The position numbers were made by a program, and so were the translations under genes. The notes beneath the pieces were generated by a model. The model was not told the DNA's origin. It saw only the letters and a list, made by a program, of their open reading frames with translations, and did not search any database. From a virus, in the IMG/VR virus record IMGVR_UViG_3300009093_000034, positions 241,834-305,833 of that record: DNA of 64,000 bases; one strand, given 5' to 3'. Below are positions 1 through 64,000 of this stretch, piece after piece; position 1 is the first letter of the stretch; every line of letters begins with the position of its first letter.

Positions 1-174
1 TCAGAGTTCTTAAAAAGAATAATTTCCGGTCCAGGAGAAAAACCTAAGAACATCAGCAAAGAACAAATGACCAAACTCTATAAAGAGTGTTGTAGGCCCT
101 TCAAGATTATTCTCCAACAGAAATTTTCCTTTGAGATGCAAAATCTGGGTTTACTCGTATTCGAGAATTTATAA
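1..174 (+). CDS. 3' end of a hypothetical gene (partial)
   Basis: The frame is open from the window edge to TAA at 172-174, so only the last 57 residues are seen. Its tail (QKFSFEMQNLG) resembles the tail of the next gene (KKFAWEMQTIG), so the two look like tandem paralogues. The fragment is Lys-rich and soluble. No family recognised. Confidence 0.65.
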   Translation, partial: SEFLKRIISGPGEKPKNISKEQMTKLYKECCRPFKIILQQKFSFEMQNLGLLVFENL

Positions 175-175
175 A

Positions 176-478
176 ATGACACACGAAAATTTTACCTATT
201 TGAGATTAAACTCAGATATTGTACACGCCCTGTTCTCAGAGTTTTCTCAAAAGACTGAAGAGTTGTTGGACTGTGATTCGTTCTACTCTGATGAGGTTTA
301 CCAGGCCTTTGAAAGAGAGACACATCATCGGTACTCATATTCTAGCCTGAAGTACATGGAAGGCGGTTCTGATGAAGAGTGTGAACTCTATCGGAAAAGA
401 ATGCTCTTAGCTAGAGAAAACTTTGAGAATATCCTCAGAAAAAAGTTTGCATGGGAAATGCAAACAATAGGAGTTTGA
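176..478 (+). CDS. hypothetical protein, paralogue of upstream gene
   Basis: A 100-residue protein starting at ATG 176, one base after the stop of the preceding gene; the open frame reaches further upstream but that part overlaps the preceding gene. It is charged and apparently helical, with no signal peptide or membrane segment. The C-terminus matches that of the upstream fragment, which suggests a tandem duplication. Function unknown. A 10-base match to the phage promoter motif (214-223) lies inside this gene and is probably fortuitous. Confidence 0.75.
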   Translation: MTHENFTYLRLNSDIVHALFSEFSQKTEELLDCDSFYSDEVYQAFERETHHRYSYSSLKYMEGGSDEECELYRKRMLLARENFENILRKKFAWEMQTIGV

Positions 479-480
479 AC

Positions 481-1410
481 ATGCGCAAGTTTTTGGTGCT
501 GGTAGGAATCTTGTTCCTTCTGGCTTCGGTTGACGCTTTCGCCAAGGGCGGATTTAGTTCTGGAGGTGGACGTTCGTTCTCTTCCTCTTCTTCCATCCGT
601 CTCAGCAGCCCGTCAAGGTCTCTCAGTAGCCCTTCCCTCAAGTTGGGAAGTAGCCCCAGTCGTCCGTCTCTGATCAAGTCCCCGAGTCTTTCGGGTTCGA
701 CCGGATCGAGTGGTTTGTCAAGCACAGGCTCTTTGAAGCTCAGTGGTAATGGTTTCACTAAGACCACGAACCCTTTCACTGCAAGGCCTGCTACTTCGAC
801 CACCTCGACTCTGTCGTTGAACGGTGGACGCTCTACCACTTCGACCATCCCTCTGGTTGGTTATCCCAGGTCTCTCTATACTCCTTCAGTTTCTGTGGGT
901 GTAGGGATCGGCGTTCCTCCTCCGTATTACTACGGACACACTCGTGGCGGTTTGGTCATTGTTCCTACCCTCTACGATACCCAGTACGCCTACTTTCCTC
1001 ACTACTACGGTTACGGAACTGCCCTCCCCGTCGTGAACACTTACGACAATAACGGTTACCAGGAAGCTGTGTTCAATTTCGACAATGTCGGTACCATCAA
1101 GGTTGCCGCTTACCAGCCTGTTGATTCTCTTCAGCAGACCGACAAGGGAGTGATCATCACTCTCAAGGGAACCCCGTACACCTTCGAAGCTAAGAAGGCC
1201 AACTGGCTGTTCTTCTACGCCGATACCCAGACCGTTAAGGTTGCCAACGGTATCGTGTCCTCCTCTGGTCTCGATTGGGGAGCAGCGATCTTCGGAGGAA
1301 TCCTTTTGATTCTGGTGTTGATCGTGGTCCTCTCTGTTGTTGGTTACTTCATTAAGGAGTGGCTTCAGAACAGAGAGTACGACAACCGTACGACCTTCGG
1401 AAGGTGGTAA
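481..1410 (+). CDS. secreted/membrane-anchored Ser/Gly-rich protein
   Basis: A 309-residue protein. The start at ATG 481 gives a clean signal peptide (MRKFLVLVGILFLLASVDAFA). A Ser/Gly/Thr low-complexity stretch follows (about residues 22-120), then a Tyr-rich region, a small beta-rich domain and one C-terminal transmembrane helix (about 268-292) with a short charged tail. It is therefore probably exported and anchored in the envelope. C-ending codons are richer here than in the genes from 1672 on. An envelope-modifying or superinfection role is possible but is inference only. No named family recognised. Confidence 0.8.
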   Translation: MRKFLVLVGILFLLASVDAFAKGGFSSGGGRSFSSSSSIRLSSPSRSLSSPSLKLGSSPSRPSLIKSPSLSGSTGSSGLSSTGSLKLSGNGFTKTTNPFTARPATSTTSTLSLNGGRSTTSTIPLVGYPRSLYTPSVSVGVGIGVPPPYYYGHTRGGLVIVPTLYDTQYAYFPHYYGYGTALPVVNTYDNNGYQEAVFNFDNVGTIKVAAYQPVDSLQQTDKGVIITLKGTPYTFEAKKANWLFFYADTQTVKVANGIVSSSGLDWGAAIFGGILLILVLIVVLSVVGYFIKEWLQNREYDNRTTFGRW

Positions 1411-1412
1411 CC

Positions 1413-1664
1413 GTGGACAACAACACTCAGAAGTACTTCATCGCTTCCTACCTTTCCTACGCGAACATCGACGACTATGGTGACTTCACCTATACGTTGA
1501 CCACGCAGGAAGTTTGGGCTGATACCCCTGAAGAGGTTGTTGGTCTCCTTGAGACCCATCACAACTTTGCTCGGGTTCGTCCCATCGACTACAACAACAT
1601 CCAGGTCTTGGAGATCTCTCCGAAGACCGCTGAGGAGATCATCGCTCGAAGCCCGATGATCTAA
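1413..1664 (+). CDS. hypothetical protein, GTG start
   Basis: An 83-residue protein. GTG 1413 is chosen because GGAAGGTGG lies just upstream and it falls two bases after the stop of the previous gene; an in-frame ATG at 1359 would lie deep inside that gene. Soluble, mixed alpha/beta, no recognised domain. It shares the C-ending codon preference of the gene before it and is probably co-transcribed with it. Confidence 0.75.
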   Translation: MDNNTQKYFIASYLSYANIDDYGDFTYTLTTQEVWADTPEEVVGLLETHHNFARVRPIDYNNIQVLEISPKTAEEIIARSPMI

Positions 1665-1671
1665 GAACAAC

Positions 1672-2118
1672 ATGAGACTAAGACAGTTTGACTACACGAG
1701 CCTTGAAACCTTCTATGAGTTTGGACAAAAATACTTCAAGTCTCGTGTAGGCTCTGTTGCCGTTTTTAACAAGACCAAAAGAATCCTCCCTAGTTATAGG
1801 GAGTGGGTTCCTGATCCTTTTACCTGTGCTATGCTGGGCAAGAAGTATCAGGAACCTACTCATCTTAATTGCAATGAAGTTGATGAGAACGGGAATTGGG
1901 GTAAAGATTTATCCATTCCTTTCTCAGAGATCGAATCCCTCGAGTGGGAAGAAGTTCTACGAGAGCAAGAGAGTTGGGCCAAAGAGGAAGCTCTTTGGAG
2001 AAAGAAAAACCCTCCTCAACTAGAACTTAACTTAGACAACCCAAACCATGAACCAGACATAGAGTACATTTGTTTGTCATACGTCCCCTTCTATTCCACA
2101 AAGGAACTCTCAGCATGA
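1672..2118 (+). CDS. hypothetical protein
   Basis: A 148-residue soluble protein beginning 7 bases after the previous stop. It is rich in Glu, Trp and aromatic residues in its second half, with no recognisable motif. Its stop overlaps the lipoprotein start (ATGA at 2115), so translation is probably coupled. Base composition is more A/T-rich than in the two preceding genes. Function unknown. Confidence 0.8.
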   Translation: MRLRQFDYTSLETFYEFGQKYFKSRVGSVAVFNKTKRILPSYREWVPDPFTCAMLGKKYQEPTHLNCNEVDENGNWGKDLSIPFSEIESLEWEEVLREQESWAKEEALWRKKNPPQLELNLDNPNHEPDIEYICLSYVPFYSTKELSA

Positions 2119-2459
2119 AATTTATCGTCTTAGCCCTTTTTCTTGTCTTAACTTCTTGCGGAGGACACCCTCCAGTTTCGACCTTAAGTCCCCAACAAAA
2201 ACTTCAACTCTTGGATAGACGATGGTGGGGAGATGGCTTCGGACAGTCTTATGACTACACCTTTAGTGAAAGATTGTCTCTTCTGACTCCTCCTGTGATC
2301 TTCTACAAAGAAGCGCCCATCGTGAGCAGAGGAGTCTCGGATTATACTAAGGTCTATCTTCAAGACGCCAACGGTGCAATCCTTACGATGAGCTTTCCGT
2401 TAGAAGATGCGTGGTTGAAAGCCTTCAAGGTTGGCGACGTGATTGTAAAGGAAAAGTGA
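2115..2459 (+). CDS. small lipoprotein
   Basis: A 114-residue protein starting at ATG 2115, which overlaps the upstream stop. The N-terminus is a hydrophobic signal followed by a lipobox-like LTSC, so the mature protein should begin with a lipidated Cys at about residue 16. The rest is a small polar domain with a DRRWW motif. Phage lipoproteins often act in lysis or superinfection exclusion, but no holin or endolysin lies beside it and no specific family is recognised. Confidence 0.8.
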   Translation: MKFIVLALFLVLTSCGGHPPVSTLSPQQKLQLLDRRWWGDGFGQSYDYTFSERLSLLTPPVIFYKEAPIVSRGVSDYTKVYLQDANGAILTMSFPLEDAWLKAFKVGDVIVKEK

Positions 2460-3313
2460 AAGTGCTTAAGTACAACGTCAATGACCGGGTGGTCATCAAG
2501 TCTTTAGAAGAAATTCAAAAGTGTGAAGAGTACTCTAATGCTAATGCAGCTGGAGAAGAAGTAGAAAGATTCATATCCGACATGGAACCATTTTGTGGTT
2601 GTGTGTTAACTATTTCATCAAAAGGATTTGAATCAGATCAAGCTCCATCCTACTCTGTTTTAGAACCTGGAGCAAGTAGATGGCATTGGCAAGATTGGAT
2701 GATCTCCCGTCTTGCTGAACATGTTGAACCAGACAAACCTTGGCCTAGGATCAAGACCATGATCATTGACCAAGGTAGAGACGACCAAGATCATCTTCGT
2801 CAAGATGAAGGAGTCTATCGTATTCGATACGATATTTCCTACATCGCTATCGCTCCTTCCAAAGACGGAGCCATCTTGATTGGAAGCCCCGTTCACATTG
2901 AAAGTTCAGGTGATGGTGAGTACACTCTATGGGGTATCATGAGGGTGGGAACAAGACATCCTTACCCTGTCAATGACGTCCGTCACTTTAACAGTCACTC
3001 GGATTTGAAAAAAGCTCTGGAAGGCGTCGAGGTCATCCTTGACAAGGCCTACGCAAGAAAGAAAATTGACCTTCTCCAAGCAGAGATCACGAAGCTAGAG
3101 GAAGACTACAAGCTCTACTCTATCGGAGACGATACTAGAGAAGGTCTTTTTGCTGGATATATCTCAAGTGCTGAAGAACTCTCTAAGTTCCCAGGAATAG
3201 AGAACAGTTGGATCGAAGCCTCAATCTCTTTCAAAGGCGGAGTCAATGGTCTGAGAGATGTCAAGATCGGAGATCGTTTCAAGTTCTGGGACAAGGCATG
3301 GCATCCACTATGA
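2456..3313 (+). CDS. hypothetical protein upstream of PP2C/kinase module
   Basis: A 285-residue protein. GTG 2456 is preferred because it overlaps the lipoprotein stop (GTGA). The protein is soluble, acidic, and has a predicted coiled-coil-like helix around residues 205-230 (KIDLLQAEITKLEEDYKLY). No von Willebrand A signature (DxSxS) is seen, so it is not an obvious TerY-type third partner for the downstream phosphatase and kinase. It overlaps the phosphatase gene by ATGA and belongs to the same transcript. Function unknown. Confidence 0.75.
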   Translation: MKVLKYNVNDRVVIKSLEEIQKCEEYSNANAAGEEVERFISDMEPFCGCVLTISSKGFESDQAPSYSVLEPGASRWHWQDWMISRLAEHVEPDKPWPRIKTMIIDQGRDDQDHLRQDEGVYRIRYDISYIAIAPSKDGAILIGSPVHIESSGDGEYTLWGIMRVGTRHPYPVNDVRHFNSHSDLKKALEGVEVILDKAYARKKIDLLQAEITKLEEDYKLYSIGDDTREGLFAGYISSAEELSKFPGIENSWIEASISFKGGVNGLRDVKIGDRFKFWDKAWHPL

Positions 3314-4194
3314 TTGACTATGTGATGAAACAAAAACCCAAGGCCTTCATCTGCCAAGACTACATCGTTGTCGACATCTTTGACTTCGGTGCAAAGTTTC
3401 AGATCCCTTTCATTGCCGTTACAGACGGTTGTACAGGTGGCCAAAGGACAGAGACTGGAAGCCAGTTGCTCTGTCACATCTCAAGGATCGAAACCCTCAA
3501 GTATCTTGAGGAGTGGGACCTTGGACGTCCTGACACTGGTTTTGGTCGATCAGACCTTCTTGAGATCTTGAACAGGATTCAAAACAAGTTGACAGCGATC
3601 TCGACAGAGTTGAGCTTCAACTATGATCAGTTGCTTGCTACTCTTCAATTTCTGTTCATCATTGACAACCATGTCTATGGTATCAGGTCTGGGGACGGTG
3701 TGATGTTCACCTTCGATAAGAAGAAGATCATCAGAACCTCAGTGATCGAGTACACTCCTAACATGCCAAACTACTTGGCTTATAGAACCAACCCTGTTGC
3801 TTGGAGAGATCTTAGAACCACGGTTCATGGAGATCCTTACAGACCTTGTTTCAAAACCGTAACAACGTATGAGAGCACAGCTACCGAACCTACTACGACA
3901 GAAGACAGACAAGACTACTTTGAGATCACTTTCATTGATGAAGAGTTAAGCCCTGATTTAACCCATATCGGACTTGCTTCCGATGGCGTTGAGTCCTACA
4001 TGAACGAGAGTTCGAATCAAGGAATTCCTGTTTGGGGTTTGATCAAAGAACTCTCTGAGATCAAGAACCCTGAAGGAAACTTCTTGGTCCGAAGATTTCA
4101 GAAGATGGACAAGGGCTATCACTCAGCTGGCTTTGAGAACAAAGACGACGTAGCTATTGCCATGATCGATCTAGAAGCTTACAGAAGACTTTGA
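3310..4194 (+). CDS. PP2C-like protein phosphatase
   Basis: A 294-residue protein that probably removes phosphate from Ser/Thr residues of proteins. PP2C-type landmarks are an N-terminal VTDGCTGGQ (metal-binding Asp39-Gly40), LASDGVE near residue 222, and a terminal DDVAIAMI carrying the Asp pair expected at the end of a PP2C core. The length fits a single-domain PP2C. ATG 3310 overlaps the upstream stop. The next genes encode a Cys-rich protein and an atypical kinase, so a phosphorylation/dephosphorylation switch is likely. The domain call rests on motifs only; substrate unknown. Confidence 0.7.
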   Translation: MIDYVMKQKPKAFICQDYIVVDIFDFGAKFQIPFIAVTDGCTGGQRTETGSQLLCHISRIETLKYLEEWDLGRPDTGFGRSDLLEILNRIQNKLTAISTELSFNYDQLLATLQFLFIIDNHVYGIRSGDGVMFTFDKKKIIRTSVIEYTPNMPNYLAYRTNPVAWRDLRTTVHGDPYRPCFKTVTTYESTATEPTTTEDRQDYFEITFIDEELSPDLTHIGLASDGVESYMNESSNQGIPVWGLIKELSEIKNPEGNFLVRRFQKMDKGYHSAGFENKDDVAIAMIDLEAYRRL

Positions 4195-4195
4195 C

Positions 4196-4480
4196 ATGGA
4201 ACAAACTTGCGATACTTGTTTCTTTTGTAGGGACATAATTGTAGGATCCAGTTGTTTTGGAAGATGGCCAGCTAGAGAGATCACAAGTTGTATTGTAGGT
4301 CGTGAAGGCGATCGTTTTCCAAAACCTGTTCCCGTTTCTAAATCAAACACTTGTCACAAGTGGGCTTCCAAGAACGAAAAATTCAAGATTCAAAAATTGC
4401 TAGATGGTAGAGGAATTTGGACACCAGCAGAAAAATGGGTCCCACCTTATAATCCAGAGAGGTCTAAGTACTATGACTAA
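4196..4480 (+). CDS. Cys-rich protein between phosphatase and kinase
   Basis: A 94-residue protein one base after the phosphatase stop and overlapping the kinase start by eight bases. The N-terminal half contains six Cys (CDTCFFC, SSC, TSC, NTC), which suggests metal binding, although the spacing is not a standard zinc ribbon. The C-terminal half is Pro/Trp-rich. Its place between a PP2C-like phosphatase and a kinase suggests an adaptor or regulator of that pair; this is inference. Confidence 0.75.
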   Translation: MEQTCDTCFFCRDIIVGSSCFGRWPAREITSCIVGREGDRFPKPVPVSKSNTCHKWASKNEKFKIQKLLDGRGIWTPAEKWVPPYNPERSKYYD

Positions 4481-6155
4481 AACAGTTGTCTACCAAAACA
4501 AGAACATCGTTCTCTCTGATAGCAACTACCTCTCTGCAGGTGGAGAAGGAGAGATCTATCTCAAAGGTGGAGTGATCTTCAAGATCTACACCAAGCCTGT
4601 GAATCCTCAGCTTCTTGACAAGATCAAAGAACTCTCGGTTTTGGATCGGCCGAACATCATCAGGCCTCTAGAGTTAATCTTTGATCCAAACACAAATCAA
4701 CCTGTTGGTTACACCATGGCCTACGCAGATAACAGCGTTGGTCTTCCTCTTCTCTTCACCACTTCCTTCTTAGACCGGACCAACATCAGTCTTAAGTCAA
4801 TCCAAGAGTTGATCGAAGAGATGGCCAAGACCTTGGCCTTCATCCACTCGAAACAGGTCTTGGTGGTCGACCATAACGAGAACAACATTCTAGTCTCCAA
4901 GGGAAAGAAGTACACACAACCTTACTTCATCGATGTTGATAGTTGGCAGACTTCCAGGTTTCCTGCTACTGCCATCATGCCATCGATCAAGGACTTCAGA
5001 GCTTCAAAGTTTAGTGAGTTCACCGATTGGTACTCTCACGCCGTTCTCTCGTTTCAACTCTTGACAGGCATCCACCCTTACAAGGGAAAGCATGACGTCT
5101 TCAAGAACATTGAAGAACGAAGAAAGAACTTGGTCTCTGTGTTCCATAAGGATGTCCGTCTCCCAGCTTCGGTAAGAGACTTTGCCAACATCCCTCCTGC
5201 TTACCGATCATTGTATGAAGATATCTTCGACAAGGGTCTTGAGGTTCTTCCTCCAGCCATGGTCGCTACTCCTACTGTCAGAATCAAGAGAAAGTACTCG
5301 AACGTTCACTTCATCGTTGAGAAGATCCTTGAGACCAAGGAACCTATCGTCTACAGCGAGTGGATCAACGGGACTCTTGTGGCTGCCACAGAACATTACG
5401 TCTATGTTAACAAGGTTGAGTACAACAGACCTACACCTGATGCCAAGGTTTTCTTTGGAGACGAGGGAGGTCTTTACTTTGCCTTTATGGAAAATGGAGA
5501 CCTGACCATTCAGCCGGTGAAGAAAGGTGAAAATGTCAAGGACATCTATATCAAGCCTACGAAGCTCTTCACCATTGGTGGACGATTGTACGCTCTTGAT
5601 ATTGGACGGCTCTATGAGTTCTCTCTTCGTGAGAAGATGAATGTCTTAATCACTGTGATGTCTCCTATGATCAACACCTTGTCTACCAAGGTTTACGATC
5701 AAGTGGTTCACACAGAGATGTTCGGAGAGAAGTACTTCTACTGTTTGCCTGCAACCAAGACCTTCGTTCCTTTTCACGCTAAGGGTTTGAAAGAATACAA
5801 GATCTGGGATGCTCAAATGAGAGGAACAAGACTCCAGATCATCGCTACTACGAAGACTGGTGATCCTGTCATCATCACTTATCAGCTCAGCAAGACCTGG
5901 GACAAAGGGCTCTTGATGAACCAAGAGCCTCTCCCGGCTATTCGAGAGTTGAACTCGATCACCATTGCTAATGGGATGGTAGTTGATTACGATGCAGATG
6001 ACGATCAAGTGAAGATCACAAGTGCAGACCTTACTCAAGAGAAGATCATCAAAGATGCTGGTCTTCCTCAAGGTGCTCAATTGGTTTCTGGTTCGACAAG
6101 CGTATACTACCAAGTAGACAACGAGGTCAGAAAGATCTCGATGAAACAACCATGA
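4473..6155 (+). CDS. atypical Ser/Thr protein kinase with C-terminal beta-rich domain
   Basis: A 560-residue protein. The kinase domain (about residues 10-290) has a Gly-rich loop AGGEGEIYL (22-30), the ATP-anchoring Lys37 in IFKIY, a catalytic loop VVDHNENNIL in which Asp133 and Asn138 are kept but the HRD His/Arg are replaced, and IDVDSWQ in place of DFG. Such GGEG/DxDS kinases are known from bacterial phosphorylation-switch modules that also carry PP2C. The C-terminal 270 residues are beta-rich with short repeats and could form a propeller-like sensor. It is translationally coupled to the Cys-rich gene and the phosphatase. Probably catalytically active; substrate unknown. Confidence 0.75.
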   Translation: MTKTVVYQNKNIVLSDSNYLSAGGEGEIYLKGGVIFKIYTKPVNPQLLDKIKELSVLDRPNIIRPLELIFDPNTNQPVGYTMAYADNSVGLPLLFTTSFLDRTNISLKSIQELIEEMAKTLAFIHSKQVLVVDHNENNILVSKGKKYTQPYFIDVDSWQTSRFPATAIMPSIKDFRASKFSEFTDWYSHAVLSFQLLTGIHPYKGKHDVFKNIEERRKNLVSVFHKDVRLPASVRDFANIPPAYRSLYEDIFDKGLEVLPPAMVATPTVRIKRKYSNVHFIVEKILETKEPIVYSEWINGTLVAATEHYVYVNKVEYNRPTPDAKVFFGDEGGLYFAFMENGDLTIQPVKKGENVKDIYIKPTKLFTIGGRLYALDIGRLYEFSLREKMNVLITVMSPMINTLSTKVYDQVVHTEMFGEKYFYCLPATKTFVPFHAKGLKEYKIWDAQMRGTRLQIIATTKTGDPVIITYQLSKTWDKGLLMNQEPLPAIRELNSITIANGMVVDYDADDDQVKITSADLTQEKIIKDAGLPQGAQLVSGSTSVYYQVDNEVRKISMKQP

Positions 6156-6256
6156 AAATCGTGAATAAGAAAAAGTCAAAACAAAAAGTTGAATTTCAAG
6201 AGATCGCTGAAGGCGTTTACCGAGTCATTCGAAAACGACCAAGGAAAAGAAAATGA
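6152..6256 (+). CDS. very small basic protein
   Basis: A 34-residue, strongly basic peptide (about 14 Lys/Arg, with a terminal RKRPRKRK). It is bracketed by ATGA overlaps with the kinase stop and the next gene's start, which supports real translation. It may bind nucleic acid or simply serve as a coupling peptide. No family recognised. Confidence 0.55.
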   Translation: MKIVNKKKSKQKVEFQEIAEGVYRVIRKRPRKRK

Positions 6257-6621
6257 AAGCATCGTTTTTTACAGCAAAGGTTTTGGGGGCAGTAATTGTA
6301 GATATTGCCAGAATCGAAGAAGCTGTTAAACAACATCGTGATCTTCATGGCAGATATCTAGCTATCAGGCACGCTAAGATCGCAGATGATCCCATGTGGG
6401 ATAGTTCATCTCACCAAAAGTCCACGAGTTATTCTGAGGTCTTAGAGTCTTTGATAAAGAAGAAAAATCTTCTAGAAGGAACTGACCAAGAAAAGATCTC
6501 CATCAGTGAAAATGAGTACGACGAGATCTTTACTCAAGAGTATCCTCTTCTTCATACTGAAGACTTCGTAAAACACATTGAAGCAATTGAAGGAAAGTTG
6601 GAAAAAACTAAAAGGTCTTGA
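6253..6621 (+). CDS. hypothetical protein, end of kinase operon
   Basis: A 122-residue soluble helical protein, overlapping the small basic gene by ATGA. Charged throughout, no recognised motif. Its TGA stop (6619-6621) is the first three bases of the TGAGATATTGTA element, so this gene ends exactly where the next transcription unit appears to begin. Confidence 0.75.
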   Translation: MKASFFTAKVLGAVIVDIARIEEAVKQHRDLHGRYLAIRHAKIADDPMWDSSSHQKSTSYSEVLESLIKKKNLLEGTDQEKISISENEYDEIFTQEYPLLHTEDFVKHIEAIEGKLEKTKRS

Positions 6622-6630
6622 GATATTGTA
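6619..6630 (+). promoter_or_regulatory. TGAGATATTGTA element, copy 1
   Basis: Perfect copy of the 12-mer found six times in the window. It overlaps the upstream stop codon and ends 20 bases before ATG 6651. A CAAGGAG Shine-Dalgarno lies between them. No convincing -35 box is seen. Interpreted as a phage-specific promoter. Confidence 0.7.
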
Positions 6631-6650
6631 CTCCGCAAGGAGTACCGAAA

Positions 6651-7451
6651 ATGGGCCAAACGAGCTATGGACGTGTAAAGGCTGAGATGGACATCGGAAC
6701 CTCGATGCCCTCCGGTCGCATGATCAAGGAAGGAACTCTCGGAGAGATTGTGTCTTTCGACGACAACAGTCTTACTGTCAAGTTCAAGGGTCATGGTCCT
6801 CTTCATTCTTTCGATCGCGGAAGCTATATGCTTCGCTATGCTCCTCGGCTCGCTTCTCACGGCACTCTCGACGCGGTCGAGATCATCACCATATTCGGTA
6901 TTTCGGACAAAGCATGGGAACGTCTTCCCAGCCTCTACAAGCATCTTCGCTTGAGCCGTACAACGGCTTCCAAGAGAGGTTTCTACGACCGTCTGGTGGA
7001 GTACAACAAGCCGATCAGTGACCATATCCATGGTGCTCTGACGGATGCAGGTTTTGCCAATGGCGAGCCTGCTAAGAACACACCTGAAGCGAACCCTGAT
7101 GCTGCTTTTTGGTGGGCTTTGTACAACACCTGGTGCAACATTGTCTACTCCCCCAACCACATGTCCATCCATCCCAACCATCACTCGACGGCTTTCGATC
7201 GTAACGAAGCCCTGATCGCCGAGATTGAGTATCTCATCGATTCGATGGAGCTGATTGGCAAGACCAAGAAGTTCATTCGTAAGATGATCGATACTGATTT
7301 CTACGAGAACGGGGTTCACGATCCTCGAGACCAGAAGAACCGCCTTGTGGCCTTGATTCAGGCTTACCTGAAGATCGAGATCAATCAGGCTCACAAGTTC
7401 CTCAAGGATCACTTCCCTGAGATCGACGCTAAGATCGGCGGAGAGTGGTGA
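6651..7451 (+). CDS. hypothetical protein with N-terminal beta-barrel-like segment
   Basis: A 266-residue protein starting at ATG 6651 behind SD CAAGGAG and the 12-mer promoter element. Residues 25-55 (LGEIVSFDDNSLTVKFKG) look like a small SH3/KOW-type barrel; the remainder is helical and rich in His, Trp and Tyr (IHPNHHST). Codons are markedly C-ending compared with the A/T-ending codons of the kinase operon, which fits high expression. No named family recognised. Confidence 0.8.
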   Translation: MGQTSYGRVKAEMDIGTSMPSGRMIKEGTLGEIVSFDDNSLTVKFKGHGPLHSFDRGSYMLRYAPRLASHGTLDAVEIITIFGISDKAWERLPSLYKHLRLSRTTASKRGFYDRLVEYNKPISDHIHGALTDAGFANGEPAKNTPEANPDAAFWWALYNTWCNIVYSPNHMSIHPNHHSTAFDRNEALIAEIEYLIDSMELIGKTKKFIRKMIDTDFYENGVHDPRDQKNRLVALIQAYLKIEINQAHKFLKDHFPEIDAKIGGEW

Positions 7452-7516
7452 AAGTCCTTTTGATCGTTGTGATCCTCTTGATTCTTTCTCCGATCCACAT
7501 TCACATTTCGTTCTAA
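7448..7516 (+). CDS. 22-residue hydrophobic membrane peptide
   Basis: GTG 7448 overlaps the previous stop (GTGA). The peptide is almost wholly hydrophobic (MKVLLIVVILLILSP followed by a His/Ile tail) and could form a single transmembrane helix. The stop-start overlap argues for translation. Function unknown. Confidence 0.5.
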   Translation: MKVLLIVVILLILSPIHIHISF

Positions 7517-7529
7517 GAGGTTTTTCATT

Positions 7530-7661
7530 ATGGCCAAACAACCGAAACGTGAAAGACTTTGGAACTTTGTAGAAGATCTTTCTAACTTTCTTTATTCGTT
7601 TGGAGATCTCCTTCCTGCTATTATCCAGTGGATCGTCTCTATCTTTGAAAACTTTTCGTAA
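7530..7661 (+). CDS. 43-residue amphipathic/membrane-associated peptide
   Basis: ATG 7530 is preceded by an AAGAGG Shine-Dalgarno. A basic head (MAKQPKRERLW) is followed by a hydrophobic aromatic-rich tail (LLPAIIQWIVSIFENF) that could insert in or lie on a membrane. No family recognised. Confidence 0.55.
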   Translation: MAKQPKRERLWNFVEDLSNFLYSFGDLLPAIIQWIVSIFENFS

Positions 7662-7672
7662 AGGCTAACACC

Positions 7673-8065
7673 ATGGATTCCAGAATCGAAGAACTGATTG
7701 ATTATTGTTTTTCTCTTGGTCAAGGTGGTTGGAACAACACCGAAGACAAAACCTATTACATGACTCAGGCTCTGGCAAAAGCCAAGGAGTTGAAACTGAA
7801 TCCTCTTCCTGGTCCAGCTTTCGCGGCCTCGAGTCCTGAGTACGAACCCGACTATGCTTTTACTCGTGAAGAGCAGATCGGAAAGTTCGCGGTAGATGCT
7901 ACCGACTTGGAAGAGCTTCCCATGGGGGAGTGGAAAAAAGTTCTCGAAGCTTATGAGCATTTTGGACGAGTGAAGGCTCTTCAGGTCGCCTACGGCCTCA
8001 AAGAGTGGACCTACAAAGAAACAGTTCGAGCTGTAGACAGGATCATCTATCGAGGTAAGGTATGA
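7673..8065 (+). CDS. hypothetical protein
   Basis: A 130-residue soluble, mostly helical protein. Its stop overlaps the next start by ATGA. No signal, membrane segment or recognised motif. Part of the run from 6651 to the terminator at 9251. Confidence 0.8.
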   Translation: MDSRIEELIDYCFSLGQGGWNNTEDKTYYMTQALAKAKELKLNPLPGPAFAASSPEYEPDYAFTREEQIGKFAVDATDLEELPMGEWKKVLEAYEHFGRVKALQVAYGLKEWTYKETVRAVDRIIYRGKV

Positions 8066-8586
8066 GAAAGACCATTCTTGTTTGGGTGACCAGAGACTCT
8101 TCCTGGAACATGGCCTCAGATCCTGAAAGGATCGAGATCAAGATTGATCAAGACTTGAGCTTCATGCACAAGGGAGATCAGTTTGAACTCTCCTCAGAAC
8201 TTCGAAGTCGTCTGATCTCTGAGAACCCTAAACACGTCAAGTGGATCAAGAGTTCTGAGTTCAAAAATTGGAGTCTTGTGATCCAGGCTCTTTATTACAT
8301 GGAGAGTGATGTTTGGATCATCGCTCTTGGAGAGGTTCTTCAAGAGACCGGTCCTGTGTACCCTCCTCAGTGCAAGAGAAACAGAACTACGATCGAAGAA
8401 GAGATCGAGAAAATTCAAGATGTTCTTAACTCTTCTGAATACAGTAGATTGATGTCTTGGTACACTTACAAAGATCGTTTCTCTTTCACCATTCGAGAGT
8501 ACTGTAAGTTTACCAACTCTGAACCTGATGAAGCCATCTACTTCTTGATGAAGTACTTTCCTGATACCTTCGACAAAAAGATGTGA
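8062..8586 (+). CDS. hypothetical protein
   Basis: A 174-residue soluble protein coupled to the previous gene by a 4-base overlap. It has a Trp-rich N-terminal half (ILVWVTRDSSWNM) and a charged helical C-terminal half. A single Cys pair is separated too far to suggest a zinc site. No recognised domain. Confidence 0.8.
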   Translation: MRKTILVWVTRDSSWNMASDPERIEIKIDQDLSFMHKGDQFELSSELRSRLISENPKHVKWIKSSEFKNWSLVIQALYYMESDVWIIALGEVLQETGPVYPPQCKRNRTTIEEEIEKIQDVLNSSEYSRLMSWYTYKDRFSFTIREYCKFTNSEPDEAIYFLMKYFPDTFDKKM

Positions 8587-8593
8587 GGACTCT

Positions 8594-8908
8594 ATGAACA
8601 ATACCGTTTTTGGAAAAAAGATCGATTTCAAAGAAGCTCTCAAAAAAATGGAAATGTCTGAGCTTCAGCCTGAACCTGAGATCAAAGATCATCCGATGGA
8701 AGTTACTGCTACAATCGAATATGATCCATCTTGGACATGTTTGGTCTATTCAGGTGATGATGAAATCGAAAAAGAACTAACAAAATTAGGATTTGTTCCT
8801 GGAAGTCTGACCAACATCGAAGATCTTCAGATCCTTTTAGATAAAGGTTACGATATAGGTCTTCTTCCAGAAGATAAAAATGGTCACATGATGTTCATGG
8901 TGACTTGA
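8594..8908 (+). CDS. hypothetical protein, tandem paralogue A
   Basis: A 104-residue protein with SD GAGGA before ATG 8594. Its C-terminal half (ELTKLGFVPGS, then a Leu-rich helix and a Gly-Tyr strand) matches the next gene (ELTALGFAPGS), so the two are tandem duplicates. The N-terminal parts differ. Function unknown. Confidence 0.8.
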   Translation: MNNTVFGKKIDFKEALKKMEMSELQPEPEIKDHPMEVTATIEYDPSWTCLVYSGDDEIEKELTKLGFVPGSLTNIEDLQILLDKGYDIGLLPEDKNGHMMFMVT

Positions 8909-8915
8909 GGTAATC

Positions 8916-9239
8916 ATGAAAAAGATCCAACTTGAAGGTTTCAAAATCACACCTGAAGAGATCATCAAAAGCTTTCCTTCTTTAGAGAAAAAAGAGGAAA
9001 GAGTACTTTTAGTGAACGCTCCTAGGACTAGTCTTTTCATGAAGGGTGTTATCCATGAGTATCATGGAGGGATCACCAAAGAACTGACAGCACTGGGGTT
9101 TGCTCCTGGTTCTATCGTAGATCTTCGTGAACTTCCACGTCTGCTTCAGAGTGGATATCGGGTGGCTCTTTTTCCTGACCCTGAAAAAGACCTTGTTTAC
9201 ATTGGGGTCACTCAGCACACTTCTTTTGGTGCAAGGTAA
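8916..9239 (+). CDS. hypothetical protein, tandem paralogue B
   Basis: A 107-residue protein, paralogue of the preceding gene through the shared ELTxLGFxPGS and the following LLxxGYxxxLxPD stretch. SD GAGG lies before ATG 8916. It is the last gene of its unit and is followed by a strong terminator at 9251. Function unknown. Confidence 0.8.
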   Translation: MKKIQLEGFKITPEEIIKSFPSLEKKEERVLLVNAPRTSLFMKGVIHEYHGGITKELTALGFAPGSIVDLRELPRLLQSGYRVALFPDPEKDLVYIGVTQHTSFGAR

Positions 9240-9250
9240 CTTACATTGAA

Positions 9251-9280
9251 AAGCTCCGATCTTCGGAGCTTTTTTCTTTT
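9251..9280 (+). terminator. rho-independent terminator
   Basis: Nine-base-pair stem AAGCTCCGA/TCGGAGCTT (9251-9259 with 9263-9271), three-base loop, then a T-rich run. It closes the 6651-9239 unit; the next promoter element begins five bases after the T-run. Confidence 0.9.
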
Positions 9281-9284
9281 TATA

Positions 9285-9296
9285 TGAGATATTGTA
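9285..9296 (+). promoter_or_regulatory. TGAGATATTGTA element, copy 2
   Basis: Perfect 12-mer directly after a terminator and 22 bases before ATG 9319, with SD AAGGAGG between. The terminator-then-motif arrangement is the clearest argument that the motif starts transcription. Confidence 0.75.
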
Positions 9297-9318
9297 AAAG
9301 ACCCAAGGAGGCCTTTGA

Positions 9319-9642
9319 ATGAACAAGATCGAGTTTGATGCCTGGACCAGAGAAACCAAGTTTTCCGAGAATGCTTGGGTTTTGGATACCATTCGGTACG
9401 CAAACACCGGAGATCTTCTGTTCTACAAGGGTGGTACCGACGGCGTCTACGTTTGGATTCAGATCGACGGTGTGGTTTCTGTAGGAACCTACGCTTACGC
9501 TATCCCCCATATCGGAGAGGCTTTGTTCATTCCGAAACATACTAATCAGGTAGCGAACACCCAAGAGGAAGCGTTCATCAAGATCGCTGAACGTCTTGGA
9601 GTTCAGATGCTGATTGACTTGGCTTCTTCTCGTGCTCTTTAG
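9319..9642 (+). CDS. hypothetical protein, first gene of a new unit
   Basis: A 107-residue soluble protein behind the 12-mer and a strong AAGGAGG SD. It has a Gly/Tyr/Trp-rich beta-like core and a helical C-terminus. No recognised family. Confidence 0.8.
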   Translation: MNKIEFDAWTRETKFSENAWVLDTIRYANTGDLLFYKGGTDGVYVWIQIDGVVSVGTYAYAIPHIGEALFIPKHTNQVANTQEEAFIKIAERLGVQMLIDLASSRAL

Positions 9643-9650
9643 GAGTTAAT

Positions 9651-10046
9651 ATGAAACTTGATGTCTGGGCTTCTTTGGGAGCTCTCAGTCTTCTCATCAT
9701 CGGAGCCATCGGTGGTCTAACCATTCTTGGTGCTGGTTCTGTCACTACTTACTACCAACTCCAGTTTACTTTCTGGGGATGCGTGTTGGGAACTCTCCCT
9801 GCTCTGGTGTACTTCATCATTTATCAGTGGAAACTTAGGGATAGAGACATCATTGAAGGTGCTTGTCACCTTCTTTCTCTCATGCTCTATTCTCCTCTTC
9901 TGGTTGTATTTGGGATTTTGATCTATCAGATTCCTAAGATGTGGGAAGGTCACCTCAATCTTTGGGTTCTGCCTTTGGCTGTAGGAATCGGGAACATCGC
10001 TTTCTGGTTCTCTAGCATGAGAAAGAAGGCTATCCACCGTGCTTAA
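9651..10046 (+). CDS. four-helix membrane protein
   Basis: A 131-residue protein with four hydrophobic segments at about residues 8-32, 40-60, 72-92 and 98-120 and a basic C-terminus (MRKKAIHRA). SD AGGAG before ATG 9651. An integral inner-membrane protein; no holin-like length pattern or named family recognised. Confidence 0.8.
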   Translation: MKLDVWASLGALSLLIIGAIGGLTILGAGSVTTYYQLQFTFWGCVLGTLPALVYFIIYQWKLRDRDIIEGACHLLSLMLYSPLLVVFGILIYQIPKMWEGHLNLWVLPLAVGIGNIAFWFSSMRKKAIHRA

Positions 10047-10755
10047 CTACAAGATCAACGGAAAAGACATCTACGACTTCGACAACAAGAAGATCTATCT
10101 CTTGAAGTCTGAACCTTCCGACGAAGACCAGCAGATCGAAGACTTGATTAAACTGGCGGAAACCGACGAGACCAGGAACATGCCTGAAAACATCTTCCTT
10201 CTCAAAGACAACAACCAGTATTGGACCTCGCTGAAGGTTCAAAACGAGATCAACAAGAAAGTCAAAGTTCTTGAGGATCTTGTCAGGAAAGAGTGGAAGA
10301 AGCAAGAAAAGATCCTCAAGAAGATCGACGAGACTCGAGTCAAGGATTGCGAGTACTGGATCGAATACAACCCTCAGCATGACTACAAGGTCATGTGTGA
10401 CTTCTTCAGGGAGAGATGCTTTGATGCTGGTTCGTTCTATCCTAACACCATGCAAAGAGCTCTTCGATTCTCGAAGTACTACTACAAGAAAGAGAGCTTC
10501 ATTTCAGGATTGACTGAACTTCTTCCTTTCATCAGGCCCATTCAGGGTTACAAGCAGTTCCAGTGCAAGTCCGATGAGTACCAAGGGATCTATCACTTTG
10601 GTACCAACGACGAAGGAAAGACCTGGAAGATTCTCAGACAAAGGTACCATCGAGATTGGGTAGAAGAGAAATCTTACACTCTTGACGAGATGATTCAGTG
10701 GCTAGAAGACCACGAAGTTAAGGGTCGAACCTACTACGACGAGAACGAGGACTAA
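10039..10755 (+). CDS. hypothetical charged protein
   Basis: A 238-residue protein starting at GTG 10039 and overlapping the membrane-protein gene by 8 bases. Highly charged, with a Lys/Glu-rich probable coiled coil (about residues 75-110) and a Tyr/Trp-rich C-terminal half. No recognised motif. Confidence 0.8.
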   Translation: MLNYKINGKDIYDFDNKKIYLLKSEPSDEDQQIEDLIKLAETDETRNMPENIFLLKDNNQYWTSLKVQNEINKKVKVLEDLVRKEWKKQEKILKKIDETRVKDCEYWIEYNPQHDYKVMCDFFRERCFDAGSFYPNTMQRALRFSKYYYKKESFISGLTELLPFIRPIQGYKQFQCKSDEYQGIYHFGTNDEGKTWKILRQRYHRDWVEEKSYTLDEMIQWLEDHEVKGRTYYDENED

Positions 10756-10756
10756 C

Positions 10757-11095
10757 ATGGACAAGAAAGAAATTTTCAAGAACGAGATCAAACTCGGTCT
10801 TAAAATGTTGGCTGAACCTCTAAGTGCTGATGGTATCAATTACCTGGCTGAAAGGTTGTCCAAAGTTGACACTGAAGTCAACGAGGCCAACAATCCTGCT
10901 GCTCAGAGTTTGATCAATCTCCTTGAAGGAGTTGACCACTCGGTTAACGTTCTGGAGATCGTAGCCAATTGGATGATCAATACTCCTGAAGCTACCGTTT
11001 ACCAAGTAAACGAGATGGGAAAAAAGATTGGCCAAACTATCGACATCATGAAAGATTGGCGTCGAATCATCGAGATGACTAAGAGGTTGATGTGA
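10757..11095 (+). CDS. hypothetical helical protein
   Basis: A 112-residue, predicted all-helical soluble protein, one base after the previous stop. No Cys and no motif. Its stop overlaps the GTG of the next gene. Confidence 0.8.
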   Translation: MDKKEIFKNEIKLGLKMLAEPLSADGINYLAERLSKVDTEVNEANNPAAQSLINLLEGVDHSVNVLEIVANWMINTPEATVYQVNEMGKKIGQTIDIMKDWRRIIEMTKRLM

Positions 11096-11556
11096 ACGAA
11101 GAACGAAAACTTCTCAGTGATCTTCTGTTGGCCCTCAACTCGGCTTTTCACTCTCAAGGTTGGGATCCTCAGGATCTTATTGAGGTCCGAAAAGCCCAAG
11201 AGTTCTTGTGGCCTCCTAAGAAGCCTGAACTTAAGATCGAAGATCCTAAGAACTTTGGCTTCTTCTACAGCTCAACCTACCCTTACCTCTTCATGGCTGA
11301 AATCATAGAAGAGAAAGAATTGGTCGACATGGCTGGAACTGAGGTGGTCCTGGAGAGTGGTGAACATCGACACTCCAGTAGGGTTGCTTTCAGAACCACC
11401 GCTAAAGCAGCCGAGGTGATCCTCAAAGATCTTCTTGATCTCAAGTTCAAGAAGGAAAGCAAGATGGCCGATGTGAGCTACGAGATGGACAAGAAGTTGA
11501 CTGAGATTCTCAACGACTATCGAATCAACTTGACTGCTGAGGACTTGAAGAAATGA
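11092..11556 (+). CDS. hypothetical protein, GTG start
   Basis: A 154-residue soluble protein starting at GTG 11092 within the upstream GTGA. A helical N-terminus, a short beta-rich middle (VVLESGEHRHSSRVAFR) and a Lys/Glu-rich helical C-terminus. No recognised family. Stop overlaps the next start by ATGA. Confidence 0.8.
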   Translation: MNEERKLLSDLLLALNSAFHSQGWDPQDLIEVRKAQEFLWPPKKPELKIEDPKNFGFFYSSTYPYLFMAEIIEEKELVDMAGTEVVLESGEHRHSSRVAFRTTAKAAEVILKDLLDLKFKKESKMADVSYEMDKKLTEILNDYRINLTAEDLKK

Positions 11557-11900
11557 AAGTCTGGCAACTCAATCAGATGGTTGACCTTGGCTACAAGACT
11601 CTCTTCGTCTGCCTTTCTCAAGAAAAGGCTTACAAGGTCATGGAAGACCATAATAAAGAAGTCGACCGTCTCAGTGCTCTTGTAGATCCCTGGAATGAAG
11701 AGCTTCAACGACTCAATCCTTGGGCCGATCCAGTTCTCAGTGAGAAGATGAAGCTTCTCACCGAAGAAGAACTTTCTACTCCTGAGTACGATGAGATCTT
11801 CAAACCCTACGACGAAAAATGGGCTCTCTACAAGGAGCTCTTCAAGACTTACGTCCTCGGACCTATCAACATGGTAGCAGAGGTAGAGGTGATCGAATGA
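11553..11900 (+). CDS. hypothetical acidic protein
   Basis: A 115-residue soluble acidic protein, rich in Glu, Asp and Trp, coupled to both neighbours by 4-base overlaps. No recognised motif. Confidence 0.8.
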   Translation: MKVWQLNQMVDLGYKTLFVCLSQEKAYKVMEDHNKEVDRLSALVDPWNEELQRLNPWADPVLSEKMKLLTEEELSTPEYDEIFKPYDEKWALYKELFKTYVLGPINMVAEVEVIE

Positions 11901-12280
11901 CTGAAAAAATCCTTATGCTTCCTTTGGGAGCTGAAGTCGTTGTTACTGACGACGGCATTCGATCTCGAGGTCGTGTCTGTATTCTTGGAGACGACGGAGA
12001 GATGGATGAGAAAAGCGTTTGGTACTCTCCCTCTGGCTTTAACAATGTTGAAGTCATCAACGGGACGGCTACAACTTCTCACAAACCCATTCCTGAAGTT
12101 TCAGGTACTAGAACGATTCAACAGATCGTTACTGATATCGAGGCTGCTAAGGTTCACCTGGCAGAAGATCGAGACAAGCTCCGAGATCTTCTCTATGAGA
12201 TCGAGGACTTGATGGCAGACAAAGACGAAGACATCGCCAAGCTGGATGAAGTAGTCGACTCTCTTTCGAGGTACGTATAA
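11897..12280 (+). CDS. hypothetical protein with C-terminal coiled coil
   Basis: A 127-residue protein. ATG 11897 (overlapping the previous stop) is preferred to the upstream in-frame ATG at 11819, which lies inside the preceding gene. The N-terminal 50 residues are beta-like; residues 75-125 are a heptad-rich acidic coiled coil (DKLRDLLYEIEDLMADKDED). Function unknown. Confidence 0.75.
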   Translation: MTEKILMLPLGAEVVVTDDGIRSRGRVCILGDDGEMDEKSVWYSPSGFNNVEVINGTATTSHKPIPEVSGTRTIQQIVTDIEAAKVHLAEDRDKLRDLLYEIEDLMADKDEDIAKLDEVVDSLSRYV

Positions 12281-12465
12281 TGTCTCAAGGAATAGAGACC
12301 AGGGAAACAAGAGCTCAAAATGTATTGACTCGAACTGTGGATATCTTAGAAAGCTCTGGTTTTAGCAATGATTCAAAAAGAGACGCTCTAGAATATCTTC
12401 GAGATTGCTTGAACACTCCGGTAATTCTTAACGATGTTCTAGACTCTTTTCTAAAGGAGAAGTGA
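12280..12465 (+). CDS. small hypothetical protein
   Basis: A 61-residue helical protein whose ATG shares a base with the preceding stop (TAATG). No recognised motif. Confidence 0.7.
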   Translation: MSQGIETRETRAQNVLTRTVDILESSGFSNDSKRDALEYLRDCLNTPVILNDVLDSFLKEK

Positions 12466-12466
12466 T

Positions 12467-12691
12467 ATGACCATTGGACAATTTAGACTTCTTACCAAAG
12501 ACGCCGATGACGATACTCCTCTTTTGATCCCAGGTAGCGATCATAGCTACCGAGATGCAGAAGCTACTAAAACCACAGCTCTTCGTGAAAAGTACGGTTA
12601 CAACAGCTATGGTTGGACTGAAGACTACGGCGAAGACATGACTCCTGAAGCTGAGTACGGAAAACGAACAGACGTTATCGTTTTAACCTAA
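12467..12691 (+). CDS. small acidic hypothetical protein
   Basis: A 74-residue protein one base after the previous stop, preceded by AAGGAG. Rich in Asp, Tyr and Thr. No recognised motif. Confidence 0.7.
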   Translation: MTIGQFRLLTKDADDDTPLLIPGSDHSYRDAEATKTTALREKYGYNSYGWTEDYGEDMTPEAEYGKRTDVIVLT

Positions 12692-12697
12692 AACACC

Positions 12698-12874
12698 ATG
12701 AAAGAAAACAAGAAAGCTCACCACTGTGAGTACTGCAATCACTATGCTACTCAACAAGATCCTAACAATCCGGTTACTTATGGAGAAGATCCTTTTAACT
12801 CTGAGATCCATGATGATCACACTAAGTATTGGCTCTGCTCCGTGTGTATTGGTAACCGAAGAGAGGAAGTATGA
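12698..12874 (+). CDS. small zinc-ribbon-like protein
   Basis: A 58-residue protein from ATG 12698 to a TGA overlapping the next ATG (12871). It has two CxxC pairs (CEYC near residue 10 and CSVC near residue 48) plus neighbouring His, the layout of a small zinc ribbon. Several similar mini-proteins occur in this region. Partner unknown. Confidence 0.65.
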   Translation: MKENKKAHHCEYCNHYATQQDPNNPVTYGEDPFNSEIHDDHTKYWLCSVCIGNRREEV

Positions 12875-13194
12875 AAAAACTTTTTATCGTAGGTTTGATC
12901 CTACTATCATCTCATCTTTTCGCTGGTCCTAGTTTCACTGCTTCCAGTGATGGATTCGTTGTGGTCCAAGAAAAGATTCTTCAGATCAACTACAACAACT
13001 CAGGTCTCATGATCTATGAGAATGTTTTGGCCTTGGTTCGATTCAAGGAAAAGATCAAGGAACTTGAAAGTCAAGGTCTTGTCAAGTACGGTCCTGAGAT
13101 CACCCCGGAGTTGGGACATCCCTTCTTTGAACAGGTGATGATTCAGCCGAAATATTTCCATCCTGAAGATCTGAAAAGAGTGATACCCAATTGA
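12871..13194 (+). CDS. small exported protein, paralogue A
   Basis: A 107-residue protein with a clear Sec signal peptide (MKKLFIVGLILLSSHLFAG). The C-terminus (YGPEITPELGHPFFEQVMI) matches the next gene (YGPLVIPSYYHNYYEQVMI), so this is a tandem duplicated pair of exported proteins. Periplasmic or extracellular location inferred. Function unknown. Confidence 0.8.
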   Translation: MKKLFIVGLILLSSHLFAGPSFTASSDGFVVVQEKILQINYNNSGLMIYENVLALVRFKEKIKELESQGLVKYGPEITPELGHPFFEQVMIQPKYFHPEDLKRVIPN

Positions 13195-13514
13195 AGAAAC
13201 TATTGATCATCCTTGGCTTTCTTGTTGTAACGTCAACCTTGTGGGCCAAAAGTACTAACGACGATGACTCCAACACCCCATCTGGAGGATTGACCCTTAA
13301 GATGGATGGCATTGAGGACTATGTGATCCTGATTGCTTTGGTGAGTCCATCTTATGATGCTACGGCTCAACGGGAAGCTGTGATCAATCTCGAAGGACAA
13401 GTTAGGTCTCGTCTTAAGCTTGGATGGTTACCTTATGGACCATTGGTAATCCCAAGCTACTATCACAACTACTACGAACAAGTCATGATCAAACCAAAGA
13501 CCAAGGGAAAGTAA
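13191..13514 (+). CDS. small exported protein, paralogue B
   Basis: A 107-residue protein. TTG 13191 overlaps the previous stop (TTGA) and gives a complete signal peptide (MKKLLIILGFLVVTSTLWA), so it is the likely start. Paralogue of the preceding exported protein through the shared YGPxxxP...EQVMIxPK ending. Function unknown. Confidence 0.75.
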   Translation: MKKLLIILGFLVVTSTLWAKSTNDDDSNTPSGGLTLKMDGIEDYVILIALVSPSYDATAQREAVINLEGQVRSRLKLGWLPYGPLVIPSYYHNYYEQVMIKPKTKGK

Positions 13515-13516
13515 CC

Positions 13517-13672
13517 GTGGAAACTTTTGTTTGTCCTACTTGTCAACAAACTCTTGGTTGGGTCCTTGAGGCCACAATTGCTGAAGAAGGAAAGGAACAC
13601 AAACCTGAGTGCGTTTACTGTGCTGGTAAGTATCCTGATGGAACCGCTGTCACCGGAGGAAAGAAAAAATGA
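13517..13672 (+). CDS. small zinc-ribbon-like protein, GTG start
   Basis: A 51-residue protein. GTG 13517 fits the gene spacing; the upstream ATG at 13424 lies inside the preceding gene. CPTC and CVYC pairs about 26 residues apart suggest a zinc ribbon. No recognised family. Confidence 0.65.
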   Translation: METFVCPTCQQTLGWVLEATIAEEGKEHKPECVYCAGKYPDGTAVTGGKKK

Positions 13673-13878
13673 GTCCTGTTGAACTCTGCAAACACATGAT
13701 AGTTTACTCTGCTCTTTCCTCACCCAAAACTAAATCTATGTTTTGGCACGATGTTCGTAAGAACCTTCTTCTCTTCTTCTCTGAAGAGACCATAGTTGAA
13801 GCTGAAAAACAAATGGGAGTCTCAGATTACACCAAAGTCAACTTTCCCATGAGAATGGAATCATCGGAGACTACATGA
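13669..13878 (+). CDS. small hypothetical protein
   Basis: A 69-residue protein overlapping both neighbours by ATGA. Mixed composition, no motif. The overlaps tie it to the deacetylase transcript. Confidence 0.7.
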   Translation: MSPVELCKHMIVYSALSSPKTKSMFWHDVRKNLLLFFSEETIVEAEKQMGVSDYTKVNFPMRMESSETT

Positions 13879-14708
13879 AGTTCTTTCTTTTCCTGTTCAT
13901 CACAACCTTTTCTTGGTCACAAGAGTTCGTGATCAAGAATGAGCCTCTTCCTGAGAACACGATCTATCTGACCTTCGACGATGGTCCAGGTCCGATGACT
14001 GAACATCTGGTCTCTATCTTAGAGTCTAGAGGAGTTCGAGCGACCTTCTTCATTAACTCCTACGACACCAAAGCAACCAAAGAGACGATCGCTACATCTA
14101 ACCGTCTTCTTCAGTACAAAGATCTTCTTCTTAAGGAGATCGCCGATGGAGACGTTCTAGGTAACCACACCTTCTCCCATAGAGACCTTGCGTGGTTAAG
14201 TCCTGAACAGATCAAGTGGCAACTTGAGAAGAACCAACAGAATCTCAACGAAGCTATCGGACCTTACACCTTCACCTTGATGAGACCTCCTTTTGGTTCT
14301 CCTTGGGAAGGTCTTGGAAAAGTGTACACTGAGGAACAAGTTCAAAAAGTTTCTCAGATATTGAAAGATGAGAAGTTGATCCCTATCAACTGGAACGTGG
14401 ATAGCTCAGACTCGTCTGACTGGGTGAAAGGAGAAGGAGCTAGAGCTTCAGACCCTAACACAGTGGATTTTGAGTACACCAGAGAATTTCTAAAGAAGTC
14501 CAAACGAGAGATCGAGAGACTTTGGCCTAAGATTCAGAACAAAGAAAGTTTGATCATCCTGTTTCATGATACTCATCCTACTTCGATTGATATCCTTCCC
14601 GGCTTCATCGACTACTGCTTGAGCCTTGGCTACAAGTTTGATACTCTAGACAACTACGTAAAGTGGAGAAACAACCATGAAGATAGCACTCTCACAGCTC
14701 AACGTTAA
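13875..14708 (+). CDS. exported polysaccharide deacetylase (NodB family)
   Basis: A 277-residue enzyme predicted to remove N- or O-acetyl groups from a cell-envelope polysaccharide. A short signal peptide (MKFFLFLFITTFSWSQ) precedes a NodB domain: TFDDGP with the catalytic Asp pair (35-36), metal-binding NHTFSH near residue 97, RPPFG near 137, and a late LFHDTH. All the usual carbohydrate esterase family 4 signature blocks can be found. Export implies action outside the cytoplasm, on peptidoglycan or surface glycan; a role in host-wall modification or blocking competing phage is inference. It overlaps NadE by 32 bases, so the two are co-expressed. Confidence 0.85.
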   Translation: MKFFLFLFITTFSWSQEFVIKNEPLPENTIYLTFDDGPGPMTEHLVSILESRGVRATFFINSYDTKATKETIATSNRLLQYKDLLLKEIADGDVLGNHTFSHRDLAWLSPEQIKWQLEKNQQNLNEAIGPYTFTLMRPPFGSPWEGLGKVYTEEQVQKVSQILKDEKLIPINWNVDSSDSSDWVKGEGARASDPNTVDFEYTREFLKKSKREIERLWPKIQNKESLIILFHDTHPTSIDILPGFIDYCLSLGYKFDTLDNYVKWRNNHEDSTLTAQR

Positions 14709-16560
14709 AGCCGGTCAGGTTGCTACCAATCTGGCCCACATGAAAGCTCAGATCAAGAAGTATGATGAGAAGGATTACGACTTCATCGTCTTCCCTGAGC
14801 TCTGTGTTGGTGGCTACATGGTTGGAGACTTGTTCTTTGATCCTGATTTCATCAACATTCTTGAGGAAGCCAGCATCAATTTGATCACGTTCGTCTCGGA
14901 TCTTAGGATCAACGTGATCTTTGGAAACGTCTGTAGGACCGGTTATGGTCTTAGAGGTGAAAAGGACGAGAATGGAAAAGGTGCTCTTATGAACAGCGCT
15001 TTCATCATCTCGCCCTCGAACATCAAGGGAGACCCTGCTTTTGTCGGAATGCAGGGAAAACAACTTCTTCCTAACTATCGTGTCTTTGACGACAAAAGAT
15101 ACTTCACCTCGGATGACACATCGACTCCCTTCACCATCGAGACCAGACATGGAGACGCTGTTAAGATTGGTCTTGAGATCTGTGAAGATATGTGGGATGA
15201 CTCGTACAAGAAGAAACCCACCAAGAGTCTGATCGAACAGGGTGCTGAGTTGATCTTCAACATCAGCGCTTCGCCCTTCACCAAAGGAAAGAGTGGAGCT
15301 CGTGATGCTGTGATCATTGGCCATCTTCCTCTTAACTGGGACGGGTTTTTCTTCTACACAAATTGCACTGGTGCCCAGAACAACGGAAAGAACATCGTTA
15401 CCTTCGATGGTGACAGTGCTATCTTTAGCAAAGATGGTCGTCTGGACCGTGCTTATCAAGGTCAAGAAGTTCTTGAGTTTGATACTGAAAAGACTAACAA
15501 GTTCGCAGGTGTTCCTGATGGAATGTTGACTACTTCGAGCAAGTACTTCCATATCTTCCATGCTATCGTTCAAGGTATTCGTCACATGGATGACATCATG
15601 GGAAATAACAGGTTCCCATACATCGTCGGTGTGAGTGGAGGAATTGATAGTGCTGTAGTTCTTAGTCTTCTTGCTTTGGCTGTTGGCCCTGGAAGAATCC
15701 TGGCCTACAACCTCCCTACCAAGTACAACAGCAAACAGACCAAGGGCTTCGCTAAGTCTCTGTGCGATCATCTTGGCATCACTCTCAAAACTCTTCCTAT
15801 CGGAGCTCTTGCTGGAGAACAACTCAAGTTCTTCAAGAAACATAAGATCCATCCGAAGCCTCTCAACATTGAGAACATCCAGGCCAAGATCCGAGGGACC
15901 ACTGTCCTTTCGAACATCGCTGGCATCGAAGACGGTGTGATGACCAACAACGGAAACAAGGTCGAGATCGCTCTTGGTTACGCCACTCTTTACGGAGACG
16001 TTAATGGAAGTATCGCCCCTATCGGAGACTTGACTAAGGTCGAAGTTTGGGGATTAGCCAACTGGCTCAACGATTACTTCGAGAGCAACTGGGACGGAAA
16101 TAGACCGATCCCCAAAGAGTTGATCTGGAACCCGGCAGATCCTTTGGATACGGATGTCTTCTTGCCTTCGGCAGAACTCAAAGAGAATCAGAAGGATCCC
16201 ATGAAGTGGGGTTATCACGATGCCCTTCTCTCGTACGTGATGAAGTACAACAGAGGTTCGGTCAACGAACTGGCTGATTTGGTCATTTCGGGAAACTTCA
16301 TAGAATTTTACGGAAGACTATCGGCTGCTACCGAAGGAGATCTTACTCCTAAGCAGATCGAGATCACTGCTCCTAAGGGAATGCAGAACATCTTGAATGA
16401 TCTTCGTTGGTTCTTCAATCTTTTCTACAGAAGTACCTTCAAGAGGATCCAGTCGCCTCCGATCATCTTGATCAGCAGAACCTCGTTCGGCTTTGACTAC
16501 AGAGAATCTCAGTTGGGAAGACCTGACTACATTCTCCAAAGTGAAAAGTATCTCGGATAA
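14677..16560 (+). CDS. nadE: glutamine-dependent NAD+ synthetase
   Basis: A 627-residue enzyme that amidates nicotinic acid adenine dinucleotide to NAD+ using glutamine and ATP. The N-terminal nitrilase-like glutaminase has the Glu-Lys-Cys triad: Glu41 in FPELC, Lys128 in GKQLLPNY, Cys169 in LEICEDMW. The C-terminal ATP-pyrophosphatase domain has SGGIDS (320-325). Length is normal for the two-domain form, so both ammonia production and amidation should work. It begins inside the deacetylase gene and is the last gene before the 12-mer at 16584. With pncB 3.4 kb downstream it supplies the last Preiss-Handler step; the middle step is not in view. Confidence 0.93.
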   Translation: MKIALSQLNVKAGQVATNLAHMKAQIKKYDEKDYDFIVFPELCVGGYMVGDLFFDPDFINILEEASINLITFVSDLRINVIFGNVCRTGYGLRGEKDENGKGALMNSAFIISPSNIKGDPAFVGMQGKQLLPNYRVFDDKRYFTSDDTSTPFTIETRHGDAVKIGLEICEDMWDDSYKKKPTKSLIEQGAELIFNISASPFTKGKSGARDAVIIGHLPLNWDGFFFYTNCTGAQNNGKNIVTFDGDSAIFSKDGRLDRAYQGQEVLEFDTEKTNKFAGVPDGMLTTSSKYFHIFHAIVQGIRHMDDIMGNNRFPYIVGVSGGIDSAVVLSLLALAVGPGRILAYNLPTKYNSKQTKGFAKSLCDHLGITLKTLPIGALAGEQLKFFKKHKIHPKPLNIENIQAKIRGTTVLSNIAGIEDGVMTNNGNKVEIALGYATLYGDVNGSIAPIGDLTKVEVWGLANWLNDYFESNWDGNRPIPKELIWNPADPLDTDVFLPSAELKENQKDPMKWGYHDALLSYVMKYNRGSVNELADLVISGNFIEFYGRLSAATEGDLTPKQIEITAPKGMQNILNDLRWFFNLFYRSTFKRIQSPPIILISRTSFGFDYRESQLGRPDYILQSEKYLG

Positions 16561-16583
16561 TTTCTAACTCTTTCCTAAGATCG

Positions 16584-16595
16584 TGAGATATTGTA
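16584..16595 (+). promoter_or_regulatory. TGAGATATTGTA element, copy 3
   Basis: Perfect 12-mer in the 62-base gap after nadE, 27 bases before ATG 16623, with SD AAGGAG between. No terminator hairpin is evident upstream of it. Confidence 0.7.
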
Positions 16596-16622
16596 GTAGT
16601 CTAAAACCAAGGAGTTTAAGAG

Positions 16623-16961
16623 ATGAATATCACCGATCTGGAAAAGAACGTTCTGGAAGCTGCTAAGGACCACTTCAACTACACGGTTGTGTATTTCAAG
16701 GGTGACAAGGCTGCTGCTGAAAACGCCAACATCCAAGACAATGCCGGCTGGTTTGGTGTTGAAAACGTCAAGGGTGATCCCAAGCAGATTCGTGGTGCTA
16801 TCGCTTCCCTCGTCAAGAAGGACCTGGTGATGGTTGACAGCCACACTGAAGGTCGCTGGGTCAGAAAGGGTCGCACGATGACCATGAAGCTCGTGGATGT
16901 TTGGGGAGATATCATCCCCACCGAAAAAGGCATTCGTTATATCTTCGCAGAGATGATGTAA
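16623..16961 (+). CDS. hypothetical protein, winged-helix-like
   Basis: A 112-residue protein behind the 12-mer element. The pattern of three helices followed by a hairpin (LVKKDLVMVDS...GRWVRKGR...TEKGIRYIF) resembles a winged-helix DNA-binding fold, but this is an impression from pattern, not a family match. C-ending codons dominate. It could be a regulator of the unit 16623-25968. Confidence 0.65.
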   Translation: MNITDLEKNVLEAAKDHFNYTVVYFKGDKAAAENANIQDNAGWFGVENVKGDPKQIRGAIASLVKKDLVMVDSHTEGRWVRKGRTMTMKLVDVWGDIIPTEKGIRYIFAEMM

Positions 16962-17263
16962 TGGCCAAGTTTGTCGGTATCAAGTGTGACGCCTGTTCTT
17001 GGAAGGACATGAGCGTCCCACGAGCTCAGTACCCTGAGTACTTGGACAGGTGTTGCCCTGAGTGTGGCTCGCCTCTATTGACTCTCGCTGACTGGAACCT
17101 TATCCTCCTGATGGAGGCTACTGACAAAAACCCTGGTCCTGTCTTGGATGCCAAGGCAGAAGACATCATCAACAAGAACCTCGAGATGAACGGATGTGGA
17201 CTGTGGGGTCTCAAGATCAATGGTCTTACTTTGGATGAAGCTCTTAAGGCGGTCGAAAAATGA
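16961..17263 (+). CDS. zinc-ribbon-containing hypothetical protein
   Basis: A 100-residue protein whose ATG overlaps the previous stop (TAATG). An N-terminal CDAC and a CPEC about 23 residues later form a likely zinc ribbon; the C-terminal half is helical. No named family. Confidence 0.75.
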   Translation: MAKFVGIKCDACSWKDMSVPRAQYPEYLDRCCPECGSPLLTLADWNLILLMEATDKNPGPVLDAKAEDIINKNLEMNGCGLWGLKINGLTLDEALKAVEK

Positions 17264-17460
17264 ACGAACGTTTTGAGAAGATGATCCAGAAGTACATGAA
17301 AGCGTGGTGGGAACAGCACGCTGACTCTAGTCAGGAAGAAGCTGAAGAAGCCGAAGCTGACATGAGAGATCGTGAGCTCGAAAAGATCGAACGCGAAAGA
17401 CTCGAAAACGGATGGGGAGATGATCCCTGTCTTGACGATGTCATGGAGAGAGAAAGGTGA
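17260..17460 (+). CDS. small Glu-rich protein
   Basis: A 66-residue very acidic helical protein (many Glu with interspersed Arg). Overlaps both neighbours by 4 bases. Function unknown. Confidence 0.7.
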   Translation: MNERFEKMIQKYMKAWWEQHADSSQEEAEEAEADMRDRELEKIERERLENGWGDDPCLDDVMERER

Positions 17461-17684
17461 GCATCGTCCGAGACAATATGTTATCTCGAAAAGGTTACTC
17501 AGGCTATTGCGGAGCAGACAAGTGCTCTCTGCATTGGCCTCGAACCTATTTTGATCCCAAGGTTCGACAGTTGAGATGCCCTTGTGGGTTTCAAACTGAC
17601 TTTGAACCTGAGTTCATCGACAAATACGTCGAGTTCCAGGGTGAAGATCTTCCTGTGAAATTCAAAGCTGTAGAGTGGTTGTAA
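17457..17684 (+). CDS. small Cys-containing protein, GTG start
   Basis: A 75-residue protein from GTG 17457, overlapping the upstream stop. Cys residues at GYCGADKC and LRCPCGF could bind one metal. No recognised family. Confidence 0.65.
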   Translation: MSIVRDNMLSRKGYSGYCGADKCSLHWPRTYFDPKVRQLRCPCGFQTDFEPEFIDKYVEFQGEDLPVKFKAVEWL

Positions 17685-17685
17685 C

Positions 17686-18204
17686 ATGACCGAAGCCTTA
17701 GCCAACAAAGTCTATGATGTTCTCGTCAATCTCGGTGGAGCTCAAGAAAGCAGCCGAGATAGTTTCGTTTTTGACCATACTACTGACAGAAACGTTACTG
17801 AATGGAGATTTCAGGGAAAGCTTGGCTTTGGTGGAAAGTTCAGATCCAGGCGTTTCACAGTAGATTGCTACCAAGAAGACGAAGCGACAGTTGAAAGGTT
17901 CTACGGAAAGAATCTCATTCCTGACATTAACGAAGAACTTCAAAAGCTTCGTTGGCAAACTCGTCAAGTTAAGTCCTTCTGGGCTCTTAAGAAAGCCTTT
18001 CGTTGGAATCGAAGCATCTTCAACTTCGGAAAGAAACACGACACCTCTCCTCAGTACGAGGTTCACTGGTTGAACAGAGCCAGTGAGATCATCAAGACCG
18101 ATGTCTGTACAAACCCCGATCTTCCTTACGTGGATCTTGACAAAGAAGATCCTAAGGAACGTTACTTCGGGGTCTTGAAGTTCATCTTGGAGGATGAAGA
18201 ATGA
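17686..18204 (+). CDS. hypothetical protein
   Basis: A 172-residue soluble protein, one base after the previous stop, rich in Arg, Phe and Trp. No motif recognised. Stop overlaps the next start by ATGA. Confidence 0.8.
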   Translation: MTEALANKVYDVLVNLGGAQESSRDSFVFDHTTDRNVTEWRFQGKLGFGGKFRSRRFTVDCYQEDEATVERFYGKNLIPDINEELQKLRWQTRQVKSFWALKKAFRWNRSIFNFGKKHDTSPQYEVHWLNRASEIIKTDVCTNPDLPYVDLDKEDPKERYFGVLKFILEDEE

Positions 18205-18422
18205 AAACTTTTCTCGTCCTTCTAATCAATCTAGGCATAGTGGCTGTGTCTGTAGCCATACTTAGATTTCTCGTATTCCCAGCTATCGTTACCCAAGAAC
18301 TCATTGTTTCTATACACGGTAACAACGGTGTTTTCATCGTAGTGGGAATCTGTTTAGTGTGGTCAGTGATCACCACAGCTGTCATTTACTTTGTAACTAA
18401 ACGTCTCGTCGGAAGATCTTGA
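18201..18422 (+). CDS. two-helix membrane protein
   Basis: A 73-residue protein with hydrophobic segments at about residues 3-26 and 38-62 and a short basic tail. Coupled to the upstream gene. Function unknown. Confidence 0.75.
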   Translation: MKTFLVLLINLGIVAVSVAILRFLVFPAIVTQELIVSIHGNNGVFIVVGICLVWSVITTAVIYFVTKRLVGRS

Positions 18423-18423
18423 C

Positions 18424-18747
18424 GTGAGCTACGACAGAATCTTGATGGCGTTTCCAGTAACTCGTTACGCTGTCTTCTCTGCTAAGACAGAGTCTGATCG
18501 TCCTGAGAGTGTTTCTCACGAGATCCCAATTCCTGGAGAAGCAAGGTTCGCCTATGAAGGTGAACAAGTGGTCATGACAGACGCAACCTGGGAAGACATC
18601 CTTTTGTTCTTCGATAAAGTGATCGCTAAGAAGGTCGTTGAGTACAACCTTACAGAATGGCATCGAGTATACTTAGAAGGCATTGAGTTAGACCTTCCAG
18701 GTGGAGCTGATGACATTCCAACTTATAACATAGAAGCAGGCAGTTAA
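18424..18747 (+). CDS. hypothetical protein, GTG start
   Basis: A 107-residue soluble acidic protein starting at GTG 18424, one base after the previous stop. No motif recognised. Confidence 0.7.
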   Translation: MSYDRILMAFPVTRYAVFSAKTESDRPESVSHEIPIPGEARFAYEGEQVVMTDATWEDILLFFDKVIAKKVVEYNLTEWHRVYLEGIELDLPGGADDIPTYNIEAGS

Positions 18748-19113
18748 ATGAACAATACTTTCAAGATCATCGCTAGAACTCTTTTGTGGATCTTTGGCTT
18801 TGTGGTATCCTACGTTTATGGAGGATGGATAGTTTCGTGTGTTCTACACACTGGATTCATCCAAAATGCCATCTCCGACAATGTTATTATTGGAATAGGA
18901 CTACTTCTCTTTGGATCTGCTTTTGGGATAGTAATATCTCTCGTAGCAGGAATAGTCGTTTGGTTAGTAGTATCATTCATCGTATGGTGTCTTACTTCAT
19001 TGGTCGGTGCAATCGTTCATCATATATTAACCGGAACGTTTCGTATTAACAAAGCAGATTTCGATGCTATCTTTGAGTGGCCGGAAACTGTATACAACAG
19101 GTGGATCAAGTAA
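18748..19113 (+). CDS. membrane protein, tandem paralogue A
   Basis: A 121-residue protein with three hydrophobic segments at about residues 8-30, 44-64 and 66-92. The C-terminal sequence LTGTFRINKADFDAIFEWP matches IKTGDFDNDPEYAFEKILKWP in the next gene, showing a duplicated pair. ATG immediately follows the previous stop. Function unknown. Confidence 0.75.
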   Translation: MNNTFKIIARTLLWIFGFVVSYVYGGWIVSCVLHTGFIQNAISDNVIIGIGLLLFGSAFGIVISLVAGIVVWLVVSFIVWCLTSLVGAIVHHILTGTFRINKADFDAIFEWPETVYNRWIK

Positions 19114-19725
19114 ATGAACATTCTCAAAAGATTTCTATCAGTAATTGCTACTCTTGCAGTTGCTGTATCTTTCATCTGGTGGTGGGACGGTATCATCTGT
19201 TCTTCTCTTATGAAGAAAGATATTCCATGGTTTCTCATCGTTCCAGCTCACATCTTTTTGGATGCGATCATGTTTATCTTAAGTTGTGTGATGATCGCCC
19301 TTTGTTGGGTTGCAACAAGCGCCATTGTATGGGTTGTGATCTACGGACCCTACACCTGTTACAAGTACATCAAAACAGGTGATTTCGACAATGACCCTGA
19401 GTATGCATTTGAGAAGATTCTCAAGTGGCCTAAGTTTCTTGTAGAAGACCTTGAAAAATGGCACGAGGACAAGTGGGACAAGATTTGGAAAGACAAGAAA
19501 GATGGTATCGAATCTAAGATCAAGCAATTTCTTATAGCTTACTCTGGGGTTCGACGAGTCAAGTACACCTTCAAAAAGGAAGGTGTTGATCTTCTTGCTG
19601 CTTATCAAGATAGAGCCGTTGAAGATTCCAGATTCTTGATGCCTTTCAGCTACTTCTCTAAGGAAGAAAAGAAAGCATTGAAAAAGTTCTGTGGTTTTCA
19701 CTCTTACGAGTTCATTCACTACTAA
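19114..19725 (+). CDS. membrane protein, tandem paralogue B
   Basis: A 203-residue protein with hydrophobic segments at about residues 6-27 and 42-76, then a TGDF...KWP segment shared with the preceding paralogue and a C-terminal cytoplasm-like charged domain (about residues 100-203) absent from that paralogue. Function unknown. Confidence 0.75.
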   Translation: MNILKRFLSVIATLAVAVSFIWWWDGIICSSLMKKDIPWFLIVPAHIFLDAIMFILSCVMIALCWVATSAIVWVVIYGPYTCYKYIKTGDFDNDPEYAFEKILKWPKFLVEDLEKWHEDKWDKIWKDKKDGIESKIKQFLIAYSGVRRVKYTFKKEGVDLLAAYQDRAVEDSRFLMPFSYFSKEEKKALKKFCGFHSYEFIHY

Positions 19726-19735
19726 GGAGAAAGTC

Positions 19736-19936
19736 ATGGTTGCTATTATTTGTTATGGTCTTATTTCCTCTCTTTGTGAGGTCTCTGCTACCATGATGAT
19801 CTGTATGTTCGGTCTTCACATGGACGCTGGACGTTCATTCATTACAGGAATCTCGATAACTCTTCCTATCCAAATGTTTTCAGCAATTCTGTTTGATTAT
19901 CTTCACCGTATCCAGAAGTTACTAGAGAAGGACTAA
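19736..19936 (+). CDS. small two-helix membrane protein
   Basis: A 66-residue protein from ATG 19736, with SD AAGGAG upstream; the in-frame ATG at 19691 lies inside the previous gene. Two hydrophobic segments and a basic/acidic tail (HRIQKLLEKD). It directly precedes pncB. Confidence 0.7.
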   Translation: MVAIICYGLISSLCEVSATMMICMFGLHMDAGRSFITGISITLPIQMFSAILFDYLHRIQKLLEKD

Positions 19937-19939
19937 CAA

Positions 19940-21136
19940 ATGAAACTTAACCCTATCGTAGAACATTTCGGAGACAGTCAGGACTGGTACAAGTACACCA
20001 TGGGAAACGCGATCCTTCGCAAGTTCCCTGACGTTTGGGTCAAGTGGAAGTTCAAGTGCCGGAACCCTGGAATCATCTGGACCAAAGAGATGGTTCAAGA
20101 GATCAACGAACAGCTTGACCATCTCTGTACTCTGTCTCCTGATGAACAGGAAGTTGCCTTCGTACGAGGTATCAAGTACATCTCAAAGGGCTACGCTGAC
20201 TTCTTGATGATGCTGCGCTTACCTCGTCACCTCATCCGAGTTCGTCTTGATGGAACTGATCTCGAGATCAGTTGTGAAGGACCTTGGTTCATCACCACCT
20301 ACTTTGAGATTCCCACTTTGGCGATTGTCAATGAGGTGTATTTCCAGTTCACCGTTCCTGAAGAGAAGAAGGCTGAGATCCTCAAGGGAGCTGATGAGCG
20401 TCTGACTGAGAAGATCGAGCAGGCCAAGTTCCATCCAGGTTTCACCTTTACTGACTTCGGTACACGCCGAAGGTTCAGCAAGGCTTGGCAGGAACACGTC
20501 ATCCAGCGTCTGAAGGCTGAGCTTCCTGGAACCTTCAATGGAACCTCGAACCCTTACTTCGCTATGAAGTACGACCTCACTCCTATCGGAACCGTGGCCC
20601 ACGAGTGGTACATGGTTGGTCAGGGCATTGAAGGTGTTACATTGGCCAACAGCCAGAAGTACATGCTTCAGGCGTGGTCGGATGTTTACCGAGGAGACTT
20701 GGGAACAGCTCTGACTGACACCTTGGGGAACGATAAGTTCATCGAGGATTTTGACAAGTACTTCGCCCTTCTCTACAGTGGACTTCGCCACGACTCGGGA
20801 GACCCCTATGATTGGGGTGAACTTATGATCGACCATTACCTCGATCTGGGCATTGATCCCAAGACCAAGACCTTGGTCTTTTCGGATGGTCTCACGATCC
20901 TCAAGGCCATTGATCTTTGGAAGCACTTCAAAGATCGTGTTAGGGTCTCGACCTCGGGCATTGGTACTAGCTTGACCAACGATATTCCTGAATGTGTTCC
21001 CTTGAACATCGTCATGAAGATCATCATGGTCAATGGAAACCCCGTAGCCAAGGTCAGCAACAACCCAAGCAAAGGAATGTGCGAGGACCCTGAGTTCGAA
21101 GCCTACCTTAAGAAAGTCATCAAGCTGAAGGTCTAA
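19940..21136 (+). CDS. pncB: nicotinate phosphoribosyltransferase
   Basis: A 398-residue enzyme that joins nicotinic acid to PRPP, forming nicotinate mononucleotide, the entry step of the Preiss-Handler route to NAD+. Family landmarks: FGTRRRFS near residue 173, GTVAHEWYM near 217, RHDSGDP near 282 and STSGIGTSLTND near 340. The length matches bacterial PncB of about 400 residues and is shorter than nicotinamide phosphoribosyltransferase (about 460-490), and the motif set is PncB-like, so nicotinic acid is the more likely substrate. It sits in the same + strand run as nadE. NadD is not in the window and may come from the host or the rest of the phage genome. Confidence 0.88.
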   Translation: MKLNPIVEHFGDSQDWYKYTMGNAILRKFPDVWVKWKFKCRNPGIIWTKEMVQEINEQLDHLCTLSPDEQEVAFVRGIKYISKGYADFLMMLRLPRHLIRVRLDGTDLEISCEGPWFITTYFEIPTLAIVNEVYFQFTVPEEKKAEILKGADERLTEKIEQAKFHPGFTFTDFGTRRRFSKAWQEHVIQRLKAELPGTFNGTSNPYFAMKYDLTPIGTVAHEWYMVGQGIEGVTLANSQKYMLQAWSDVYRGDLGTALTDTLGNDKFIEDFDKYFALLYSGLRHDSGDPYDWGELMIDHYLDLGIDPKTKTLVFSDGLTILKAIDLWKHFKDRVRVSTSGIGTSLTNDIPECVPLNIVMKIIMVNGNPVAKVSNNPSKGMCEDPEFEAYLKKVIKLKV

Positions 21137-21138
21137 TT

Positions 21139-21675
21139 ATGTTTGAGATTGAAAAACAAGATCAAGACCAGGAAAATAAACGAAGAGCTGCTATACAAAG
21201 TAGCGAGGCCACTTGGGACTTGTATCTCAAAAAGTATCTTCCTTTCATCAAAGAAGGAGTTTCTTTCTATAGAGACCGGTACTCTGACTTCAGAAAGATC
21301 ACTCTTTGGAAATCTAAACATCATGAGATCACCTTAACGATCAGACATCTTCAGGCGAAAGATTATAGAACCTATGAGTATGTTGAGGTCAATGTTAAAG
21401 GAAAGAAAGAATCTTGTGAGGTTTGGATCGAAAAAGGTCATGGGGTCTTGTACGACTGGCAAAGAGATAACTTAAAGCCCTTAAAAGTTGATGATAGTGC
21501 TTTTAACACTTCTTGGGCCAAAATGGGTGGAACAGAAAACCTTGTAGACTTTGAGTCTGTGTTTCAAGAAGCTTTCCCTGTGATTCGACAAGAACACATG
21601 GAGTTCTTAGAGAAACAAACTGACAAGGCTGAGAAGGAAAAGGCTAGAGTTAACTTGAACTTGGAATTTCAATGA
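21139..21675 (+). CDS. hypothetical protein
   Basis: A 178-residue soluble, charged, mostly helical protein, two bases after the pncB stop. No nucleotidyltransferase signature (HxGH or similar) is present, so it is not a hidden NadD. Function unknown. Confidence 0.8.
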   Translation: MFEIEKQDQDQENKRRAAIQSSEATWDLYLKKYLPFIKEGVSFYRDRYSDFRKITLWKSKHHEITLTIRHLQAKDYRTYEYVEVNVKGKKESCEVWIEKGHGVLYDWQRDNLKPLKVDDSAFNTSWAKMGGTENLVDFESVFQEAFPVIRQEHMEFLEKQTDKAEKEKARVNLNLEFQ

Positions 21676-21956
21676 TCCTGCCTGTCAAGTACAACGATCT
21701 TTCTATTGAAGGAAAACGTCAGGTTAGAACTGAGTATACTAAACTTCAGAAAGGTCTATGTCTTCACTGCCATGCTCCCTTAGACTCAGATGTAGACGAG
21801 ATCACCAAAGAAGCTTGGCCGGTTAATAAGAAGTTGTTTCCTAGAGACTTCTTCAAATGGCCTGTTCACCTACATCATAGTCACGACTCTGGACTGACCT
21901 TAGGGGCAGTCCATTCTTATTGCAACGCTGTCCTTTGGCAGTATCATGGAGAATAA
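21672..21956 (+). CDS. endonuclease VII/HNH-like protein
   Basis: A 94-residue protein with CLHCHAPL, then HLHHSHDSG, then GAVHSYCNAVLW. This follows the order of endonuclease VII/HNH nucleases (CxxC, a His-rich catalytic block with following Gly, then a Cys-Asn block near the end). One Cys of the usual second zinc pair is not obvious, so activity is uncertain. Such enzymes cut branched DNA or act as homing nucleases. Overlaps the upstream stop by ATGA. Confidence 0.65.
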   Translation: MILPVKYNDLSIEGKRQVRTEYTKLQKGLCLHCHAPLDSDVDEITKEAWPVNKKLFPRDFFKWPVHLHHSHDSGLTLGAVHSYCNAVLWQYHGE

Positions 21957-22370
21957 ATGGAAAATCCCACAATTTACACTTGGCTTAACCGAGATAGTGC
22001 TCCTATCGGAAGAACTGGAAGATTCAGCAACTCATTGAAAGATCTTGCTAACGGAGGAGGAACAGAAGGAACTCTGATAAGGGTTCTTGAGACTGATGCT
22101 GCTTTTAGCATGGATCACTCTGCCTTTTGTTTCTTTGTTCCAAACAAGGAACCTGAGTATCGACCTTTTATCTCTGAAGAAAGAGATCTCTTCAGAGGAA
22201 AATGGGTTACTGACAGAGATGTAGAAAACAACTCAAATAAAGAGGAGTATCTCATCACAGGTATTGAAGATACAGGTGTTTCTCTTTCAAATGGAAGCTT
22301 CTATGATTTTGAAAACCTATTGGAGTTGTTCATCTTTCTTGATGGATCGTTATGCGGAGAATTGGAATGA
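21957..22370 (+). CDS. hypothetical protein, tandem paralogue A
   Basis: A 137-residue protein starting directly after the previous stop. It shares FVPxxEPExRPF, xDTGVxxxNGxFYD and FLDGSxxGE blocks with the next gene, so the two are clear tandem duplicates. Beta-rich and acidic. Function unknown. Confidence 0.8.
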   Translation: MENPTIYTWLNRDSAPIGRTGRFSNSLKDLANGGGTEGTLIRVLETDAAFSMDHSAFCFFVPNKEPEYRPFISEERDLFRGKWVTDRDVENNSNKEEYLITGIEDTGVSLSNGSFYDFENLLELFIFLDGSLCGELE

Positions 22371-22765
22371 AAGGTGACAAAGTATTTTTCTTTGGAAATG
22401 CTGAAGAAGCAATTCCTTACATCGGAAAGATGGGTTACTTCGGTGACTCAGCCGATAGATTAAACACCAAAGGTTGTTTGATCAAGGTTCAAAATTATGG
22501 AGAGTTTCGTTTTCAACGACTTGTTAATGCAAGTGGTTGGAGATACTTCGTTCCTATGGTTGAACCGGAGTTCAGACCTTACACCAAGAAAGAAGCAATT
22601 CCTAGAATCATTCGAGGTGTCTTGAACAAAGAGAGTGGAGACTATTACTCCATTGGTGTCATCAATGACACTGGAGTTCTTATCAACGGTACTTTCTACG
22701 ACTATGCAGAACTCTTTGATGAGTTTACTCACCTGGACGGAAGCACGTTAGGAATTGAAGATTGA
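22367..22765 (+). CDS. hypothetical protein, tandem paralogue B
   Basis: A 132-residue paralogue of the preceding protein. ATG 22367 is chosen because it overlaps the upstream stop (ATGA) and gives a length equal to its partner. No known family recognised. Confidence 0.8.
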   Translation: MKGDKVFFFGNAEEAIPYIGKMGYFGDSADRLNTKGCLIKVQNYGEFRFQRLVNASGWRYFVPMVEPEFRPYTKKEAIPRIIRGVLNKESGDYYSIGVINDTGVLINGTFYDYAELFDEFTHLDGSTLGIED

Positions 22766-22965
22766 AGATCTCCATCGTAAGAAACGGTCAAACATTCTCT
22801 AGAACAATTCCTGATTCATCAACCAGAGATGAACAAGAGTTAGCTTTGCTCAGTCTTAGACAACATGTTTACAACGGTTCAGAGCTGTCACCTAAAGCTC
22901 TAGAGTCCTTAGAGGCTCAAAAGAAAGAGAAAGTAAGATCATGGGGTTGGGATCAACCCTACTAA
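22762..22965 (+). CDS. small hypothetical protein, TTG start
   Basis: A 67-residue protein; TTG 22762 overlaps the previous stop (TTGA). Ser/Arg-rich, ending in WGWDQPY. Function unknown. Confidence 0.65.
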   Translation: MKISIVRNGQTFSRTIPDSSTRDEQELALLSLRQHVYNGSELSPKALESLEAQKKEKVRSWGWDQPY

Positions 22966-22974
22966 GGAGAGATC

Positions 22975-23100
22975 ATGAAGAGTTTCGCTAAGAACATCCT
23001 TCTCCCTATGGGAATTGGGATTCTTCTTTTGGCTATTTGGTTCCTGTGCTGTGCGATCGGAGACCCTAACTCTGGTCTCTATGTTCATCCTCACGCATGA
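22975..23100 (+). CDS. 41-residue membrane peptide
   Basis: ATG 22975 has SD AAGGAGA. One hydrophobic helix (LLPMGIGILLLAIWFLCCA) with a short polar tail. Its stop overlaps the SLOG gene start (ATGA), so it is translated with that gene. Confidence 0.6.
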   Translation: MKSFAKNILLPMGIGILLLAIWFLCCAIGDPNSGLYVHPHA

Positions 23101-23471
23101 AACTAGCTGTCGTAGGATCTCGTGACTTCTCAGCTTATGGCCTCCTCAGAGACGAACTTAACAAGATCGAAGAGATCACTGAGATCGTCTCTGGGGGTGC
23201 TAGAGGTGCAGACTCTCTAGCTGAATTTTATGCTAAGAAACATGGAATCAAACCAGTGGTTTTTGAAGCTAATTGGATTGCTTTTGGAAAACCAGCTGGA
23301 AATATCAGAAACACAAGCATCGTGAATTACTGTGATCAACTCATAGCCTTTTGGGACGGTCACTCAAGTGGTACGAAAGACTCGATCAACAAAGCAAAGG
23401 CACAAGGAAAACTTCTCAAGATAGTCTACTACGTAGAGATTGCTCAAACAAACCTCTATCCTGAGACATAG
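23097..23471 (+). CDS. SLOG-like (DUF2493-type) nucleotide-binding protein
   Basis: A 124-residue Rossmann-like protein with VGSRDF at residues 6-11, SGGARGADSLAE near 33 and a later RNTSIVNYCDQLIAFWDG block. This is the pattern of the small YpsA/DUF2493 branch of the SLOG superfamily, whose members bind nucleotides or nucleotide-derived ligands. It lies 7 bases before a NADAR-family gene, a pairing that points to ADP-ribose or NAD-derived ligands (inference). Confidence 0.75.
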   Translation: MKLAVVGSRDFSAYGLLRDELNKIEEITEIVSGGARGADSLAEFYAKKHGIKPVVFEANWIAFGKPAGNIRNTSIVNYCDQLIAFWDGHSSGTKDSINKAKAQGKLLKIVYYVEIAQTNLYPET

Positions 23472-23478
23472 AACAAAA

Positions 23479-23943
23479 ATGGACAACAACGAACCAATCT
23501 TATTTTGGAAAACACACGAAGATGGGAGACCTTTACCGTACGGAGGATTTTCCAATTTCTCTCGTCATCCTTTTACGGTGGACGGCATAAAGTATAGAAC
23601 AAGCGAACATTATTTTCAAGCTATGAAGTTCCCTGTTGGAGAACATAGAGATGCTGTCATTAATGCTGAAAAGCCAAATGATGCAGCTCTCATAGGTAGA
23701 GATCGTTCTCGTCCGTTACGATCTGATTGGGAAACTGTCAAACTTGATGTGATGCGTAAGGCTCTTCGTTATAAGTTTGATGCTTACCCTGATCTACAAA
23801 GACTTCTTCTTTCTACAGACAAACGAGAACTTGTTGAAGCTTCTCCTATGGATGATTTTTGGGGAATTAAGTCGTTGACTCTTCCAGGAAACGGCAAGAA
23901 TTGGTTAGGAAAACTTCTTATGGAGCTTAGAGATGAGTTGTAA
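23479..23943 (+). CDS. NADAR-family protein (YbiA-like)
   Basis: A 154-residue protein. ATG 23479 gives the normal NADAR beginning; the longer in-frame start lies inside the SLOG gene. Landmarks: GGFSNFSRHPF, SEHYFQAMKF with the conserved Glu, DDFWG, and the C-terminal GNGKNWLGKLLMELR. NADAR proteins hydrolyse N-glycosidic bonds of ADP-ribose-type or riboflavin-pathway compounds, and some remove ADP-ribose from guanine in DNA, which reverses DarT-type modification. The gene is flanked by two SLOG-like genes and shares a region with pncB and nadE. Confidence 0.85.
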   Translation: MDNNEPILFWKTHEDGRPLPYGGFSNFSRHPFTVDGIKYRTSEHYFQAMKFPVGEHRDAVINAEKPNDAALIGRDRSRPLRSDWETVKLDVMRKALRYKFDAYPDLQRLLLSTDKRELVEASPMDDFWGIKSLTLPGNGKNWLGKLLMELRDEL

Positions 23944-24184
23944 TTGTTCTTGCTGTTGTGATTGTTATGAACTTCGCACGTGGACTGAGTGGAGAAGACT
24001 TGGTTTTACTGTGAAGCTACACCAAAGAGCTTCTGAGTTTAGAAGCGGAGTGGCGTTATTTGGTCGTCACCAGGTTAAGATTTGGTGGAAGATGCTTAAT
24101 GACGGTACATGGGTTCGTCACTATTTAGGTGACGATGATGACCATAAAGCCCATAGCTGCACAGATTGTGATGAAAGAAAGTAA
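23933..24184 (+). CDS. Cys-rich protein, tandem paralogue A
   Basis: An 83-residue protein overlapping the NADAR gene by 11 bases. The N-terminus is unusually Cys-dense (MSCNCSCCCDC), with another CTDC at the end, suggesting metal binding. The middle TEWRRLGFTV matches NEWRQHGYTV of the next gene. Function unknown. Confidence 0.7.
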   Translation: MSCNCSCCCDCYELRTWTEWRRLGFTVKLHQRASEFRSGVALFGRHQVKIWWKMLNDGTWVRHYLGDDDDHKAHSCTDCDERK

Positions 24185-24194
24185 AGAAGGATAC

Positions 24195-24401
24195 ATGAAC
24201 CAACTTTTGACCTTCAATGAGTGGCGCCAACACGGATACACTGTCATAGTTGGACAAAGTTCTGTTGGAAGAAATGATCAAGGTCAAGCAGTGTTCAACT
24301 CAGAGCAAGTAACTCCTTGGAGAGATCCGAAGCTGGGAATCCCTTTTGAAGAAAATATGGATCTCGTATCCATGTATATACCCGAGCACGAGTTATATTA
24401 G
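24195..24401 (+). CDS. small hypothetical protein, paralogue B
   Basis: A 68-residue protein from ATG 24195 (SD GAAGGA). The in-frame ATGs upstream overlap the preceding gene. Shares the NEWRxxGYTV core with the preceding protein but lacks its Cys clusters. Function unknown. Confidence 0.65.
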   Translation: MNQLLTFNEWRQHGYTVIVGQSSVGRNDQGQAVFNSEQVTPWRDPKLGIPFEENMDLVSMYIPEHELY

Positions 24402-24410
24402 GAATAAATC

Positions 24411-24839
24411 ATGGTAGCGTTCATCTCAGGTCATCGTGACCTAACAGATCAAGAGTTCTCACAATACTACAAACCTTTGATTGACAAAGCTGTAGAAGCT
24501 GGAGATCACTTTGTGATCTGTGACTACAATGGTTCAGACACCATAGCTCAGATGTATCTTCGATACGGCCATGGTTACAGCAAAGTCACCATCTACCACA
24601 TGTTTGAATCTCCTAGAAAGAAGGTCGATTCTTTTTGGCCCAGCGTGGGTGGATTCAAGACGGACGAGGAACGAGACACTCAATGTACTCTTGACTCTGA
24701 CTATGACATCGCCTGGTCAAGAAAACCAGGTTCAGGTACTGATCAAAACATCAAGAGGCGAGACGCTATTGATAGATCAAAGATCTTTGAGAGGGCTCAA
24801 GAATGGACTCAAAGTCTTCAACAGAAAGAAAACACGTAA
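24411..24839 (+). CDS. second SLOG-like protein
   Basis: A 142-residue protein with ISGHRDL at residues 5-11 and CDYNGSDTIAQMY near 44, in the positions where SLOG/YpsA-type proteins carry their ligand-binding loops. More divergent than the gene at 23097. A later Arg/Asp-rich stretch (NIKRRDAIDRS) is typical of the C-terminal helix. Probably binds a nucleotide-like ligand. The neighbourhood (SLOG, NADAR, SLOG) suggests a shared pathway. Confidence 0.6.
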   Translation: MVAFISGHRDLTDQEFSQYYKPLIDKAVEAGDHFVICDYNGSDTIAQMYLRYGHGYSKVTIYHMFESPRKKVDSFWPSVGGFKTDEERDTQCTLDSDYDIAWSRKPGSGTDQNIKRRDAIDRSKIFERAQEWTQSLQQKENT

Positions 24840-24988
24840 CTTGGACGGCCACTCTATCGTATGAGTGGTTGTGTGAGTGTGGGTGGATCTCTTCAACTCA
24901 TACTGCTGTAAGAAACCCTTTCAGGTTCTTCAGCTATTGTCCAGGTTGTGGAGCTCATATTCAGAAATTTGAAAAGAGGAAGTCATGA
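24803..24988 (+). CDS. small zinc-ribbon protein
   Basis: A 61-residue protein overlapping the previous gene by 37 bases, with SD GAGAGG. CECG and CPGCG pairs about 23 residues apart form a zinc ribbon. No family recognised. Confidence 0.65.
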   Translation: MDSKSSTERKHVTWTATLSYEWLCECGWISSTHTAVRNPFRFFSYCPGCGAHIQKFEKRKS

Positions 24989-25359
24989 CTAGAGTATGGA
25001 TCGTTTATGACGAGTACAGAGAACCTAGGATGCATCCGACGCTTGAGTCTGCAAATAGATTCTCAGAGTTTCAAGAAGTCATGGGTCATGGAAAACCTGA
25101 GGCCATAGAAACAGGTTTAACTGAGTTCTATCCTCCTCATGACGTTTGGTTCAAGTGGATGGAAAGAAACCCAGAGGTCTTTGAGCACATGGATTCTGAG
25201 TTTGCTAAAAGCGTCTCTGAGACTCTTGATCCTATTTATAAGGATAAGTCTTTTGGATGGATCGCTTTCTTCAGTGTGCCTTACGTAGCAGACAGAACTA
25301 AACTCCTAGAGTCTTGCAAAAGACACCTGGAAGAACTTAAGAGAGAAAAGAACCTATGA
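24985..25359 (+). CDS. hypothetical protein
   Basis: A 124-residue soluble protein, Trp/Phe/Glu-rich, coupled by 4-base overlaps to both neighbours. No motif recognised. Confidence 0.8.
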   Translation: MTRVWIVYDEYREPRMHPTLESANRFSEFQEVMGHGKPEAIETGLTEFYPPHDVWFKWMERNPEVFEHMDSEFAKSVSETLDPIYKDKSFGWIAFFSVPYVADRTKLLESCKRHLEELKREKNL

Positions 25360-25661
25360 CCAACATCTTCGATTGGAAATACATCAAAAGGTCTTGGAAA
25401 GATCCTTATCTTAGATTCAGTATGATCTTTTATTCTTTTTGGATCTTAGTTTTTGCTGTCCTACCTTTCTTTCTAATCAAGGATAACATCAACATTCTTG
25501 CTGGTTATATTCTATGTCCACTTATGGTAGTTCTTAACTACCTGATCATTAGAGTCTCAATTCGAGTACACTGGTTTCGTAAGTTATCGGATCTGAGAAT
25601 CAATCGAAAGATGAGAGATAAGTTAAAAGACTTTTTCTCTGTAAGGAAAGATCATGGATAA
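25356..25661 (+). CDS. two-helix membrane protein
   Basis: A 101-residue protein with hydrophobic segments at about residues 18-42 and 46-68 and a very basic C-terminus. Overlaps the upstream gene by 4 bases. Function unknown. Confidence 0.75.
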   Translation: MTNIFDWKYIKRSWKDPYLRFSMIFYSFWILVFAVLPFFLIKDNINILAGYILCPLMVVLNYLIIRVSIRVHWFRKLSDLRINRKMRDKLKDFFSVRKDHG

Positions 25662-25968
25662 ATTTTTGAAGTACTTCAAAAAGTCATGGAAGATCAAAGA
25701 GATGAAGAACAAGATAGTTTTGGCAACCTGTTGGGTTGTCGGAGTTATGATGTTTCTTCTTTTAGCATTTTTTCTTCCAGAGAACGATCCGAAGAAACAC
25801 GCGTTATCAATTGAGATCTTATCTATATTATGTCCTGTTCTTGCTTTTCCAATTCCCTTTGCAGCCTTTTTGGGCATCAAAGGATCATGGGTTGATAGAA
25901 GAGATTTTCTTCAAACTCAATGGAAAGAAGATCACAGAAACTATGTCAATAATGGTTCTGGGATTTAA
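25654..25968 (+). CDS. two-helix membrane protein, end of early-type run
   Basis: A 104-residue protein with a basic head, hydrophobic segments at about residues 22-42 and 50-72 and a charged tail. Similar in layout to the preceding membrane protein. Its stop overlaps the stop of the convergent gene at 25965 by 4 bases. Confidence 0.75.
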   Translation: MDKFLKYFKKSWKIKEMKNKIVLATCWVVGVMMFLLLAFFLPENDPKKHALSIEILSILCPVLAFPIPFAAFLGIKGSWVDRRDFLQTQWKEDHRNYVNNGSGI

Positions 25969-26459
25969 GAACCAGTCTTCTTAGCAGCGGCAGCTGCTGT
26001 TGCGATCTCAAGCAACTGATTCAAGGCAGTAAGACCTTGAAGGATCTCTTTAGGAGCCTTCTGGAAGGTCGCATCTCCACTTCCACCTTCTCCACCACCT
26101 TGACCTAACTCTCCTCTTTCAACTCTAGCCTTGGCTTTCTCAACAGCAATAGAAGAGAACGGCTGGATGATCCTTGTGGTCATGTCATTGTTAATTCTTT
26201 GTTGATCCATGTAGAGATCTGCTCTTTGTTGGAAAGAAGCCTCTGGCAAAACTTCCCTTACTGAGTCTTGAAGCTCCTCTTCAAAAGAGTGTCTCTTTGA
26301 GACCAACTTCAAACTATCTGAGACAAAGTCTCCAATAGACTGTTCAACGGCATCCAATGGATCAATGATCTTTACTGCATTAACTTCAGTAGAATTTGGT
26401 GCAGACAATGAGTCGTGAAAATCGTGCAAGACCTCTATATCGTTAGACAATTCATTCAC
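25965..26459 (-). CDS. hypothetical protein
   Basis: A 164-residue protein on the minus strand, starting within the end of the gene at 26452. It has a helical N-terminal half, a Gly-rich linker (GQGGGEGGSGD) and an Ala-rich helical C-terminus. Possibly a minor virion or assembly protein because it shares direction with the structural genes; no family recognised. Confidence 0.75.
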   Translation of the reverse strand: MNELSNDIEVLHDFHDSLSAPNSTEVNAVKIIDPLDAVEQSIGDFVSDSLKLVSKRHSFEEELQDSVREVLPEASFQQRADLYMDQQRINNDMTTRIIQPFSSIAVEKAKARVERGELGQGGGEGGSGDATFQKAPKEILQGLTALNQLLEIATAAAAAKKTGS

Positions 26460-26877
26460 CTCTTAACTGTCGAGCCCTGATTCTTTCTGCTATGTACTGC
26501 AGAAAGCTCTGGAAGCTCTGGATTTGAATCCCTAGTTGGATGGTTGGAAGGTCATCAACTCCCATCAACTCTTTGATCTCAGACCAATTTTTTCCCTCTA
26601 TCGTTTTGTAGTAGTATGAGATAGCCAACTGAATGGTCTCTTTGAACTCCTCTTTAGAAGGGAAGGAGATAGTCAATCCACTGAAGATGCTCACTAGATC
26701 TACGAATCTATCGAACCCGACAAGATCATAGACCTCTATCAACGCAAGCAAAGCTTCGTTCTTGTCTGCTCGTTTGAAGAGCAACAATCGAAGAATGTCA
26801 GCGATCACCTCTTTCGTAGGGTCTGTTTTTAAGGTGCTCTCTAACTTTTTTTGAAACTCTTCTGATGATGCAGACAA
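26452..26877 (-). CDS. hypothetical helical protein
   Basis: A 141-residue, predicted all-helical protein on the minus strand, first of a two-gene unit. The upstream spacer contains CTAACTAG (minus strand), close to the CTAATTAA motif seen before late genes, and an AGAGGAG Shine-Dalgarno. Function unknown. Confidence 0.75.
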   Translation of the reverse strand: MSASSEEFQKKLESTLKTDPTKEVIADILRLLLFKRADKNEALLALIEVYDLVGFDRFVDLVSIFSGLTISFPSKEEFKETIQLAISYYYKTIEGKNWSEIKELMGVDDLPTIQLGIQIQSFQSFLQYIAERIRARQLRGE

Positions 26878-26927
26878 CTATGTTCTCCTCTCTAGTTAGT
26901 TAACAAAGTAAAAACTCGCCTATATCT

Positions 26928-26939
26928 TGAGATATTGTA
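26928..26939 (+). promoter_or_regulatory. TGAGATATTGTA element, copy 4
   Basis: Perfect 12-mer in the divergent gap between the minus gene at 26877 and the TTG start at 26960, 20 bases before that start, with SD AGGAGG between. Confidence 0.75.
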
Positions 26940-26959
26940 TTACGATTTAGGAGGCTGTA

Positions 26960-27274
26960 TTGAATATTCACATCAAGGTTCAGGGAGATGTTGCCAAGAT
27001 CAACTCTCTTGAGCTGGAACGTCTGGTTCAGTTTCTTCGCAGTGCCCAAGACGGCACCAAGGTTTCACTTGATAACCTGGAACTTCAGGCTTTCGGTGAT
27101 CGTAATGTTACGGATGATGACGTTCAGTTGATCTGCCGTCGCTTCCCCAACCAAAAGATCGATGCGATCAAGGCTCTTCGTGAACTCTACCAAGAGAAGA
27201 CCGGAGAAAGTCTGGGTCTCAAGGAAGCCAAGGACTGGGTCGAAAAGTACCTGGACAACCCGTCCCGCTGGTAA
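26960..27274 (+). CDS. protein with ribosomal L7/L12 C-terminal-like domain
   Basis: A 104-residue protein on its own short transcript: 12-mer promoter element, SD AGGAGG, TTG start, and a terminator just after the stop. Residues 65-97 read KIDAIKALRELY...SLGLKEAKDWVEKY, which closely follows the signature of the L7/L12 C-terminal domain (a Lys-Val-Ile-Lys helix, then GLGLKEAKDLVE). In ribosomes this domain binds translation GTPases. The N-terminal 60 residues are not the L7/L12 dimer domain. It may mimic L7/L12 to affect translation, or use the fold as a small binding module. C-ending codons suggest high expression. Confidence 0.7.
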   Translation: MNIHIKVQGDVAKINSLELERLVQFLRSAQDGTKVSLDNLELQAFGDRNVTDDDVQLICRRFPNQKIDAIKALRELYQEKTGESLGLKEAKDWVEKYLDNPSRW

Positions 27275-27286
27275 CTTTTTCTCACC

Positions 27287-27320
27287 AAAGAGCCTACTTT
27301 GTAGGCTCTTTTTCTTTTTT
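27287..27320 (+). terminator. rho-independent terminator
   Basis: Eleven-base-pair stem AAAGAGCCTAC/GTAGGCTCTTT (27287-27297 with 27301-27311), TTT loop, and a T-rich tail. It ends the L7/L12-like unit; the next 12-mer begins two bases after the T-run. Confidence 0.92.
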
Positions 27321-27321
27321 A

Positions 27322-27333
27322 TGAGATATTGTA
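27322..27333 (+). promoter_or_regulatory. TGAGATATTGTA element, copy 5
   Basis: Perfect 12-mer between a terminator and the gene at 27363 (29 bases to ATG, SD AAGGAG). The gene it serves is bounded by terminators on both sides, so it must have its own promoter, and this is the only conserved element present. Confidence 0.78.
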
Positions 27334-27362
27334 TCAGTCAAACAGATCCAAAGGAGATAAGA

Positions 27363-27662
27363 ATGGCTGACAATGTCGACGGAATCAAGGAAGGAACCCC
27401 GGTCACGATGCACAGTGGATCAGATTGCTATCCTGGCGTGGTGATCGCAGTTACGGCCAAGAGCGTGACGGTCCAGCATGTTCAGCACGGCAACAACAAG
27501 GAACAGTGGCCTTCCCAAGACTATGACATCTTCCTGGATAAGCCCCATGCGGGTTATGCTCCGGTCATCTACCGGAGGAACAAGTACGGAAACTACATGA
27601 CCCGAAGCTACTCCAGCTTGGGAATCGGTAAGGCCAAGTTCTACCAAGACCCCAGTTTCTAA
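27363..27662 (+). CDS. hypothetical protein, monocistronic
   Basis: A 99-residue protein from ATG 27363; upstream in-frame codons run through the terminator and are excluded. The N-terminal 50 residues (GTPVTMHSGSDCYPGVVIAV) resemble a small SH3-like barrel; the C-terminal half is Tyr/Arg-rich. Strongly G/C-ending codons. No family recognised. Confidence 0.75.
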   Translation: MADNVDGIKEGTPVTMHSGSDCYPGVVIAVTAKSVTVQHVQHGNNKEQWPSQDYDIFLDKPHAGYAPVIYRRNKYGNYMTRSYSSLGIGKAKFYQDPSF

Positions 27663-27663
27663 A

Positions 27664-27694
27664 AGGAAAAAGGTCCCGAAAGGGACCTTTTCCT
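27664..27694. terminator. bidirectional terminator, repeated hairpin copy 1
   Basis: Stem AAAAGGTCCC/GGGACCTTTT with GAAA loop, extended by AGGA/TCCT. A-rich on one flank and T-rich on the other, and it sits between convergent genes, so it can end both transcripts. The same GGTCCC-GAAA-GGGACC core recurs at 48952 and 63581. Confidence 0.9.
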
Positions 27695-28007
27695 ATTCTG
27701 ATGCAAGTAAGTTTAACTCCCGATCATATTGATCGGCTTCTAACCTAAGGGCCTTCGAGACAGTTCTCAAGAAGGTCTTTTTTGTTTCCACAGCTTTTAT
27801 CTCGTAGAACTCATCAAGTTTTGCTTCTGCCACTCTCACAGCAGAAGAGAGTGCAAACTCTTTTTGAGCATCCAAACAGAGACACTTGAAAGTAAACTCA
27901 TTCGTTGTTTCATCAACTTCTGGAACAAGTCTATCTGCGCAATAAGCGCAGTACTGACCTTGTTCAGGACCTGATTCAACGATAAAGTACTTCGTTCCTA
28001 TCTTCAC
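27693..28007 (-). CDS. hypothetical protein after the tail-fibre gene
   Basis: A 104-residue protein overlapping the fibre gene by ATGA. CAYC and CLC near residues 20 and 43 could bind zinc; the rest is helical. Genes after tail fibres often encode assembly chaperones, but no such family is recognised. Last gene of the minus-strand structural run. Confidence 0.75.
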   Translation of the reverse strand: MKIGTKYFIVESGPEQGQYCAYCADRLVPEVDETTNEFTFKCLCLDAQKEFALSSAVRVAEAKLDEFYEIKAVETKKTFLRTVSKALRLEADQYDRELNLLASE

Positions 28008-31000
28008 TTGAGTTTCCTAGTTCTCTTGATTCCAAGTTCCAAGTCTGAGATCCTTTCATCAAGTTCTTGAACTGCTAGGAGCAGAGTTCCTAACACGTTG
28101 CTCATGTCCATAGAGTTCTTCTTTGGAGTGGAGAGTAAGGAGTTGGTGTCTTCAGCGATGAAACCGATCTTTGGAGTCTCAAGATCATTTTTGTAAGTAT
28201 AAGAGACAACCTTGATCGTGTTGATCAATTCGGTTGCATTGATTTTAGCCTTCTCAATGTTGGTCTTGAACTCTCTACTAGATATGGTGTTGAAGTTATC
28301 TGCTGTGAAGATATGAGCTAGAACACTTCCATCAGCTGCTCCAGCAGTAGCTCCGATCTTCAAGTTTCCAGAACCGTTGGAAGTAAGACTGATCTTGCTT
28401 CCTAAAGTTAGGGAAACGTCATCTGCGTCAGCAGCTCCGAGAATAATGAGTTCGTCAGTTCCACCGAAAGAAATTCTGACCTTTCTATCTCCTGCTAAAT
28501 TATTCAACTCAACAGTTCCACCTACTCTCATCAAACCATCTGTGATGGAAGAACCATCAACGTATGGGATGTACATCAATGTAGGATCTAGAGTGGTACT
28601 AGGAACAGTTCCTCCCATGATCGTGTTGATACCTACGTGAAGGTTGTCTACACGGTCAACGTTGAAGGTGTCAGTAGGAGAGATGGTGTTGTGAGCTCCG
28701 ACCTTAAAACCATGAAGAGCTACAGAGGTACTGAAGTTTTGGTTGATGTGGACGTCAGCATAAGCCTTAGGGATCAAGGAATTAGCTACAGCTCCAGAAG
28801 GCAAGGTGTTAGCAAAGGCTCCTGAACCGTCTGTAAGATTAGCGATCCTGATGTCTCCAGTATCACCAGTCCAAGTAGCTTGAACGGAACTATCAGAGAA
28901 CTTTACGGCTTTGAAAAGACCGACGAATGAACTGATTCTAGAATCAGAGTCTCCTAGAAGTGTGTTTCCATCTACTTGAAGAGCATCAGTTGTGACACTC
29001 GTCGTGATGTAGTTAACAACAGCTGTTGAGTTAACAGGGTTTGGACTTCCGGTATCAAGAACACTCAAGGTGATGGAACCAATGTCAACATCGAACTCTG
29101 AGTACTTAGCGAACAAAGCGGTCTTGTAGATGATGACCTTGTATCGTTGTCCAGAAGCTACAGCAGTAAGAGCGGACCCGTTCCAGTAGGTGATCGTAGA
29201 AGTTGGAGTCAAGTGAAGAAGCCAAGTTGAGCCTGTGTTAGACACGGACCAAGCATAGGTTCCTGGTGTCGCTTCTGCCCAGTTCTCGGATAGAGCTGTG
29301 ACTTCAAAGAAGAGCTTGACTAGAATGTTATCGATGTTTGGAAGCTCGATCACTCCTTGAGGACCTGAGATCATCAAGTTAGAAACGTCAATGTTAGCGT
29401 AAGGAAGAGTTCCTACAACTCTTTGGACATCTGTAGAGTGAAGAGCAGATTGGTTACCGTAAGGTTGAGCTTTGATCTCATAGTGGTTTCCGAAAACCGG
29501 GTGAGTCAAGAGTGGGACGATGAAGTTTGAAGCATTACCCGGATCTACAATCTCAGGAGATCCGTACCTCGCAACAAGGTCCTCGAATAGTTGAGGATAA
29601 GAAGTTTGAGGGTAAGACGTAGTACCGTCCATCAACAACCAACTGTACTCTGCGACGTCTACTCCGACAGGGAGAGTCTTCATGGCTCCGATTGGGTAGT
29701 CACCTTGTCTTTGATAGCTTCTGATACCGTTGATGTCAACCAACAATTGGTTAGGAGCCATTGCTGTTCCGATGAAGATCAAAGGCTCATTAGGGGGAAT
29801 GCTAGCAGGTCTTGGTGTGAGGTTTCCTTGGTGTTCGAGATAGTACTCAACTCCTGGAGTGAACCAGTTGTCAAGGAAGGTCATCAAACCCTTACGGAGG
29901 AAGATTCCTGTGGTTCCAGGGTTGATTGGTGTAGGAGAACCTTGACCAAGGTAAAAACCAAGAAGGTTTGTTCTGTCAGGAACTGATCTATCACCAAGGA
30001 TAGCAGAACCTAGTGGAGAAGTAGCGTAAGCTCCTTGCTCAATCATGTGAGAACCATTTTCAAACAAGAAGTCAAGAGCAGAGTCCCAAGCTACGTAGAT
30101 TGGACCAAAGGCTTGAGTAGCTTCAAGAAGGATGTCTACAGAGGTCTGAACTCCAATCGAGGTGTTCGTGATCTGAGAGATGACGTTGACTTGAGCTCCT
30201 GTGTAGCCAGAAACTGTGCTCAAGTTGGTGAAGGCATGAACTATTGCAGTTGCCACGTCTCCAGAGAAAGGGGTAAGTGGGTCAACTGAGTTGGACCAAG
30301 GAGAACCCCAAGCTGGAGGTGGAGTTGATCCAGTGTAAAGACTTGAGTAAGTAACGTTTCCACCAGGAACAGAATTGATGATCGCGTTTAGTTCAGCGAT
30401 GTCTGTTGCTGATGGAGTTGGACCTGGACCCATGATAGTGATGTGAACAGCGTTTTGAGTCCAAATAGCGATCCACTTGTTGTAACCAGGGTCTGATCCT
30501 TGAGGCCATTCAACGTTAGGTCTGTTGGCTCTGAAGTTGTACTGGAAAGTCGATCCTGCGTAGTTATCTTGGATAGCGAAAACCTTAGGATAAGTTCCTC
30601 CCATAGGAGAAACAGGGAAACTGACTTGCTCGCCAAAGATCGTCTCGTACTGAGTCTGGTCGATAGGACCACGACCGTCACCTTCAGGTTGAATCTCAAT
30701 CACTACGGTTCCATCAACAGGAGTACTGGAGATGAAACCAACTTGGATGATCTCAGATCCGTTTAGAGAAGCAGCAACGATGTCTGTGGTAAAGCCACCT
30801 GGAACGTTAGAGACGTAGACTAGTTTTCCTCTGTCTCCATTGACGAAACCAGGAGTGTACTCAGAAGAGGTTCCTGTGGCAACCCAAACAAATTGTCCGA
30901 AAGGTTGAACGTGAAACTTTGCACCAGCGGCAGCTGGTTCTAGAGCGATTCCGAGAGTCTTTAGGTGTCGAGCAGTTCTGGTAAGAACTGCTACTCCGTC

Positions 31001-31207
31001 ATCATCTGTAACAGATGGGTCAGTAACTTTGGTTGGGCCAGAAACGTCAGCAGGGATAGCAATGGAGACAGCTTGTCCTCTCTTGATATCTTCACCTGCG
31101 ATGTAGATGCTAAGAGGTTGCATCCATTGGTTATCACCACCGGCAGAGTATCGCCATTGCTTAGTTCTTTCAGAGATCCATACTAGACCGTCTTTCTTTG
31201 CTGCCAT
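28004..31207 (-). CDS. tail fibre with collar domain and S74 autocleaving chaperone
   Basis: A 1067-residue virion protein. About residues 505-580 (GAMKTLPVGVDVAEYSWLLMDGT...YPQLFEDL) match a phage tail-collar domain. The last 100 residues carry the peptidase S74 intramolecular chaperone: SSREFKTNIEKAK near residue 975 with the nucleophilic Ser, GFIAED, and a terminal coiled coil. In this family the chaperone trimerises the fibre and then cuts itself off. The middle is Ser/Thr/Gly-rich beta structure. Likely a receptor-binding fibre. SD AAAGGA and CTAATTAA (31223) lie upstream. Confidence 0.87.
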   Translation of the reverse strand: MAAKKDGLVWISERTKQWRYSAGGDNQWMQPLSIYIAGEDIKRGQAVSIAIPADVSGPTKVTDPSVTDDDGVAVLTRTARHLKTLGIALEPAAAGAKFHVQPFGQFVWVATGTSSEYTPGFVNGDRGKLVYVSNVPGGFTTDIVAASLNGSEIIQVGFISSTPVDGTVVIEIQPEGDGRGPIDQTQYETIFGEQVSFPVSPMGGTYPKVFAIQDNYAGSTFQYNFRANRPNVEWPQGSDPGYNKWIAIWTQNAVHITIMGPGPTPSATDIAELNAIINSVPGGNVTYSSLYTGSTPPPAWGSPWSNSVDPLTPFSGDVATAIVHAFTNLSTVSGYTGAQVNVISQITNTSIGVQTSVDILLEATQAFGPIYVAWDSALDFLFENGSHMIEQGAYATSPLGSAILGDRSVPDRTNLLGFYLGQGSPTPINPGTTGIFLRKGLMTFLDNWFTPGVEYYLEHQGNLTPRPASIPPNEPLIFIGTAMAPNQLLVDINGIRSYQRQGDYPIGAMKTLPVGVDVAEYSWLLMDGTTSYPQTSYPQLFEDLVARYGSPEIVDPGNASNFIVPLLTHPVFGNHYEIKAQPYGNQSALHSTDVQRVVGTLPYANIDVSNLMISGPQGVIELPNIDNILVKLFFEVTALSENWAEATPGTYAWSVSNTGSTWLLHLTPTSTITYWNGSALTAVASGQRYKVIIYKTALFAKYSEFDVDIGSITLSVLDTGSPNPVNSTAVVNYITTSVTTDALQVDGNTLLGDSDSRISSFVGLFKAVKFSDSSVQATWTGDTGDIRIANLTDGSGAFANTLPSGAVANSLIPKAYADVHINQNFSTSVALHGFKVGAHNTISPTDTFNVDRVDNLHVGINTIMGGTVPSTTLDPTLMYIPYVDGSSITDGLMRVGGTVELNNLAGDRKVRISFGGTDELIILGAADADDVSLTLGSKISLTSNGSGNLKIGATAGAADGSVLAHIFTADNFNTISSREFKTNIEKAKINATELINTIKVVSYTYKNDLETPKIGFIAEDTNSLLSTPKKNSMDMSNVLGTLLLAVQELDERISDLELGIKRTRKLK

Positions 31208-31222
31208 AGGTTAGTTCCTTTC

Positions 31223-31230
31223 TTAATTAG
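31223..31230 (-). promoter_or_regulatory. CTAATTAA late-gene motif (fibre gene)
   Basis: Perfect CTAATTAA on the minus strand, 15 bases before the fibre start. One of five perfect copies in spacers of the structural run. Confidence 0.55.
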
Positions 31231-31236
31231 TCGGGC

Positions 31237-33162
31237 TTAGTAGCTCTCAGTTAGGACTGGAACTCTCACGGTGTCAAACAAGTATCTCCATGTGCCATCG
31301 GCAGAAAGGTAAACGTCTTCTCTTAAGTGGTCTGTTGCTGGAGCGTATTGACCTCCTGCTTGAGGAAGTTCATTTCCGTAGTTTGAGTAGTCTTCTGGGA
31401 TGTTGGTGTTTGAGTGAGAAGCCCACTTAGCATTGGCATCAGAAGCTCCTGGGGAGTTGTTGAAACCAACGTGCAATTGATGAAGAGTACCGTAAGCATA
31501 GGTTGAGTTAGAACCAGTAACTCCACCGACAGAAGCCTTGTTAGCTGCCAAGAAGTTAAAGGCAGATTCTAGGTTGTACATGAGACCAAGAAGTTGAGCT
31601 TCGATCTCTCTCAAAGAAAGAGGTTTGGTTCTAGGAGCCCAGAAACCCGAGGTCTGAAGTGTCATAGCTGCGACTGGAACGAGGTCTTCGATCTGAACAC
31701 CAGTGGTCGTGGTGATCGCATCAGCAACTGTCTTAATTCTGTCTGCTACGTAGTAGAACACACCTTCAGGAGTGTTGATGAATGAAGTTCCACCTTGGTT
31801 AAGAGGATCTCCTGTCTTAGATGAAGGCAAGGTGTAAGAGTTCTCTGTTGGAAGTCTCGTGTCTGTCAAGGTCTTCTTCGAAGAGGTACTAGAAGCTGGG
31901 AAGGAGTAAGTTCCTGTAACGTCTTCTGTAACTGGAAGAGAGCTAGGATCTTGAGGTCGGCCTGAGATCAATTCCTTGAGGGTGAGAACGATCTCATCGA
32001 TGGTTGGTGAGAAGAGTCGGCCTGAGAAATAACCGTTTCCTTCATCTGGAACAGAAGGAAGACCATTTCTTGTGGAGTCCGTAGGATCGTACCAACCGAC
32101 TGGGATCAAGTCAGCGGCAGAAGGGTATGGAGCCGATCTTGCCTTAACAGGGAAAGCTGCAGCAAGGTCTGTTGGGTCAGGAGCTGCAACCAAGTTGTTC
32201 AAAGGAGGAAGCTTTGGAAGATAAGGTTCTTCAGCTGCCGTGTCATCAGGAGCTGTGTCCTCGTACTTAGTGTAGCTACCTTGACCGATGATCAAGTTCT
32301 CATACTGAACCTGAGTCTCTGGGGTTTGGTCTTGACCAAAGGAAGCTGGATCAACGTAGTCAGCAAAATAAGAACATCTGAGCCAGATGACGGCGTCGGC
32401 AAGAGCTAGGTTAGCCGTAGGATCTAGGAAGTCTGCAGTAGCAGCAAGATCTTGACCTGGAGTGGTTGTGGTGTCGACGCCGGTTGCCCAAGCAACCAAG
32501 CTTGTGATGTCTGAGGCTCCAATGTTAACTCGAACCTGAGTGAAAGGAACAAGTTGAGAACCTGGAAGAGAAGCCTGTAAAGTTCCGTCAACACTTGTCA
32601 AGATCAAACCGGCTGTGTTAGCTTGGGTGGTTCCGTCTTGAGCAACTGAGATAGAAGAAGCGAAATAGTCAGTAGGATCTAGAGAAGACTGAAGGGAAGA
32701 AGCATAGAGGTAAGTGTTGGTGATGTTACCTTGGCTTCCTCCAAAGTAGCTGTCCTCTTGAAGCTCGTAGCTTGCACCGTCTTCATACTTTTTGAAAGAA
32801 CCAGTCTTAGGTCCTGAAGGTCCGTTCAATGTGTAAGAGATGGTTTGAAACTTAGCTAGAGGGCTGTAGTTAGGTCTGGTAAGGAAGATTCCGTACTTTT
32901 TTCTTGTGGAGAAGTTACTCGAGTAATCTGGATCTGTAGCCAACTTATACGCGATGTTGGAGCTAGCAACGTCATAAGACGCTGGGTTGTAGACCAAGAT
33001 GTCGTGAGGAAGAATGAAACCTGTGTTTTGAGCCCACGGGGTGGGAGGAGAGCTCGCGTATTGCGAGTACATCAAGTCTGCAAGCTTGATTGCCACTAGG
33101 TACGGTCCTGTTCCTAGTGGGTTAAATGGTATCTTCCAGGGTGGGGTTAGAACACTGCTCAC
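31237..33162 (-). CDS. virion structural protein, probable fibre/baseplate component
   Basis: A 641-residue protein starting at GTG 33162 behind an AGAGGA Shine-Dalgarno. Pro/Ser/Thr/Ala-rich with few Cys and no catalytic motif, typical of fibre or adaptor proteins. It lies between the fibre and a giant baseplate-type gene, so a role in connecting fibres to the baseplate is likely. No named family recognised. Confidence 0.75.
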   Translation of the reverse strand: MSSVLTPPWKIPFNPLGTGPYLVAIKLADLMYSQYASSPPTPWAQNTGFILPHDILVYNPASYDVASSNIAYKLATDPDYSSNFSTRKKYGIFLTRPNYSPLAKFQTISYTLNGPSGPKTGSFKKYEDGASYELQEDSYFGGSQGNITNTYLYASSLQSSLDPTDYFASSISVAQDGTTQANTAGLILTSVDGTLQASLPGSQLVPFTQVRVNIGASDITSLVAWATGVDTTTTPGQDLAATADFLDPTANLALADAVIWLRCSYFADYVDPASFGQDQTPETQVQYENLIIGQGSYTKYEDTAPDDTAAEEPYLPKLPPLNNLVAAPDPTDLAAAFPVKARSAPYPSAADLIPVGWYDPTDSTRNGLPSVPDEGNGYFSGRLFSPTIDEIVLTLKELISGRPQDPSSLPVTEDVTGTYSFPASSTSSKKTLTDTRLPTENSYTLPSSKTGDPLNQGGTSFINTPEGVFYYVADRIKTVADAITTTTGVQIEDLVPVAAMTLQTSGFWAPRTKPLSLREIEAQLLGLMYNLESAFNFLAANKASVGGVTGSNSTYAYGTLHQLHVGFNNSPGASDANAKWASHSNTNIPEDYSNYGNELPQAGGQYAPATDHLREDVYLSADGTWRYLFDTVRVPVLTESY

Positions 33163-33182
33163 TCTATTCCTCTCTTTACTTG

Positions 33183-33190
33183 TTAATTAG
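33183..33190 (-). promoter_or_regulatory. CTAATTAA late-gene motif
   Basis: Perfect CTAATTAA on the minus strand, 20 bases before GTG 33162. It contains the stop codon of the 2614-residue protein gene. Confidence 0.5.
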
Positions 33191-36100
33191 TGCTTGGAAT
33201 AGTGAACTGACCTTCCTTAATGAACAAGTTGAAAGAGAGATGGTGCCTGGTTGTGTTGTAGATGATAGGTGGGAAGGTTCCGTACGCTAACATCTGTCCA
33301 GCCTTATTGAACACTCCAACCTCTGTGATGGAAACAGTTGCAGATTCTTGAGACTTAGGATCCAACGTGTTTCTCTTGGTGTTGATCATGTACTTAGCAT
33401 CCACGGAAGCAGGAAGAATAGAGATGGTGTCAATGTCGCTGGCATCTGTGTAAACATCTGGAAGATTGAAGAAGTATCTTAATCCGTAGACCTGGCTGAC
33501 AGCGTTGGTGATGTTTCTGTTAGCAGTCAAGATAACGTTCAACTCTCCATTGATTGAGTCAAAGGCTTGAGCTTGAGGGAAGCTAACAACACCTGGAGTT
33601 GTGTCGTTGATTGTGTAACCTAGCGTGCTCTTTACATAAGCTAGGTCAGAAGCAACTTCTGAGTAAACGTGAATTCCCTTGAAAGAGCTCTTCTTCTTTT
33701 GATAAATCTTTACCAATTGACTCCACTGTTGGTTCTCATAGATGTCTTGGATCTGAAGATACTGCCAAAGTGGGTTAGAGTCGGTGTCTTGAACGTCGAA
33801 GAATGCCGTGGTGAACCAATCTTGGTTGAACAAGTAAACTGGTTGTTGAGGTTGGAAAGCCTCTGTGACCAGGACGATCGGAACGCTTGTCGTTGTTCCA
33901 GGTGGATAAGCGTAGATCAAGTTTCCTTGGTCATCAGCAAGATAAACTGGAGACTGGTTAGCGTTGACAAAGTTACCTGTCGTAAAGAGAGTAGGATCAT
34001 CCAAAGGATAGGTGCTGTTCTCATAAGAAACTCTATCTGGAGGGAAGGTCACGATCTGAGACTTTGTAACTTGAGCCCATAGAGAAGAGTTCTTGAAGTT
34101 GCTAGGAGACAAGGTGATCGATGCTGCAGTCAAGAGGTTCAACTGAACAGAGTCTCCTACTTGAGAAGAAGAACTGAGTCTTGTTGAGAGCATGACCGAC
34201 ACTGCTGTTGCTGTGTTGGTAACTCCTGAGATGCTGATGTTCGATGGAATCGTTATAGAAACGTTTCCAATGACCGTTCCCAAGTTGTTCAGAACTTCTG
34301 AGTACAAGAGGTACAAAGGAGCTTGGATAGGAATAGGATCACTGCTTCCATCAAGAACCAAGGTTCCTGTCGAGGTAGTTAGGTTAACCCAATCTCCTCT
34401 GGTGTTCTTCACATAGATAGGAGTTGTGTGTCCTGAACCTAACCACATGAAGGCATCAGGGTCAGTAACCCAAGGAAGAGTAGGATCTGATGGATCTTGT
34501 CCTATGTAACTTCCTAGACCACCGCCTGTTCCACCAACTCCGTTCTTAGGGAAGAAGGCACCTGTGATGAGAAGGTCTAGAGTAACGTACCATCTTCCAG
34601 TGTCAGAATCTTGAAGAACGAGAGGCGAACCAGCGTTAGACTGGAACTGAGCTTGAAGATCTTCTTGAGGAGCCAAACTGTATGTCTGGTGCACAGACTC
34701 GAACCCTGGGTTAGTACCAGTGGAAGGAACTGGTGCAGGAACAAGAGCCCCAGAGTACTGAGGGATCTGGTAGAAGACTTGTCCGTTATCAACCAAAGCT
34801 GCCAAACCGAGGTTTCCTGAGGTGGTCTCTTGTTCATAGTGAGGAATTCCAACCAAAGGAACGGCCACAGGAGTTTGTGGTAAGAAGGTCATTCTGATAG
34901 CTTGTTGGTCTGGGTTGGCTGAAGGAGTCAATCCTTCTGTCAAGATCAAGTAAGGAGGATCATCTGTTTGAAGGTTGTGGATCTCGGCGATTTGGACCGT
35001 GTTGAGATCTCCACCTCCATGAACGGCAGGAACTGCTCCTTGAATCTCTTGGAAGTCTGCTCCAGACTCCAACCAAGAAGCGTAGGTCTCATAGATTGGG
35101 GTGTAAGACAAGACTCTTGGGTTTGAGACACCTGTGATAACTCCAGCTTGTTGTACAAGGTCAAAGTCTGTAACAGAGAGTTCAGCAAAAGAGTTGTCAA
35201 TGTAGTTTCCAAGACCATCACACAACCAAATGTTTTGGAGAGCGCTGTTCTGGTTTCCAACCAAAGCTCCAGTCGGATCTATCTTGTAGAGATTAGCGTT
35301 CTCTGAAGGAAGAGGATATCCATTTTGGTGGATATAGAACGGAGAGTCTGGGTTGGTCAAGGACAAGTTGGTTCTTGGCAAGTAGATTCTGTTAGCGTAG
35401 GTCTTGCTATCTACAGGAAGAACAAACTGGATTGGGAACTGTCCAGAGACGGGGTCTGAGAAGGACTGAAGCTTGTCTAGAGGGATTCCAGACCATTCTT
35501 TATCGATAGGTCTAATTGTGTTGAAGGCAATGAGAAGGATCTTAGAGAGCTCTCCAGGTGCAAAAGCGTCGGTCGTGATCAAGCTCTCTGACAAAGTGAT
35601 TCTTGTGCTTGAGATGTTCACAGCGTAGTGATCTCCAACCACGAACTCTGTTCCACCTGTGACTGAGGTACCTGCGAAGAAGCTGTGACTCAAGGTGTCA
35701 ATCAAGATGATCTCACCCATGAAGACAGCAGATGAAACGATGTTTCCAGAGGTGGCCAAAGTTCTGCTTTGAGGGTCGGTGTCTGTGAGAGGGTTGAAGA
35801 CGTACAAGGTTCCGGTATTACCGTAGTAGTACCACGTTCCTAGAGAATAAACCATCCCCAAGATGGTCAACGTCGTGTTGACAGCATCAATGGATGATCC
35901 TGTCCAAGTAGCTCCGCCGTCTGTGGAGGTCAAGAGCTGCTTAGTAGCATCTGTAGTGACACCAGAAGCAACCAAGTTGATACCGTCGGTGGCAAGAGCG
36001 TTGATCTGTCTGTTTGTAGCTCCAAGCTCATCAGTGATGACACCAAAGATTGGAGGAGTGATCAAGTCAGTCGTGAGAAGAATGGCTGCGTTAGATGATG

Positions 36101-39100
36101 GAACGTTACCAGCGATGGTCCACTTTCCATTCAAGAAGATCACCTCTGTGAAACTAACACTGGTCCAAGAGAAACCTCCTGGAGCTCCAGGTGGCAAGAA
36201 GGAAGAAAGATCATAGACGTTGAAGACCAGAGCTGAGGAAGATCCTTCAGTGTAGTCAAAGTACATGATCTGTCCACCGTCTCCAACAAGCATGACTCTC
36301 GTGGTCCATAGTCCAGAGGTTTGGACTGAGCTTTTTCCAAGAGAGTTGATGGCTTGTCCTGGAGTCCAACTTCCTGTCAAGAGGATCTCATTGACAGTTG
36401 GAGTTCCACTACCTGCGACCGAGGTCACAGAGTAGAGTCGGCCTGCTTGAGTAGAAACGATCCATGAGAGAGTAGCTTCTGAGTAGATAAGTCCAGTAAC
36501 AGCTGTACTTTCGTCTGAAGCCAAGATTCCTGTTACCCAAACTCCTGGAGTAGCTTGAGATGGATCAACTCCACCTGCCAAGATAGCGAACTCACCAGTT
36601 GCGTTACCTAGGAAGTAAGTTCCTTGGTAGTCATCAATGATGGTTGGAGCCGTAAGAGGAAGATCACTTGTTGCTGTGGTGAAGATCGTTCCTTTCTGGA
36701 ACATGAACTGTTGAATCGTGTCACCAGAACTAAGCAACTGAGATGCCAAGGTAAAGGCGTGTTGGTCTGAGGTAGAGGTTGAAAGAGGAAGAAGAGTGTT
36801 CAAAGTTGAAGGGTCTGAACCGTCATAAACGATCTGAGCTGCAACCAAGAGAAGGTTCTTGAAGTAAACTCTCTCAAAGGAACCGTCGTAAAATCTATCG
36901 TAACCGTACGCTGCTGAGTTGATCAAGTCTCCAACGATAGGAGGACCATCACTGTTAGCAAGCAACGTCAAGAGAGACGTTCTGAACTGGTCAACTCTTG
37001 TAGGATCGGAGCTGATCGGAACCAATTTCGTTGGAGCAGGATCAGAAGGATTAACTCTTTCCATGACACCGACCAAGTCAGTGTATTGGTTGGTGTACAA
37101 GGTCTCTTCAGAAGGAAGATAAGCATTTCTGAAAAGAACCTCTTGAGCAGTTTTGACCTGGTCGAATAAGGAAACTTGAGAGATGTCGAAAGGAACACCA
37201 GAAGCAGGAATGATGGTTGTTGAGTTATCATCAATCTTAGAGATCGTTCCGGCTAGAGGTAGAAGGTTCTTGAAGTACTTAGGTTCCTTGAAGTCCAAGG
37301 TGTGCTTGATGTCAGAAGCGTCAGTCAAGACGTAAGAGACGTTTCCAAGTTGATCTTTCTCTTGAAGAACCGGACCTGATGAAAGGTCAAAGGTTGTTCC
37401 GTGGTTGTCAACACCCTGAGCTGGAAGAACTAGAGGGATCAAGAAGTCACCAGAACCTTGAGCGATCAAGGTGTGAGGAAGATCAAAGATGGTTGAGAAC
37501 TCATCAAGAGCATTAGCTCTCATGGCTACCAATGCTTGAAGGATAGCTCCAAGCGTTACCTCAGTGTAGTTGATAGGAATGTTGAAGAGATCTGTTTGGT
37601 GAGCCCAAGTTGCTTTCCAAGAAGGAGAAACTTCACCATGTTCTTGGGAGTAGATGATCCAGTCGTATTTATTGACCTCTGTTCCAGGAGGAAGACCTGA
37701 TGGAGTTCCAGAGACATCTCCGTTTGCAATGAAGTAGTAAGTATCTCCTGCTGCGACCATGTCTGGAATGTTAGATCCTGAAGGAACTTCAATAACTGAA
37801 GAGAAGTTGAACGTGGTTAAATCTGGAGGAGATAGAACGTTGTAGATTCCAAGAGGCTTCCACTTCTTGTAAGTCCAAGCAGAACCAGACCAGATGATCC
37901 AATCTCCAGCGAAGTAAATGATGCTGTCAATCTCAACAGAGTTGCTGAGAGAGTAGTATTGGTTGATTGCTGTTCCATCGTCTGGGAAGATCGGTCCAGA
38001 GGTTCCAATCAAGAGGTTCCATGTTCCAAGAGAAACAAATGGAGTGAAGGATCCTGTCTTGTAGGTGATGTCTTGGTAGATGTGTTGGTCTGCAACGTTA
38101 ACTTCATTTGGAAGTGGGATCGTGACGTCAATCGTTCTTTCTTGGAAAGTTGGAGTGATTGCTCTAACGGTGTTGGAGTTGGAGTTAGGATCCGTGAGTT
38201 TAGTAAACTCATACTCCCCAATCAAGGTCTCAAAAAGAGGAATTTCAAGGCTGCTGTTCGAGGTAGAACCTCCACCACCAGAACTTCCACCAATCAAAGC
38301 CTTTGGAGAGGCATACATACCTCTGTTTAGGATGTTTCCATCAATAGGTTGGTTTATGTCGAAGTGAGAAGCTCCATACATTGGAGGTCTAACCGTGTCA
38401 GAAGAAGAAACGAACAAACTTGATCTGCTGAAACTTCCAAATCCACCAGAACCAATCTTAACAGAAGCTGGGATTGAATCGATGGCGTAGATCTCAGGGA
38501 AGACAATGAAAGAGGCCTGGATGTTAGGGTCCGAGAAGGTCTGGCCAGGGAAGATGCTTGAGTAACCGCTGTTGTCAGTGGACAAGTTGATCTGGGCTCC
38601 AACAGAAACAACCTCAGACGCTTTTTGAGCATTCACAAGGTCTGTGTAAAGGTGATCCAACCATGGAAGATCCATCAAACACAGATAGATACCAGCAGAC
38701 TTTAAGTTCAAGCTGTTCTTGTGGTAAAGCATTCTGTTGATGCCCACGTCAAGGAACAACTCTCTTTGGTACTGAACCGTAGCGTAAGGACGATCCAAGT
38801 AATCTGTGGTCATCAAAGGATGGATGAGACTTCTAGGGTCGTAAAGGTTGAGGTCTTTGAAACCATCAACGTAATCCAAGCTTGGAGTCTTCCAATCTTG
38901 ACCTGCCCAAAGGAACACAAAGGCATTGTTGATCAGGTTAGGGAAAGCTGAGAGGAAATCAGACTTAAATTGGAAAGGAGGAACTTTTCCGTTAGGAAAC
39001 TCTCCTAGGACGAAAGCAGTGAAGTTGTAGGTTCCATCAGGATAGGCAGACAACTCATTTTGGAGTCCACCAAGAACGATCACGTTGTCTTGGATGGTCT

Positions 39101-41027
39101 GAATGTAAACTCCAGTTCCTCCAAGAACAATGGACTGAATCTCTGTACCAGGCTTGAAGTTATTTGCGATGTTTTGATTCAGAGCATCAATAAGAGTGAT
39201 GGTTCCGCTGGAGAAGTAACCAGAGAATGGAACTTGAGAGATAGTGAGAGGCGCGGTCTCAAATGCTGTAGCAACTCTGGTCTTCCAATCAAGGAAGGTC
39301 TCAGGCGTGAAAGGATCTGGGATCGTTCCACTGATCAAGTTGTCTAGGCTTTGAGTCATCAAATATCCTAGATTAAAATCAAGTAATCTAGCACCTGTGA
39401 TGGAGGTCATCGGAGACCAAGCACCGGTCGTACCATTGATGTTGTAGAAGCTAAGTTGGAAACCTCTTTGAACCGGAGTTTTAACACTGATAATAGGGTC
39501 TCCGATGCAAATCTTCTGGTAGTTATCTTCTCCGGTGACCGGGTTAACAGCTGGGATTGCACCAAACATGAAAGTAGCAGAGTTCTTGATATTTGGGTTG
39601 ATCTGAAGCGCACCTTGAATGGCGATGGTGGCATCTACTGAAACAGCAAGACCATCAGAGTTCTCAACGTACTCATAGAAGGTGATCAAGACTCCCCTAG
39701 AAGCCGTGACCTCATTGATGGTGGATCCTAAGTACTCGTTGAACTCAAAAGATAATCTACCTGTGACCTTTTGGATGATCTGAGCAAACTCTGTGGTCAA
39801 AACTCCTGTATTAGGAGGAAGGAAACTGTCTGCCACAACTCCGTTTAAGGTGAACAAGGTGTTCAAGGAAGACGTGGTAACGAAGTCTCCGATTGGGATA
39901 ACTTGAGGGTAAAAGTCAACAATATCAGAAGGCGCAAGAGTAAAACCACCGATGATCTTTCCAGATGGTGTAAGCTGAGCAAAGCCTGGACTAGAGTCAC
40001 TGATCGTTCTATAGATCGTGTAAGATCTGACAGAAGGCTCAATGTAGTTGTCGATGTTCACAGCTCTTACACCTTGAGTGGTGTTCTCAATGATGCTAAA
40101 ACCGCTTGAATCAAATCTGATGTAAGGAGTGTACTCGTCTGTGGTGATCGAGGTATCTTCTATGTCAGAGAATAGATAGACTCCTCCCTTAGGGAATTGC
40201 GCTACTTGAGAAGATGCATCGAACTCGTTGAGAGTTGGAAGCTCATAAACGATATCAGAAAGTCCTGGTTCGACAATTCCTGAGAACATGACCTTTTGGG
40301 TTTGGGTGTAGTGTTTGTCACTATCACCGTAAAAGTCAATTGCTCTGAAGACCTTTCCTTGGATAGGATTGGTAGGATCATTGAGTTGGTAGGTTGAGAC
40401 TGGGAAAACAGAGCCGATCGTGTAAAGACCTGAGAACAAGCCTTTGTACCCTGCATGAGATCCAAAGAACTTTCTCTTGTAAGCGATGCTTCTGATATCT
40501 CTGATCTTCCACTTGAGTTCTTCTCTCAAGTCTTCCATGCTTCCTGCAGAAAGAGAAGCTGCCCATTTCTCAGAGAACTTGTAGTCTGGAGAGTAACCAA
40601 GCAAGGTTGCAATGGCAACAAAGCTGTCGTCAATCTCAACTTGAGTCAGAAGTTGTGTGTAGTCTGGATGGTCTGGATAAAGATTGTCTAGATATCTATA
40701 AGGTTCGTGTAGGAACAAGTCCAACTCTGGTTGAGTGACACCTTCAACGTCCATGGAGTAGAAGGTTGGCATTGGACTGGTCGTTGGAGGTACCAATGAT
40801 GGGCCATAGACTGGAGCAACAACACCGTTGACTGTTTTGGTCGGATGAATTGATGCTGACGATGAAAGGGACAGACCTGGGATCGTCTTTGTCTTTCCCA
40901 TCAAGAACTGCCAAAAAGGGTTTTGGAGAGCAGATGGAAGAAGATTGTTTAAAGAGATGGATGGGAGTTCATTGGTGATCTGAACTCGTTTTACTAGATT
41001 GAACTCGGAATCTGAGGTGTATCCCAT
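33183..41027 (-). CDS. giant baseplate/tail structural protein with propeller-like region
   Basis: A 2614-residue protein, the largest in the window. The N-terminal 150-250 residues (helical, around YPDHPDYTQLLTQVEIDDSF) look like a tail-attachment domain. A Gly/Ser linker (GGSSGGGGSTSNSS) occurs near residue 920. A beta-propeller-like stretch at about 1480-1800 contains at least one BNR/Asp-box (TSTDGGATW near 1700) and repeated loops of the same kind. The rest is Ser/Thr/Pro-rich beta structure. Its position after the baseplate J-like gene suggests a baseplate wedge or large peripheral fibre. No SD: AATT-type motif lies four bases before ATG. Confidence 0.75.
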   Translation of the reverse strand: MGYTSDSEFNLVKRVQITNELPSISLNNLLPSALQNPFWQFLMGKTKTIPGLSLSSSASIHPTKTVNGVVAPVYGPSLVPPTTSPMPTFYSMDVEGVTQPELDLFLHEPYRYLDNLYPDHPDYTQLLTQVEIDDSFVAIATLLGYSPDYKFSEKWAASLSAGSMEDLREELKWKIRDIRSIAYKRKFFGSHAGYKGLFSGLYTIGSVFPVSTYQLNDPTNPIQGKVFRAIDFYGDSDKHYTQTQKVMFSGIVEPGLSDIVYELPTLNEFDASSQVAQFPKGGVYLFSDIEDTSITTDEYTPYIRFDSSGFSIIENTTQGVRAVNIDNYIEPSVRSYTIYRTISDSSPGFAQLTPSGKIIGGFTLAPSDIVDFYPQVIPIGDFVTTSSLNTLFTLNGVVADSFLPPNTGVLTTEFAQIIQKVTGRLSFEFNEYLGSTINEVTASRGVLITFYEYVENSDGLAVSVDATIAIQGALQINPNIKNSATFMFGAIPAVNPVTGEDNYQKICIGDPIISVKTPVQRGFQLSFYNINGTTGAWSPMTSITGARLLDFNLGYLMTQSLDNLISGTIPDPFTPETFLDWKTRVATAFETAPLTISQVPFSGYFSSGTITLIDALNQNIANNFKPGTEIQSIVLGGTGVYIQTIQDNVIVLGGLQNELSAYPDGTYNFTAFVLGEFPNGKVPPFQFKSDFLSAFPNLINNAFVFLWAGQDWKTPSLDYVDGFKDLNLYDPRSLIHPLMTTDYLDRPYATVQYQRELFLDVGINRMLYHKNSLNLKSAGIYLCLMDLPWLDHLYTDLVNAQKASEVVSVGAQINLSTDNSGYSSIFPGQTFSDPNIQASFIVFPEIYAIDSIPASVKIGSGGFGSFSRSSLFVSSSDTVRPPMYGASHFDINQPIDGNILNRGMYASPKALIGGSSGGGGSTSNSSLEIPLFETLIGEYEFTKLTDPNSNSNTVRAITPTFQERTIDVTIPLPNEVNVADQHIYQDITYKTGSFTPFVSLGTWNLLIGTSGPIFPDDGTAINQYYSLSNSVEIDSIIYFAGDWIIWSGSAWTYKKWKPLGIYNVLSPPDLTTFNFSSVIEVPSGSNIPDMVAAGDTYYFIANGDVSGTPSGLPPGTEVNKYDWIIYSQEHGEVSPSWKATWAHQTDLFNIPINYTEVTLGAILQALVAMRANALDEFSTIFDLPHTLIAQGSGDFLIPLVLPAQGVDNHGTTFDLSSGPVLQEKDQLGNVSYVLTDASDIKHTLDFKEPKYFKNLLPLAGTISKIDDNSTTIIPASGVPFDISQVSLFDQVKTAQEVLFRNAYLPSEETLYTNQYTDLVGVMERVNPSDPAPTKLVPISSDPTRVDQFRTSLLTLLANSDGPPIVGDLINSAAYGYDRFYDGSFERVYFKNLLLVAAQIVYDGSDPSTLNTLLPLSTSTSDQHAFTLASQLLSSGDTIQQFMFQKGTIFTTATSDLPLTAPTIIDDYQGTYFLGNATGEFAILAGGVDPSQATPGVWVTGILASDESTAVTGLIYSEATLSWIVSTQAGRLYSVTSVAGSGTPTVNEILLTGSWTPGQAINSLGKSSVQTSGLWTTRVMLVGDGGQIMYFDYTEGSSSALVFNVYDLSSFLPPGAPGGFSWTSVSFTEVIFLNGKWTIAGNVPSSNAAILLTTDLITPPIFGVITDELGATNRQINALATDGINLVASGVTTDATKQLLTSTDGGATWTGSSIDAVNTTLTILGMVYSLGTWYYYGNTGTLYVFNPLTDTDPQSRTLATSGNIVSSAVFMGEIILIDTLSHSFFAGTSVTGGTEFVVGDHYAVNISSTRITLSESLITTDAFAPGELSKILLIAFNTIRPIDKEWSGIPLDKLQSFSDPVSGQFPIQFVLPVDSKTYANRIYLPRTNLSLTNPDSPFYIHQNGYPLPSENANLYKIDPTGALVGNQNSALQNIWLCDGLGNYIDNSFAELSVTDFDLVQQAGVITGVSNPRVLSYTPIYETYASWLESGADFQEIQGAVPAVHGGGDLNTVQIAEIHNLQTDDPPYLILTEGLTPSANPDQQAIRMTFLPQTPVAVPLVGIPHYEQETTSGNLGLAALVDNGQVFYQIPQYSGALVPAPVPSTGTNPGFESVHQTYSLAPQEDLQAQFQSNAGSPLVLQDSDTGRWYVTLDLLITGAFFPKNGVGGTGGGLGSYIGQDPSDPTLPWVTDPDAFMWLGSGHTTPIYVKNTRGDWVNLTTSTGTLVLDGSSDPIPIQAPLYLLYSEVLNNLGTVIGNVSITIPSNISISGVTNTATAVSVMLSTRLSSSSQVGDSVQLNLLTAASITLSPSNFKNSSLWAQVTKSQIVTFPPDRVSYENSTYPLDDPTLFTTGNFVNANQSPVYLADDQGNLIYAYPPGTTTSVPIVLVTEAFQPQQPVYLFNQDWFTTAFFDVQDTDSNPLWQYLQIQDIYENQQWSQLVKIYQKKKSSFKGIHVYSEVASDLAYVKSTLGYTINDTTPGVVSFPQAQAFDSINGELNVILTANRNITNAVSQVYGLRYFFNLPDVYTDASDIDTISILPASVDAKYMINTKRNTLDPKSQESATVSITEVGVFNKAGQMLAYGTFPPIIYNTTRHHLSFNLFIKEGQFTIPSTN

Positions 41028-41045
41028 AAAGAAATTAGTGGGATT

Positions 41046-43526
41046 TTAGTTAGCCGTAATTTGTTGAACAGTAACGGTTATGTCGTTAGAAGCAACTGCT
41101 ACGATGTCATTCCAGTTAGATGGTGCAATATCGTTCAACAATGGAATGGCTGCGACCTCTACTTGCACGATCGTTGACAAGTAACCTGCAACTTGAGAAG
41201 CGTTGGTTGGATCGATTCCAGATGGTACGTTGAAGTAACTAAGAGGAAGAGTCAAGATTCCTGTTGCATAGTCTGGGTTCGAGGTGTCATAGATCTCAGA
41301 GAAGGTCAAGTTGAAGTTGTTGATGTATCGTGTGTCGATCTGGTAACACTGAGCTCCACCAGGAAGAGGAACTTGGAGGTTGGTAGGGACATCTGAAAGA
41401 GCGAAGATCTTCTTGTTACCTTGAGAGTCTGTAACATAAGGTCTGATCTCAAAAGGAGACTGGTTAGAAGATCGTGCCCTGGTCAAGACGAAAGAAGGAG
41501 TTGTTACCTCAGAGATCTGAGGATACTGAGCAAGACGAATTAAACGAGTGTTGTAGTTGTCACCAGTTTCTTGTGGCATCTCCCAAGCGGTGTTAGGATT
41601 GTCCACTGGGAAGGTCTGTCCAGCCAAGTTCTCAGAGTAACCATCGTTGAAAGAGACAGTAGAAGGGTTTCCACCCGTGAATAAGTTTCTCTGATCGTAA
41701 ACCAAGAAGGTTCTGTTAGATTGAGCTGCAGCACTTGGGTTGTTCAAGAAGTTGAGTTCGATCCTGAAGATGTAAGGCGTGTTCTCCTTGTAACTCTGGA
41801 AACCAGAGGACAAAGGAGTCTCTCCATAAACCTTGTCGAAGGTGAAAGGAATGTTAACCAAGGTAGGTAGAACGTTTCCAGAGTCAATCGTCAAGGTGAT
41901 GTTTGAGAGAGGTGTATCTGCTAGAGCTTCAAGAAGTGTCTCAACATCATCAGCGAAAGCAAAGGACTTGGCAAGGAAGTTAAACTCAGAATCTCTGAAG
42001 ATGGACTTGAAATCTGCAGCAAAGATAGAGAAGTTGTCCAAGAGAAGTTGTTGCTCCATGGCTACGATCTCAGACTCAGAGGTATCTGTGCTCGTTGTTG
42101 AGACAACAACACCTAAAGCGAGAGAGATGATGTTAGGATCAATGTAAGTAAGAACGTCTGTAGGACTCATGAGGTCAGCCATAGCTTGAGCAACTGGTCC
42201 AACCAAAGTAGCTTGACCATTGGCAAGAGCTGTACCATCACTTGAGATGGCTGTGACATTAACAGTAGAGTACTTTTGATCGCTAGATGCAATGGTGCCA
42301 GGGAAGACCTTGACCTTGTTCAAGCCGACTTGAGAGTAAGTCTTGATTTGAGACTCGTAAGCTCCGATTGTTGCGATAGCGTAAGAATCTAGATAAGAAG
42401 AAGGTGCAGTTTCTCTAAGAGTTGAGATATTGTCAGCGTCAGACCCACCCAAGATTGAGTTGATGTTGGAAGCTTGAAGGAACTTTGACACTGCTCCAGT
42501 TCTTGGGTCAATGATTGATCCGTTGTTTGGAGGGATGATTCCGGTGATCTGATACTTGGTGTCTAGGTTTCCAAGAGAACCTGCTGTCTGCAAGTACTCC
42601 ATGGTGATCTTTGCTCCAGGAGGCAGGGTTGCTCCTGTAACTCCGTCACCTGTCTTGAATAGAACTCCAGAAAGATCTGGTAGATTCACGGCCTCGAAGA
42701 CTTGATCTATTGGACCTGCCAACAAGATGTTGTCAGTTTGAAACCACTCGACCTTTTGGTTAGGATCATTCGTGGTGTTGACGAAGTACTTTAGAAACTG
42801 TCTTGAGATGTTGTTTGAAGCATCTTCGCAGTTATTGACTGGAAGAAGAAAAGACTCAAACTTTGTTCCTTGGGCCATTCCCAAGTCGTAGCTTTGAATC
42901 TTTCCTTGGATGACTGGGATCTCAAGATACTTTATGCCTGACCATCCACCTTGCTGATAGAAGTCTTCAAGTTTTGTTGGGTCAGATGAGATGTTGCTCC
43001 AAGCTTCTTTCAAAGTTCTTGATGCAACGTTCGTTGTTGCTATGTATTGGTATCCGTTAGAGGCCGGGAAGACCGTACCTTCGATGACCGTGTAACCTTT
43101 TGGAAAGGTCCATGGAACCAAGGCTTGGGTTCTTGACAAGACCTGAGGATCTGGGTCTTCTGAGATATCATCAAAGTTGGATTGATCATCTAGACCGAAG
43201 AAGGTTCGACCAAAGTTAGGAAGTCTTGATGTTCCTTGAGGGTCTGTGTGAGAAACAATGATCACTCCGATGGCACTTCTTGGTCTGTGAGCTTTGTAAG
43301 CGATCAACGGAGCCATGGTCATCAGAGATGAAAGGTTCTGGGCAGCGTTCCACTTCTTCTCAGCGAGCAAGTACTCCATGTATCTGGAGATCTCGGCAAG
43401 GCCGTCAGAGAATGTTCCGAAAAGAGCTTGAATGGTTCCATTCTCAGAAAGAAGGGCCCAATCAACGTCTGTTCTCATTCTTGAGAGTAGTCTTGCTAGA
43501 ATTGCTGAAGGGTCAAAGCGTAACAT
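41046..43526 (-). CDS. baseplate wedge protein, J/gp6-like
   Basis: An 826-residue protein. The N-terminus (LLSRMRTDVDWALLSENG...QALFGTFSDGLAEISRYMEYLLAE) and the mid-region GDGVTGATLPPGAKITMEYL match the layout of baseplate J/T4 gp6 proteins that form the inner wedge ring. It follows the gp25-like gene as in other contractile tails. ATG 43526 lacks an SD and is preceded by CTAATTAA five bases upstream. Fold assignment rests on pattern and gene order. Confidence 0.7.
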   Translation of the reverse strand: MLRFDPSAILARLLSRMRTDVDWALLSENGTIQALFGTFSDGLAEISRYMEYLLAEKKWNAAQNLSSLMTMAPLIAYKAHRPRSAIGVIIVSHTDPQGTSRLPNFGRTFFGLDDQSNFDDISEDPDPQVLSRTQALVPWTFPKGYTVIEGTVFPASNGYQYIATTNVASRTLKEAWSNISSDPTKLEDFYQQGGWSGIKYLEIPVIQGKIQSYDLGMAQGTKFESFLLPVNNCEDASNNISRQFLKYFVNTTNDPNQKVEWFQTDNILLAGPIDQVFEAVNLPDLSGVLFKTGDGVTGATLPPGAKITMEYLQTAGSLGNLDTKYQITGIIPPNNGSIIDPRTGAVSKFLQASNINSILGGSDADNISTLRETAPSSYLDSYAIATIGAYESQIKTYSQVGLNKVKVFPGTIASSDQKYSTVNVTAISSDGTALANGQATLVGPVAQAMADLMSPTDVLTYIDPNIISLALGVVVSTTSTDTSESEIVAMEQQLLLDNFSIFAADFKSIFRDSEFNFLAKSFAFADDVETLLEALADTPLSNITLTIDSGNVLPTLVNIPFTFDKVYGETPLSSGFQSYKENTPYIFRIELNFLNNPSAAAQSNRTFLVYDQRNLFTGGNPSTVSFNDGYSENLAGQTFPVDNPNTAWEMPQETGDNYNTRLIRLAQYPQISEVTTPSFVLTRARSSNQSPFEIRPYVTDSQGNKKIFALSDVPTNLQVPLPGGAQCYQIDTRYINNFNLTFSEIYDTSNPDYATGILTLPLSYFNVPSGIDPTNASQVAGYLSTIVQVEVAAIPLLNDIAPSNWNDIVAVASNDITVTVQQITAN

Positions 43527-43531
43527 CGTGT

Positions 43532-43539
43532 TTAATTAG
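43532..43539 (-). promoter_or_regulatory. CTAATTAA late-gene motif
   Basis: Perfect CTAATTAA on the minus strand, five bases before ATG 43526, where no Shine-Dalgarno is present. Confidence 0.55.
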
Positions 43540-43545
43540 TGTTTC

Positions 43546-43986
43546 TTATTGAAGATGGGAAATTCCCTGATAAAGGTTTCCAACGTATCCTGTTAGAGTA
43601 TCCTTAGCCACGATCTTAATCCTCCAGCCAACATTGGCATAGTCAGGATCAACGGACAAAGCAAGAATAGCGATAGAAGGGAACTGAGCAGAGATAGCAT
43701 TGAGAAGATCTGCACCGAGTTGTTGAGCACCTTGAGCACTCAAGGTATACTTTCTCAATCCATCAAAGAAACCACCAAAACCTGGTCGTCTGTAGTAGTC
43801 TCCACCTGTTGATTGAAGCCAGATTTCTAGATCGTTGACGATAACTTGACCATATTGGACATCAATTGTCAAAGCTCCAGAAGGAGGAGTTGAGTACTTG
43901 ACGTCGAGATAGTTGACAGACTGCTTGTATTGAGAGTTGAGGTTCTTAACACCTTGGCTAATGATAGATCCGACAGAGACGCTCAT
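43546..43986 (-). CDS. gp25-like baseplate protein
   Basis: A 146-residue protein. ATG at 43986-43984 (overlapping the upstream stop as TAATG) is preferred to the longer frame. The order of a structured N-terminus, a conserved helix and a C-terminal strand pair (IAILALSVDPDYANVGWRIKI) fits gp25/W-type baseplate proteins, and the neighbour is the J/gp6-like gene, the normal partner. Sequence signal is weak, so the call leans on context. Confidence 0.55.
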   Translation of the reverse strand: MSVSVGSIISQGVKNLNSQYKQSVNYLDVKYSTPPSGALTIDVQYGQVIVNDLEIWLQSTGGDYYRRPGFGGFFDGLRKYTLSAQGAQQLGADLLNAISAQFPSIAILALSVDPDYANVGWRIKIVAKDTLTGYVGNLYQGISHLQ

Positions 43987-44603
43987 TACATGTACCCCTG
44001 AAGAACCCAAGTTTGACCTTGATCTGGTGTAGCATCAAACTGGACCATTCTATACTTGTAGGTGATTGAGTAGTCTGCTCCATCTTTGTTCCAACCAAGT
44101 TCAAGATCTGGAATAGATGTAGGTTTGAGTCCCCAGAATGAGAACCTAAACTTTGGGATCATTTGATCCCAAAGATAGTCGTAAACTATGATCTCTGCGT
44201 GCTTAAGTTTTCCGACCTTTCCACTGATGAAGGTGTCTCGAACTCTGTCGTAATATCTAGCTAACCATCCTTGATGAAATGTCCAAACTGGAAGATAGTT
44301 TCCTTCATACCATGTGAAAGTGACTTCATTAGGGACATCAACTCCCGTGACAAAGGAATCTCTGTATGAGACGTGAACGTCAGAGAACTTAAGAGTTGGA
44401 TTCTTGATTTGAACTCCGTTGCAAAGCAACGCGATGGTCTGAGTGTTGTCTGCGTTGGTGCTATCTTCATATCCGACTTCATCGGTTATCTGAACTTGAA
44501 GAAGGTTCGGATTGAATGTGGTTCTAAAGACTGAACCATCAACCAACGGGGATGTAAAGGTTCCACCGTTAGCGCCTGCAATCGTTAAAATGTCGTTAGC
44601 CAT
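43986..44603 (-). CDS. tail-tube-like protein 1
   Basis: A 205-residue protein. The C-terminal half (WLARYYDRVRDTFISG, then a helix, KFRFSFWGLKPTSIPDLELGW and a final strand) follows the gp19-type tail-tube fold, in which a helix sits between strands and a PxxIPxLELxW loop occurs. The N-terminal half differs from the other three tube-like genes. It may be the true tube subunit or a tube-initiator. SD AAGGA present. Confidence 0.6.
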   Translation of the reverse strand: MANDILTIAGANGGTFTSPLVDGSVFRTTFNPNLLQVQITDEVGYEDSTNADNTQTIALLCNGVQIKNPTLKFSDVHVSYRDSFVTGVDVPNEVTFTWYEGNYLPVWTFHQGWLARYYDRVRDTFISGKVGKLKHAEIIVYDYLWDQMIPKFRFSFWGLKPTSIPDLELGWNKDGADYSITYKYRMVQFDATPDQGQTWVLQGYM

Positions 44604-44613
44604 CTAACTTTCC

Positions 44614-45399
44614 TTATGGTGCTGGGACAAATGGAAGTCTTTGTCCTGGGATGCCTGTAGCTGGTGCATCTGGTGGATTTTGTGCTACGGAGTGTCTGAT
44701 CATATCTTGCATCGCAGTAGAGTCATTACTGGTCGTGTCTTGTTGGAAGGTCTGGAAAGAAGCATCAGGATCTTGGTTGTCCAAGAATTGATAAGGGTAA
44801 GAGCTAGTGTAAGGATCGAAGTAAAACGTAACCTCTGTTTCTAGAACCGAGGCTTCTCCAGTGGTGTAAGTAGGAGGAGTTACTTCTGTGACATACACGT
44901 TTCTGAAGATCCAAAGGTATCCAGCAGTCGTGTCAGACGTGTCTGTTGCGTCTTCTAAGTACTCTAGAACTCCAAGTCCTGACTTATAAATCGCAGATGA
45001 ACTTTGGCCTTGAATAGGAACCTTGATGTCAATCTCACTGATCGGGTTTCCATATTGGTGTCCAGCTTCTGGACCTAATGTTCCTGAGAAGTTTCTTTTT
45101 GCTCGTTGAAGAAGCAAGAAGAGTTGATAGTTGGCGTCTACTCTGAACCTGATCTTGAATGTTGGGTCTCCTTCTTGTCTAGAACCTTGTCTAGGAAGGT
45201 TTGTTGCCCAGTACTTTACCATCTGAGTGTCTGTTTTGAACTCAGGAGGGGTGAAGTCCTTTAATCTCCATCTGAAATCACTGGATAGGCTAGCCGTAAG
45301 TTGTTCCTCAACAAAGTTGGGGTTCCACTTAATCGTAGCCACAAAGAGATTAGAGAAGGCATCAGGAGTGATTGGAAGTCTAGTGTTCAGGGTTCCCAT
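44614..45399 (-). CDS. tail-tube-like protein 2
   Basis: A 261-residue protein. ATG 45399 is taken rather than the TTG two codons upstream. FTPPEFKTDT, FKIRFRVDANYQLF and WIFRNVYVTEV blocks are shared with the next two genes, which defines a tandem family. The C-terminal 60 residues are Gln/Pro-rich and unique. No SD; CTAATTGT immediately precedes the start. Confidence 0.7.
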   Translation of the reverse strand: MGTLNTRLPITPDAFSNLFVATIKWNPNFVEEQLTASLSSDFRWRLKDFTPPEFKTDTQMVKYWATNLPRQGSRQEGDPTFKIRFRVDANYQLFLLLQRAKRNFSGTLGPEAGHQYGNPISEIDIKVPIQGQSSSAIYKSGLGVLEYLEDATDTSDTTAGYLWIFRNVYVTEVTPPTYTTGEASVLETEVTFYFDPYTSSYPYQFLDNQDPDASFQTFQQDTTSNDSTAMQDMIRHSVAQNPPDAPATGIPGQRLPFVPAP

Positions 45400-45425
45400 G
45401 AACAATTAGTAATTAGCTAGGGCTC

Positions 45426-46253
45426 TTAAAATGTTCCACCAGCTACGCCTAGACCAGACTGAGCTTGTTGTTCAGTTTGGATGTTGTCGTCTAGATCATA
45501 CTCTGGCGTGTCAAAGTCCTGGAAGATAAAGTCAATCTTGATCTTTTGAGGTGAATCAGCTTCACCAGTCTTAAAGGCAACTGGTTCGATACCAACAATT
45601 CCTACGTTGAAGAACACCCAAGTAAGAGGAGCAGGTCCTCCACCAAGAAGAGCTGTTAGAGTAGAGGTGTCATTGGATGTGATGATCCCATCAGAGACAC
45701 CTTGACTATCATCCTGCCATCTTGTTCTTTGACTTGTGTCAGAACCACCAAATTGATGAAGAGGAGCAGATGCTGCAGACACAGTAACAGTTCCCAAGAA
45801 CTGAGGATCATTGAATCTGGTATAATCTACAAGTCCAGTTTCAGGACTGAAGAAAGCGTTTCTCCAGATCACGAATCTCTTGTAAACCTGATAGAAGGCG
45901 TCGATTCTGAACTCAAGAGAAAAGAACCTGTCACCTTCAATCTGAGGCTTTACCAATGTGGCACCTCCTGTGAGGTACCTGTTCATGTAAGTCTCCATCT
46001 TGAATTGAGGTGGAGTAAAACCATCTACACGAATGGAGTCGGTTTGAAGAGTGAGTGGGTCTGGAATGTTAAGGACAGTTGGATATTGAATCGCAAGGTC
46101 AAAAAGATTGGCCTGAGCGTCTCCACCTTCAGCGTAAAGAGATTGAGCTTGTGTGACTAAAGGTGTGTTACCTTCACCGATAGACCCAATGATGCTGCCG
46201 ATGTTTCGAACAGCACTAGATGCACCGGTGAGGGCAGTGACAAAGTTTGCCAT
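45426..46253 (-). CDS. tail-tube-like protein 3
   Basis: A 275-residue member of the tandem family: RVDGFTPPQFKMETY, FSLEFRIDAFYQVYKRF and VFFNVGIVGIEP, closely matching the gene at 46271. An N-terminal extension of about 45 residues is Gly/Ala/Ser-rich. Probably a tube, terminator or hub-tube protein. Confidence 0.7.
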   Translation of the reverse strand: MANFVTALTGASSAVRNIGSIIGSIGEGNTPLVTQAQSLYAEGGDAQANLFDLAIQYPTVLNIPDPLTLQTDSIRVDGFTPPQFKMETYMNRYLTGGATLVKPQIEGDRFFSLEFRIDAFYQVYKRFVIWRNAFFSPETGLVDYTRFNDPQFLGTVTVSAASAPLHQFGGSDTSQRTRWQDDSQGVSDGIITSNDTSTLTALLGGGPAPLTWVFFNVGIVGIEPVAFKTGEADSPQKIKIDFIFQDFDTPEYDLDDNIQTEQQAQSGLGVAGGTF

Positions 46254-46270
46254 CTAAGGCCTACTTCTAA

Positions 46271-46987
46271 TTAGAATGAGTTTCCGTAAAGAGGGAAGGT
46301 AACAGGATCAAGCCAGTCACCGAAGTTCAAGGTAACCTTGGTCATGATCTTACCATCTTCTCCGTTCTTAAAGGAAGGAGGATCGACTTGCTCAACCCAA
46401 ACGTTTCTGAAGGCCCAAGTATCAACTCCATCAGCATCGGTGAAGGAACCAGAAGTAACTCCATCTGCTGTGAAGATCGCAGCGCCGTCTGCTGAGTAGA
46501 TTGGTCTGTTTAGAGCTCTGACGTAAACATATCCAAAGACGTTGTTAACGTCTGGAGCACCAGAGGTAGCTGGATCGTTAGCTCCGGCTCCCCAGAGTGC
46601 AGAAGTTGAGTAACCCGTTGTTGCGTTAGAAACCAGAGACTTCCAAGCGTTGAAGAACTTGTAAACTCTGTAGAAAGCATCTACACGGAAAGAAAGCTCA
46701 AACGTTCTCTCCATGTCAACCTTGGTTGAAGGCATCTTGACAGAAACAGTCTTGTAAGAGTTTTCGTAAGTCTTGATCTTTGGGTTAGGAGGAGTGAAAC
46801 CTTCAACACGGACTAGCAAAGAGTCTAGGAAGGCAGGATCTCCTGAGAAGCTGTTAGCTGGGTCGCTGATTGCGGCAGCAACACCTGCGAGACCAGCTGG
46901 AGGAATGATAGCAATGTCGAACATGTTCTGCATTGCATCTGCGCCGGCTCCATAGAGTGCTTGTACTTGAGTGTTTAACGATGCCAT
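46271..46987 (-). CDS. tail-tube-like protein 4
   Basis: A 238-residue family member: RVEGFTPPNPKIKTY, FELSFRVDAFYRVYKFF and WAFRNVWVEQVDPPSF. It has the strongest SD of the set (AAGGAG), which would fit the most abundant tube subunit, but sequence alone cannot decide which paralogue forms the tube. Confidence 0.7.
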   Translation of the reverse strand: MASLNTQVQALYGAGADAMQNMFDIAIIPPAGLAGVAAAISDPANSFSGDPAFLDSLLVRVEGFTPPNPKIKTYENSYKTVSVKMPSTKVDMERTFELSFRVDAFYRVYKFFNAWKSLVSNATTGYSTSALWGAGANDPATSGAPDVNNVFGYVYVRALNRPIYSADGAAIFTADGVTSGSFTDADGVDTWAFRNVWVEQVDPPSFKNGEDGKIMTKVTLNFGDWLDPVTFPLYGNSF

Positions 46988-47006
46988 TGATTCATCTCCT
47001 TAACGA

Positions 47007-47014
47007 TTAATTAG
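47007..47014 (-). promoter_or_regulatory. CTAATTAA late-gene motif
   Basis: Perfect CTAATTAA on the minus strand, 19 bases before ATG 46987; overlaps the stop codon of the upstream gene. Confidence 0.55.
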
Positions 47015-47403
47015 TGAGAAAAATCTAATGGACTTTCGTCAAGTGGGTCATCAGGTGGGAGACTAACATCCCAGCCTATTTGATGAAAGATCATGGCTAC
47101 CTCAGACTCTGTAGTAGCTTTTTTCACTAGCTCCATCGCAGGACTCTTTTTCTTCTTTCCCTTAAGAGCTTCTGTGATCATCTTTCCAAGAACTTCAGTC
47201 TTTACTTCTTCGGCAAGAGACATAGGAAGAGCAGAGAGCCAACCGTTCAGCACAGCATCAAAGATGAGTTCCTTTTGAGTTTCAGCCAAATCAGGATAAA
47301 GAACCTTGTCTTCTAGCATGTTAGTGACAGCGCTAATAGTGAACTTTACAGCAAAGAGAAAACGTTCTTTTAGTTGTTTTTGAGTTTCATCGTAATTTGA
47401 CAT
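47011..47403 (-). CDS. hypothetical protein in tail module
   Basis: A 130-residue helical protein with a Lys-rich centre (KGKKKKSP) and an acidic Pro-rich end. It lies where tail-assembly chaperones are found in other phages, but no frameshift site or family resemblance supports that. No SD: TTAATTAA ends one base before ATG. Confidence 0.7.
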   Translation of the reverse strand: MSNYDETQKQLKERFLFAVKFTISAVTNMLEDKVLYPDLAETQKELIFDAVLNGWLSALPMSLAEEVKTEVLGKMITEALKGKKKKSPAMELVKKATTESEVAMIFHQIGWDVSLPPDDPLDESPLDFSH

Positions 47404-47404
47404 G

Positions 47405-47412
47405 TTAATTAA
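47405..47412 (-). promoter_or_regulatory. TTAATTAA variant of late-gene motif
   Basis: TTAATTAA one base before ATG 47403 and overlapping the stop of the glycosyltransferase gene. No Shine-Dalgarno is present. Confidence 0.5.
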
Positions 47413-48625
47413 TCAATGGTTGAACGTTGAAGATAGGAAACATTTGTTTGACTCCATCGTCATCTAGATCAAAAGTATAGTCTTCAGAGAAGATTTCTTT
47501 CATTGGCCTCAAGTAATCTCCAAATTTGTCAAACACTGATGTGTCTGGACGATCTGAGAACAAGTTGTAATTTCCCCATCCTTTCTTGTTTAGATTTTCT
47601 AAGTACATAGATCTTTGAGATTCATCAAAAGATGAGCCAAATTCAAATTTTGTAGATAAATATCTGTTAATTCTAGTATTGGAGTCAGACACTAAAGTTC
47701 TGACTCCCTTAAAATGAAGAAGTGGATAATGAAGAGTGAGTTCATTGATTGAACTAAACTTAAAAAACAATTCATGGGCAGCTAAGGTATAATTTGAGTT
47801 CTCTTGTTTTCCATACACAAGACAAAACTTTGGGATCAAACTACTGTCTATACTATAGCCTATAAGCTCTGATCGTAGATACGTGTAAAAAGTGTAAGGA
47901 TTTCCATTTTCTCGTATAAAGAAGGACTCTATGGGAGTCTTTGTTTTTGTTACGTCATCGAACAAAGATATCCACATTCCTTCTTCAACCTTCTCTGAAC
48001 TTAAGTTGTAAGGTTTACTTTCAATGTAGTACTCATATTCTTTTTCTTTCATTAACTCCCAAACATCCCACATGTTTGATTGAAGTTGATAGATCTCTTT
48101 AGACTTTAATAATCCACAAAACTCTTTGAAGGTTTTATGACTCTTAGGAAGAGGAATGAACTCATCTAAATCTACAAATAGATTCCAACATCCTTTACCT
48201 ATTTTATTCCAAAGAGAACGAAAGATTCCTAATTGAAAGAAGTTAAAAGGCATTCCTAACTCAACAGGGTTTTCGATAAAAAAACAATCGAAATGAAGAC
48301 TAAACAATTGTTTAGCTACATCTGCATCTGGAAAATTATTGTCAAGAAGGACTACAGCTCTAGTCTTTGATGGAAGTCTAAGATGATAATATTCAATGAA
48401 CCTTGGAAGATCGAGTACTGAACCACAAACCACCCAAAGAATAAACTCAGTCTTTGGTAGATTAAAGAAAGGATCGTTTTTATTGATCAATCCTTGAGTT
48501 CTTGAGTTCTTAGGAAACTTTGAGAATTTATCAGTAGATAAAGGTTGAAGAACCTCTAGAGGTTTAGAGTGATGAACTTCTAATCTTTTTTGAATCAGGT
48601 TTTGGTTTAAATTTTTGGTAAACAT
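47405..48625 (-). CDS. glycosyltransferase (GT-A, GT2/GT92-like)
   Basis: A 406-residue protein. Residues 60-170 contain an ILWVVCGS start strand, a variable region and NLFVDLDEFI near residue 150, the DxD-type metal/sugar-nucleotide site of GT-A enzymes of the GT2/GT92 kind. It sits inside the tail module between the sheath and the tube-like genes, is visibly A/T-richer than both, and follows a terminator. It may decorate virion or host surface; acquisition by transfer is inferred from base composition. Confidence 0.7.
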   Translation of the reverse strand: MFTKNLNQNLIQKRLEVHHSKPLEVLQPLSTDKFSKFPKNSRTQGLINKNDPFFNLPKTEFILWVVCGSVLDLPRFIEYYHLRLPSKTRAVVLLDNNFPDADVAKQLFSLHFDCFFIENPVELGMPFNFFQLGIFRSLWNKIGKGCWNLFVDLDEFIPLPKSHKTFKEFCGLLKSKEIYQLQSNMWDVWELMKEKEYEYYIESKPYNLSSEKVEEGMWISLFDDVTKTKTPIESFFIRENGNPYTFYTYLRSELIGYSIDSSLIPKFCLVYGKQENSNYTLAAHELFFKFSSINELTLHYPLLHFKGVRTLVSDSNTRINRYLSTKFEFGSSFDESQRSMYLENLNKKGWGNYNLFSDRPDTSVFDKFGDYLRPMKEIFSEDYTFDLDDDGVKQMFPIFNVQPLIN

Positions 48626-48932
48626 ATCTTATGTTGTCTTTTAATTTATCATAGTCTGGAAATACGAGTTTGTTGTCTCTTACTGCACCGATTGGATCGT
48701 TTAATCCATCCAATCCTATAATATAGGAAGTATAAAAGATCTCAAGGTTAGGATAGTTCTTATGAAGAGAGAATAAAGGTGTCAGAAATCGTTTAGGAGA
48801 GTCCCAAAATGAGAAAACATACACACATAAATGTATGTCTGGATCATACTTTTTGACCTCTCTCTTAACCCTAGAACAAATGTCTTTCTCTCCATAAGGA
48901 AAGAAAAAGAAACCTAAGTTGATGGTTGGCAT
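48564..48932 (-). CDS. hypothetical protein paired with glycosyltransferase
   Basis: A 122-residue protein whose 3' end overlaps the glycosyltransferase start by 62 bases. A/T-rich, Phe/Tyr/Lys-rich (FFFFPYGEKD). It could be a small nucleotide-sugar or surface-glycan protein, but no family is recognised. Confidence 0.65.
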   Translation of the reverse strand: MPTINLGFFFFPYGEKDICSRVKREVKKYDPDIHLCVYVFSFWDSPKRFLTPLFSLHKNYPNLEIFYTSYIIGLDGLNDPIGAVRDNKLVFPDYDKLKDNIRYVYQKFKPKPDSKKIRSSSL

Positions 48933-48951
48933 GTTAACTTAGTACAAATGA

Positions 48952-48977
48952 AAATGGGTCCCTTTCGGGACCCATTT
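48952..48977 (-). terminator. terminator after sheath gene, repeated hairpin copy 2
   Basis: Stem AAATGGGTCCC/GGGACCCATTT (minus strand) with GAAA loop and a following TTTC run. It lies just after the sheath stop, so sheath mRNA can end here and separate it from the glycosyltransferase pair. Confidence 0.85.
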
Positions 48978-48978
48978 C

Positions 48979-48986
48979 TTAATTAG
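48979..48986 (-). promoter_or_regulatory. CTAATTAA late-gene motif
   Basis: Perfect CTAATTAA between the sheath stop and the terminator, 46 bases before ATG 48932. Being upstream of a terminator, it is the weakest promoter candidate of the set. Confidence 0.35.
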
Positions 48987-48991
48987 AGCTA

Positions 48992-51457
48992 TTAGACCGA
49001 GCTTGTTTGAGCTACGTTTCTGAAGATCAAGGTGACCGTTTCAGAGTAGACGTAAACCTTAACGTCAACTTGGAGTCTGAAGTCTCTTGCTGCCATAACA
49101 GCAGGAGTGTTGACTGCTCCAACGATTGCTGTAGCAGACTGCCAAGCAGGGCTTGATCCGCTAGTCCATTGGTTAAGGATAGCGTTGGTCTGTTGCTGTC
49201 TAACTCCCTGGTAGTAAGGGTTGTTAGGCTTACCAATCTGAGGGAACATGACGTTGTCTCTGATCTGGCGACGTGCCTTGTCGAAGGCCATGGTGTGGCC
49301 GAAGTAAGACCAGTCAGTCAACTGAGTTGGGTCTTGTGTGGTCTTTTGACCAGCAAGCATAACTCCGTTGGTTGGGTCCAAGATGAGAGGGATAAGTCCG
49401 ATCTGATCAAGAGTTTGCTCAATCTGTTGTCCAAGACTGTCCGTGATGGAAAGATCGTACTCTTGGTCGATGACCACTGCGGCCAGCTGTCCACCATAAC
49501 CACCAGAGATGTTCTGGTACATAGGAGCCCAAGCTCCAAGCTTGTCCTGGATGATCTTGGAGTACTGAACACCAGCGAAACCAACAAGGGTTGCGAAGTA
49601 AGTCTTTCCAGTGTTAACGTCCTGACGAAGCATTCTGTTAACGATCTGTCCAGTACCAGTCAATCTTGCAGAAACAACTATCGTTTGGTCGTTAGCATAC
49701 TCAGAAGGCTGAAGAATTCTGGCAGAGAGGAAGGAGCAAAGTGGTCTGTTTCCAGCTCTCAAGTTGAACAAGAGAGGCTTAAGATCTTCGATTCCTGTGA
49801 CTTCCATTGCAACAGAAACCTTATCATAGTTGGACTTAGCGAACTCGTTCCAACCAAGAGTAAGGATTGGGGTGAAGTTGTCATCCAAGGTTCCACCGAG
49901 ATCTCCTTCAGAAATCAAAGTATCAACAACGTTCTGAGTGTATCTCTTTCCAACGATGTTGTAGATAACTGGAGAAGGACTGGTAAGAGGATCAACGAGC
50001 TTGAGACCAGTGTAGAAGCCATCGGCTCCAACATCGGCATCGAATGGTCTAAGAACGAAGACCTGAACTAGGCTGGTTGCATCATCAGGAAGGATGTTAG
50101 GGAAGAAGATGTTTCCTCCAGAAGCATTCTGTCCCTTAGGTAGAAGAGAACCGGTGAAAGATCCGCCATTAAGAACGGTTCCAGTGATAGGAGTGGTCTC
50201 CTGAACACTGAAGGTGATCTGGTTGTAGTTAGGGTTGGCCTTAAGAGTCGTGGTTTGAGCAACAACTCCTGTGATGTCAACGTAGTAAACTGTTCCAATG
50301 ATTGGAGGATCTGCTGCGGAGATTCCAGTGTCGATACCACCAACAGTAGAACCAGCACCAGAGATCTTAATGTACTTCGTTCTATAATTGGCCGTAACAT
50401 CTGTGATCACGGAACCAACAAGGGTGTAAACTCCTTGTGCCCAGTAAGATGGGTTGTTGTTAGCGTTAAGAGCAACGAAGTGAGTACCGCCGATCAAGAG
50501 AGTCGTAAGAGCGGCTCCAACTGGAAGGTTCTTGTAAGCAGGCATCTGGGTGTCGATGGTCCACTTGTCATAACCAAGAGCAGATAGGGTGATCTGAGTT
50601 GGGATCTCGGTAGGAGACTTCTGAGTAACTACCATGTAGGTACTTGGCTTGATGTCGACGATCCACTTGAGTCTCTCAAGAAGTGCAGTAGTTAAAGCTG
50701 CCTTGTAAGAAACCTCATCAAGGGTGTCATCTGTGGTGTAATTAGCCGTAGGAACCAAGGCATTGAAGTCAAGATACAACCAAGTTCCAGAACCTGCGGT
50801 TCCGGTGATGGTAAGAGTTGTTCCAGAAAGAGCACCAACCTGCTGAGGAGTGGCGATCGCTGTAGGAGCTCCCATGAGTTGACCATTAGAAAGAGTCAAC
50901 TTGTAAGTTGTTCCAGAGTGTGAACCAGTCCAATAGGTAAGGTCAACCCCGGTGATCAACTCAGCAAGATCTGCTCCGATTCCAGAGATAACGATTGCGT
51001 TAGCTGTGATGCCAACGTCGACACCTGCAAGCTGCTCGGTTAGAGCTGTGTTGGCTGCGACGTTAAGTCCGGCTTTCTCACCGGTGATTGGTGAGTTAAC
51101 AAGGAAAGTAACAGCCTTTTCTGTGTTGAAAGACTCGTTTCTAAATTGGAAGACACCACGGTTAGTGATGTAAGATCCACCAAAGTAAGAAGGATAGTTC
51201 GTTGAACTTCCTGGAGGGGCGGAGACCCAGCAACCGAATTGGCCGTTGTAGTCAATCAACTCCTGAATATCTGGCCAGTCAGGGCTAGATTCGCCAACCA
51301 TGGCTTGGATGACATTGGGAGAAGCCTTAGGGATGTACAACGCTGAGGTGTTTCCCTTTGGAGCTCTGATGGACATGAATCCTACTTCCTTAGAATCTGG
51401 GACGGAAGTGTTGAAAGATTCATCGCTAGTGATGAAATTTAAACGCCATGAAGTCAC
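48992..51457 (-). CDS. tail sheath protein
   Basis: An 821-residue protein forming the contractile sheath. GTG 51457 is chosen: GGAGG lies exactly 8 bases before it, whereas the longer frame starts at a TTG inside that region. Signature: an N-terminal VGFMSIRAPKGNTSALYIPKA handle, a large variable protruding middle (about 80-560), and a conserved C-terminal core (LTDWSYFGHTMAFDKARRQIRDNVMFPQIG, then RDFRLQVDVKVYVYSETVTLIF) matching contractile sheath proteins. Larger than T4 gp18 (659), as is common in jumbo phages. Followed by a terminator. Confidence 0.88.
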   Translation of the reverse strand: MTSWRLNFITSDESFNTSVPDSKEVGFMSIRAPKGNTSALYIPKASPNVIQAMVGESSPDWPDIQELIDYNGQFGCWVSAPPGSSTNYPSYFGGSYITNRGVFQFRNESFNTEKAVTFLVNSPITGEKAGLNVAANTALTEQLAGVDVGITANAIVISGIGADLAELITGVDLTYWTGSHSGTTYKLTLSNGQLMGAPTAIATPQQVGALSGTTLTITGTAGSGTWLYLDFNALVPTANYTTDDTLDEVSYKAALTTALLERLKWIVDIKPSTYMVVTQKSPTEIPTQITLSALGYDKWTIDTQMPAYKNLPVGAALTTLLIGGTHFVALNANNNPSYWAQGVYTLVGSVITDVTANYRTKYIKISGAGSTVGGIDTGISAADPPIIGTVYYVDITGVVAQTTTLKANPNYNQITFSVQETTPITGTVLNGGSFTGSLLPKGQNASGGNIFFPNILPDDATSLVQVFVLRPFDADVGADGFYTGLKLVDPLTSPSPVIYNIVGKRYTQNVVDTLISEGDLGGTLDDNFTPILTLGWNEFAKSNYDKVSVAMEVTGIEDLKPLLFNLRAGNRPLCSFLSARILQPSEYANDQTIVVSARLTGTGQIVNRMLRQDVNTGKTYFATLVGFAGVQYSKIIQDKLGAWAPMYQNISGGYGGQLAAVVIDQEYDLSITDSLGQQIEQTLDQIGLIPLILDPTNGVMLAGQKTTQDPTQLTDWSYFGHTMAFDKARRQIRDNVMFPQIGKPNNPYYQGVRQQQTNAILNQWTSGSSPAWQSATAIVGAVNTPAVMAARDFRLQVDVKVYVYSETVTLIFRNVAQTSSV

Positions 51458-51520
51458 TGTTATTTCCTCCAAAGGCTACATATGAAGAGCCTGTGATGGA
51501 TAATTAGTAGTGAGAAAATA

Positions 51521-52819
51521 CTAACGTTCTACGGGTTTAGATCCCCAAGTTGTGCCTTTTAGAGGTCCAAGTCTTCGACGCTGAGGAAGATCTGGAGTCT
51601 CGTGTTGACCTGGTACGGCTAGAGTTGTCACAGTAAGGTGGAAGTCAGTGATTCTTCCACCGATGGAGTAGAACAACATGACAACACTGTATTGAGAGTT
51701 AGGATAAAGTCCAGTGATCCAGACCTCTTTGATTGAAGGATCATCAATGATGATAGGATCTCGGCCTTGAATCAAGATCTTGACTTGTGCTAAGTTAGGC
51801 AAACTCTCTTGAGAGACCTCCCACTTAAGCAAGAAACCGCTCTCTGTGATGGTGTCTGACGGAACCACAGCCAAATCAAGCATGATGTCGGTAGAGGCTT
51901 CAAAATAACCTTGAATGACGTCTTGGAGCTCTGTTGTTCCAGTTGAGTCTAGAACAGGTTGAGATGGTATGATGTCACCATTGATCTCTTCTGGGTTTCC
52001 AGAAAGATCCGTAGGTCCATCTGCTCCACCAGTTGTAGAAGCATCTGTCCAAGCCTTTGACTCAGCAAAGGCCAAGAGAACTCTTTCGGTGATATAGACT
52101 GCATTATCTGCATCAGACTTTGCTCCTGTGTTCCAAACAGATGTTTCTGGGATCTGGTTGGTAAGAAGATCTACTTGATACGGATAATATAGAATGTAGG
52201 TTCTTAGCGTGATCTTGAGGTTGATTGGAAGAATTCGTTGCTTCTTAAGCCAATCTCCCTCTTTGTACTCTGGATTGTACTGAAAGCTCTCGATGGTGAA
52301 GAACGTAGGAATTGAGATGTCCGTGTTCTTCCAAGTAACCGAGCTAGTAAACTGAATTGGACCCTTTGGGTTGTATTCCCAAAGAAGTTTCTCAAAACCA
52401 ATACGAGCATCTTGGTCACTGTCATAGAAGATGGTGATGTCAAAGGTTGTCTTGACAGCCATGGCTTTCATGGCAGTTGGAAGACCTGCTTGCCAAAGAC
52501 CTCTTACCATTTGAGAGGTGTTTTGAACGTTAGGCCTGTCATCTAGCTCCCAAAACTTTCCATTCTCGTACCAATATGTGATGAAAGGAAAACCTAGAGC
52601 AGATGCTTGAATGGTCTTGAAGTTAACACCGTTGTTGGTGTCGTTTTGTTGCATCCTTCTTCTGAAGGACATGTCTGGTGAAGTCCAGACAACTCTAGTC
52701 AGGTCTCCTCTTAAGAACGCCTGACTAAGAAAGAACTCTAGTGGGATTAGAGCTGCATTGAATGAGTCACTATAGTATTTTCGAGAAAAGAAGAACTTCT
52801 GTGCGAACTCTTGAGCCAT
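51521..52819 (-). CDS. virion protein with C-terminal Fn3-like domain
   Basis: A 432-residue protein immediately upstream of the sheath. Residues 1-240 are a mixed alpha/beta structural domain; residues 320-400 (LKWEVSQE...IKEVWITGLYPNSQYSVVMLFYS) resemble a fibronectin type III domain. Likely a tail terminator, neck or baseplate component. No SD; CTAATTGA lies six bases before ATG 52819. Confidence 0.65.
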   Translation of the reverse strand: MAQEFAQKFFFSRKYYSDSFNAALIPLEFFLSQAFLRGDLTRVVWTSPDMSFRRRMQQNDTNNGVNFKTIQASALGFPFITYWYENGKFWELDDRPNVQNTSQMVRGLWQAGLPTAMKAMAVKTTFDITIFYDSDQDARIGFEKLLWEYNPKGPIQFTSSVTWKNTDISIPTFFTIESFQYNPEYKEGDWLKKQRILPINLKITLRTYILYYPYQVDLLTNQIPETSVWNTGAKSDADNAVYITERVLLAFAESKAWTDASTTGGADGPTDLSGNPEEINGDIIPSQPVLDSTGTTELQDVIQGYFEASTDIMLDLAVVPSDTITESGFLLKWEVSQESLPNLAQVKILIQGRDPIIIDDPSIKEVWITGLYPNSQYSVVMLFYSIGGRITDFHLTVTTLAVPGQHETPDLPQRRRLGPLKGTTWGSKPVER

Positions 52820-52825
52820 TATAGA

Positions 52826-53869
52826 TCAATTAGTCTGAACCACAGGCGTGGGAGGAACAATAAGTTCTCTCACGATCTTCAAAGTTTGTCTTGAGATAGG
52901 AGTTTCTCGGGTCTTCAAATACTCTGTGAAAACATCAGCGATGTTCTCGGCATAGAAATCATCAGACGATAAAGCAAGTTGAGAGTTTCTGACTTTCTTG
53001 ACCATAGAAACAGACCTGATGAAAACCCCAGGATAAGCTTGTTCAGCAATGGACTTGGTCTCAACTCCCAACACAGTCCAAACTGAAACTTTTGCATCTG
53101 TTTCAGGAAGAGGTTTTGGATATTCTACAAAGTAGTAACCGCAAAAGACTGGAAGCTCCAACTCTTCTTTAGAGACTCCAACATCCGTTTTCTTGATCTT
53201 CCAAATTGCTCTAGGAAGAAGAGTCTCGTGTTCGGAGATCTTGCAAGCATAGGCAGATCCGGTGTAGTGATCATTCCATCTTGAGTGGATGTCACCTAAA
53301 CAAACTAGGTTTGTCTTGATTGGGTTCAAGTTGATCTGATGAGCGTAGATCTTATCTGAGGAGTTGTCTGCAAAGTGGCCAAGGACAACGTCATACTCTT
53401 GGTCTAAGATGTTCTGAGGTAAGTTGGAGTAGTAAAGATTCATTGGAGGAAGATCTACTCTGTAGTTATAGTGAGGAAGAGACAAAAACTTCAGGCCAGA
53501 GATGTGAAGAATCTCTGCAGGCTCACGAAGAATGGTGATCCTATCTCCAGACAAGAAGCTAAATGAAAGATGTGGCTTTCCTTTGAAAAGCTTCAGGTCA
53601 TGGTTTCCTACCATGAGAAAACTATGGGTGAACTTGTCCAGAAGAATCTTTCTGAACCTTTCTAATTGATCAAGAACTCCACCTACGTTTGAGGCATCGT
53701 CCATCAAGTCACCAAGACAGATGAAGATTGAATCTGGTTCAACTTCAAACTCAAACTCAAACCAATCTAGGAAAGCATCACCTACAGCCGGTCGCCATTC
53801 TTGGTTAGCTGAAAGGTGAAGATCACCTAAGATATAAACAGATCTGTTTTTATCAATTATTGACGACAA
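52826..53869 (-). CDS. SbcD/gp47-like metallophosphoesterase
   Basis: A 347-residue protein with every metal-site block of the calcineurin-like fold: GDLHLS (Asp16, His18), GDLMDD (Asp54), GNHD (88-91), GHFADN near 170 and GDIHSRW near 195. This order is typical of SbcD/Mre11/T4 gp47 nucleases that process DNA ends together with an SbcC/gp46 ATPase. No such ATPase lies in the window. The TTG start overlaps the upstream stop by 17 bases. Expressed with the late genes, perhaps for recombination-dependent replication. Confidence 0.8.
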   Translation of the reverse strand: MSSIIDKNRSVYILGDLHLSANQEWRPAVGDAFLDWFEFEFEVEPDSIFICLGDLMDDASNVGGVLDQLERFRKILLDKFTHSFLMVGNHDLKLFKGKPHLSFSFLSGDRITILREPAEILHISGLKFLSLPHYNYRVDLPPMNLYYSNLPQNILDQEYDVVLGHFADNSSDKIYAHQINLNPIKTNLVCLGDIHSRWNDHYTGSAYACKISEHETLLPRAIWKIKKTDVGVSKEELELPVFCGYYFVEYPKPLPETDAKVSVWTVLGVETKSIAEQAYPGVFIRSVSMVKKVRNSQLALSSDDFYAENIADVFTEYLKTRETPISRQTLKIVRELIVPPTPVVQTN

Positions 53870-54278
53870 TTAAGGTTTCCAACTTGTTTGACACATTTTC
53901 TTCGAGCTCTTTCCTGTTCTTCACGTTCATGAGAGCTCGCCATTGTTCAGGACCGCAGATCCTTTCCCACCAAGCCAAGTTTTGTTCCATCGTCATGATC
54001 TTTCCTGTGATTGGATCTTTCATATTGTCGATACACTCATGGGCATATCTATCCAAGAGAACAACATTTGAGATCTCATAGCACATCTCTGGATGTGCAC
54101 CCACAGGAAAGATATGAGCGACGTCTAATCTTTGAAGCTGAGAGGGGGTTGCGTTTTTCTGTAAGATAAGAGCTTCTTTCATAGAAAGAACTCGCATGAT
54201 GCGATCTTTGCCAAGGTCCCTTTTTCGAACCTTGGCTTTTAGCTCTTGCCACTTGAGATCAGAAGAATCTCTTCTCAA
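53853..54278 (-). CDS. HNH-like nuclease
   Basis: A 141-residue protein with DVAHIFPVGAHPE, then YEISNVVLLDRYAHECID: the His, Asn and His spacing of an HNH/beta-beta-alpha metal site. It lacks the Cys pairs of zinc-supported HNH proteins. TTG 54278 has a GGAG SD overlapping the upstream stop. Could be a free-standing homing nuclease or a DNA-processing partner of the following metallophosphoesterase. Confidence 0.65.
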   Translation of the reverse strand: MRRDSSDLKWQELKAKVRKRDLGKDRIMRVLSMKEALILQKNATPSQLQRLDVAHIFPVGAHPEMCYEISNVVLLDRYAHECIDNMKDPITGKIMTMEQNLAWWERICGPEQWRALMNVKNRKELEENVSNKLETLIVVNN

Positions 54279-54284
54279 GAATTA

Positions 54285-54860
54285 TCACTCCGTTTGTGGA
54301 TCGTCAGTCTCGTCATGGTTAAGAGTACTCAATAGTTGACTGTTCTTGAAAAAGTACTCTGCGGCTGATTCAAGGGTGAATCTTCCTGCACGATAGTTCT
54401 TTAAGAAATGAATACAACTTTTATTCATCTTATAACGAAGCTGTTCCTCCGAACCTTCCTGTTGAATAAGGAAGATGTCCTTGTAAACCAGGACACGGGT
54501 GATGGTCCAAAGTATCTCTTCCACCTGAGTCTTTGTGGCTGGAATCTGATCTGGTTCTAGACCAGACTCTAGAGCAGCGGCGACTTCTTGTGGTGTTAGA
54601 GCTACCTCAGATTCAATCTGTTGAAGCATTCTAGGATAATGCACCAAGATCTTCATCTTGATGTCATAAATGAAAGTTTTAACTGGAGTCTCAAAATCCC
54701 ATGGGAACTCGTACCTTGTGTTCGAGTTAGAATGGATGATGGTCACTCCCTTATCTGAAGTTATGAACTTCAGAAGAATCGGAGCCTTGTCACAGAAGTT
54801 TGATAACTTCTTGATCAAGATTCCTTTGTACGTTTCTGCGGAGATCTTTTGATGAAGCAT
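54285..54860 (-). CDS. hypothetical protein
   Basis: A 191-residue soluble protein, mostly helical, with no recognised motif. AAGGATAT about 13 bases before ATG is a poor SD. It is in the replication/nuclease part of the minus-strand run. Confidence 0.75.
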   Translation of the reverse strand: MLHQKISAETYKGILIKKLSNFCDKAPILLKFITSDKGVTIIHSNSNTRYEFPWDFETPVKTFIYDIKMKILVHYPRMLQQIESEVALTPQEVAAALESGLEPDQIPATKTQVEEILWTITRVLVYKDIFLIQQEGSEEQLRYKMNKSCIHFLKNYRAGRFTLESAAEYFFKNSQLLSTLNHDETDDPQTE

Positions 54861-54936
54861 TTATTCGCTTATATCCTTTGAGTAGAACTCATGATGTTTG
54901 ATTAGGTTTTACTACTCACAAAATTAGTGATTAGTC

Positions 54937-55224
54937 TTATTCTCCATCGCCTTCTTCATCAGCGAAGGCCTCATCGACAGTAGCCATAAGGGTGTAGAAG
55001 TCCTCGTCGTTTACATCAATGGTTCCCTTCTTGAGTTCCTTGTAACGACCGTAGGCCTTGTTGATCAACTTGACTTCAACCTCAGCATCAGAGGCAAAGG
55101 ACTTGAGTCTTTCTGCACGAGCCTTGGTCAACTCGCTAGCCTGAGACTTAAGCTCAGAGGCCTTGCTATCTTCTTCATATGCAGCTTCAAACTCTGCAAT
55201 GATCTCATTTTTGGTAACCTTCAT
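54937..55224 (-). CDS. small acidic coiled-coil protein
   Basis: A 95-residue, very acidic helical protein (ending DEAFADEEGDGE), directly after the primase start region and with SD AAGGAGAG. Its acidity and placement beside the primase could suit an assembly or single-strand-binding helper, but no family is recognised. Confidence 0.75.
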   Translation of the reverse strand: MKVTKNEIIAEFEAAYEEDSKASELKSQASELTKARAERLKSFASDAEVEVKLINKAYGRYKELKKGTIDVNDEDFYTLMATVDEAFADEEGDGE

Positions 55225-55225
55225 G

Positions 55226-56326
55226 TTACTCTCCTTCTAATTCATTTTCTCCGAAGTTAAATGCTTCGGAGTATCTTTGATGCAAACTTGATCTAATTGT
55301 GTCTAACCATTTTCGTTTTCTAAAGGACTCAACGGTCTTATTTAACTTTTTGGTTATGTCGCCAACATCCTTAATATACATGGTTTTAACTACGTGGGTT
55401 TTAGGATCAATACCTTGATATTGAATCTTTGGGATCTCAAGAATTGAGAAAGAAAATCCTAATTCTTCTTTTAGTTTTTTGACTACTTTCATCCCAGCGA
55501 TGTCTCTATCTGGAATTAGAATGATTTGAGAAAATCTTTTTAGCAGATGAATCTGCCTACGAGAAATTGATGCGCCAAAGATGGCTGTGCTGTTCTTGAA
55601 AAAAGGATCTGTTCTAAGGATCGCTAGGTCCATTAATCCTTCAACAACATAAAGGGGTTTTGTTGGATCTAAGTTCTCAAGATCATAAAGAGAAGAAACT
55701 GTTGTGCCAACAGGATATAGAACCTTTTTATCTTGATCACCAACTACGTCTCGACCTTCAATCGAGATTAGTTTATCGCCTTCGTAGATGGGTATGACCA
55801 ATCTGTTAGTAAAATGAGTGTAGTAATCTAGTTCTTTAGAACCCTTGATCTTGATATTAGATGCCCAACCCATTTGCATGGCATGTGCCACTTCAAACGG
55901 GATGCCTCTAGATCGTAGGTACTTAACAGCTAAGGGACTACTTGAAAATGGTTCAATCGAGCCTTCTTTCATCTCAATTTGAACATCTTTATCCAGGATA
56001 TCTAAGTTTTCTTGTTCGTAATTAGAATGATACTCCATCGCTTGTTGATGGAACTCATCGTTCGAAAGGCCGAGATCTTGGTAAAGAGATCTCTCTGTGA
56101 GATCCCAATACATACCTGCAATTGTTCCAGATTTACTGCAACCAAAACAGTGATAAATGCCGAGATCTACGTTGACTGCACAAGAAGCAGTCTTCTCATC
56201 ATGAAATGGGCATCGAATAAAGATGCGATGGTGCCAAGAACGTTCTGGCGTGGCACAATGTAAGTGTAATCTATGAACGGCTTCAGATACCAAAACTTTT
56301 GGATCTATCGTGTGTTGGAGAGGCAT
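55226..56326 (-). CDS. DnaG-type DNA primase (CHC2 zinc finger + Toprim)
   Basis: A 366-residue enzyme that makes RNA primers for replication. The CHC2 zinc finger is Cys39-xx-His42...Cys60-xx-Cys63 (CPFH and CFGC). The Toprim core follows with PLYVVEGLMD (catalytic Glu near 228) and LIPDRDIAG (Asp pair near 270). Shorter than bacterial DnaG (about 580-650) because the helicase-binding C-terminus is absent, as in phage primases. A pair of operator-like dyads lies just upstream (56341-56403). Confidence 0.88.
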   Translation of the reverse strand: MPLQHTIDPKVLVSEAVHRLHLHCATPERSWHHRIFIRCPFHDEKTASCAVNVDLGIYHCFGCSKSGTIAGMYWDLTERSLYQDLGLSNDEFHQQAMEYHSNYEQENLDILDKDVQIEMKEGSIEPFSSSPLAVKYLRSRGIPFEVAHAMQMGWASNIKIKGSKELDYYTHFTNRLVIPIYEGDKLISIEGRDVVGDQDKKVLYPVGTTVSSLYDLENLDPTKPLYVVEGLMDLAILRTDPFFKNSTAIFGASISRRQIHLLKRFSQIILIPDRDIAGMKVVKKLKEELGFSFSILEIPKIQYQGIDPKTHVVKTMYIKDVGDITKKLNKTVESFRKRKWLDTIRSSLHQRYSEAFNFGENELEGE

Positions 56327-56340
56327 ATTTAACCCTTGAT

Positions 56341-56403
56341 GTGTGTAATATAAGTTACATTACTATGAAATTCTAACACCAATGTGTAACTTGTGTCACA
56401 TTA
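56341..56403. promoter_or_regulatory. pair of operator-like dyad repeats upstream of primase
   Basis: Two similar 23-base segments, 56341-56363 and 56381-56403, agree at about 16 positions. Both begin TGTGTAAY and end ACATTA, and each is an imperfect palindrome. Centres are 40 bases apart, about four helical turns. Likely binding sites for a regulator of the primase unit; the second overlaps the stop of the upstream gene. Confidence 0.45.
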
Positions 56404-56883
56404 TCTTCTAGCGAATGGAAGTGAAGGGCTCGTATTAGTCGATGGTGATTTAACGCTTATGTCTAGAGGGTTGGGAATAGCTTCTAGAGCAGGAATGGTC
56501 GGAACTACTCCAGCCAAGTTCTCTGCAGGGTTAATAGATTCTTTATCTTTTTGTGCTCTAGCCTTAGCTTGAATGTTAAGTTCCTTCTGTCTATTGATGA
56601 TCTGTTCGGACATGGGTCCTAATCGTTCCAATCGAAGCCTTTCTCTATCAAGAAGCCAGAACACACCGTAGCTATTCAAAGCTTCTGAGATTCTAGAGCC
56701 ATATTGAGGTCCGATTGTTTCATTGGTCAACTTCAAGAATTCTTCAAATGAAAGTAGTCTGTAATCTTCGTCCCCGTCTGGTTGAACCTTAACCATCTCT
56801 CTGGTAGGATCACAGGAGAAAGTCAAAAAGTAATAGCTTAGGAGAGATGGGTTCGATAACTGAACCATGGGAGTCTTAGTCAT
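56401..56883 (-). CDS. hypothetical protein, head of minus-strand run
   Basis: A 160-residue protein: helical N-terminal 105 residues, then a Pro/Ser/Asn-rich tail. First gene of the 29-kb minus-strand run, bordering the AT-rich divergent region 56884-57042. CTAACTGA lies two bases before ATG. Function unknown. Confidence 0.7.
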   Translation of the reverse strand: MTKTPMVQLSNPSLLSYYFLTFSCDPTREMVKVQPDGDEDYRLLSFEEFLKLTNETIGPQYGSRISEALNSYGVFWLLDRERLRLERLGPMSEQIINRQKELNIQAKARAQKDKESINPAENLAGVVPTIPALEAIPNPLDISVKSPSTNTSPSLPFARR

Positions 56884-57042
56884 GATCAGTTAGTCTCTAT
56901 CTTCAACCTCTTCTCAATTTGGGCTGGCCCTAAGTATTTCTATTCTTATTATGTTAGATTCTTATATATGCTATCTGACTTGCACACTGTTCATAGTAGT
57001 CAATCTAACAAACTATAGACTAAATAGATAAAACATAATTCA
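56884..57042. other. AT-rich divergent intergenic region
   Basis: About 160 bases between the head of the minus-strand run and the plus-strand polymerase promoter. Rich in TATA-like steps (TATATATGC, AACTATAGAC, AAATAGATA). No open frame of note and no long dyad. A likely double-promoter region; an origin role cannot be judged from sequence. Confidence 0.5.
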
Positions 57043-57071
57043 TTTACGGTGAACAGGTTCTCGAGTATACT
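57043..57071 (+). promoter_or_regulatory. sigma70-like promoter for split polymerase
   Basis: TTTACG (57043-57048), a 17-base spacer, then TATACT (57066-57071). Predicted start near 57078, leaving a short leader with SD AAGGAG (57080-57085) before TTG 57093. It differs from the 12-mer promoter element and could use host RNA polymerase. Confidence 0.6.
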
Positions 57072-57092
57072 CTGTCAATAAGGAGTACGGGG

Positions 57093-58049
57093 TTGTTAAA
57101 GATTACACCACGAACTGTCAGACGCCAAATCAAAGACGCTGCCGAGTTCATCCAGTACAAAAACATCTCTCCAATGGAAGAGATGAGACAAGACGCAAAG
57201 CCTGTGAACTTCGGACTTATGTTCGGGTCCAGTGCCAGAACGTTCGTTAACGCTGTTCTAGAAACCCGTTGGACAGAACAGCAGTGTGACGATTACATAG
57301 AGTCCAACAACCTCTATGACTTAAAAGACCAAATCATCGCTAGGAACCCAAGAGACACCCCTGTGTTTTGGAAGTACTTGACCTGTGCCTCAGACATTCG
57401 AAACAAGTTCTTCAACACCTACAAAGGACTGAAGGAAAGAATCGACCGAGAAAGGGTCTTTGCTTATCAGCACGGATACGTCAGAAGTTGGCATGGCCAG
57501 GTAAGAAGAATCCCAGAGCTCTTCATCATGGACCACACTGATGCAGGTCGACCATCTGGAGACGACAACTCTCTTTACTCTAGGGTCATCGGAAACCTTC
57601 AGAACATTGCTTCTAACACCTCTATTCAGAATTTCGAAGCAAGCATAGTCATGCCTGCCATCATTGAACTTCATATGTGGTTTCATGAGAACAAGATGAA
57701 GAGCTTCATCTGGAACTCTGTTCACGACTCTATTGACCTTTGCATCTATCGACCAGAGTTGGACATCGTGGCAGCTAAGATCAAAGAAGTCTGTACAGAC
57801 TCTAAGATCTACAAGAACCTTGGTCTTTTCAAAGATTGGGGACTTAACATGGATATCGACATGATGGTAGCTGACTTGACAGACCCCAATGAGTACTACA
57901 AGGGTGGAAAGAAGTACAAGTTCAAGGACGATGTCGAGGTTACTCCTTCTACGAAGATCAAGATAGACCCAAAGCTTAGAGAGATGGAAGAAGCTTGGTT
58001 CCCAAAGAAGAAAGTTCCAACCCGTAAAGTACGGTCTCAAAAGTCTTGA
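57093..58049 (+). CDS. family A DNA polymerase, C-terminal half (split gene)
   Basis: A 318-residue protein containing only the end of a Pol I-type polymerase. Motif B is RQDAKPVNFGLMFG (Arg32, Lys36, Phe-Gly 40-41, with Phe for the usual Tyr) and motif C is WNSVHDSIDL near residue 210. Motif A (DYSxxE), the rest of the palm and any exonuclease are missing, and the upstream gene runs the other way. TTG 57093 has SD AAGGAG at 7 bases and its own promoter, so this half is expressed as a separate protein. The partner half should lie outside the window. TGA overlaps the 12-mer at 58047. Confidence 0.85.
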   Translation: MLKITPRTVRRQIKDAAEFIQYKNISPMEEMRQDAKPVNFGLMFGSSARTFVNAVLETRWTEQQCDDYIESNNLYDLKDQIIARNPRDTPVFWKYLTCASDIRNKFFNTYKGLKERIDRERVFAYQHGYVRSWHGQVRRIPELFIMDHTDAGRPSGDDNSLYSRVIGNLQNIASNTSIQNFEASIVMPAIIELHMWFHENKMKSFIWNSVHDSIDLCIYRPELDIVAAKIKEVCTDSKIYKNLGLFKDWGLNMDIDMMVADLTDPNEYYKGGKKYKFKDDVEVTPSTKIKIDPKLREMEEAWFPKKKVPTRKVRSQKS

Positions 58050-58058
58050 GATATTGTA
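58047..58058 (+). promoter_or_regulatory. TGAGATATTGTA element, copy 6
   Basis: Perfect 12-mer overlapping the polymerase stop and ending only three bases before the ligase ATG at 58062. If it is a promoter, the ligase message would be leaderless or nearly so. Confidence 0.65.
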
Positions 58059-58061
58059 GCC

Positions 58062-59441
58062 ATGCTTGAAGCCTCATTTCCCAGCTTGCGCTCCTTCGTT
58101 CAGGAGTGCCAGGCGAATACTTCCTCGAACGCTAAGAAAGAGATTCTTACCAGGTACCCTGACCTGAAAGAGATTTTTCAGTACGTTTACAATCCGTACA
58201 TCAAGTTCTACACCACCTCTGACAACGTGAAAAAACAGAGCAAGGCTCTTCAGAGTGAAGGTCCGAACCTCTTTGGAGGGAAGGGATTGCCTCTTGGAAA
58301 TCTCAACGTCCTTCACGGAGCTCCTGCTCCTAAGGACTTCAAGGAAGTCTTGGATCAACTCTCAGCCAGAACCTTGTCTGGTTTTGAAGGAATCAAAGCC
58401 ATCCTCAAGGTTGTCAAGAACAACAAGCTCTATGAGGATCTGATCTACATGATCCTGGACAAGGATCTGAAAGTTCGAATCGATGTCAAGTCGATCAACA
58501 AGGTCTATCCTAAGTTGATCCCGACCTTCAACGTGGCTTTGGCCAACAAGTACAAGGACGTTGAGGATAAGGTTGACTTCGGAGCTGATGAGTGGTTCGC
58601 CTCTCACAAGCTGGACGGTTTCCGTTGCATCACGGTTGTGGATGGAAACGGAAAGGTCACTTGTTACACTAGAACAGGAAATGAGTACAAGACCTTAGGT
58701 CGAGTGATCGAAGAGATCAAGCGTCTTTATCCCACCTTGAGAAACACCGTGTTTGATGGTGAACTCTGCATCGTGGATGAAAAGGGAGCTGAGCACTTCG
58801 ACTGGATGCAAAAAGAGTGGAACAAAGACAACCACACCATTGCCTTCCCAAGGTATAAACTCTTTGACATGTTGACCCTCGACGAGTTCACGACTGAAGA
58901 ATCTACCAGAGATCTTCTTACCCGTCTTGAGGCCTTGAATGACATGCTTCTTCCTTCCAAGATCCTTAACATGCTCGAACAAAAGATAGTTATGAGCAAG
59001 ATTCATCTTGATGATATGGCCAAAGACGCCGATGATAAGGGTTGGGAAGGTTTGATCATCAGAAAGAACGCTCCTTACCTTGGAAAGCGCAGCAACGATC
59101 TTCTCAAGGTCAAGACGTTCGAAGATATTGAAGTTGTAGTTGAAGGTATTGAAACCGGACCCTTCAGGTACGTCAAGAACAAAGCCGAAGCCGAAGAAGA
59201 GATGATGACCTCCATTTACTTCACATTCTTTAGCGAAAAGCTTCAGAAGAGTAACCGTGTGGACGTCGGCTCTGGTTTCTCAATCGAACAGCGTCAAAGG
59301 TTCTTTGCTCACCCTGAGGAGATCATTGGAAAGACCATCACGGTTAAGTACTTTGAAGAAACAATTAACTCAGATACAGGACTTCCTTCTTTGCGTTTTC
59401 CAGTGTTGAAGACCATCTGGGAAAATGGGAGAGATGAATAA
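58062..59441 (+). CDS. ATP-dependent DNA ligase
   Basis: A 459-residue enzyme sealing nicks with ATP. The adenylation motif is HKLDGFR with the nucleophile Lys183; GELCIV (motif III), GWEGLIIRK (motif IV) and LLKVKTF (motif V) follow in order, then an OB-fold C-terminus ending in a PSLRFPVLKTIW block. Length and layout resemble T4-type phage ligases. No SD lies upstream because the 12-mer element abuts the start. Codons are C-ending in the first two thirds. Its stop overlaps the next gene (TAATG). Confidence 0.92.
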   Translation: MLEASFPSLRSFVQECQANTSSNAKKEILTRYPDLKEIFQYVYNPYIKFYTTSDNVKKQSKALQSEGPNLFGGKGLPLGNLNVLHGAPAPKDFKEVLDQLSARTLSGFEGIKAILKVVKNNKLYEDLIYMILDKDLKVRIDVKSINKVYPKLIPTFNVALANKYKDVEDKVDFGADEWFASHKLDGFRCITVVDGNGKVTCYTRTGNEYKTLGRVIEEIKRLYPTLRNTVFDGELCIVDEKGAEHFDWMQKEWNKDNHTIAFPRYKLFDMLTLDEFTTEESTRDLLTRLEALNDMLLPSKILNMLEQKIVMSKIHLDDMAKDADDKGWEGLIIRKNAPYLGKRSNDLLKVKTFEDIEVVVEGIETGPFRYVKNKAEAEEEMMTSIYFTFFSEKLQKSNRVDVGSGFSIEQRQRFFAHPEEIIGKTITVKYFEETINSDTGLPSLRFPVLKTIWENGRDE

Positions 59442-60340
59442 TGGGCTGCTGGAGTGAAACTTGCGGATTCTCACATCTGCCGATCAACCACGGCGACAAG
59501 GTCATGTGCTTTGTTATTCGAGAGAACAGATATGGAGATCCTTCAAAAAGAAAAGCTACTCAGAACTACTGCTACCCCTATGACCCGTTTGAGCCGTATC
59601 TCCTTCCTGTTATAGGAAAGTACGATGATTATGGGTGTGTTGAAGAAGTAAAAGACAATGTTGCCTCAGCTTTTCTTTTAGAACACTTTGAACAAAAGTT
59701 GTCTTCTGGAAAATTTGACAATGCTGGTTGGTCAGAATATGACCCTAAGCCTGAGAAGTTCGAGACGATTGAAGTTCTTCTTAATCATATTGAGAGAGGA
59801 CATCTTTACGAAAATTCAGGGTCTATTTTTTATGGGTATCGATTGTACATGGTACATTTTGATATCTTTAAGACCTTAACTAAGATCTCAGTTAAAAAAT
59901 CTGAGATGGCAAAAGCTTCTTGGAAAAGATCTGAAACAGATGTTGATGACCGAATGTTTGGGTTGTTATTCTCCAATGAAAAAAATAAGATCATATTGGA
60001 GATGAGAACTCCTGAAGAAGAAAAACTGGTCGAAAAGCTTAGAAGTAAGTGGAGTGATGATCGACTGGACTTAGGAAGAAGTGTAGATCACAGATTTAAT
60101 GATCTGGGAAAACTTCTTCCTTTTCTTCCTACAGAATCCTACTACCAAGATCTCCAAAATCTGATGCAATATGTCGTGGTTGTATCTAGGACTCGTCGAA
60201 GCTTTGCTCCTACTGCTGGTACTGGTAGTCAGGATAATGATCTTGTTTGGCATAAGAAAGCTCAAAAGGTCATCAACGCACAAATCAAGAAAAGAGAAGA
60301 CGAGATAGAACAATGGGAGTACGAAAATGAAGATGCTTGA
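59441..60340 (+). CDS. hypothetical protein with Cys-containing N-terminus
   Basis: A 299-residue protein starting MGCWSETCGFSHLPI; similar N-termini (MGCWxxTCxxSxLPI) are known from large phages and giant accessory regions, but no function is established. The protein is soluble with a Lys/Glu-rich second half. ATG shares a base with the ligase stop, so expression is coupled to the ligase. Confidence 0.75.
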   Translation: MGCWSETCGFSHLPINHGDKVMCFVIRENRYGDPSKRKATQNYCYPYDPFEPYLLPVIGKYDDYGCVEEVKDNVASAFLLEHFEQKLSSGKFDNAGWSEYDPKPEKFETIEVLLNHIERGHLYENSGSIFYGYRLYMVHFDIFKTLTKISVKKSEMAKASWKRSETDVDDRMFGLLFSNEKNKIILEMRTPEEEKLVEKLRSKWSDDRLDLGRSVDHRFNDLGKLLPFLPTESYYQDLQNLMQYVVVVSRTRRSFAPTAGTGSQDNDLVWHKKAQKVINAQIKKREDEIEQWEYENEDA

Positions 60341-60821
60341 TAAGAGCGTTCTTGAAAGTTTAGGAATGAAGTATCCCACTTTTCTTCCTTACGGAACTGA
60401 CATTCGAGGATTGAGTTTCCTCAACGGTTTTTCCTTCTACCATCGAAACTATTATTACGTCATGCAAGGAAAATTTCCTTACACTGACGCCAGAAAATTG
60501 TTCGATTCTGGAATCAGTAAGAGACTTGCCATCCGAGAAGCTGGGATGGGAAATGGCATTGATCCTGAAAAGTGGATCACCTCCGACGCTTATCAAGCCA
60601 TTATTGAAAAAGAAGTGCTTGAATGGTGGCAAGCAGATCCTAAACCCAAATCTCATGACGAGTTTGAAGCAGAGATAAACGATCTCAAAGACAAGATGAT
60701 GAAAGAAGACATCTCCCTTTGGTATCTCAAAGAGTATCACATCGATACTGATGAGGGATTGATGTACATGATCAACTATCTGAAAGAAAAAGACATCCAT
60801 TCTGTTTGGAGCTTTGAATGA
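60327..60821 (+). CDS. hypothetical protein
   Basis: A 164-residue soluble protein, Tyr/Lys/Asp-rich, overlapping the previous gene by 14 bases (ATG 60333 is an alternative start). No motif recognised. Confidence 0.75.
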   Translation: MKMLDKSVLESLGMKYPTFLPYGTDIRGLSFLNGFSFYHRNYYYVMQGKFPYTDARKLFDSGISKRLAIREAGMGNGIDPEKWITSDAYQAIIEKEVLEWWQADPKPKSHDEFEAEINDLKDKMMKEDISLWYLKEYHIDTDEGLMYMINYLKEKDIHSVWSFE

Positions 60822-61054
60822 AAGTCAAGTACGTGATGTTTCCTGAGAATAGGTTCATCATACTTCCGTTGAACATGTCTCACGACAGCGTTGGAATGGG
60901 AGTTAGACCTGTTTCAGCAGGGTTCGTATGGCTAACAACCACCGAAGACGGAAATTGTGAGGCAGAGGTCGCTGGTGAAAGCGTTTCTCTTGGGATCAAG
61001 TCAAGGCCAGAAGACGCGAAGACCATTGCTTGGTACTTTTCTACATGCAAGTAG
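60818..61054 (+). CDS. small hypothetical protein
   Basis: A 78-residue beta-rich protein coupled to the upstream gene by ATGA. No motif recognised. Confidence 0.7.
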   Translation: MKVKYVMFPENRFIILPLNMSHDSVGMGVRPVSAGFVWLTTTEDGNCEAEVAGESVSLGIKSRPEDAKTIAWYFSTCK

Positions 61055-61239
61055 AATTAGACGAAGAAGACAACCCAGAGTGGCCTAACATTCTTCAAGA
61101 AGTTGGAAGATTGGCAAGTCAAGAAGCTAGAAAGAAGGCCTTTGAGAAAGGTCTTTCTGTAGTTTATGCTGAAGGTGGAAAGCTTCTTAGAGAACATGCA
61201 GATGGAACCATTGAGGTTCTAGGAGACACAACAGCATGA
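61045..61239 (+). CDS. small acidic hypothetical protein
   Basis: A 64-residue acidic protein. ATG 61045 is preferred to the upstream ATG 61030, since it shortens the overlap with the preceding gene to 10 bases. Stop overlaps the glycosyltransferase start (ATGA). Confidence 0.65.
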   Translation: MQVELDEEDNPEWPNILQEVGRLASQEARKKAFEKGLSVVYAEGGKLLREHADGTIEVLGDTTA

Positions 61240-62387
61240 AGATCGCCTACGGTTGTAATGGAGAAGGTTTTGGCCATGTCTCTAGATTGACCACACGTCT
61301 TAACCATCTTGAGAACAAACACGAAGTAGGTGTTTTTCTTCCTCACTCTGTCTTAGATTATTTCCACTCTAAGACCTACGGGTTTCATAGAGCGATCCAT
61401 AAAATTCCAGGACTTCACTTTGTTCAAGTCCATGGTCGAATCGACTTCTTCAAGTCCATCATTCTCAATCTTCCCTTTATTCTCACGTTTCCTCTTTCTG
61501 TTTTTCGCTTGTCGAAACACCTGAAGAAAGAGAAGTATCAAGTTGTCATCTCTGACTTTGAACCTCATATGGCTTGGGCAGGTTTTCTTGCTGGTATTCC
61601 TGTGATTCAGCTAAATCATCCTGGAGTCATGAAGAAGATTCAAGATAAAGAACCTGTGGATCTCACAGCTCTCTTGGTTGCTTACCTGATGGAAGGACCT
61701 TGGAACTATCGAGTCATTGTTTCTTTCTTTGATGGAGATGTTGGTCCTCTGATTCGTCCAAGTCTTCTCTTCAAGAGGCACAAGACCAAAGACAAGGGTT
61801 TTCTTGTCTTCAATCTGAAAGAGTCTTACAAGCACAAGGTCATGAAGGTCTTGAAGAAATTTCCTGATCTCAAATGGAAGCTATTTCCTTCTAAGACAGA
61901 AGATTTTGATAAGGCTTTGAGACACTGCACAGCGGTTGTTACCTCGGCTGGTCATCAGATCATCGCCGAAGCTCTCTTTTTGAAGAAACCTGTTTTGGCC
62001 ATTCCTCAAGAAGGTCAAGCAGAACAGGTTCTTAACGCCAACAAGCTTGAAGAATCCGGAAAAGGCATAGTAGGGTCTCTTCAGACCTTAGATCAAGATC
62101 TAAGACATCTCTTGATGAATCTTAAGCATCTCAAAAAGAACAAGCTTCCTAAGTGGTGTATCGTCGAAGATGGAACCATGGATCTTCTTAAGAAGCTTGA
62201 GAAGTTCTTTTCTAAGATCCAGTCTTCTGGAACTCAGGCAAATCTGGGTAATGAGCCTTTATCCAAGCGATGGCATCAGTCTTCTCCTGTTCCGTCAAGT
62301 CCTCGAACGCAGGTAGACGATCCTTCTCTTCTCTCTGGTAGTTCGAACTCTCTTGTATCTGTTCTAACGTCTGTCCCCGGTATGTGA
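61236..62387 (+). CDS. GT-B glycosyltransferase (MurG/GT28-like)
   Basis: A 383-residue protein. It opens with a Gly-rich loop NGEGFGHVSR (residues 8-17) of the GT-B acceptor domain, has a PHMAWAGFLAGIPVIQLNH stretch, and a C-terminal donor-binding block SAGHQIIAEALFLKKPVLAIPQEGQAEQ near residue 236. This fits enzymes transferring a sugar from a nucleotide donor, as MurG does. The last ~55 residues are Ser/Pro-rich, lie in the overlap with the convergent HNH gene, and look like a read-on tail rather than part of the fold. Substrate unknown; DNA, virion or surface glycan are possible. Confidence 0.75.
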   Translation: MKIAYGCNGEGFGHVSRLTTRLNHLENKHEVGVFLPHSVLDYFHSKTYGFHRAIHKIPGLHFVQVHGRIDFFKSIILNLPFILTFPLSVFRLSKHLKKEKYQVVISDFEPHMAWAGFLAGIPVIQLNHPGVMKKIQDKEPVDLTALLVAYLMEGPWNYRVIVSFFDGDVGPLIRPSLLFKRHKTKDKGFLVFNLKESYKHKVMKVLKKFPDLKWKLFPSKTEDFDKALRHCTAVVTSAGHQIIAEALFLKKPVLAIPQEGQAEQVLNANKLEESGKGIVGSLQTLDQDLRHLLMNLKHLKKNKLPKWCIVEDGTMDLLKKLEKFFSKIQSSGTQANLGNEPLSKRWHQSSPVPSSPRTQVDDPSLLSGSSNSLVSVLTSVPGM

Positions 62388-62808
62388 TGACGTCCTGACG
62401 AACATTAAGGTTAGCGCACTTGAAGTTCATCAAGTGACCAAGAGCTAAGTGATGGTTCTCTTCTGGTTTTCCAGACTCTGTTTCGCAGAGAGTGATTAAA
62501 TTTGGTGCCCACTCTTCAAGAGAAGGAAAACCAAGGTTGATAGCGTAGTCAAACGGAAACACATGGTGGACTTGAACTGCGTCGGTCTTTCCACAAGCTT
62601 CACAAGCTGGATGGTCTTTCAAAAACTTGTTCTTGAAAGCTCCCCAAGTTGAACTCCTCTTTACATTATGAAGAACAACTCCATGATCTTCAGATTGAGG
62701 TTCCTGAGAAGGAACTGGAGTTTTAACGACAGGCGTTGAAACAGTTGGTTTTGGAGGAGTAGAAACACTTTGTGTTTTTCTTCCTCTTAAAAAATCTAGA
62801 ATACCCAA
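62212..62808 (-). CDS. HNH endonuclease
   Basis: A 198-residue protein. CEACG, then VQVHHVFPFDYAI, then PNLITLCETES and NHHLALGHLMN give the Cys, His-His, Asn and His positions of a zinc-supported HNH nuclease. The N-terminal 45 residues are a Pro/Thr/Val-rich tether. TTG 62808 has a perfect AGGAGG SD. It may be a homing or packaging-type nuclease. Convergent with the glycosyltransferase, overlapping it by 176 bases. Confidence 0.8.
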   Translation of the reverse strand: MGILDFLRGRKTQSVSTPPKPTVSTPVVKTPVPSQEPQSEDHGVVLHNVKRSSTWGAFKNKFLKDHPACEACGKTDAVQVHHVFPFDYAINLGFPSLEEWAPNLITLCETESGKPEENHHLALGHLMNFKCANLNVRQDVITYRGQTLEQIQESSNYQREEKDRLPAFEDLTEQEKTDAIAWIKAHYPDLPEFQKTGS

Positions 62809-62825
62809 AATTGGACCTCCTAAGG

Positions 62826-62854
62826 TGTATACTAACTAGTAAGGAAAAAATCAA
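62826..62854 (-). promoter_or_regulatory. sigma70-like promoter for HNH gene
   Basis: On the minus strand: TTGATT (62854-62849), a 17-base spacer, TATACA (62831-62826). The gene's AGGAGG and TTG start follow within 20 bases. Confidence 0.5.
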
Positions 62855-62930
62855 AAGAAGTTTCGTTGTACTCTTCTTTTGAAGTCGTGGTCGTTGACCA
62901 GGCTAGTTATTCCATACTAGGAGGTTCTAT

Positions 62931-63563
62931 ATGAACCCTACGTTTAACTCTCTGTCTAAGTGGACAGATGATCTTTTTTCAGCTATTGATACAGTAGCTA
63001 ATGATTTCAACAACTCTATTGTTGGAAACAACTCTAACAGTGGATATTGGGTAGGAGATTATCCTCCTTCTTTTCCTGTTGATCCGTGGCCCACAAAGTG
63101 GATCTACGAGCCTTACATCAAGTTCTATCCTCAGATCATTGAGGTCATCACGACTGTGGTGAAGGACCAAGGCTCTCCATGGAGAGATTCTCCAAACTTC
63201 CCTCCTGTCAACATTGATCTAAACCCTGTCACGAAGGAACTTCGTTTCACTTGGGCTCTCGCTGGTGTCCGTAAGGACCATGACGTCGAGATTGAGTTTG
63301 ATTCTGATAAGTTGATCCTTCATATTAAGGCCAAGGAAACTGATACTGAAACTAAGGATTCAGAAGAAGTAACCGGAGAGATCAAATGGGCTTCTCTAAA
63401 ACAAGGAATCAAGACCAAGGTCGTTGGAGACTACTCTTACGATGTGGCTGGTTCCAGATATGATGTAGCCAAGGCTGTTGCTAAGTGGGATGATGGTCTC
63501 TTGACTGTTACTCTTCCTCTTAGAGAAGAGGCTAAGCCCTTCAAGGTTCAGATCCAGAGTTAA
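62931..63563 (+). CDS. Hsp20/alpha-crystallin-type small heat-shock protein
   Basis: A 210-residue protein with a perfect AGGAGG SD. An aromatic and Asn-rich N-terminal arm of about 85 residues precedes an alpha-crystallin domain: VNIDLNPVTKELRFTWALAGV, IEFDSDKLILHIKA, and the final WDDGLLTVTLPL followed by EEAKPFKVQI, the typical Gly-x-Leu beta strand and C-terminal anchor. Such proteins hold unfolded proteins in large oligomers, and phage versions are thought to help virion assembly. Monocistronic, closed by the terminator at 63581. Confidence 0.82.
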   Translation: MNPTFNSLSKWTDDLFSAIDTVANDFNNSIVGNNSNSGYWVGDYPPSFPVDPWPTKWIYEPYIKFYPQIIEVITTVVKDQGSPWRDSPNFPPVNIDLNPVTKELRFTWALAGVRKDHDVEIEFDSDKLILHIKAKETDTETKDSEEVTGEIKWASLKQGIKTKVVGDYSYDVAGSRYDVAKAVAKWDDGLLTVTLPLREEAKPFKVQIQS

Positions 63564-63580
63564 CTAGATCTCACAAAAAG

Positions 63581-63607
63581 AAAAAGGTCCCGAAAGGGAC
63601 CTTTTTT
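63581..63607. terminator. bidirectional terminator, repeated hairpin copy 3
   Basis: Stem AAAAAGGTCCC/GGGACCTTTTT with GAAA loop and T-rich tail. It separates the Hsp20 gene from the convergent minus-strand gene, whose TAA stop overlaps its end. Confidence 0.92.
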
Positions 63608-64000
63608 ATTCAAAAGTGATCTCGATGTGCCACTTGGCATCATTCTTCTCTACAAAATCGGCTGACCAAGACTTTCCATCAAAGATTCTATTGATACAGG
63701 AGAAAGCCCATCTTAATGGGTCCCACTCACCTTCGTATGTGGTCAGTTCAAAACCGTTCTTCTTGAGATCGCCTAAAGAGACTAGAGTTCCAATAAGTTG
63801 GGTCTCTAGTTCATCGTAGAATTTTTTTTTACCTCTGATGTAGACTCGGTCTTCCTACCATGGTAAGAAGGACCGACCTGATCTCGATAAGCTTCGTAGG
63901 CTTCTTTCTTTGAAAAACCGTACTTCATCAAGTGTTGGATGATATCGTCAGTTGTTAGGTCTTTGTTAGCCATCATGTGGATGGCATGTTTGATACCAAA
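63606..64000 (-). CDS. partial gene with apparent -1 frameshift at nine A's
   Basis: On the minus strand one frame is open from the window edge to TAG at 63808-63806, and another from 63854 to TAA at 63608-63606 with no usable start codon. The two meet at a run of nine A (minus strand; T9 at 63822-63830). Slipping back one base there joins them into one protein: N-terminal MKYGFSKKEAYEAYRD region, junction EVKKK, C-terminal ending DAKWHIEITFE. This is either a programmed -1 frameshift or a missing A in the homopolymer. The 5' end lies outside the window. Function unknown. Confidence 0.6.

Follow-up and report, generated by a model that had tools for sequence, protein, structure and literature searches.

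The stretch of DNA analysed here (the window, 64,000 nucleotides) corresponds to positions 241834-305833 of a 305,833-bp IMG/VR record of an orphan jumbo phage. Since the terminal 123 bases of the record are identical to its initial 123, and since a second contig of the same phage (IMGVR_UViG_3300025913_000024) carries copies of the motif described below in the order expected across the record junction, we take the genome to be essentially complete and either circular or circularly permuted. Within the window, a minus-strand block contains genes with tail-protein, baseplate-wedge and tail-tube matches; many large proteins of the phage are without assignment. When phage, genome and viral collections were searched with the tail proteins, no relatives were retrieved beyond the same phage.

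Six exact copies of a 12-mer, TGAGATATTGTA (hereafter T1), occur in the window. As reported in the initial annotation, all are on the plus strand and precede start codons by 3-29 nt; measured from the end of the motif, the start codons lie, in order, 20, 22, 27, 20, 29 and 3 nt away.

6619..6630, plus strand: T1, before gene 6651-7451; its TGA doubles as the stop codon of gene 6253-6621
9285..9296, plus strand: T1, right after the intrinsic terminator 9248-9274, before gene 9319-9642
16584..16595, plus strand: T1, before gene 16623-16961
26928..26939, plus strand: T1, before gene 26960-27274, divergent from the T2 motif (see below) at 26894
27322..27333, plus strand: T1, right after a terminator, before gene 27363-27662
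58047..58058, plus strand: T1, 3 nt ahead of the ATG of DNA ligase gene 58062-59441; its TGA doubles as the stop codon of gene 57093-58049

The product of gene 26960-27274 shows a weak match to the ribosomal L7/L12 C-terminal domain. The two copies said to lie directly behind terminators (9285 and 27322) do so, both terminators being intrinsic, and a further T1 at 56441, outside these six, is likewise located right after a terminator.

The whole record contains 23 exact copies of T1, 22 on the plus strand and one on the minus strand, against 0.032 expected under a second-order Markov model. T1 outnumbers every other 12-mer of the record (the next unrelated one has 7 copies), and its pattern read backwards occurs 0 times. 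The earlier statement that such repetition is far above chance is borne out by dinucleotide shuffles, which give 0.01 expected copies in the window. Chance or biased composition, for which the AT-rich character of the motif and nothing further can be cited, is thus a negligible explanation of 6 and 23 copies against 0.01 and 0.03 expected; moreover, the same pipeline finds no such motif in a 144-kb distant relative that has PARP, NAMPT and ligase in common with this phage.

All 23 exact copies point at a start codon or a transcription unit, and the sole minus-strand copy faces a minus-strand start. A mostly intragenic distribution had been named in advance as the outcome that would speak against a promoter; searched over the full genome, 22 of 23 copies lie outside called genes, and the remaining one sits at the extreme 3' end of a small ORF. 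Single-mismatch copies, including TGAGATATTATA and TGAGATATTGAA, also precede starts. Two T1-like copies of this kind, at 212 and 42423, have no start behind them and are probably due to chance.

A blind search for k-mers enriched ahead of 401 called starts recovered T1 independently, along with two other motifs: T2 (ACTAATT) and T3 (TATACTA), the latter being weaker and having few sites. ACTAATT is present in 54 copies in the record, of which 48 are intergenic and 6 intragenic, the latter all on the same strand as their gene. Thirty-seven copies are found no more than 40 nt from a start, a position in which the median for permutations of the same letters is 1. Within the window, ACTAAYT falls below the chance expectation (12 observed vs 17.9); the minus strand holds 11 of these 12 copies, and the minus-strand tail block nine. 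The window sites are as follows.

26894..26900, minus strand: T2 as ACTAACT, before gene 26452-26877
31225..31231, minus strand: T2 as ACTAATT, before tail protein gene 28004-31207
33185..33191, minus strand: T2 as ACTAATT, before gene 31237-33162
41033..41039, minus strand: T2 as ACTAATT, 5 nt ahead of the ATG of gene 33183-41027 (2614 aa)
43534..43540, minus strand: T2 as ACTAATT, 7 nt ahead of baseplate wedge gene 41046-43526
45404..45410, minus strand: T2 as ACTAATT, 4 nt ahead of the ATG of gene 44614-45399
47009..47015, minus strand: T2 as ACTAATT, before gene 46271-46987
51502..51508, minus strand: T2 as ACTAATT, upstream of gene 48992-51472
52828..52834, minus strand: T2 as ACTAATT, 8 nt ahead of gene 51521-52819
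54922..54928, minus strand: T2 as ACTAATT, upstream of gene 54285-54818
56888..56894, minus strand: T2 variant ACTAACT, 4 nt ahead of gene 56401-56883
62828..62837, plus strand: T3 and T2 in overlap (TATACTAACT), upstream of gene 62931-63563 (HSP20-like)

The tail block contains no functional-looking T1, the sole TGAGATATT there being antisense and inside a gene. Genes that T1 would serve are mainly on the plus strand and non-structural (rIIA-like, PARP, CCA-adding enzyme, DNA ligase, small proteins). Given T2 in the tail block and no functional-looking T1 there, T2 appears to be a late motif and T1 an early or middle one, a timing read from gene content alone.

We related the occurrence of the three motifs within 70 nt of a gene to the gap that separates this gene from its upstream neighbour. 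T1, T2 or T3 precedes one of 96 genes overlapping the upstream neighbour, 13 of 110 with a gap of 0-15 nt and 48 of 92 with a gap of 15-100 nt, as well as 15 of the 30 genes that come first in a divergent pair. Such dependence on the gap fits promoters, not translation signals. It is true that the motifs lie near starts and ribosome-binding sites, as elements of 5' untranslated RNA or of translation would; however, overlapping genes equally need translation signals and have a motif in a single case (1/96), T1 also stands ahead of a non-coding unit and of tRNAs, and often just 3-6 nt are left to the ATG, which gives no space for a leader. A role in the untranslated RNA or in translation is accordingly very improbable.

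Several short divergent gaps contain motif pairs facing outwards: 17234-/17248+, 74727-/74736+ (T2 on the minus strand, T1-like on the plus strand), 104687-/104700+ (T2 on the minus strand, T3 on the plus strand) and 122232-/122242+. The T1 at 56251, again outside the six window copies, is followed by about 170 nt without ORF and then by a terminator before the next T1. This stretch folds better than its shuffles (z -3.1), and the T1 at 56251 probably starts a structured non-coding unit. T1-like copies also precede tRNAs, for example at 144570, 70 nt upstream. Placement, orientation, terminators, divergent gaps and non-coding transcription units together give strong sequence support to a promoter function of T1, which is best read as a phage-specific core promoter.

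The distance between motif and start codon is bimodal for both main motifs, 3-6 or 15-37 nt for T1 and 4-9 or 14-37 nt for T2; eight copies of ACTAATT are exactly 4 nt from the start. In the simplest reading, the mRNA would either begin at or just before the ATG (leaderless) or have a leader long enough for a Shine-Dalgarno sequence. At sites with leaders, base 4 after T1 is a purine in 18 of 23 cases and base 3 is never G. A transcription start inferred 4 nt after T1 would place GATATT at -12 to -7 and TG at -15/-14. TG-A-GATATT is invariant across the 23 exact copies, which puts an A at -11 and a T at -7 if the start is so positioned.

The 12-mer had been described as lacking a -35 box. This holds for TTGACA; nevertheless, a weak TTnnC is found at the canonical -35 place, with a 17-bp spacer. 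Among 39 TGAGATATT sites, C is present at -16 of the flank in 20 of 39, and T at -19 and -20 in 25 and 24 of 39, respectively. The top position is significant against shuffled flanks (p<0.0005; 0 of 2000 shuffled sets reach it), the 23 exact T1 copies alone giving p=0.015, and full TTnnC at the right offset occurs in 8 of 39 sites vs a mean of 1.07 per offset. The -35 signal of T1 is weak. T1 resembles the sigma70 extended -10 promoter in its TGn ahead of a hexamer whose second base is A and sixth base T, in the 17-bp spacer to a weak -35-like TTnnC and in a predicted purine start; it differs in its hexamer (GATATT, not TATAAT), in near-fixed TGA and GTA, and in having no TTGACA. Such an arrangement, an extended -10 with a weak -35, is more indicative of a sigma70-family-like holoenzyme than of an unrelated polymerase.

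Near-invariance over 12 bp exceeds what sigma usually demands, and the interval -15 to -4 would fit an operator. T1 might on these grounds be the site of a phage activator or repressor overlapping ordinary host promoters, but no canonical sigma70 promoter is found alongside it, and sigma70-like matches are below chance (15 vs 23, sd 4.5, positions 1-20000 of the window). Further, T1 is asymmetric, fixed in orientation and devoid of a palindrome, and between terminator and T1 at 9285 and 27322 there is scarcely space for a second promoter. We consider such a regulatory site improbable.

We wondered which enzyme reads these putative promoters. A multisubunit RNA polymerase was sought with PF00623 and PF00562, neither of which gave a match in the phage (14 of 14 controls were positive), and the DFDGD / (N)AD(F)DGD catalytic motif is absent from plausible ORFs in six frames. 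Motif B of single-subunit polymerases was confined to four small ORFs (91-314 aa), and no six-frame ORF of 250 or more codons has it with exact spacing; a PF00940 search returned no match, its control itself being empty. No sigma factor was detected by PF04542, none by the gp55 families phrog_234 and phrog_12791, and none by an E. coli-sigma profile. The latter profile misses T4 gp55 too and is a weak test, so that a phage sigma diverged to the degree of gp55 may have gone undetected. Pfam listings for 195 called proteins (95-300 aa, in three sets) showed no sigma, AsiA or MotA; the scan took in most called proteins of this size, and for two of the three sets the listing covers the first 25 families. 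Weak sigma-like matches (g107013, g98327) were judged on inspection to be due to chance, and a protein at 22011 that first seemed Q-like was rejected, as it is a DnaJ-zinc protein.

Of the initial proposal, a promoter for an altered or phage-encoded RNA polymerase or for a dedicated sigma factor, the promoter is strongly supported on sequence grounds and the phage-encoded polymerase is not; a dedicated sigma factor or phage-altered host polymerase is still likely, with no sigma family found. A phage polymerase too diverged to be recognised, comparable to the vRNAP/nvRNAP of phiKZ-like phages, would agree with the many unassigned large proteins, and invariant AT-rich elements of about 10-12 bp near -10 are typical of vRNAP early promoters in jumbo phages (PMC7598289). 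Against it stand the failure to find DFDGD or motif B in plausible ORFs of six frames, or any PF00623/PF00562 match, as well as the sigma-like arrangement of TG-A-GATATT and -35. Late promoters of phiKZ-like phages, moreover, are not predictable from sequence (PMC7598289), whereas T2 is definable in sequence. We regard this possibility as unlikely. The most likely reader of T1 and T2 would be the host polymerase with one or more phage factors. Most jumbo phages have no RNA polymerase, rely on the host enzyme and often encode sigma factors (PMC13282480, PMC7824862).

The papers searched contain no mention of TGAGATATTGTA. T1 is not carried in number by distant relatives G002-G011, and among IMG/VR contigs matching the 12-mer plus AGGAG, only 3300025913_000024 (the same phage) had two matching stretches. 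T4 late promoters consist of TATAAATA, a short -10-region element present in many copies and serving structural genes, and are used by host RNA polymerase with gp55/gp33. T2 resembles them in its short -10-region element with no clear -35, its many copies and its structural genes; it differs in being ACTAATT, in that no gp55 family was found and in an ATG often 4 nt past the element. As had been noted, the 12-mer is unlike the T4 late promoter; TATAAATA has two copies in the genome, and neither T1 nor T2 matches the T4, phiKZ and AR9 promoters compared. At T4 middle promoters, host sigma70 altered by AsiA/MotA acts on a relaxed -35, a -10 element and a MotA box at -30. They are a possible model for T1 in that a phage modifies how sigma70 is used, with a relaxed -35 and a -10 element; the conserved 12-mer of T1, however, is at -10 and is not a -30 MotA box. 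The vRNAP early promoters of phiKZ and AR9 share with T1 a near-invariant AT-rich element at about -10 that was found bioinformatically (PMC7598289, PMC5312081), the AR9 early motif being AAATATATATTAT-(6N)-G (PMC5312081). In contrast to those phages, the present one has no detectable RNA polymerase genes, its motif sequence is another one, and two or three classes can be told apart from the sequence by itself. Judged by sequence, T1 and T2 would be lineage-specific phage promoter classes, unlike the T4, phiKZ and AR9 promoters compared.

It is quite probable that re-programmed host RNA polymerase reads at least two promoter classes in this phage, and probably three, and that T1 makes up the core of one of them, at about -15 to -4. 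A T1 promoter would comprise the weak -35 (TTnnC), the 17-bp spacer, the extended -10 (TG-A-GATATT), a conserved GTA discriminator and a start about 4 nt past the 12-mer, and would drive mainly plus-strand non-structural genes, along with some stretches of tRNAs and one or more non-coding RNAs. ACTAA(T/C)T would serve many genes, among them those of the minus-strand tail block, often in a leaderless-like manner, and is probably the late promoter. Both motifs would be read by the host enzyme after phage specificity factors re-program it, the factor being perhaps a divergent sigma or a sigma-appropriating co-activator too diverged for recognition. The phage encodes an ADP-ribosyltransferase-fold protein (114194-114826), a GNAT acetyltransferase domain and a PARP; ADP-ribosyltransferases and acetyltransferases are enzyme classes that some phages turn on host RNA polymerase (PMC7824862). 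More tentatively, and somewhat short of an even chance in our estimate, the two or three specificities may be conferred by an initiation factor of an undescribed family (sigma-like or sigma-appropriating), with a late ACTAATT-NNNN-ATG class yielding leaderless virion mRNAs.

The gene-expression programme of this phage would thus be partly legible from its DNA, with the 12-letter T1 and the 7-letter T2 before virion-tail genes. Jumbo phages are mostly without RNA polymerase genes, and their gene timing is little studied. Unusual here are the near-invariance and readability of the motifs and a probable late class of leaderless-like kind, in a phage in which no initiation protein was recognised. 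Promoter classes legible from sequence lead to sharp predictions of start sites, including those of leaderless late genes, and a clear promoter code without a recognisable sigma or polymerase gene would make this phage a good place to seek a new initiation factor.

T1, the near-invariant 12-mer read as a phage-specific core promoter motif, precedes coding and non-coding units alike. Loci noted here, with or without T1 nearby, are listed below (G000:C1, numbering of the whole record; L178 and L180, locally numbered sub-stretches).

G000:C1:56263-56440 (L178:17263-17440), ORF-less unit of about 170 nt, T1 in front, terminator at its end
Window 26960-27274, 104-aa protein, weak ribosomal L7/L12 C-terminal domain match (E 3e-5, just under the curated cut-off)
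G000:C1:95960-96637 (L180:17960-18637), flagellar motor switch FliM domain protein (PF02154, 8.5e-15)
Window 14677-21136, G000:C1:56481-57692 and G000:C1:114194-114826, NAD/ADP-ribose genes

The ORF-less unit (fold z -3.1), adjoined downstream by the PARP/WGR gene, is a candidate phage small RNA with T1 as its predicted promoter. T1 also immediately precedes the gene for the 104-aa protein and lies ahead of that for the CCA-adding enzyme. At window 6619 and 58047 and at G000:C1:138945 and 161684, the gene in front of T1 terminates at the TGA contained in the motif.

The phage carries 51 tRNA genes (within G000:C1:89383-159849), one with a CTA anticodon (amber/Pyl-type); Thg1 tRNA-His guanylyltransferase and RNA ligase domains occur elsewhere in the record. 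Its NAD/ADP-ribose set is large, comprising NAD synthetase, nicotinamide phosphoribosyltransferase, PARP with WGR and ADP-ribosyltransferase; NADAR and Macro domains were also matched among scanned phage proteins.

The FliM domain, to our knowledge very unusual for a phage, is encoded near a GroEL-like gene (G000:C1:92884-94485), and the protein set including it gave a FliMN_C match (1.2e-22).

The final 123 bases (window 63878-64000) copy the record's opening 123; despite this end repeat the record is classed as linear. The phage genome is accordingly circular or circularly permuted.
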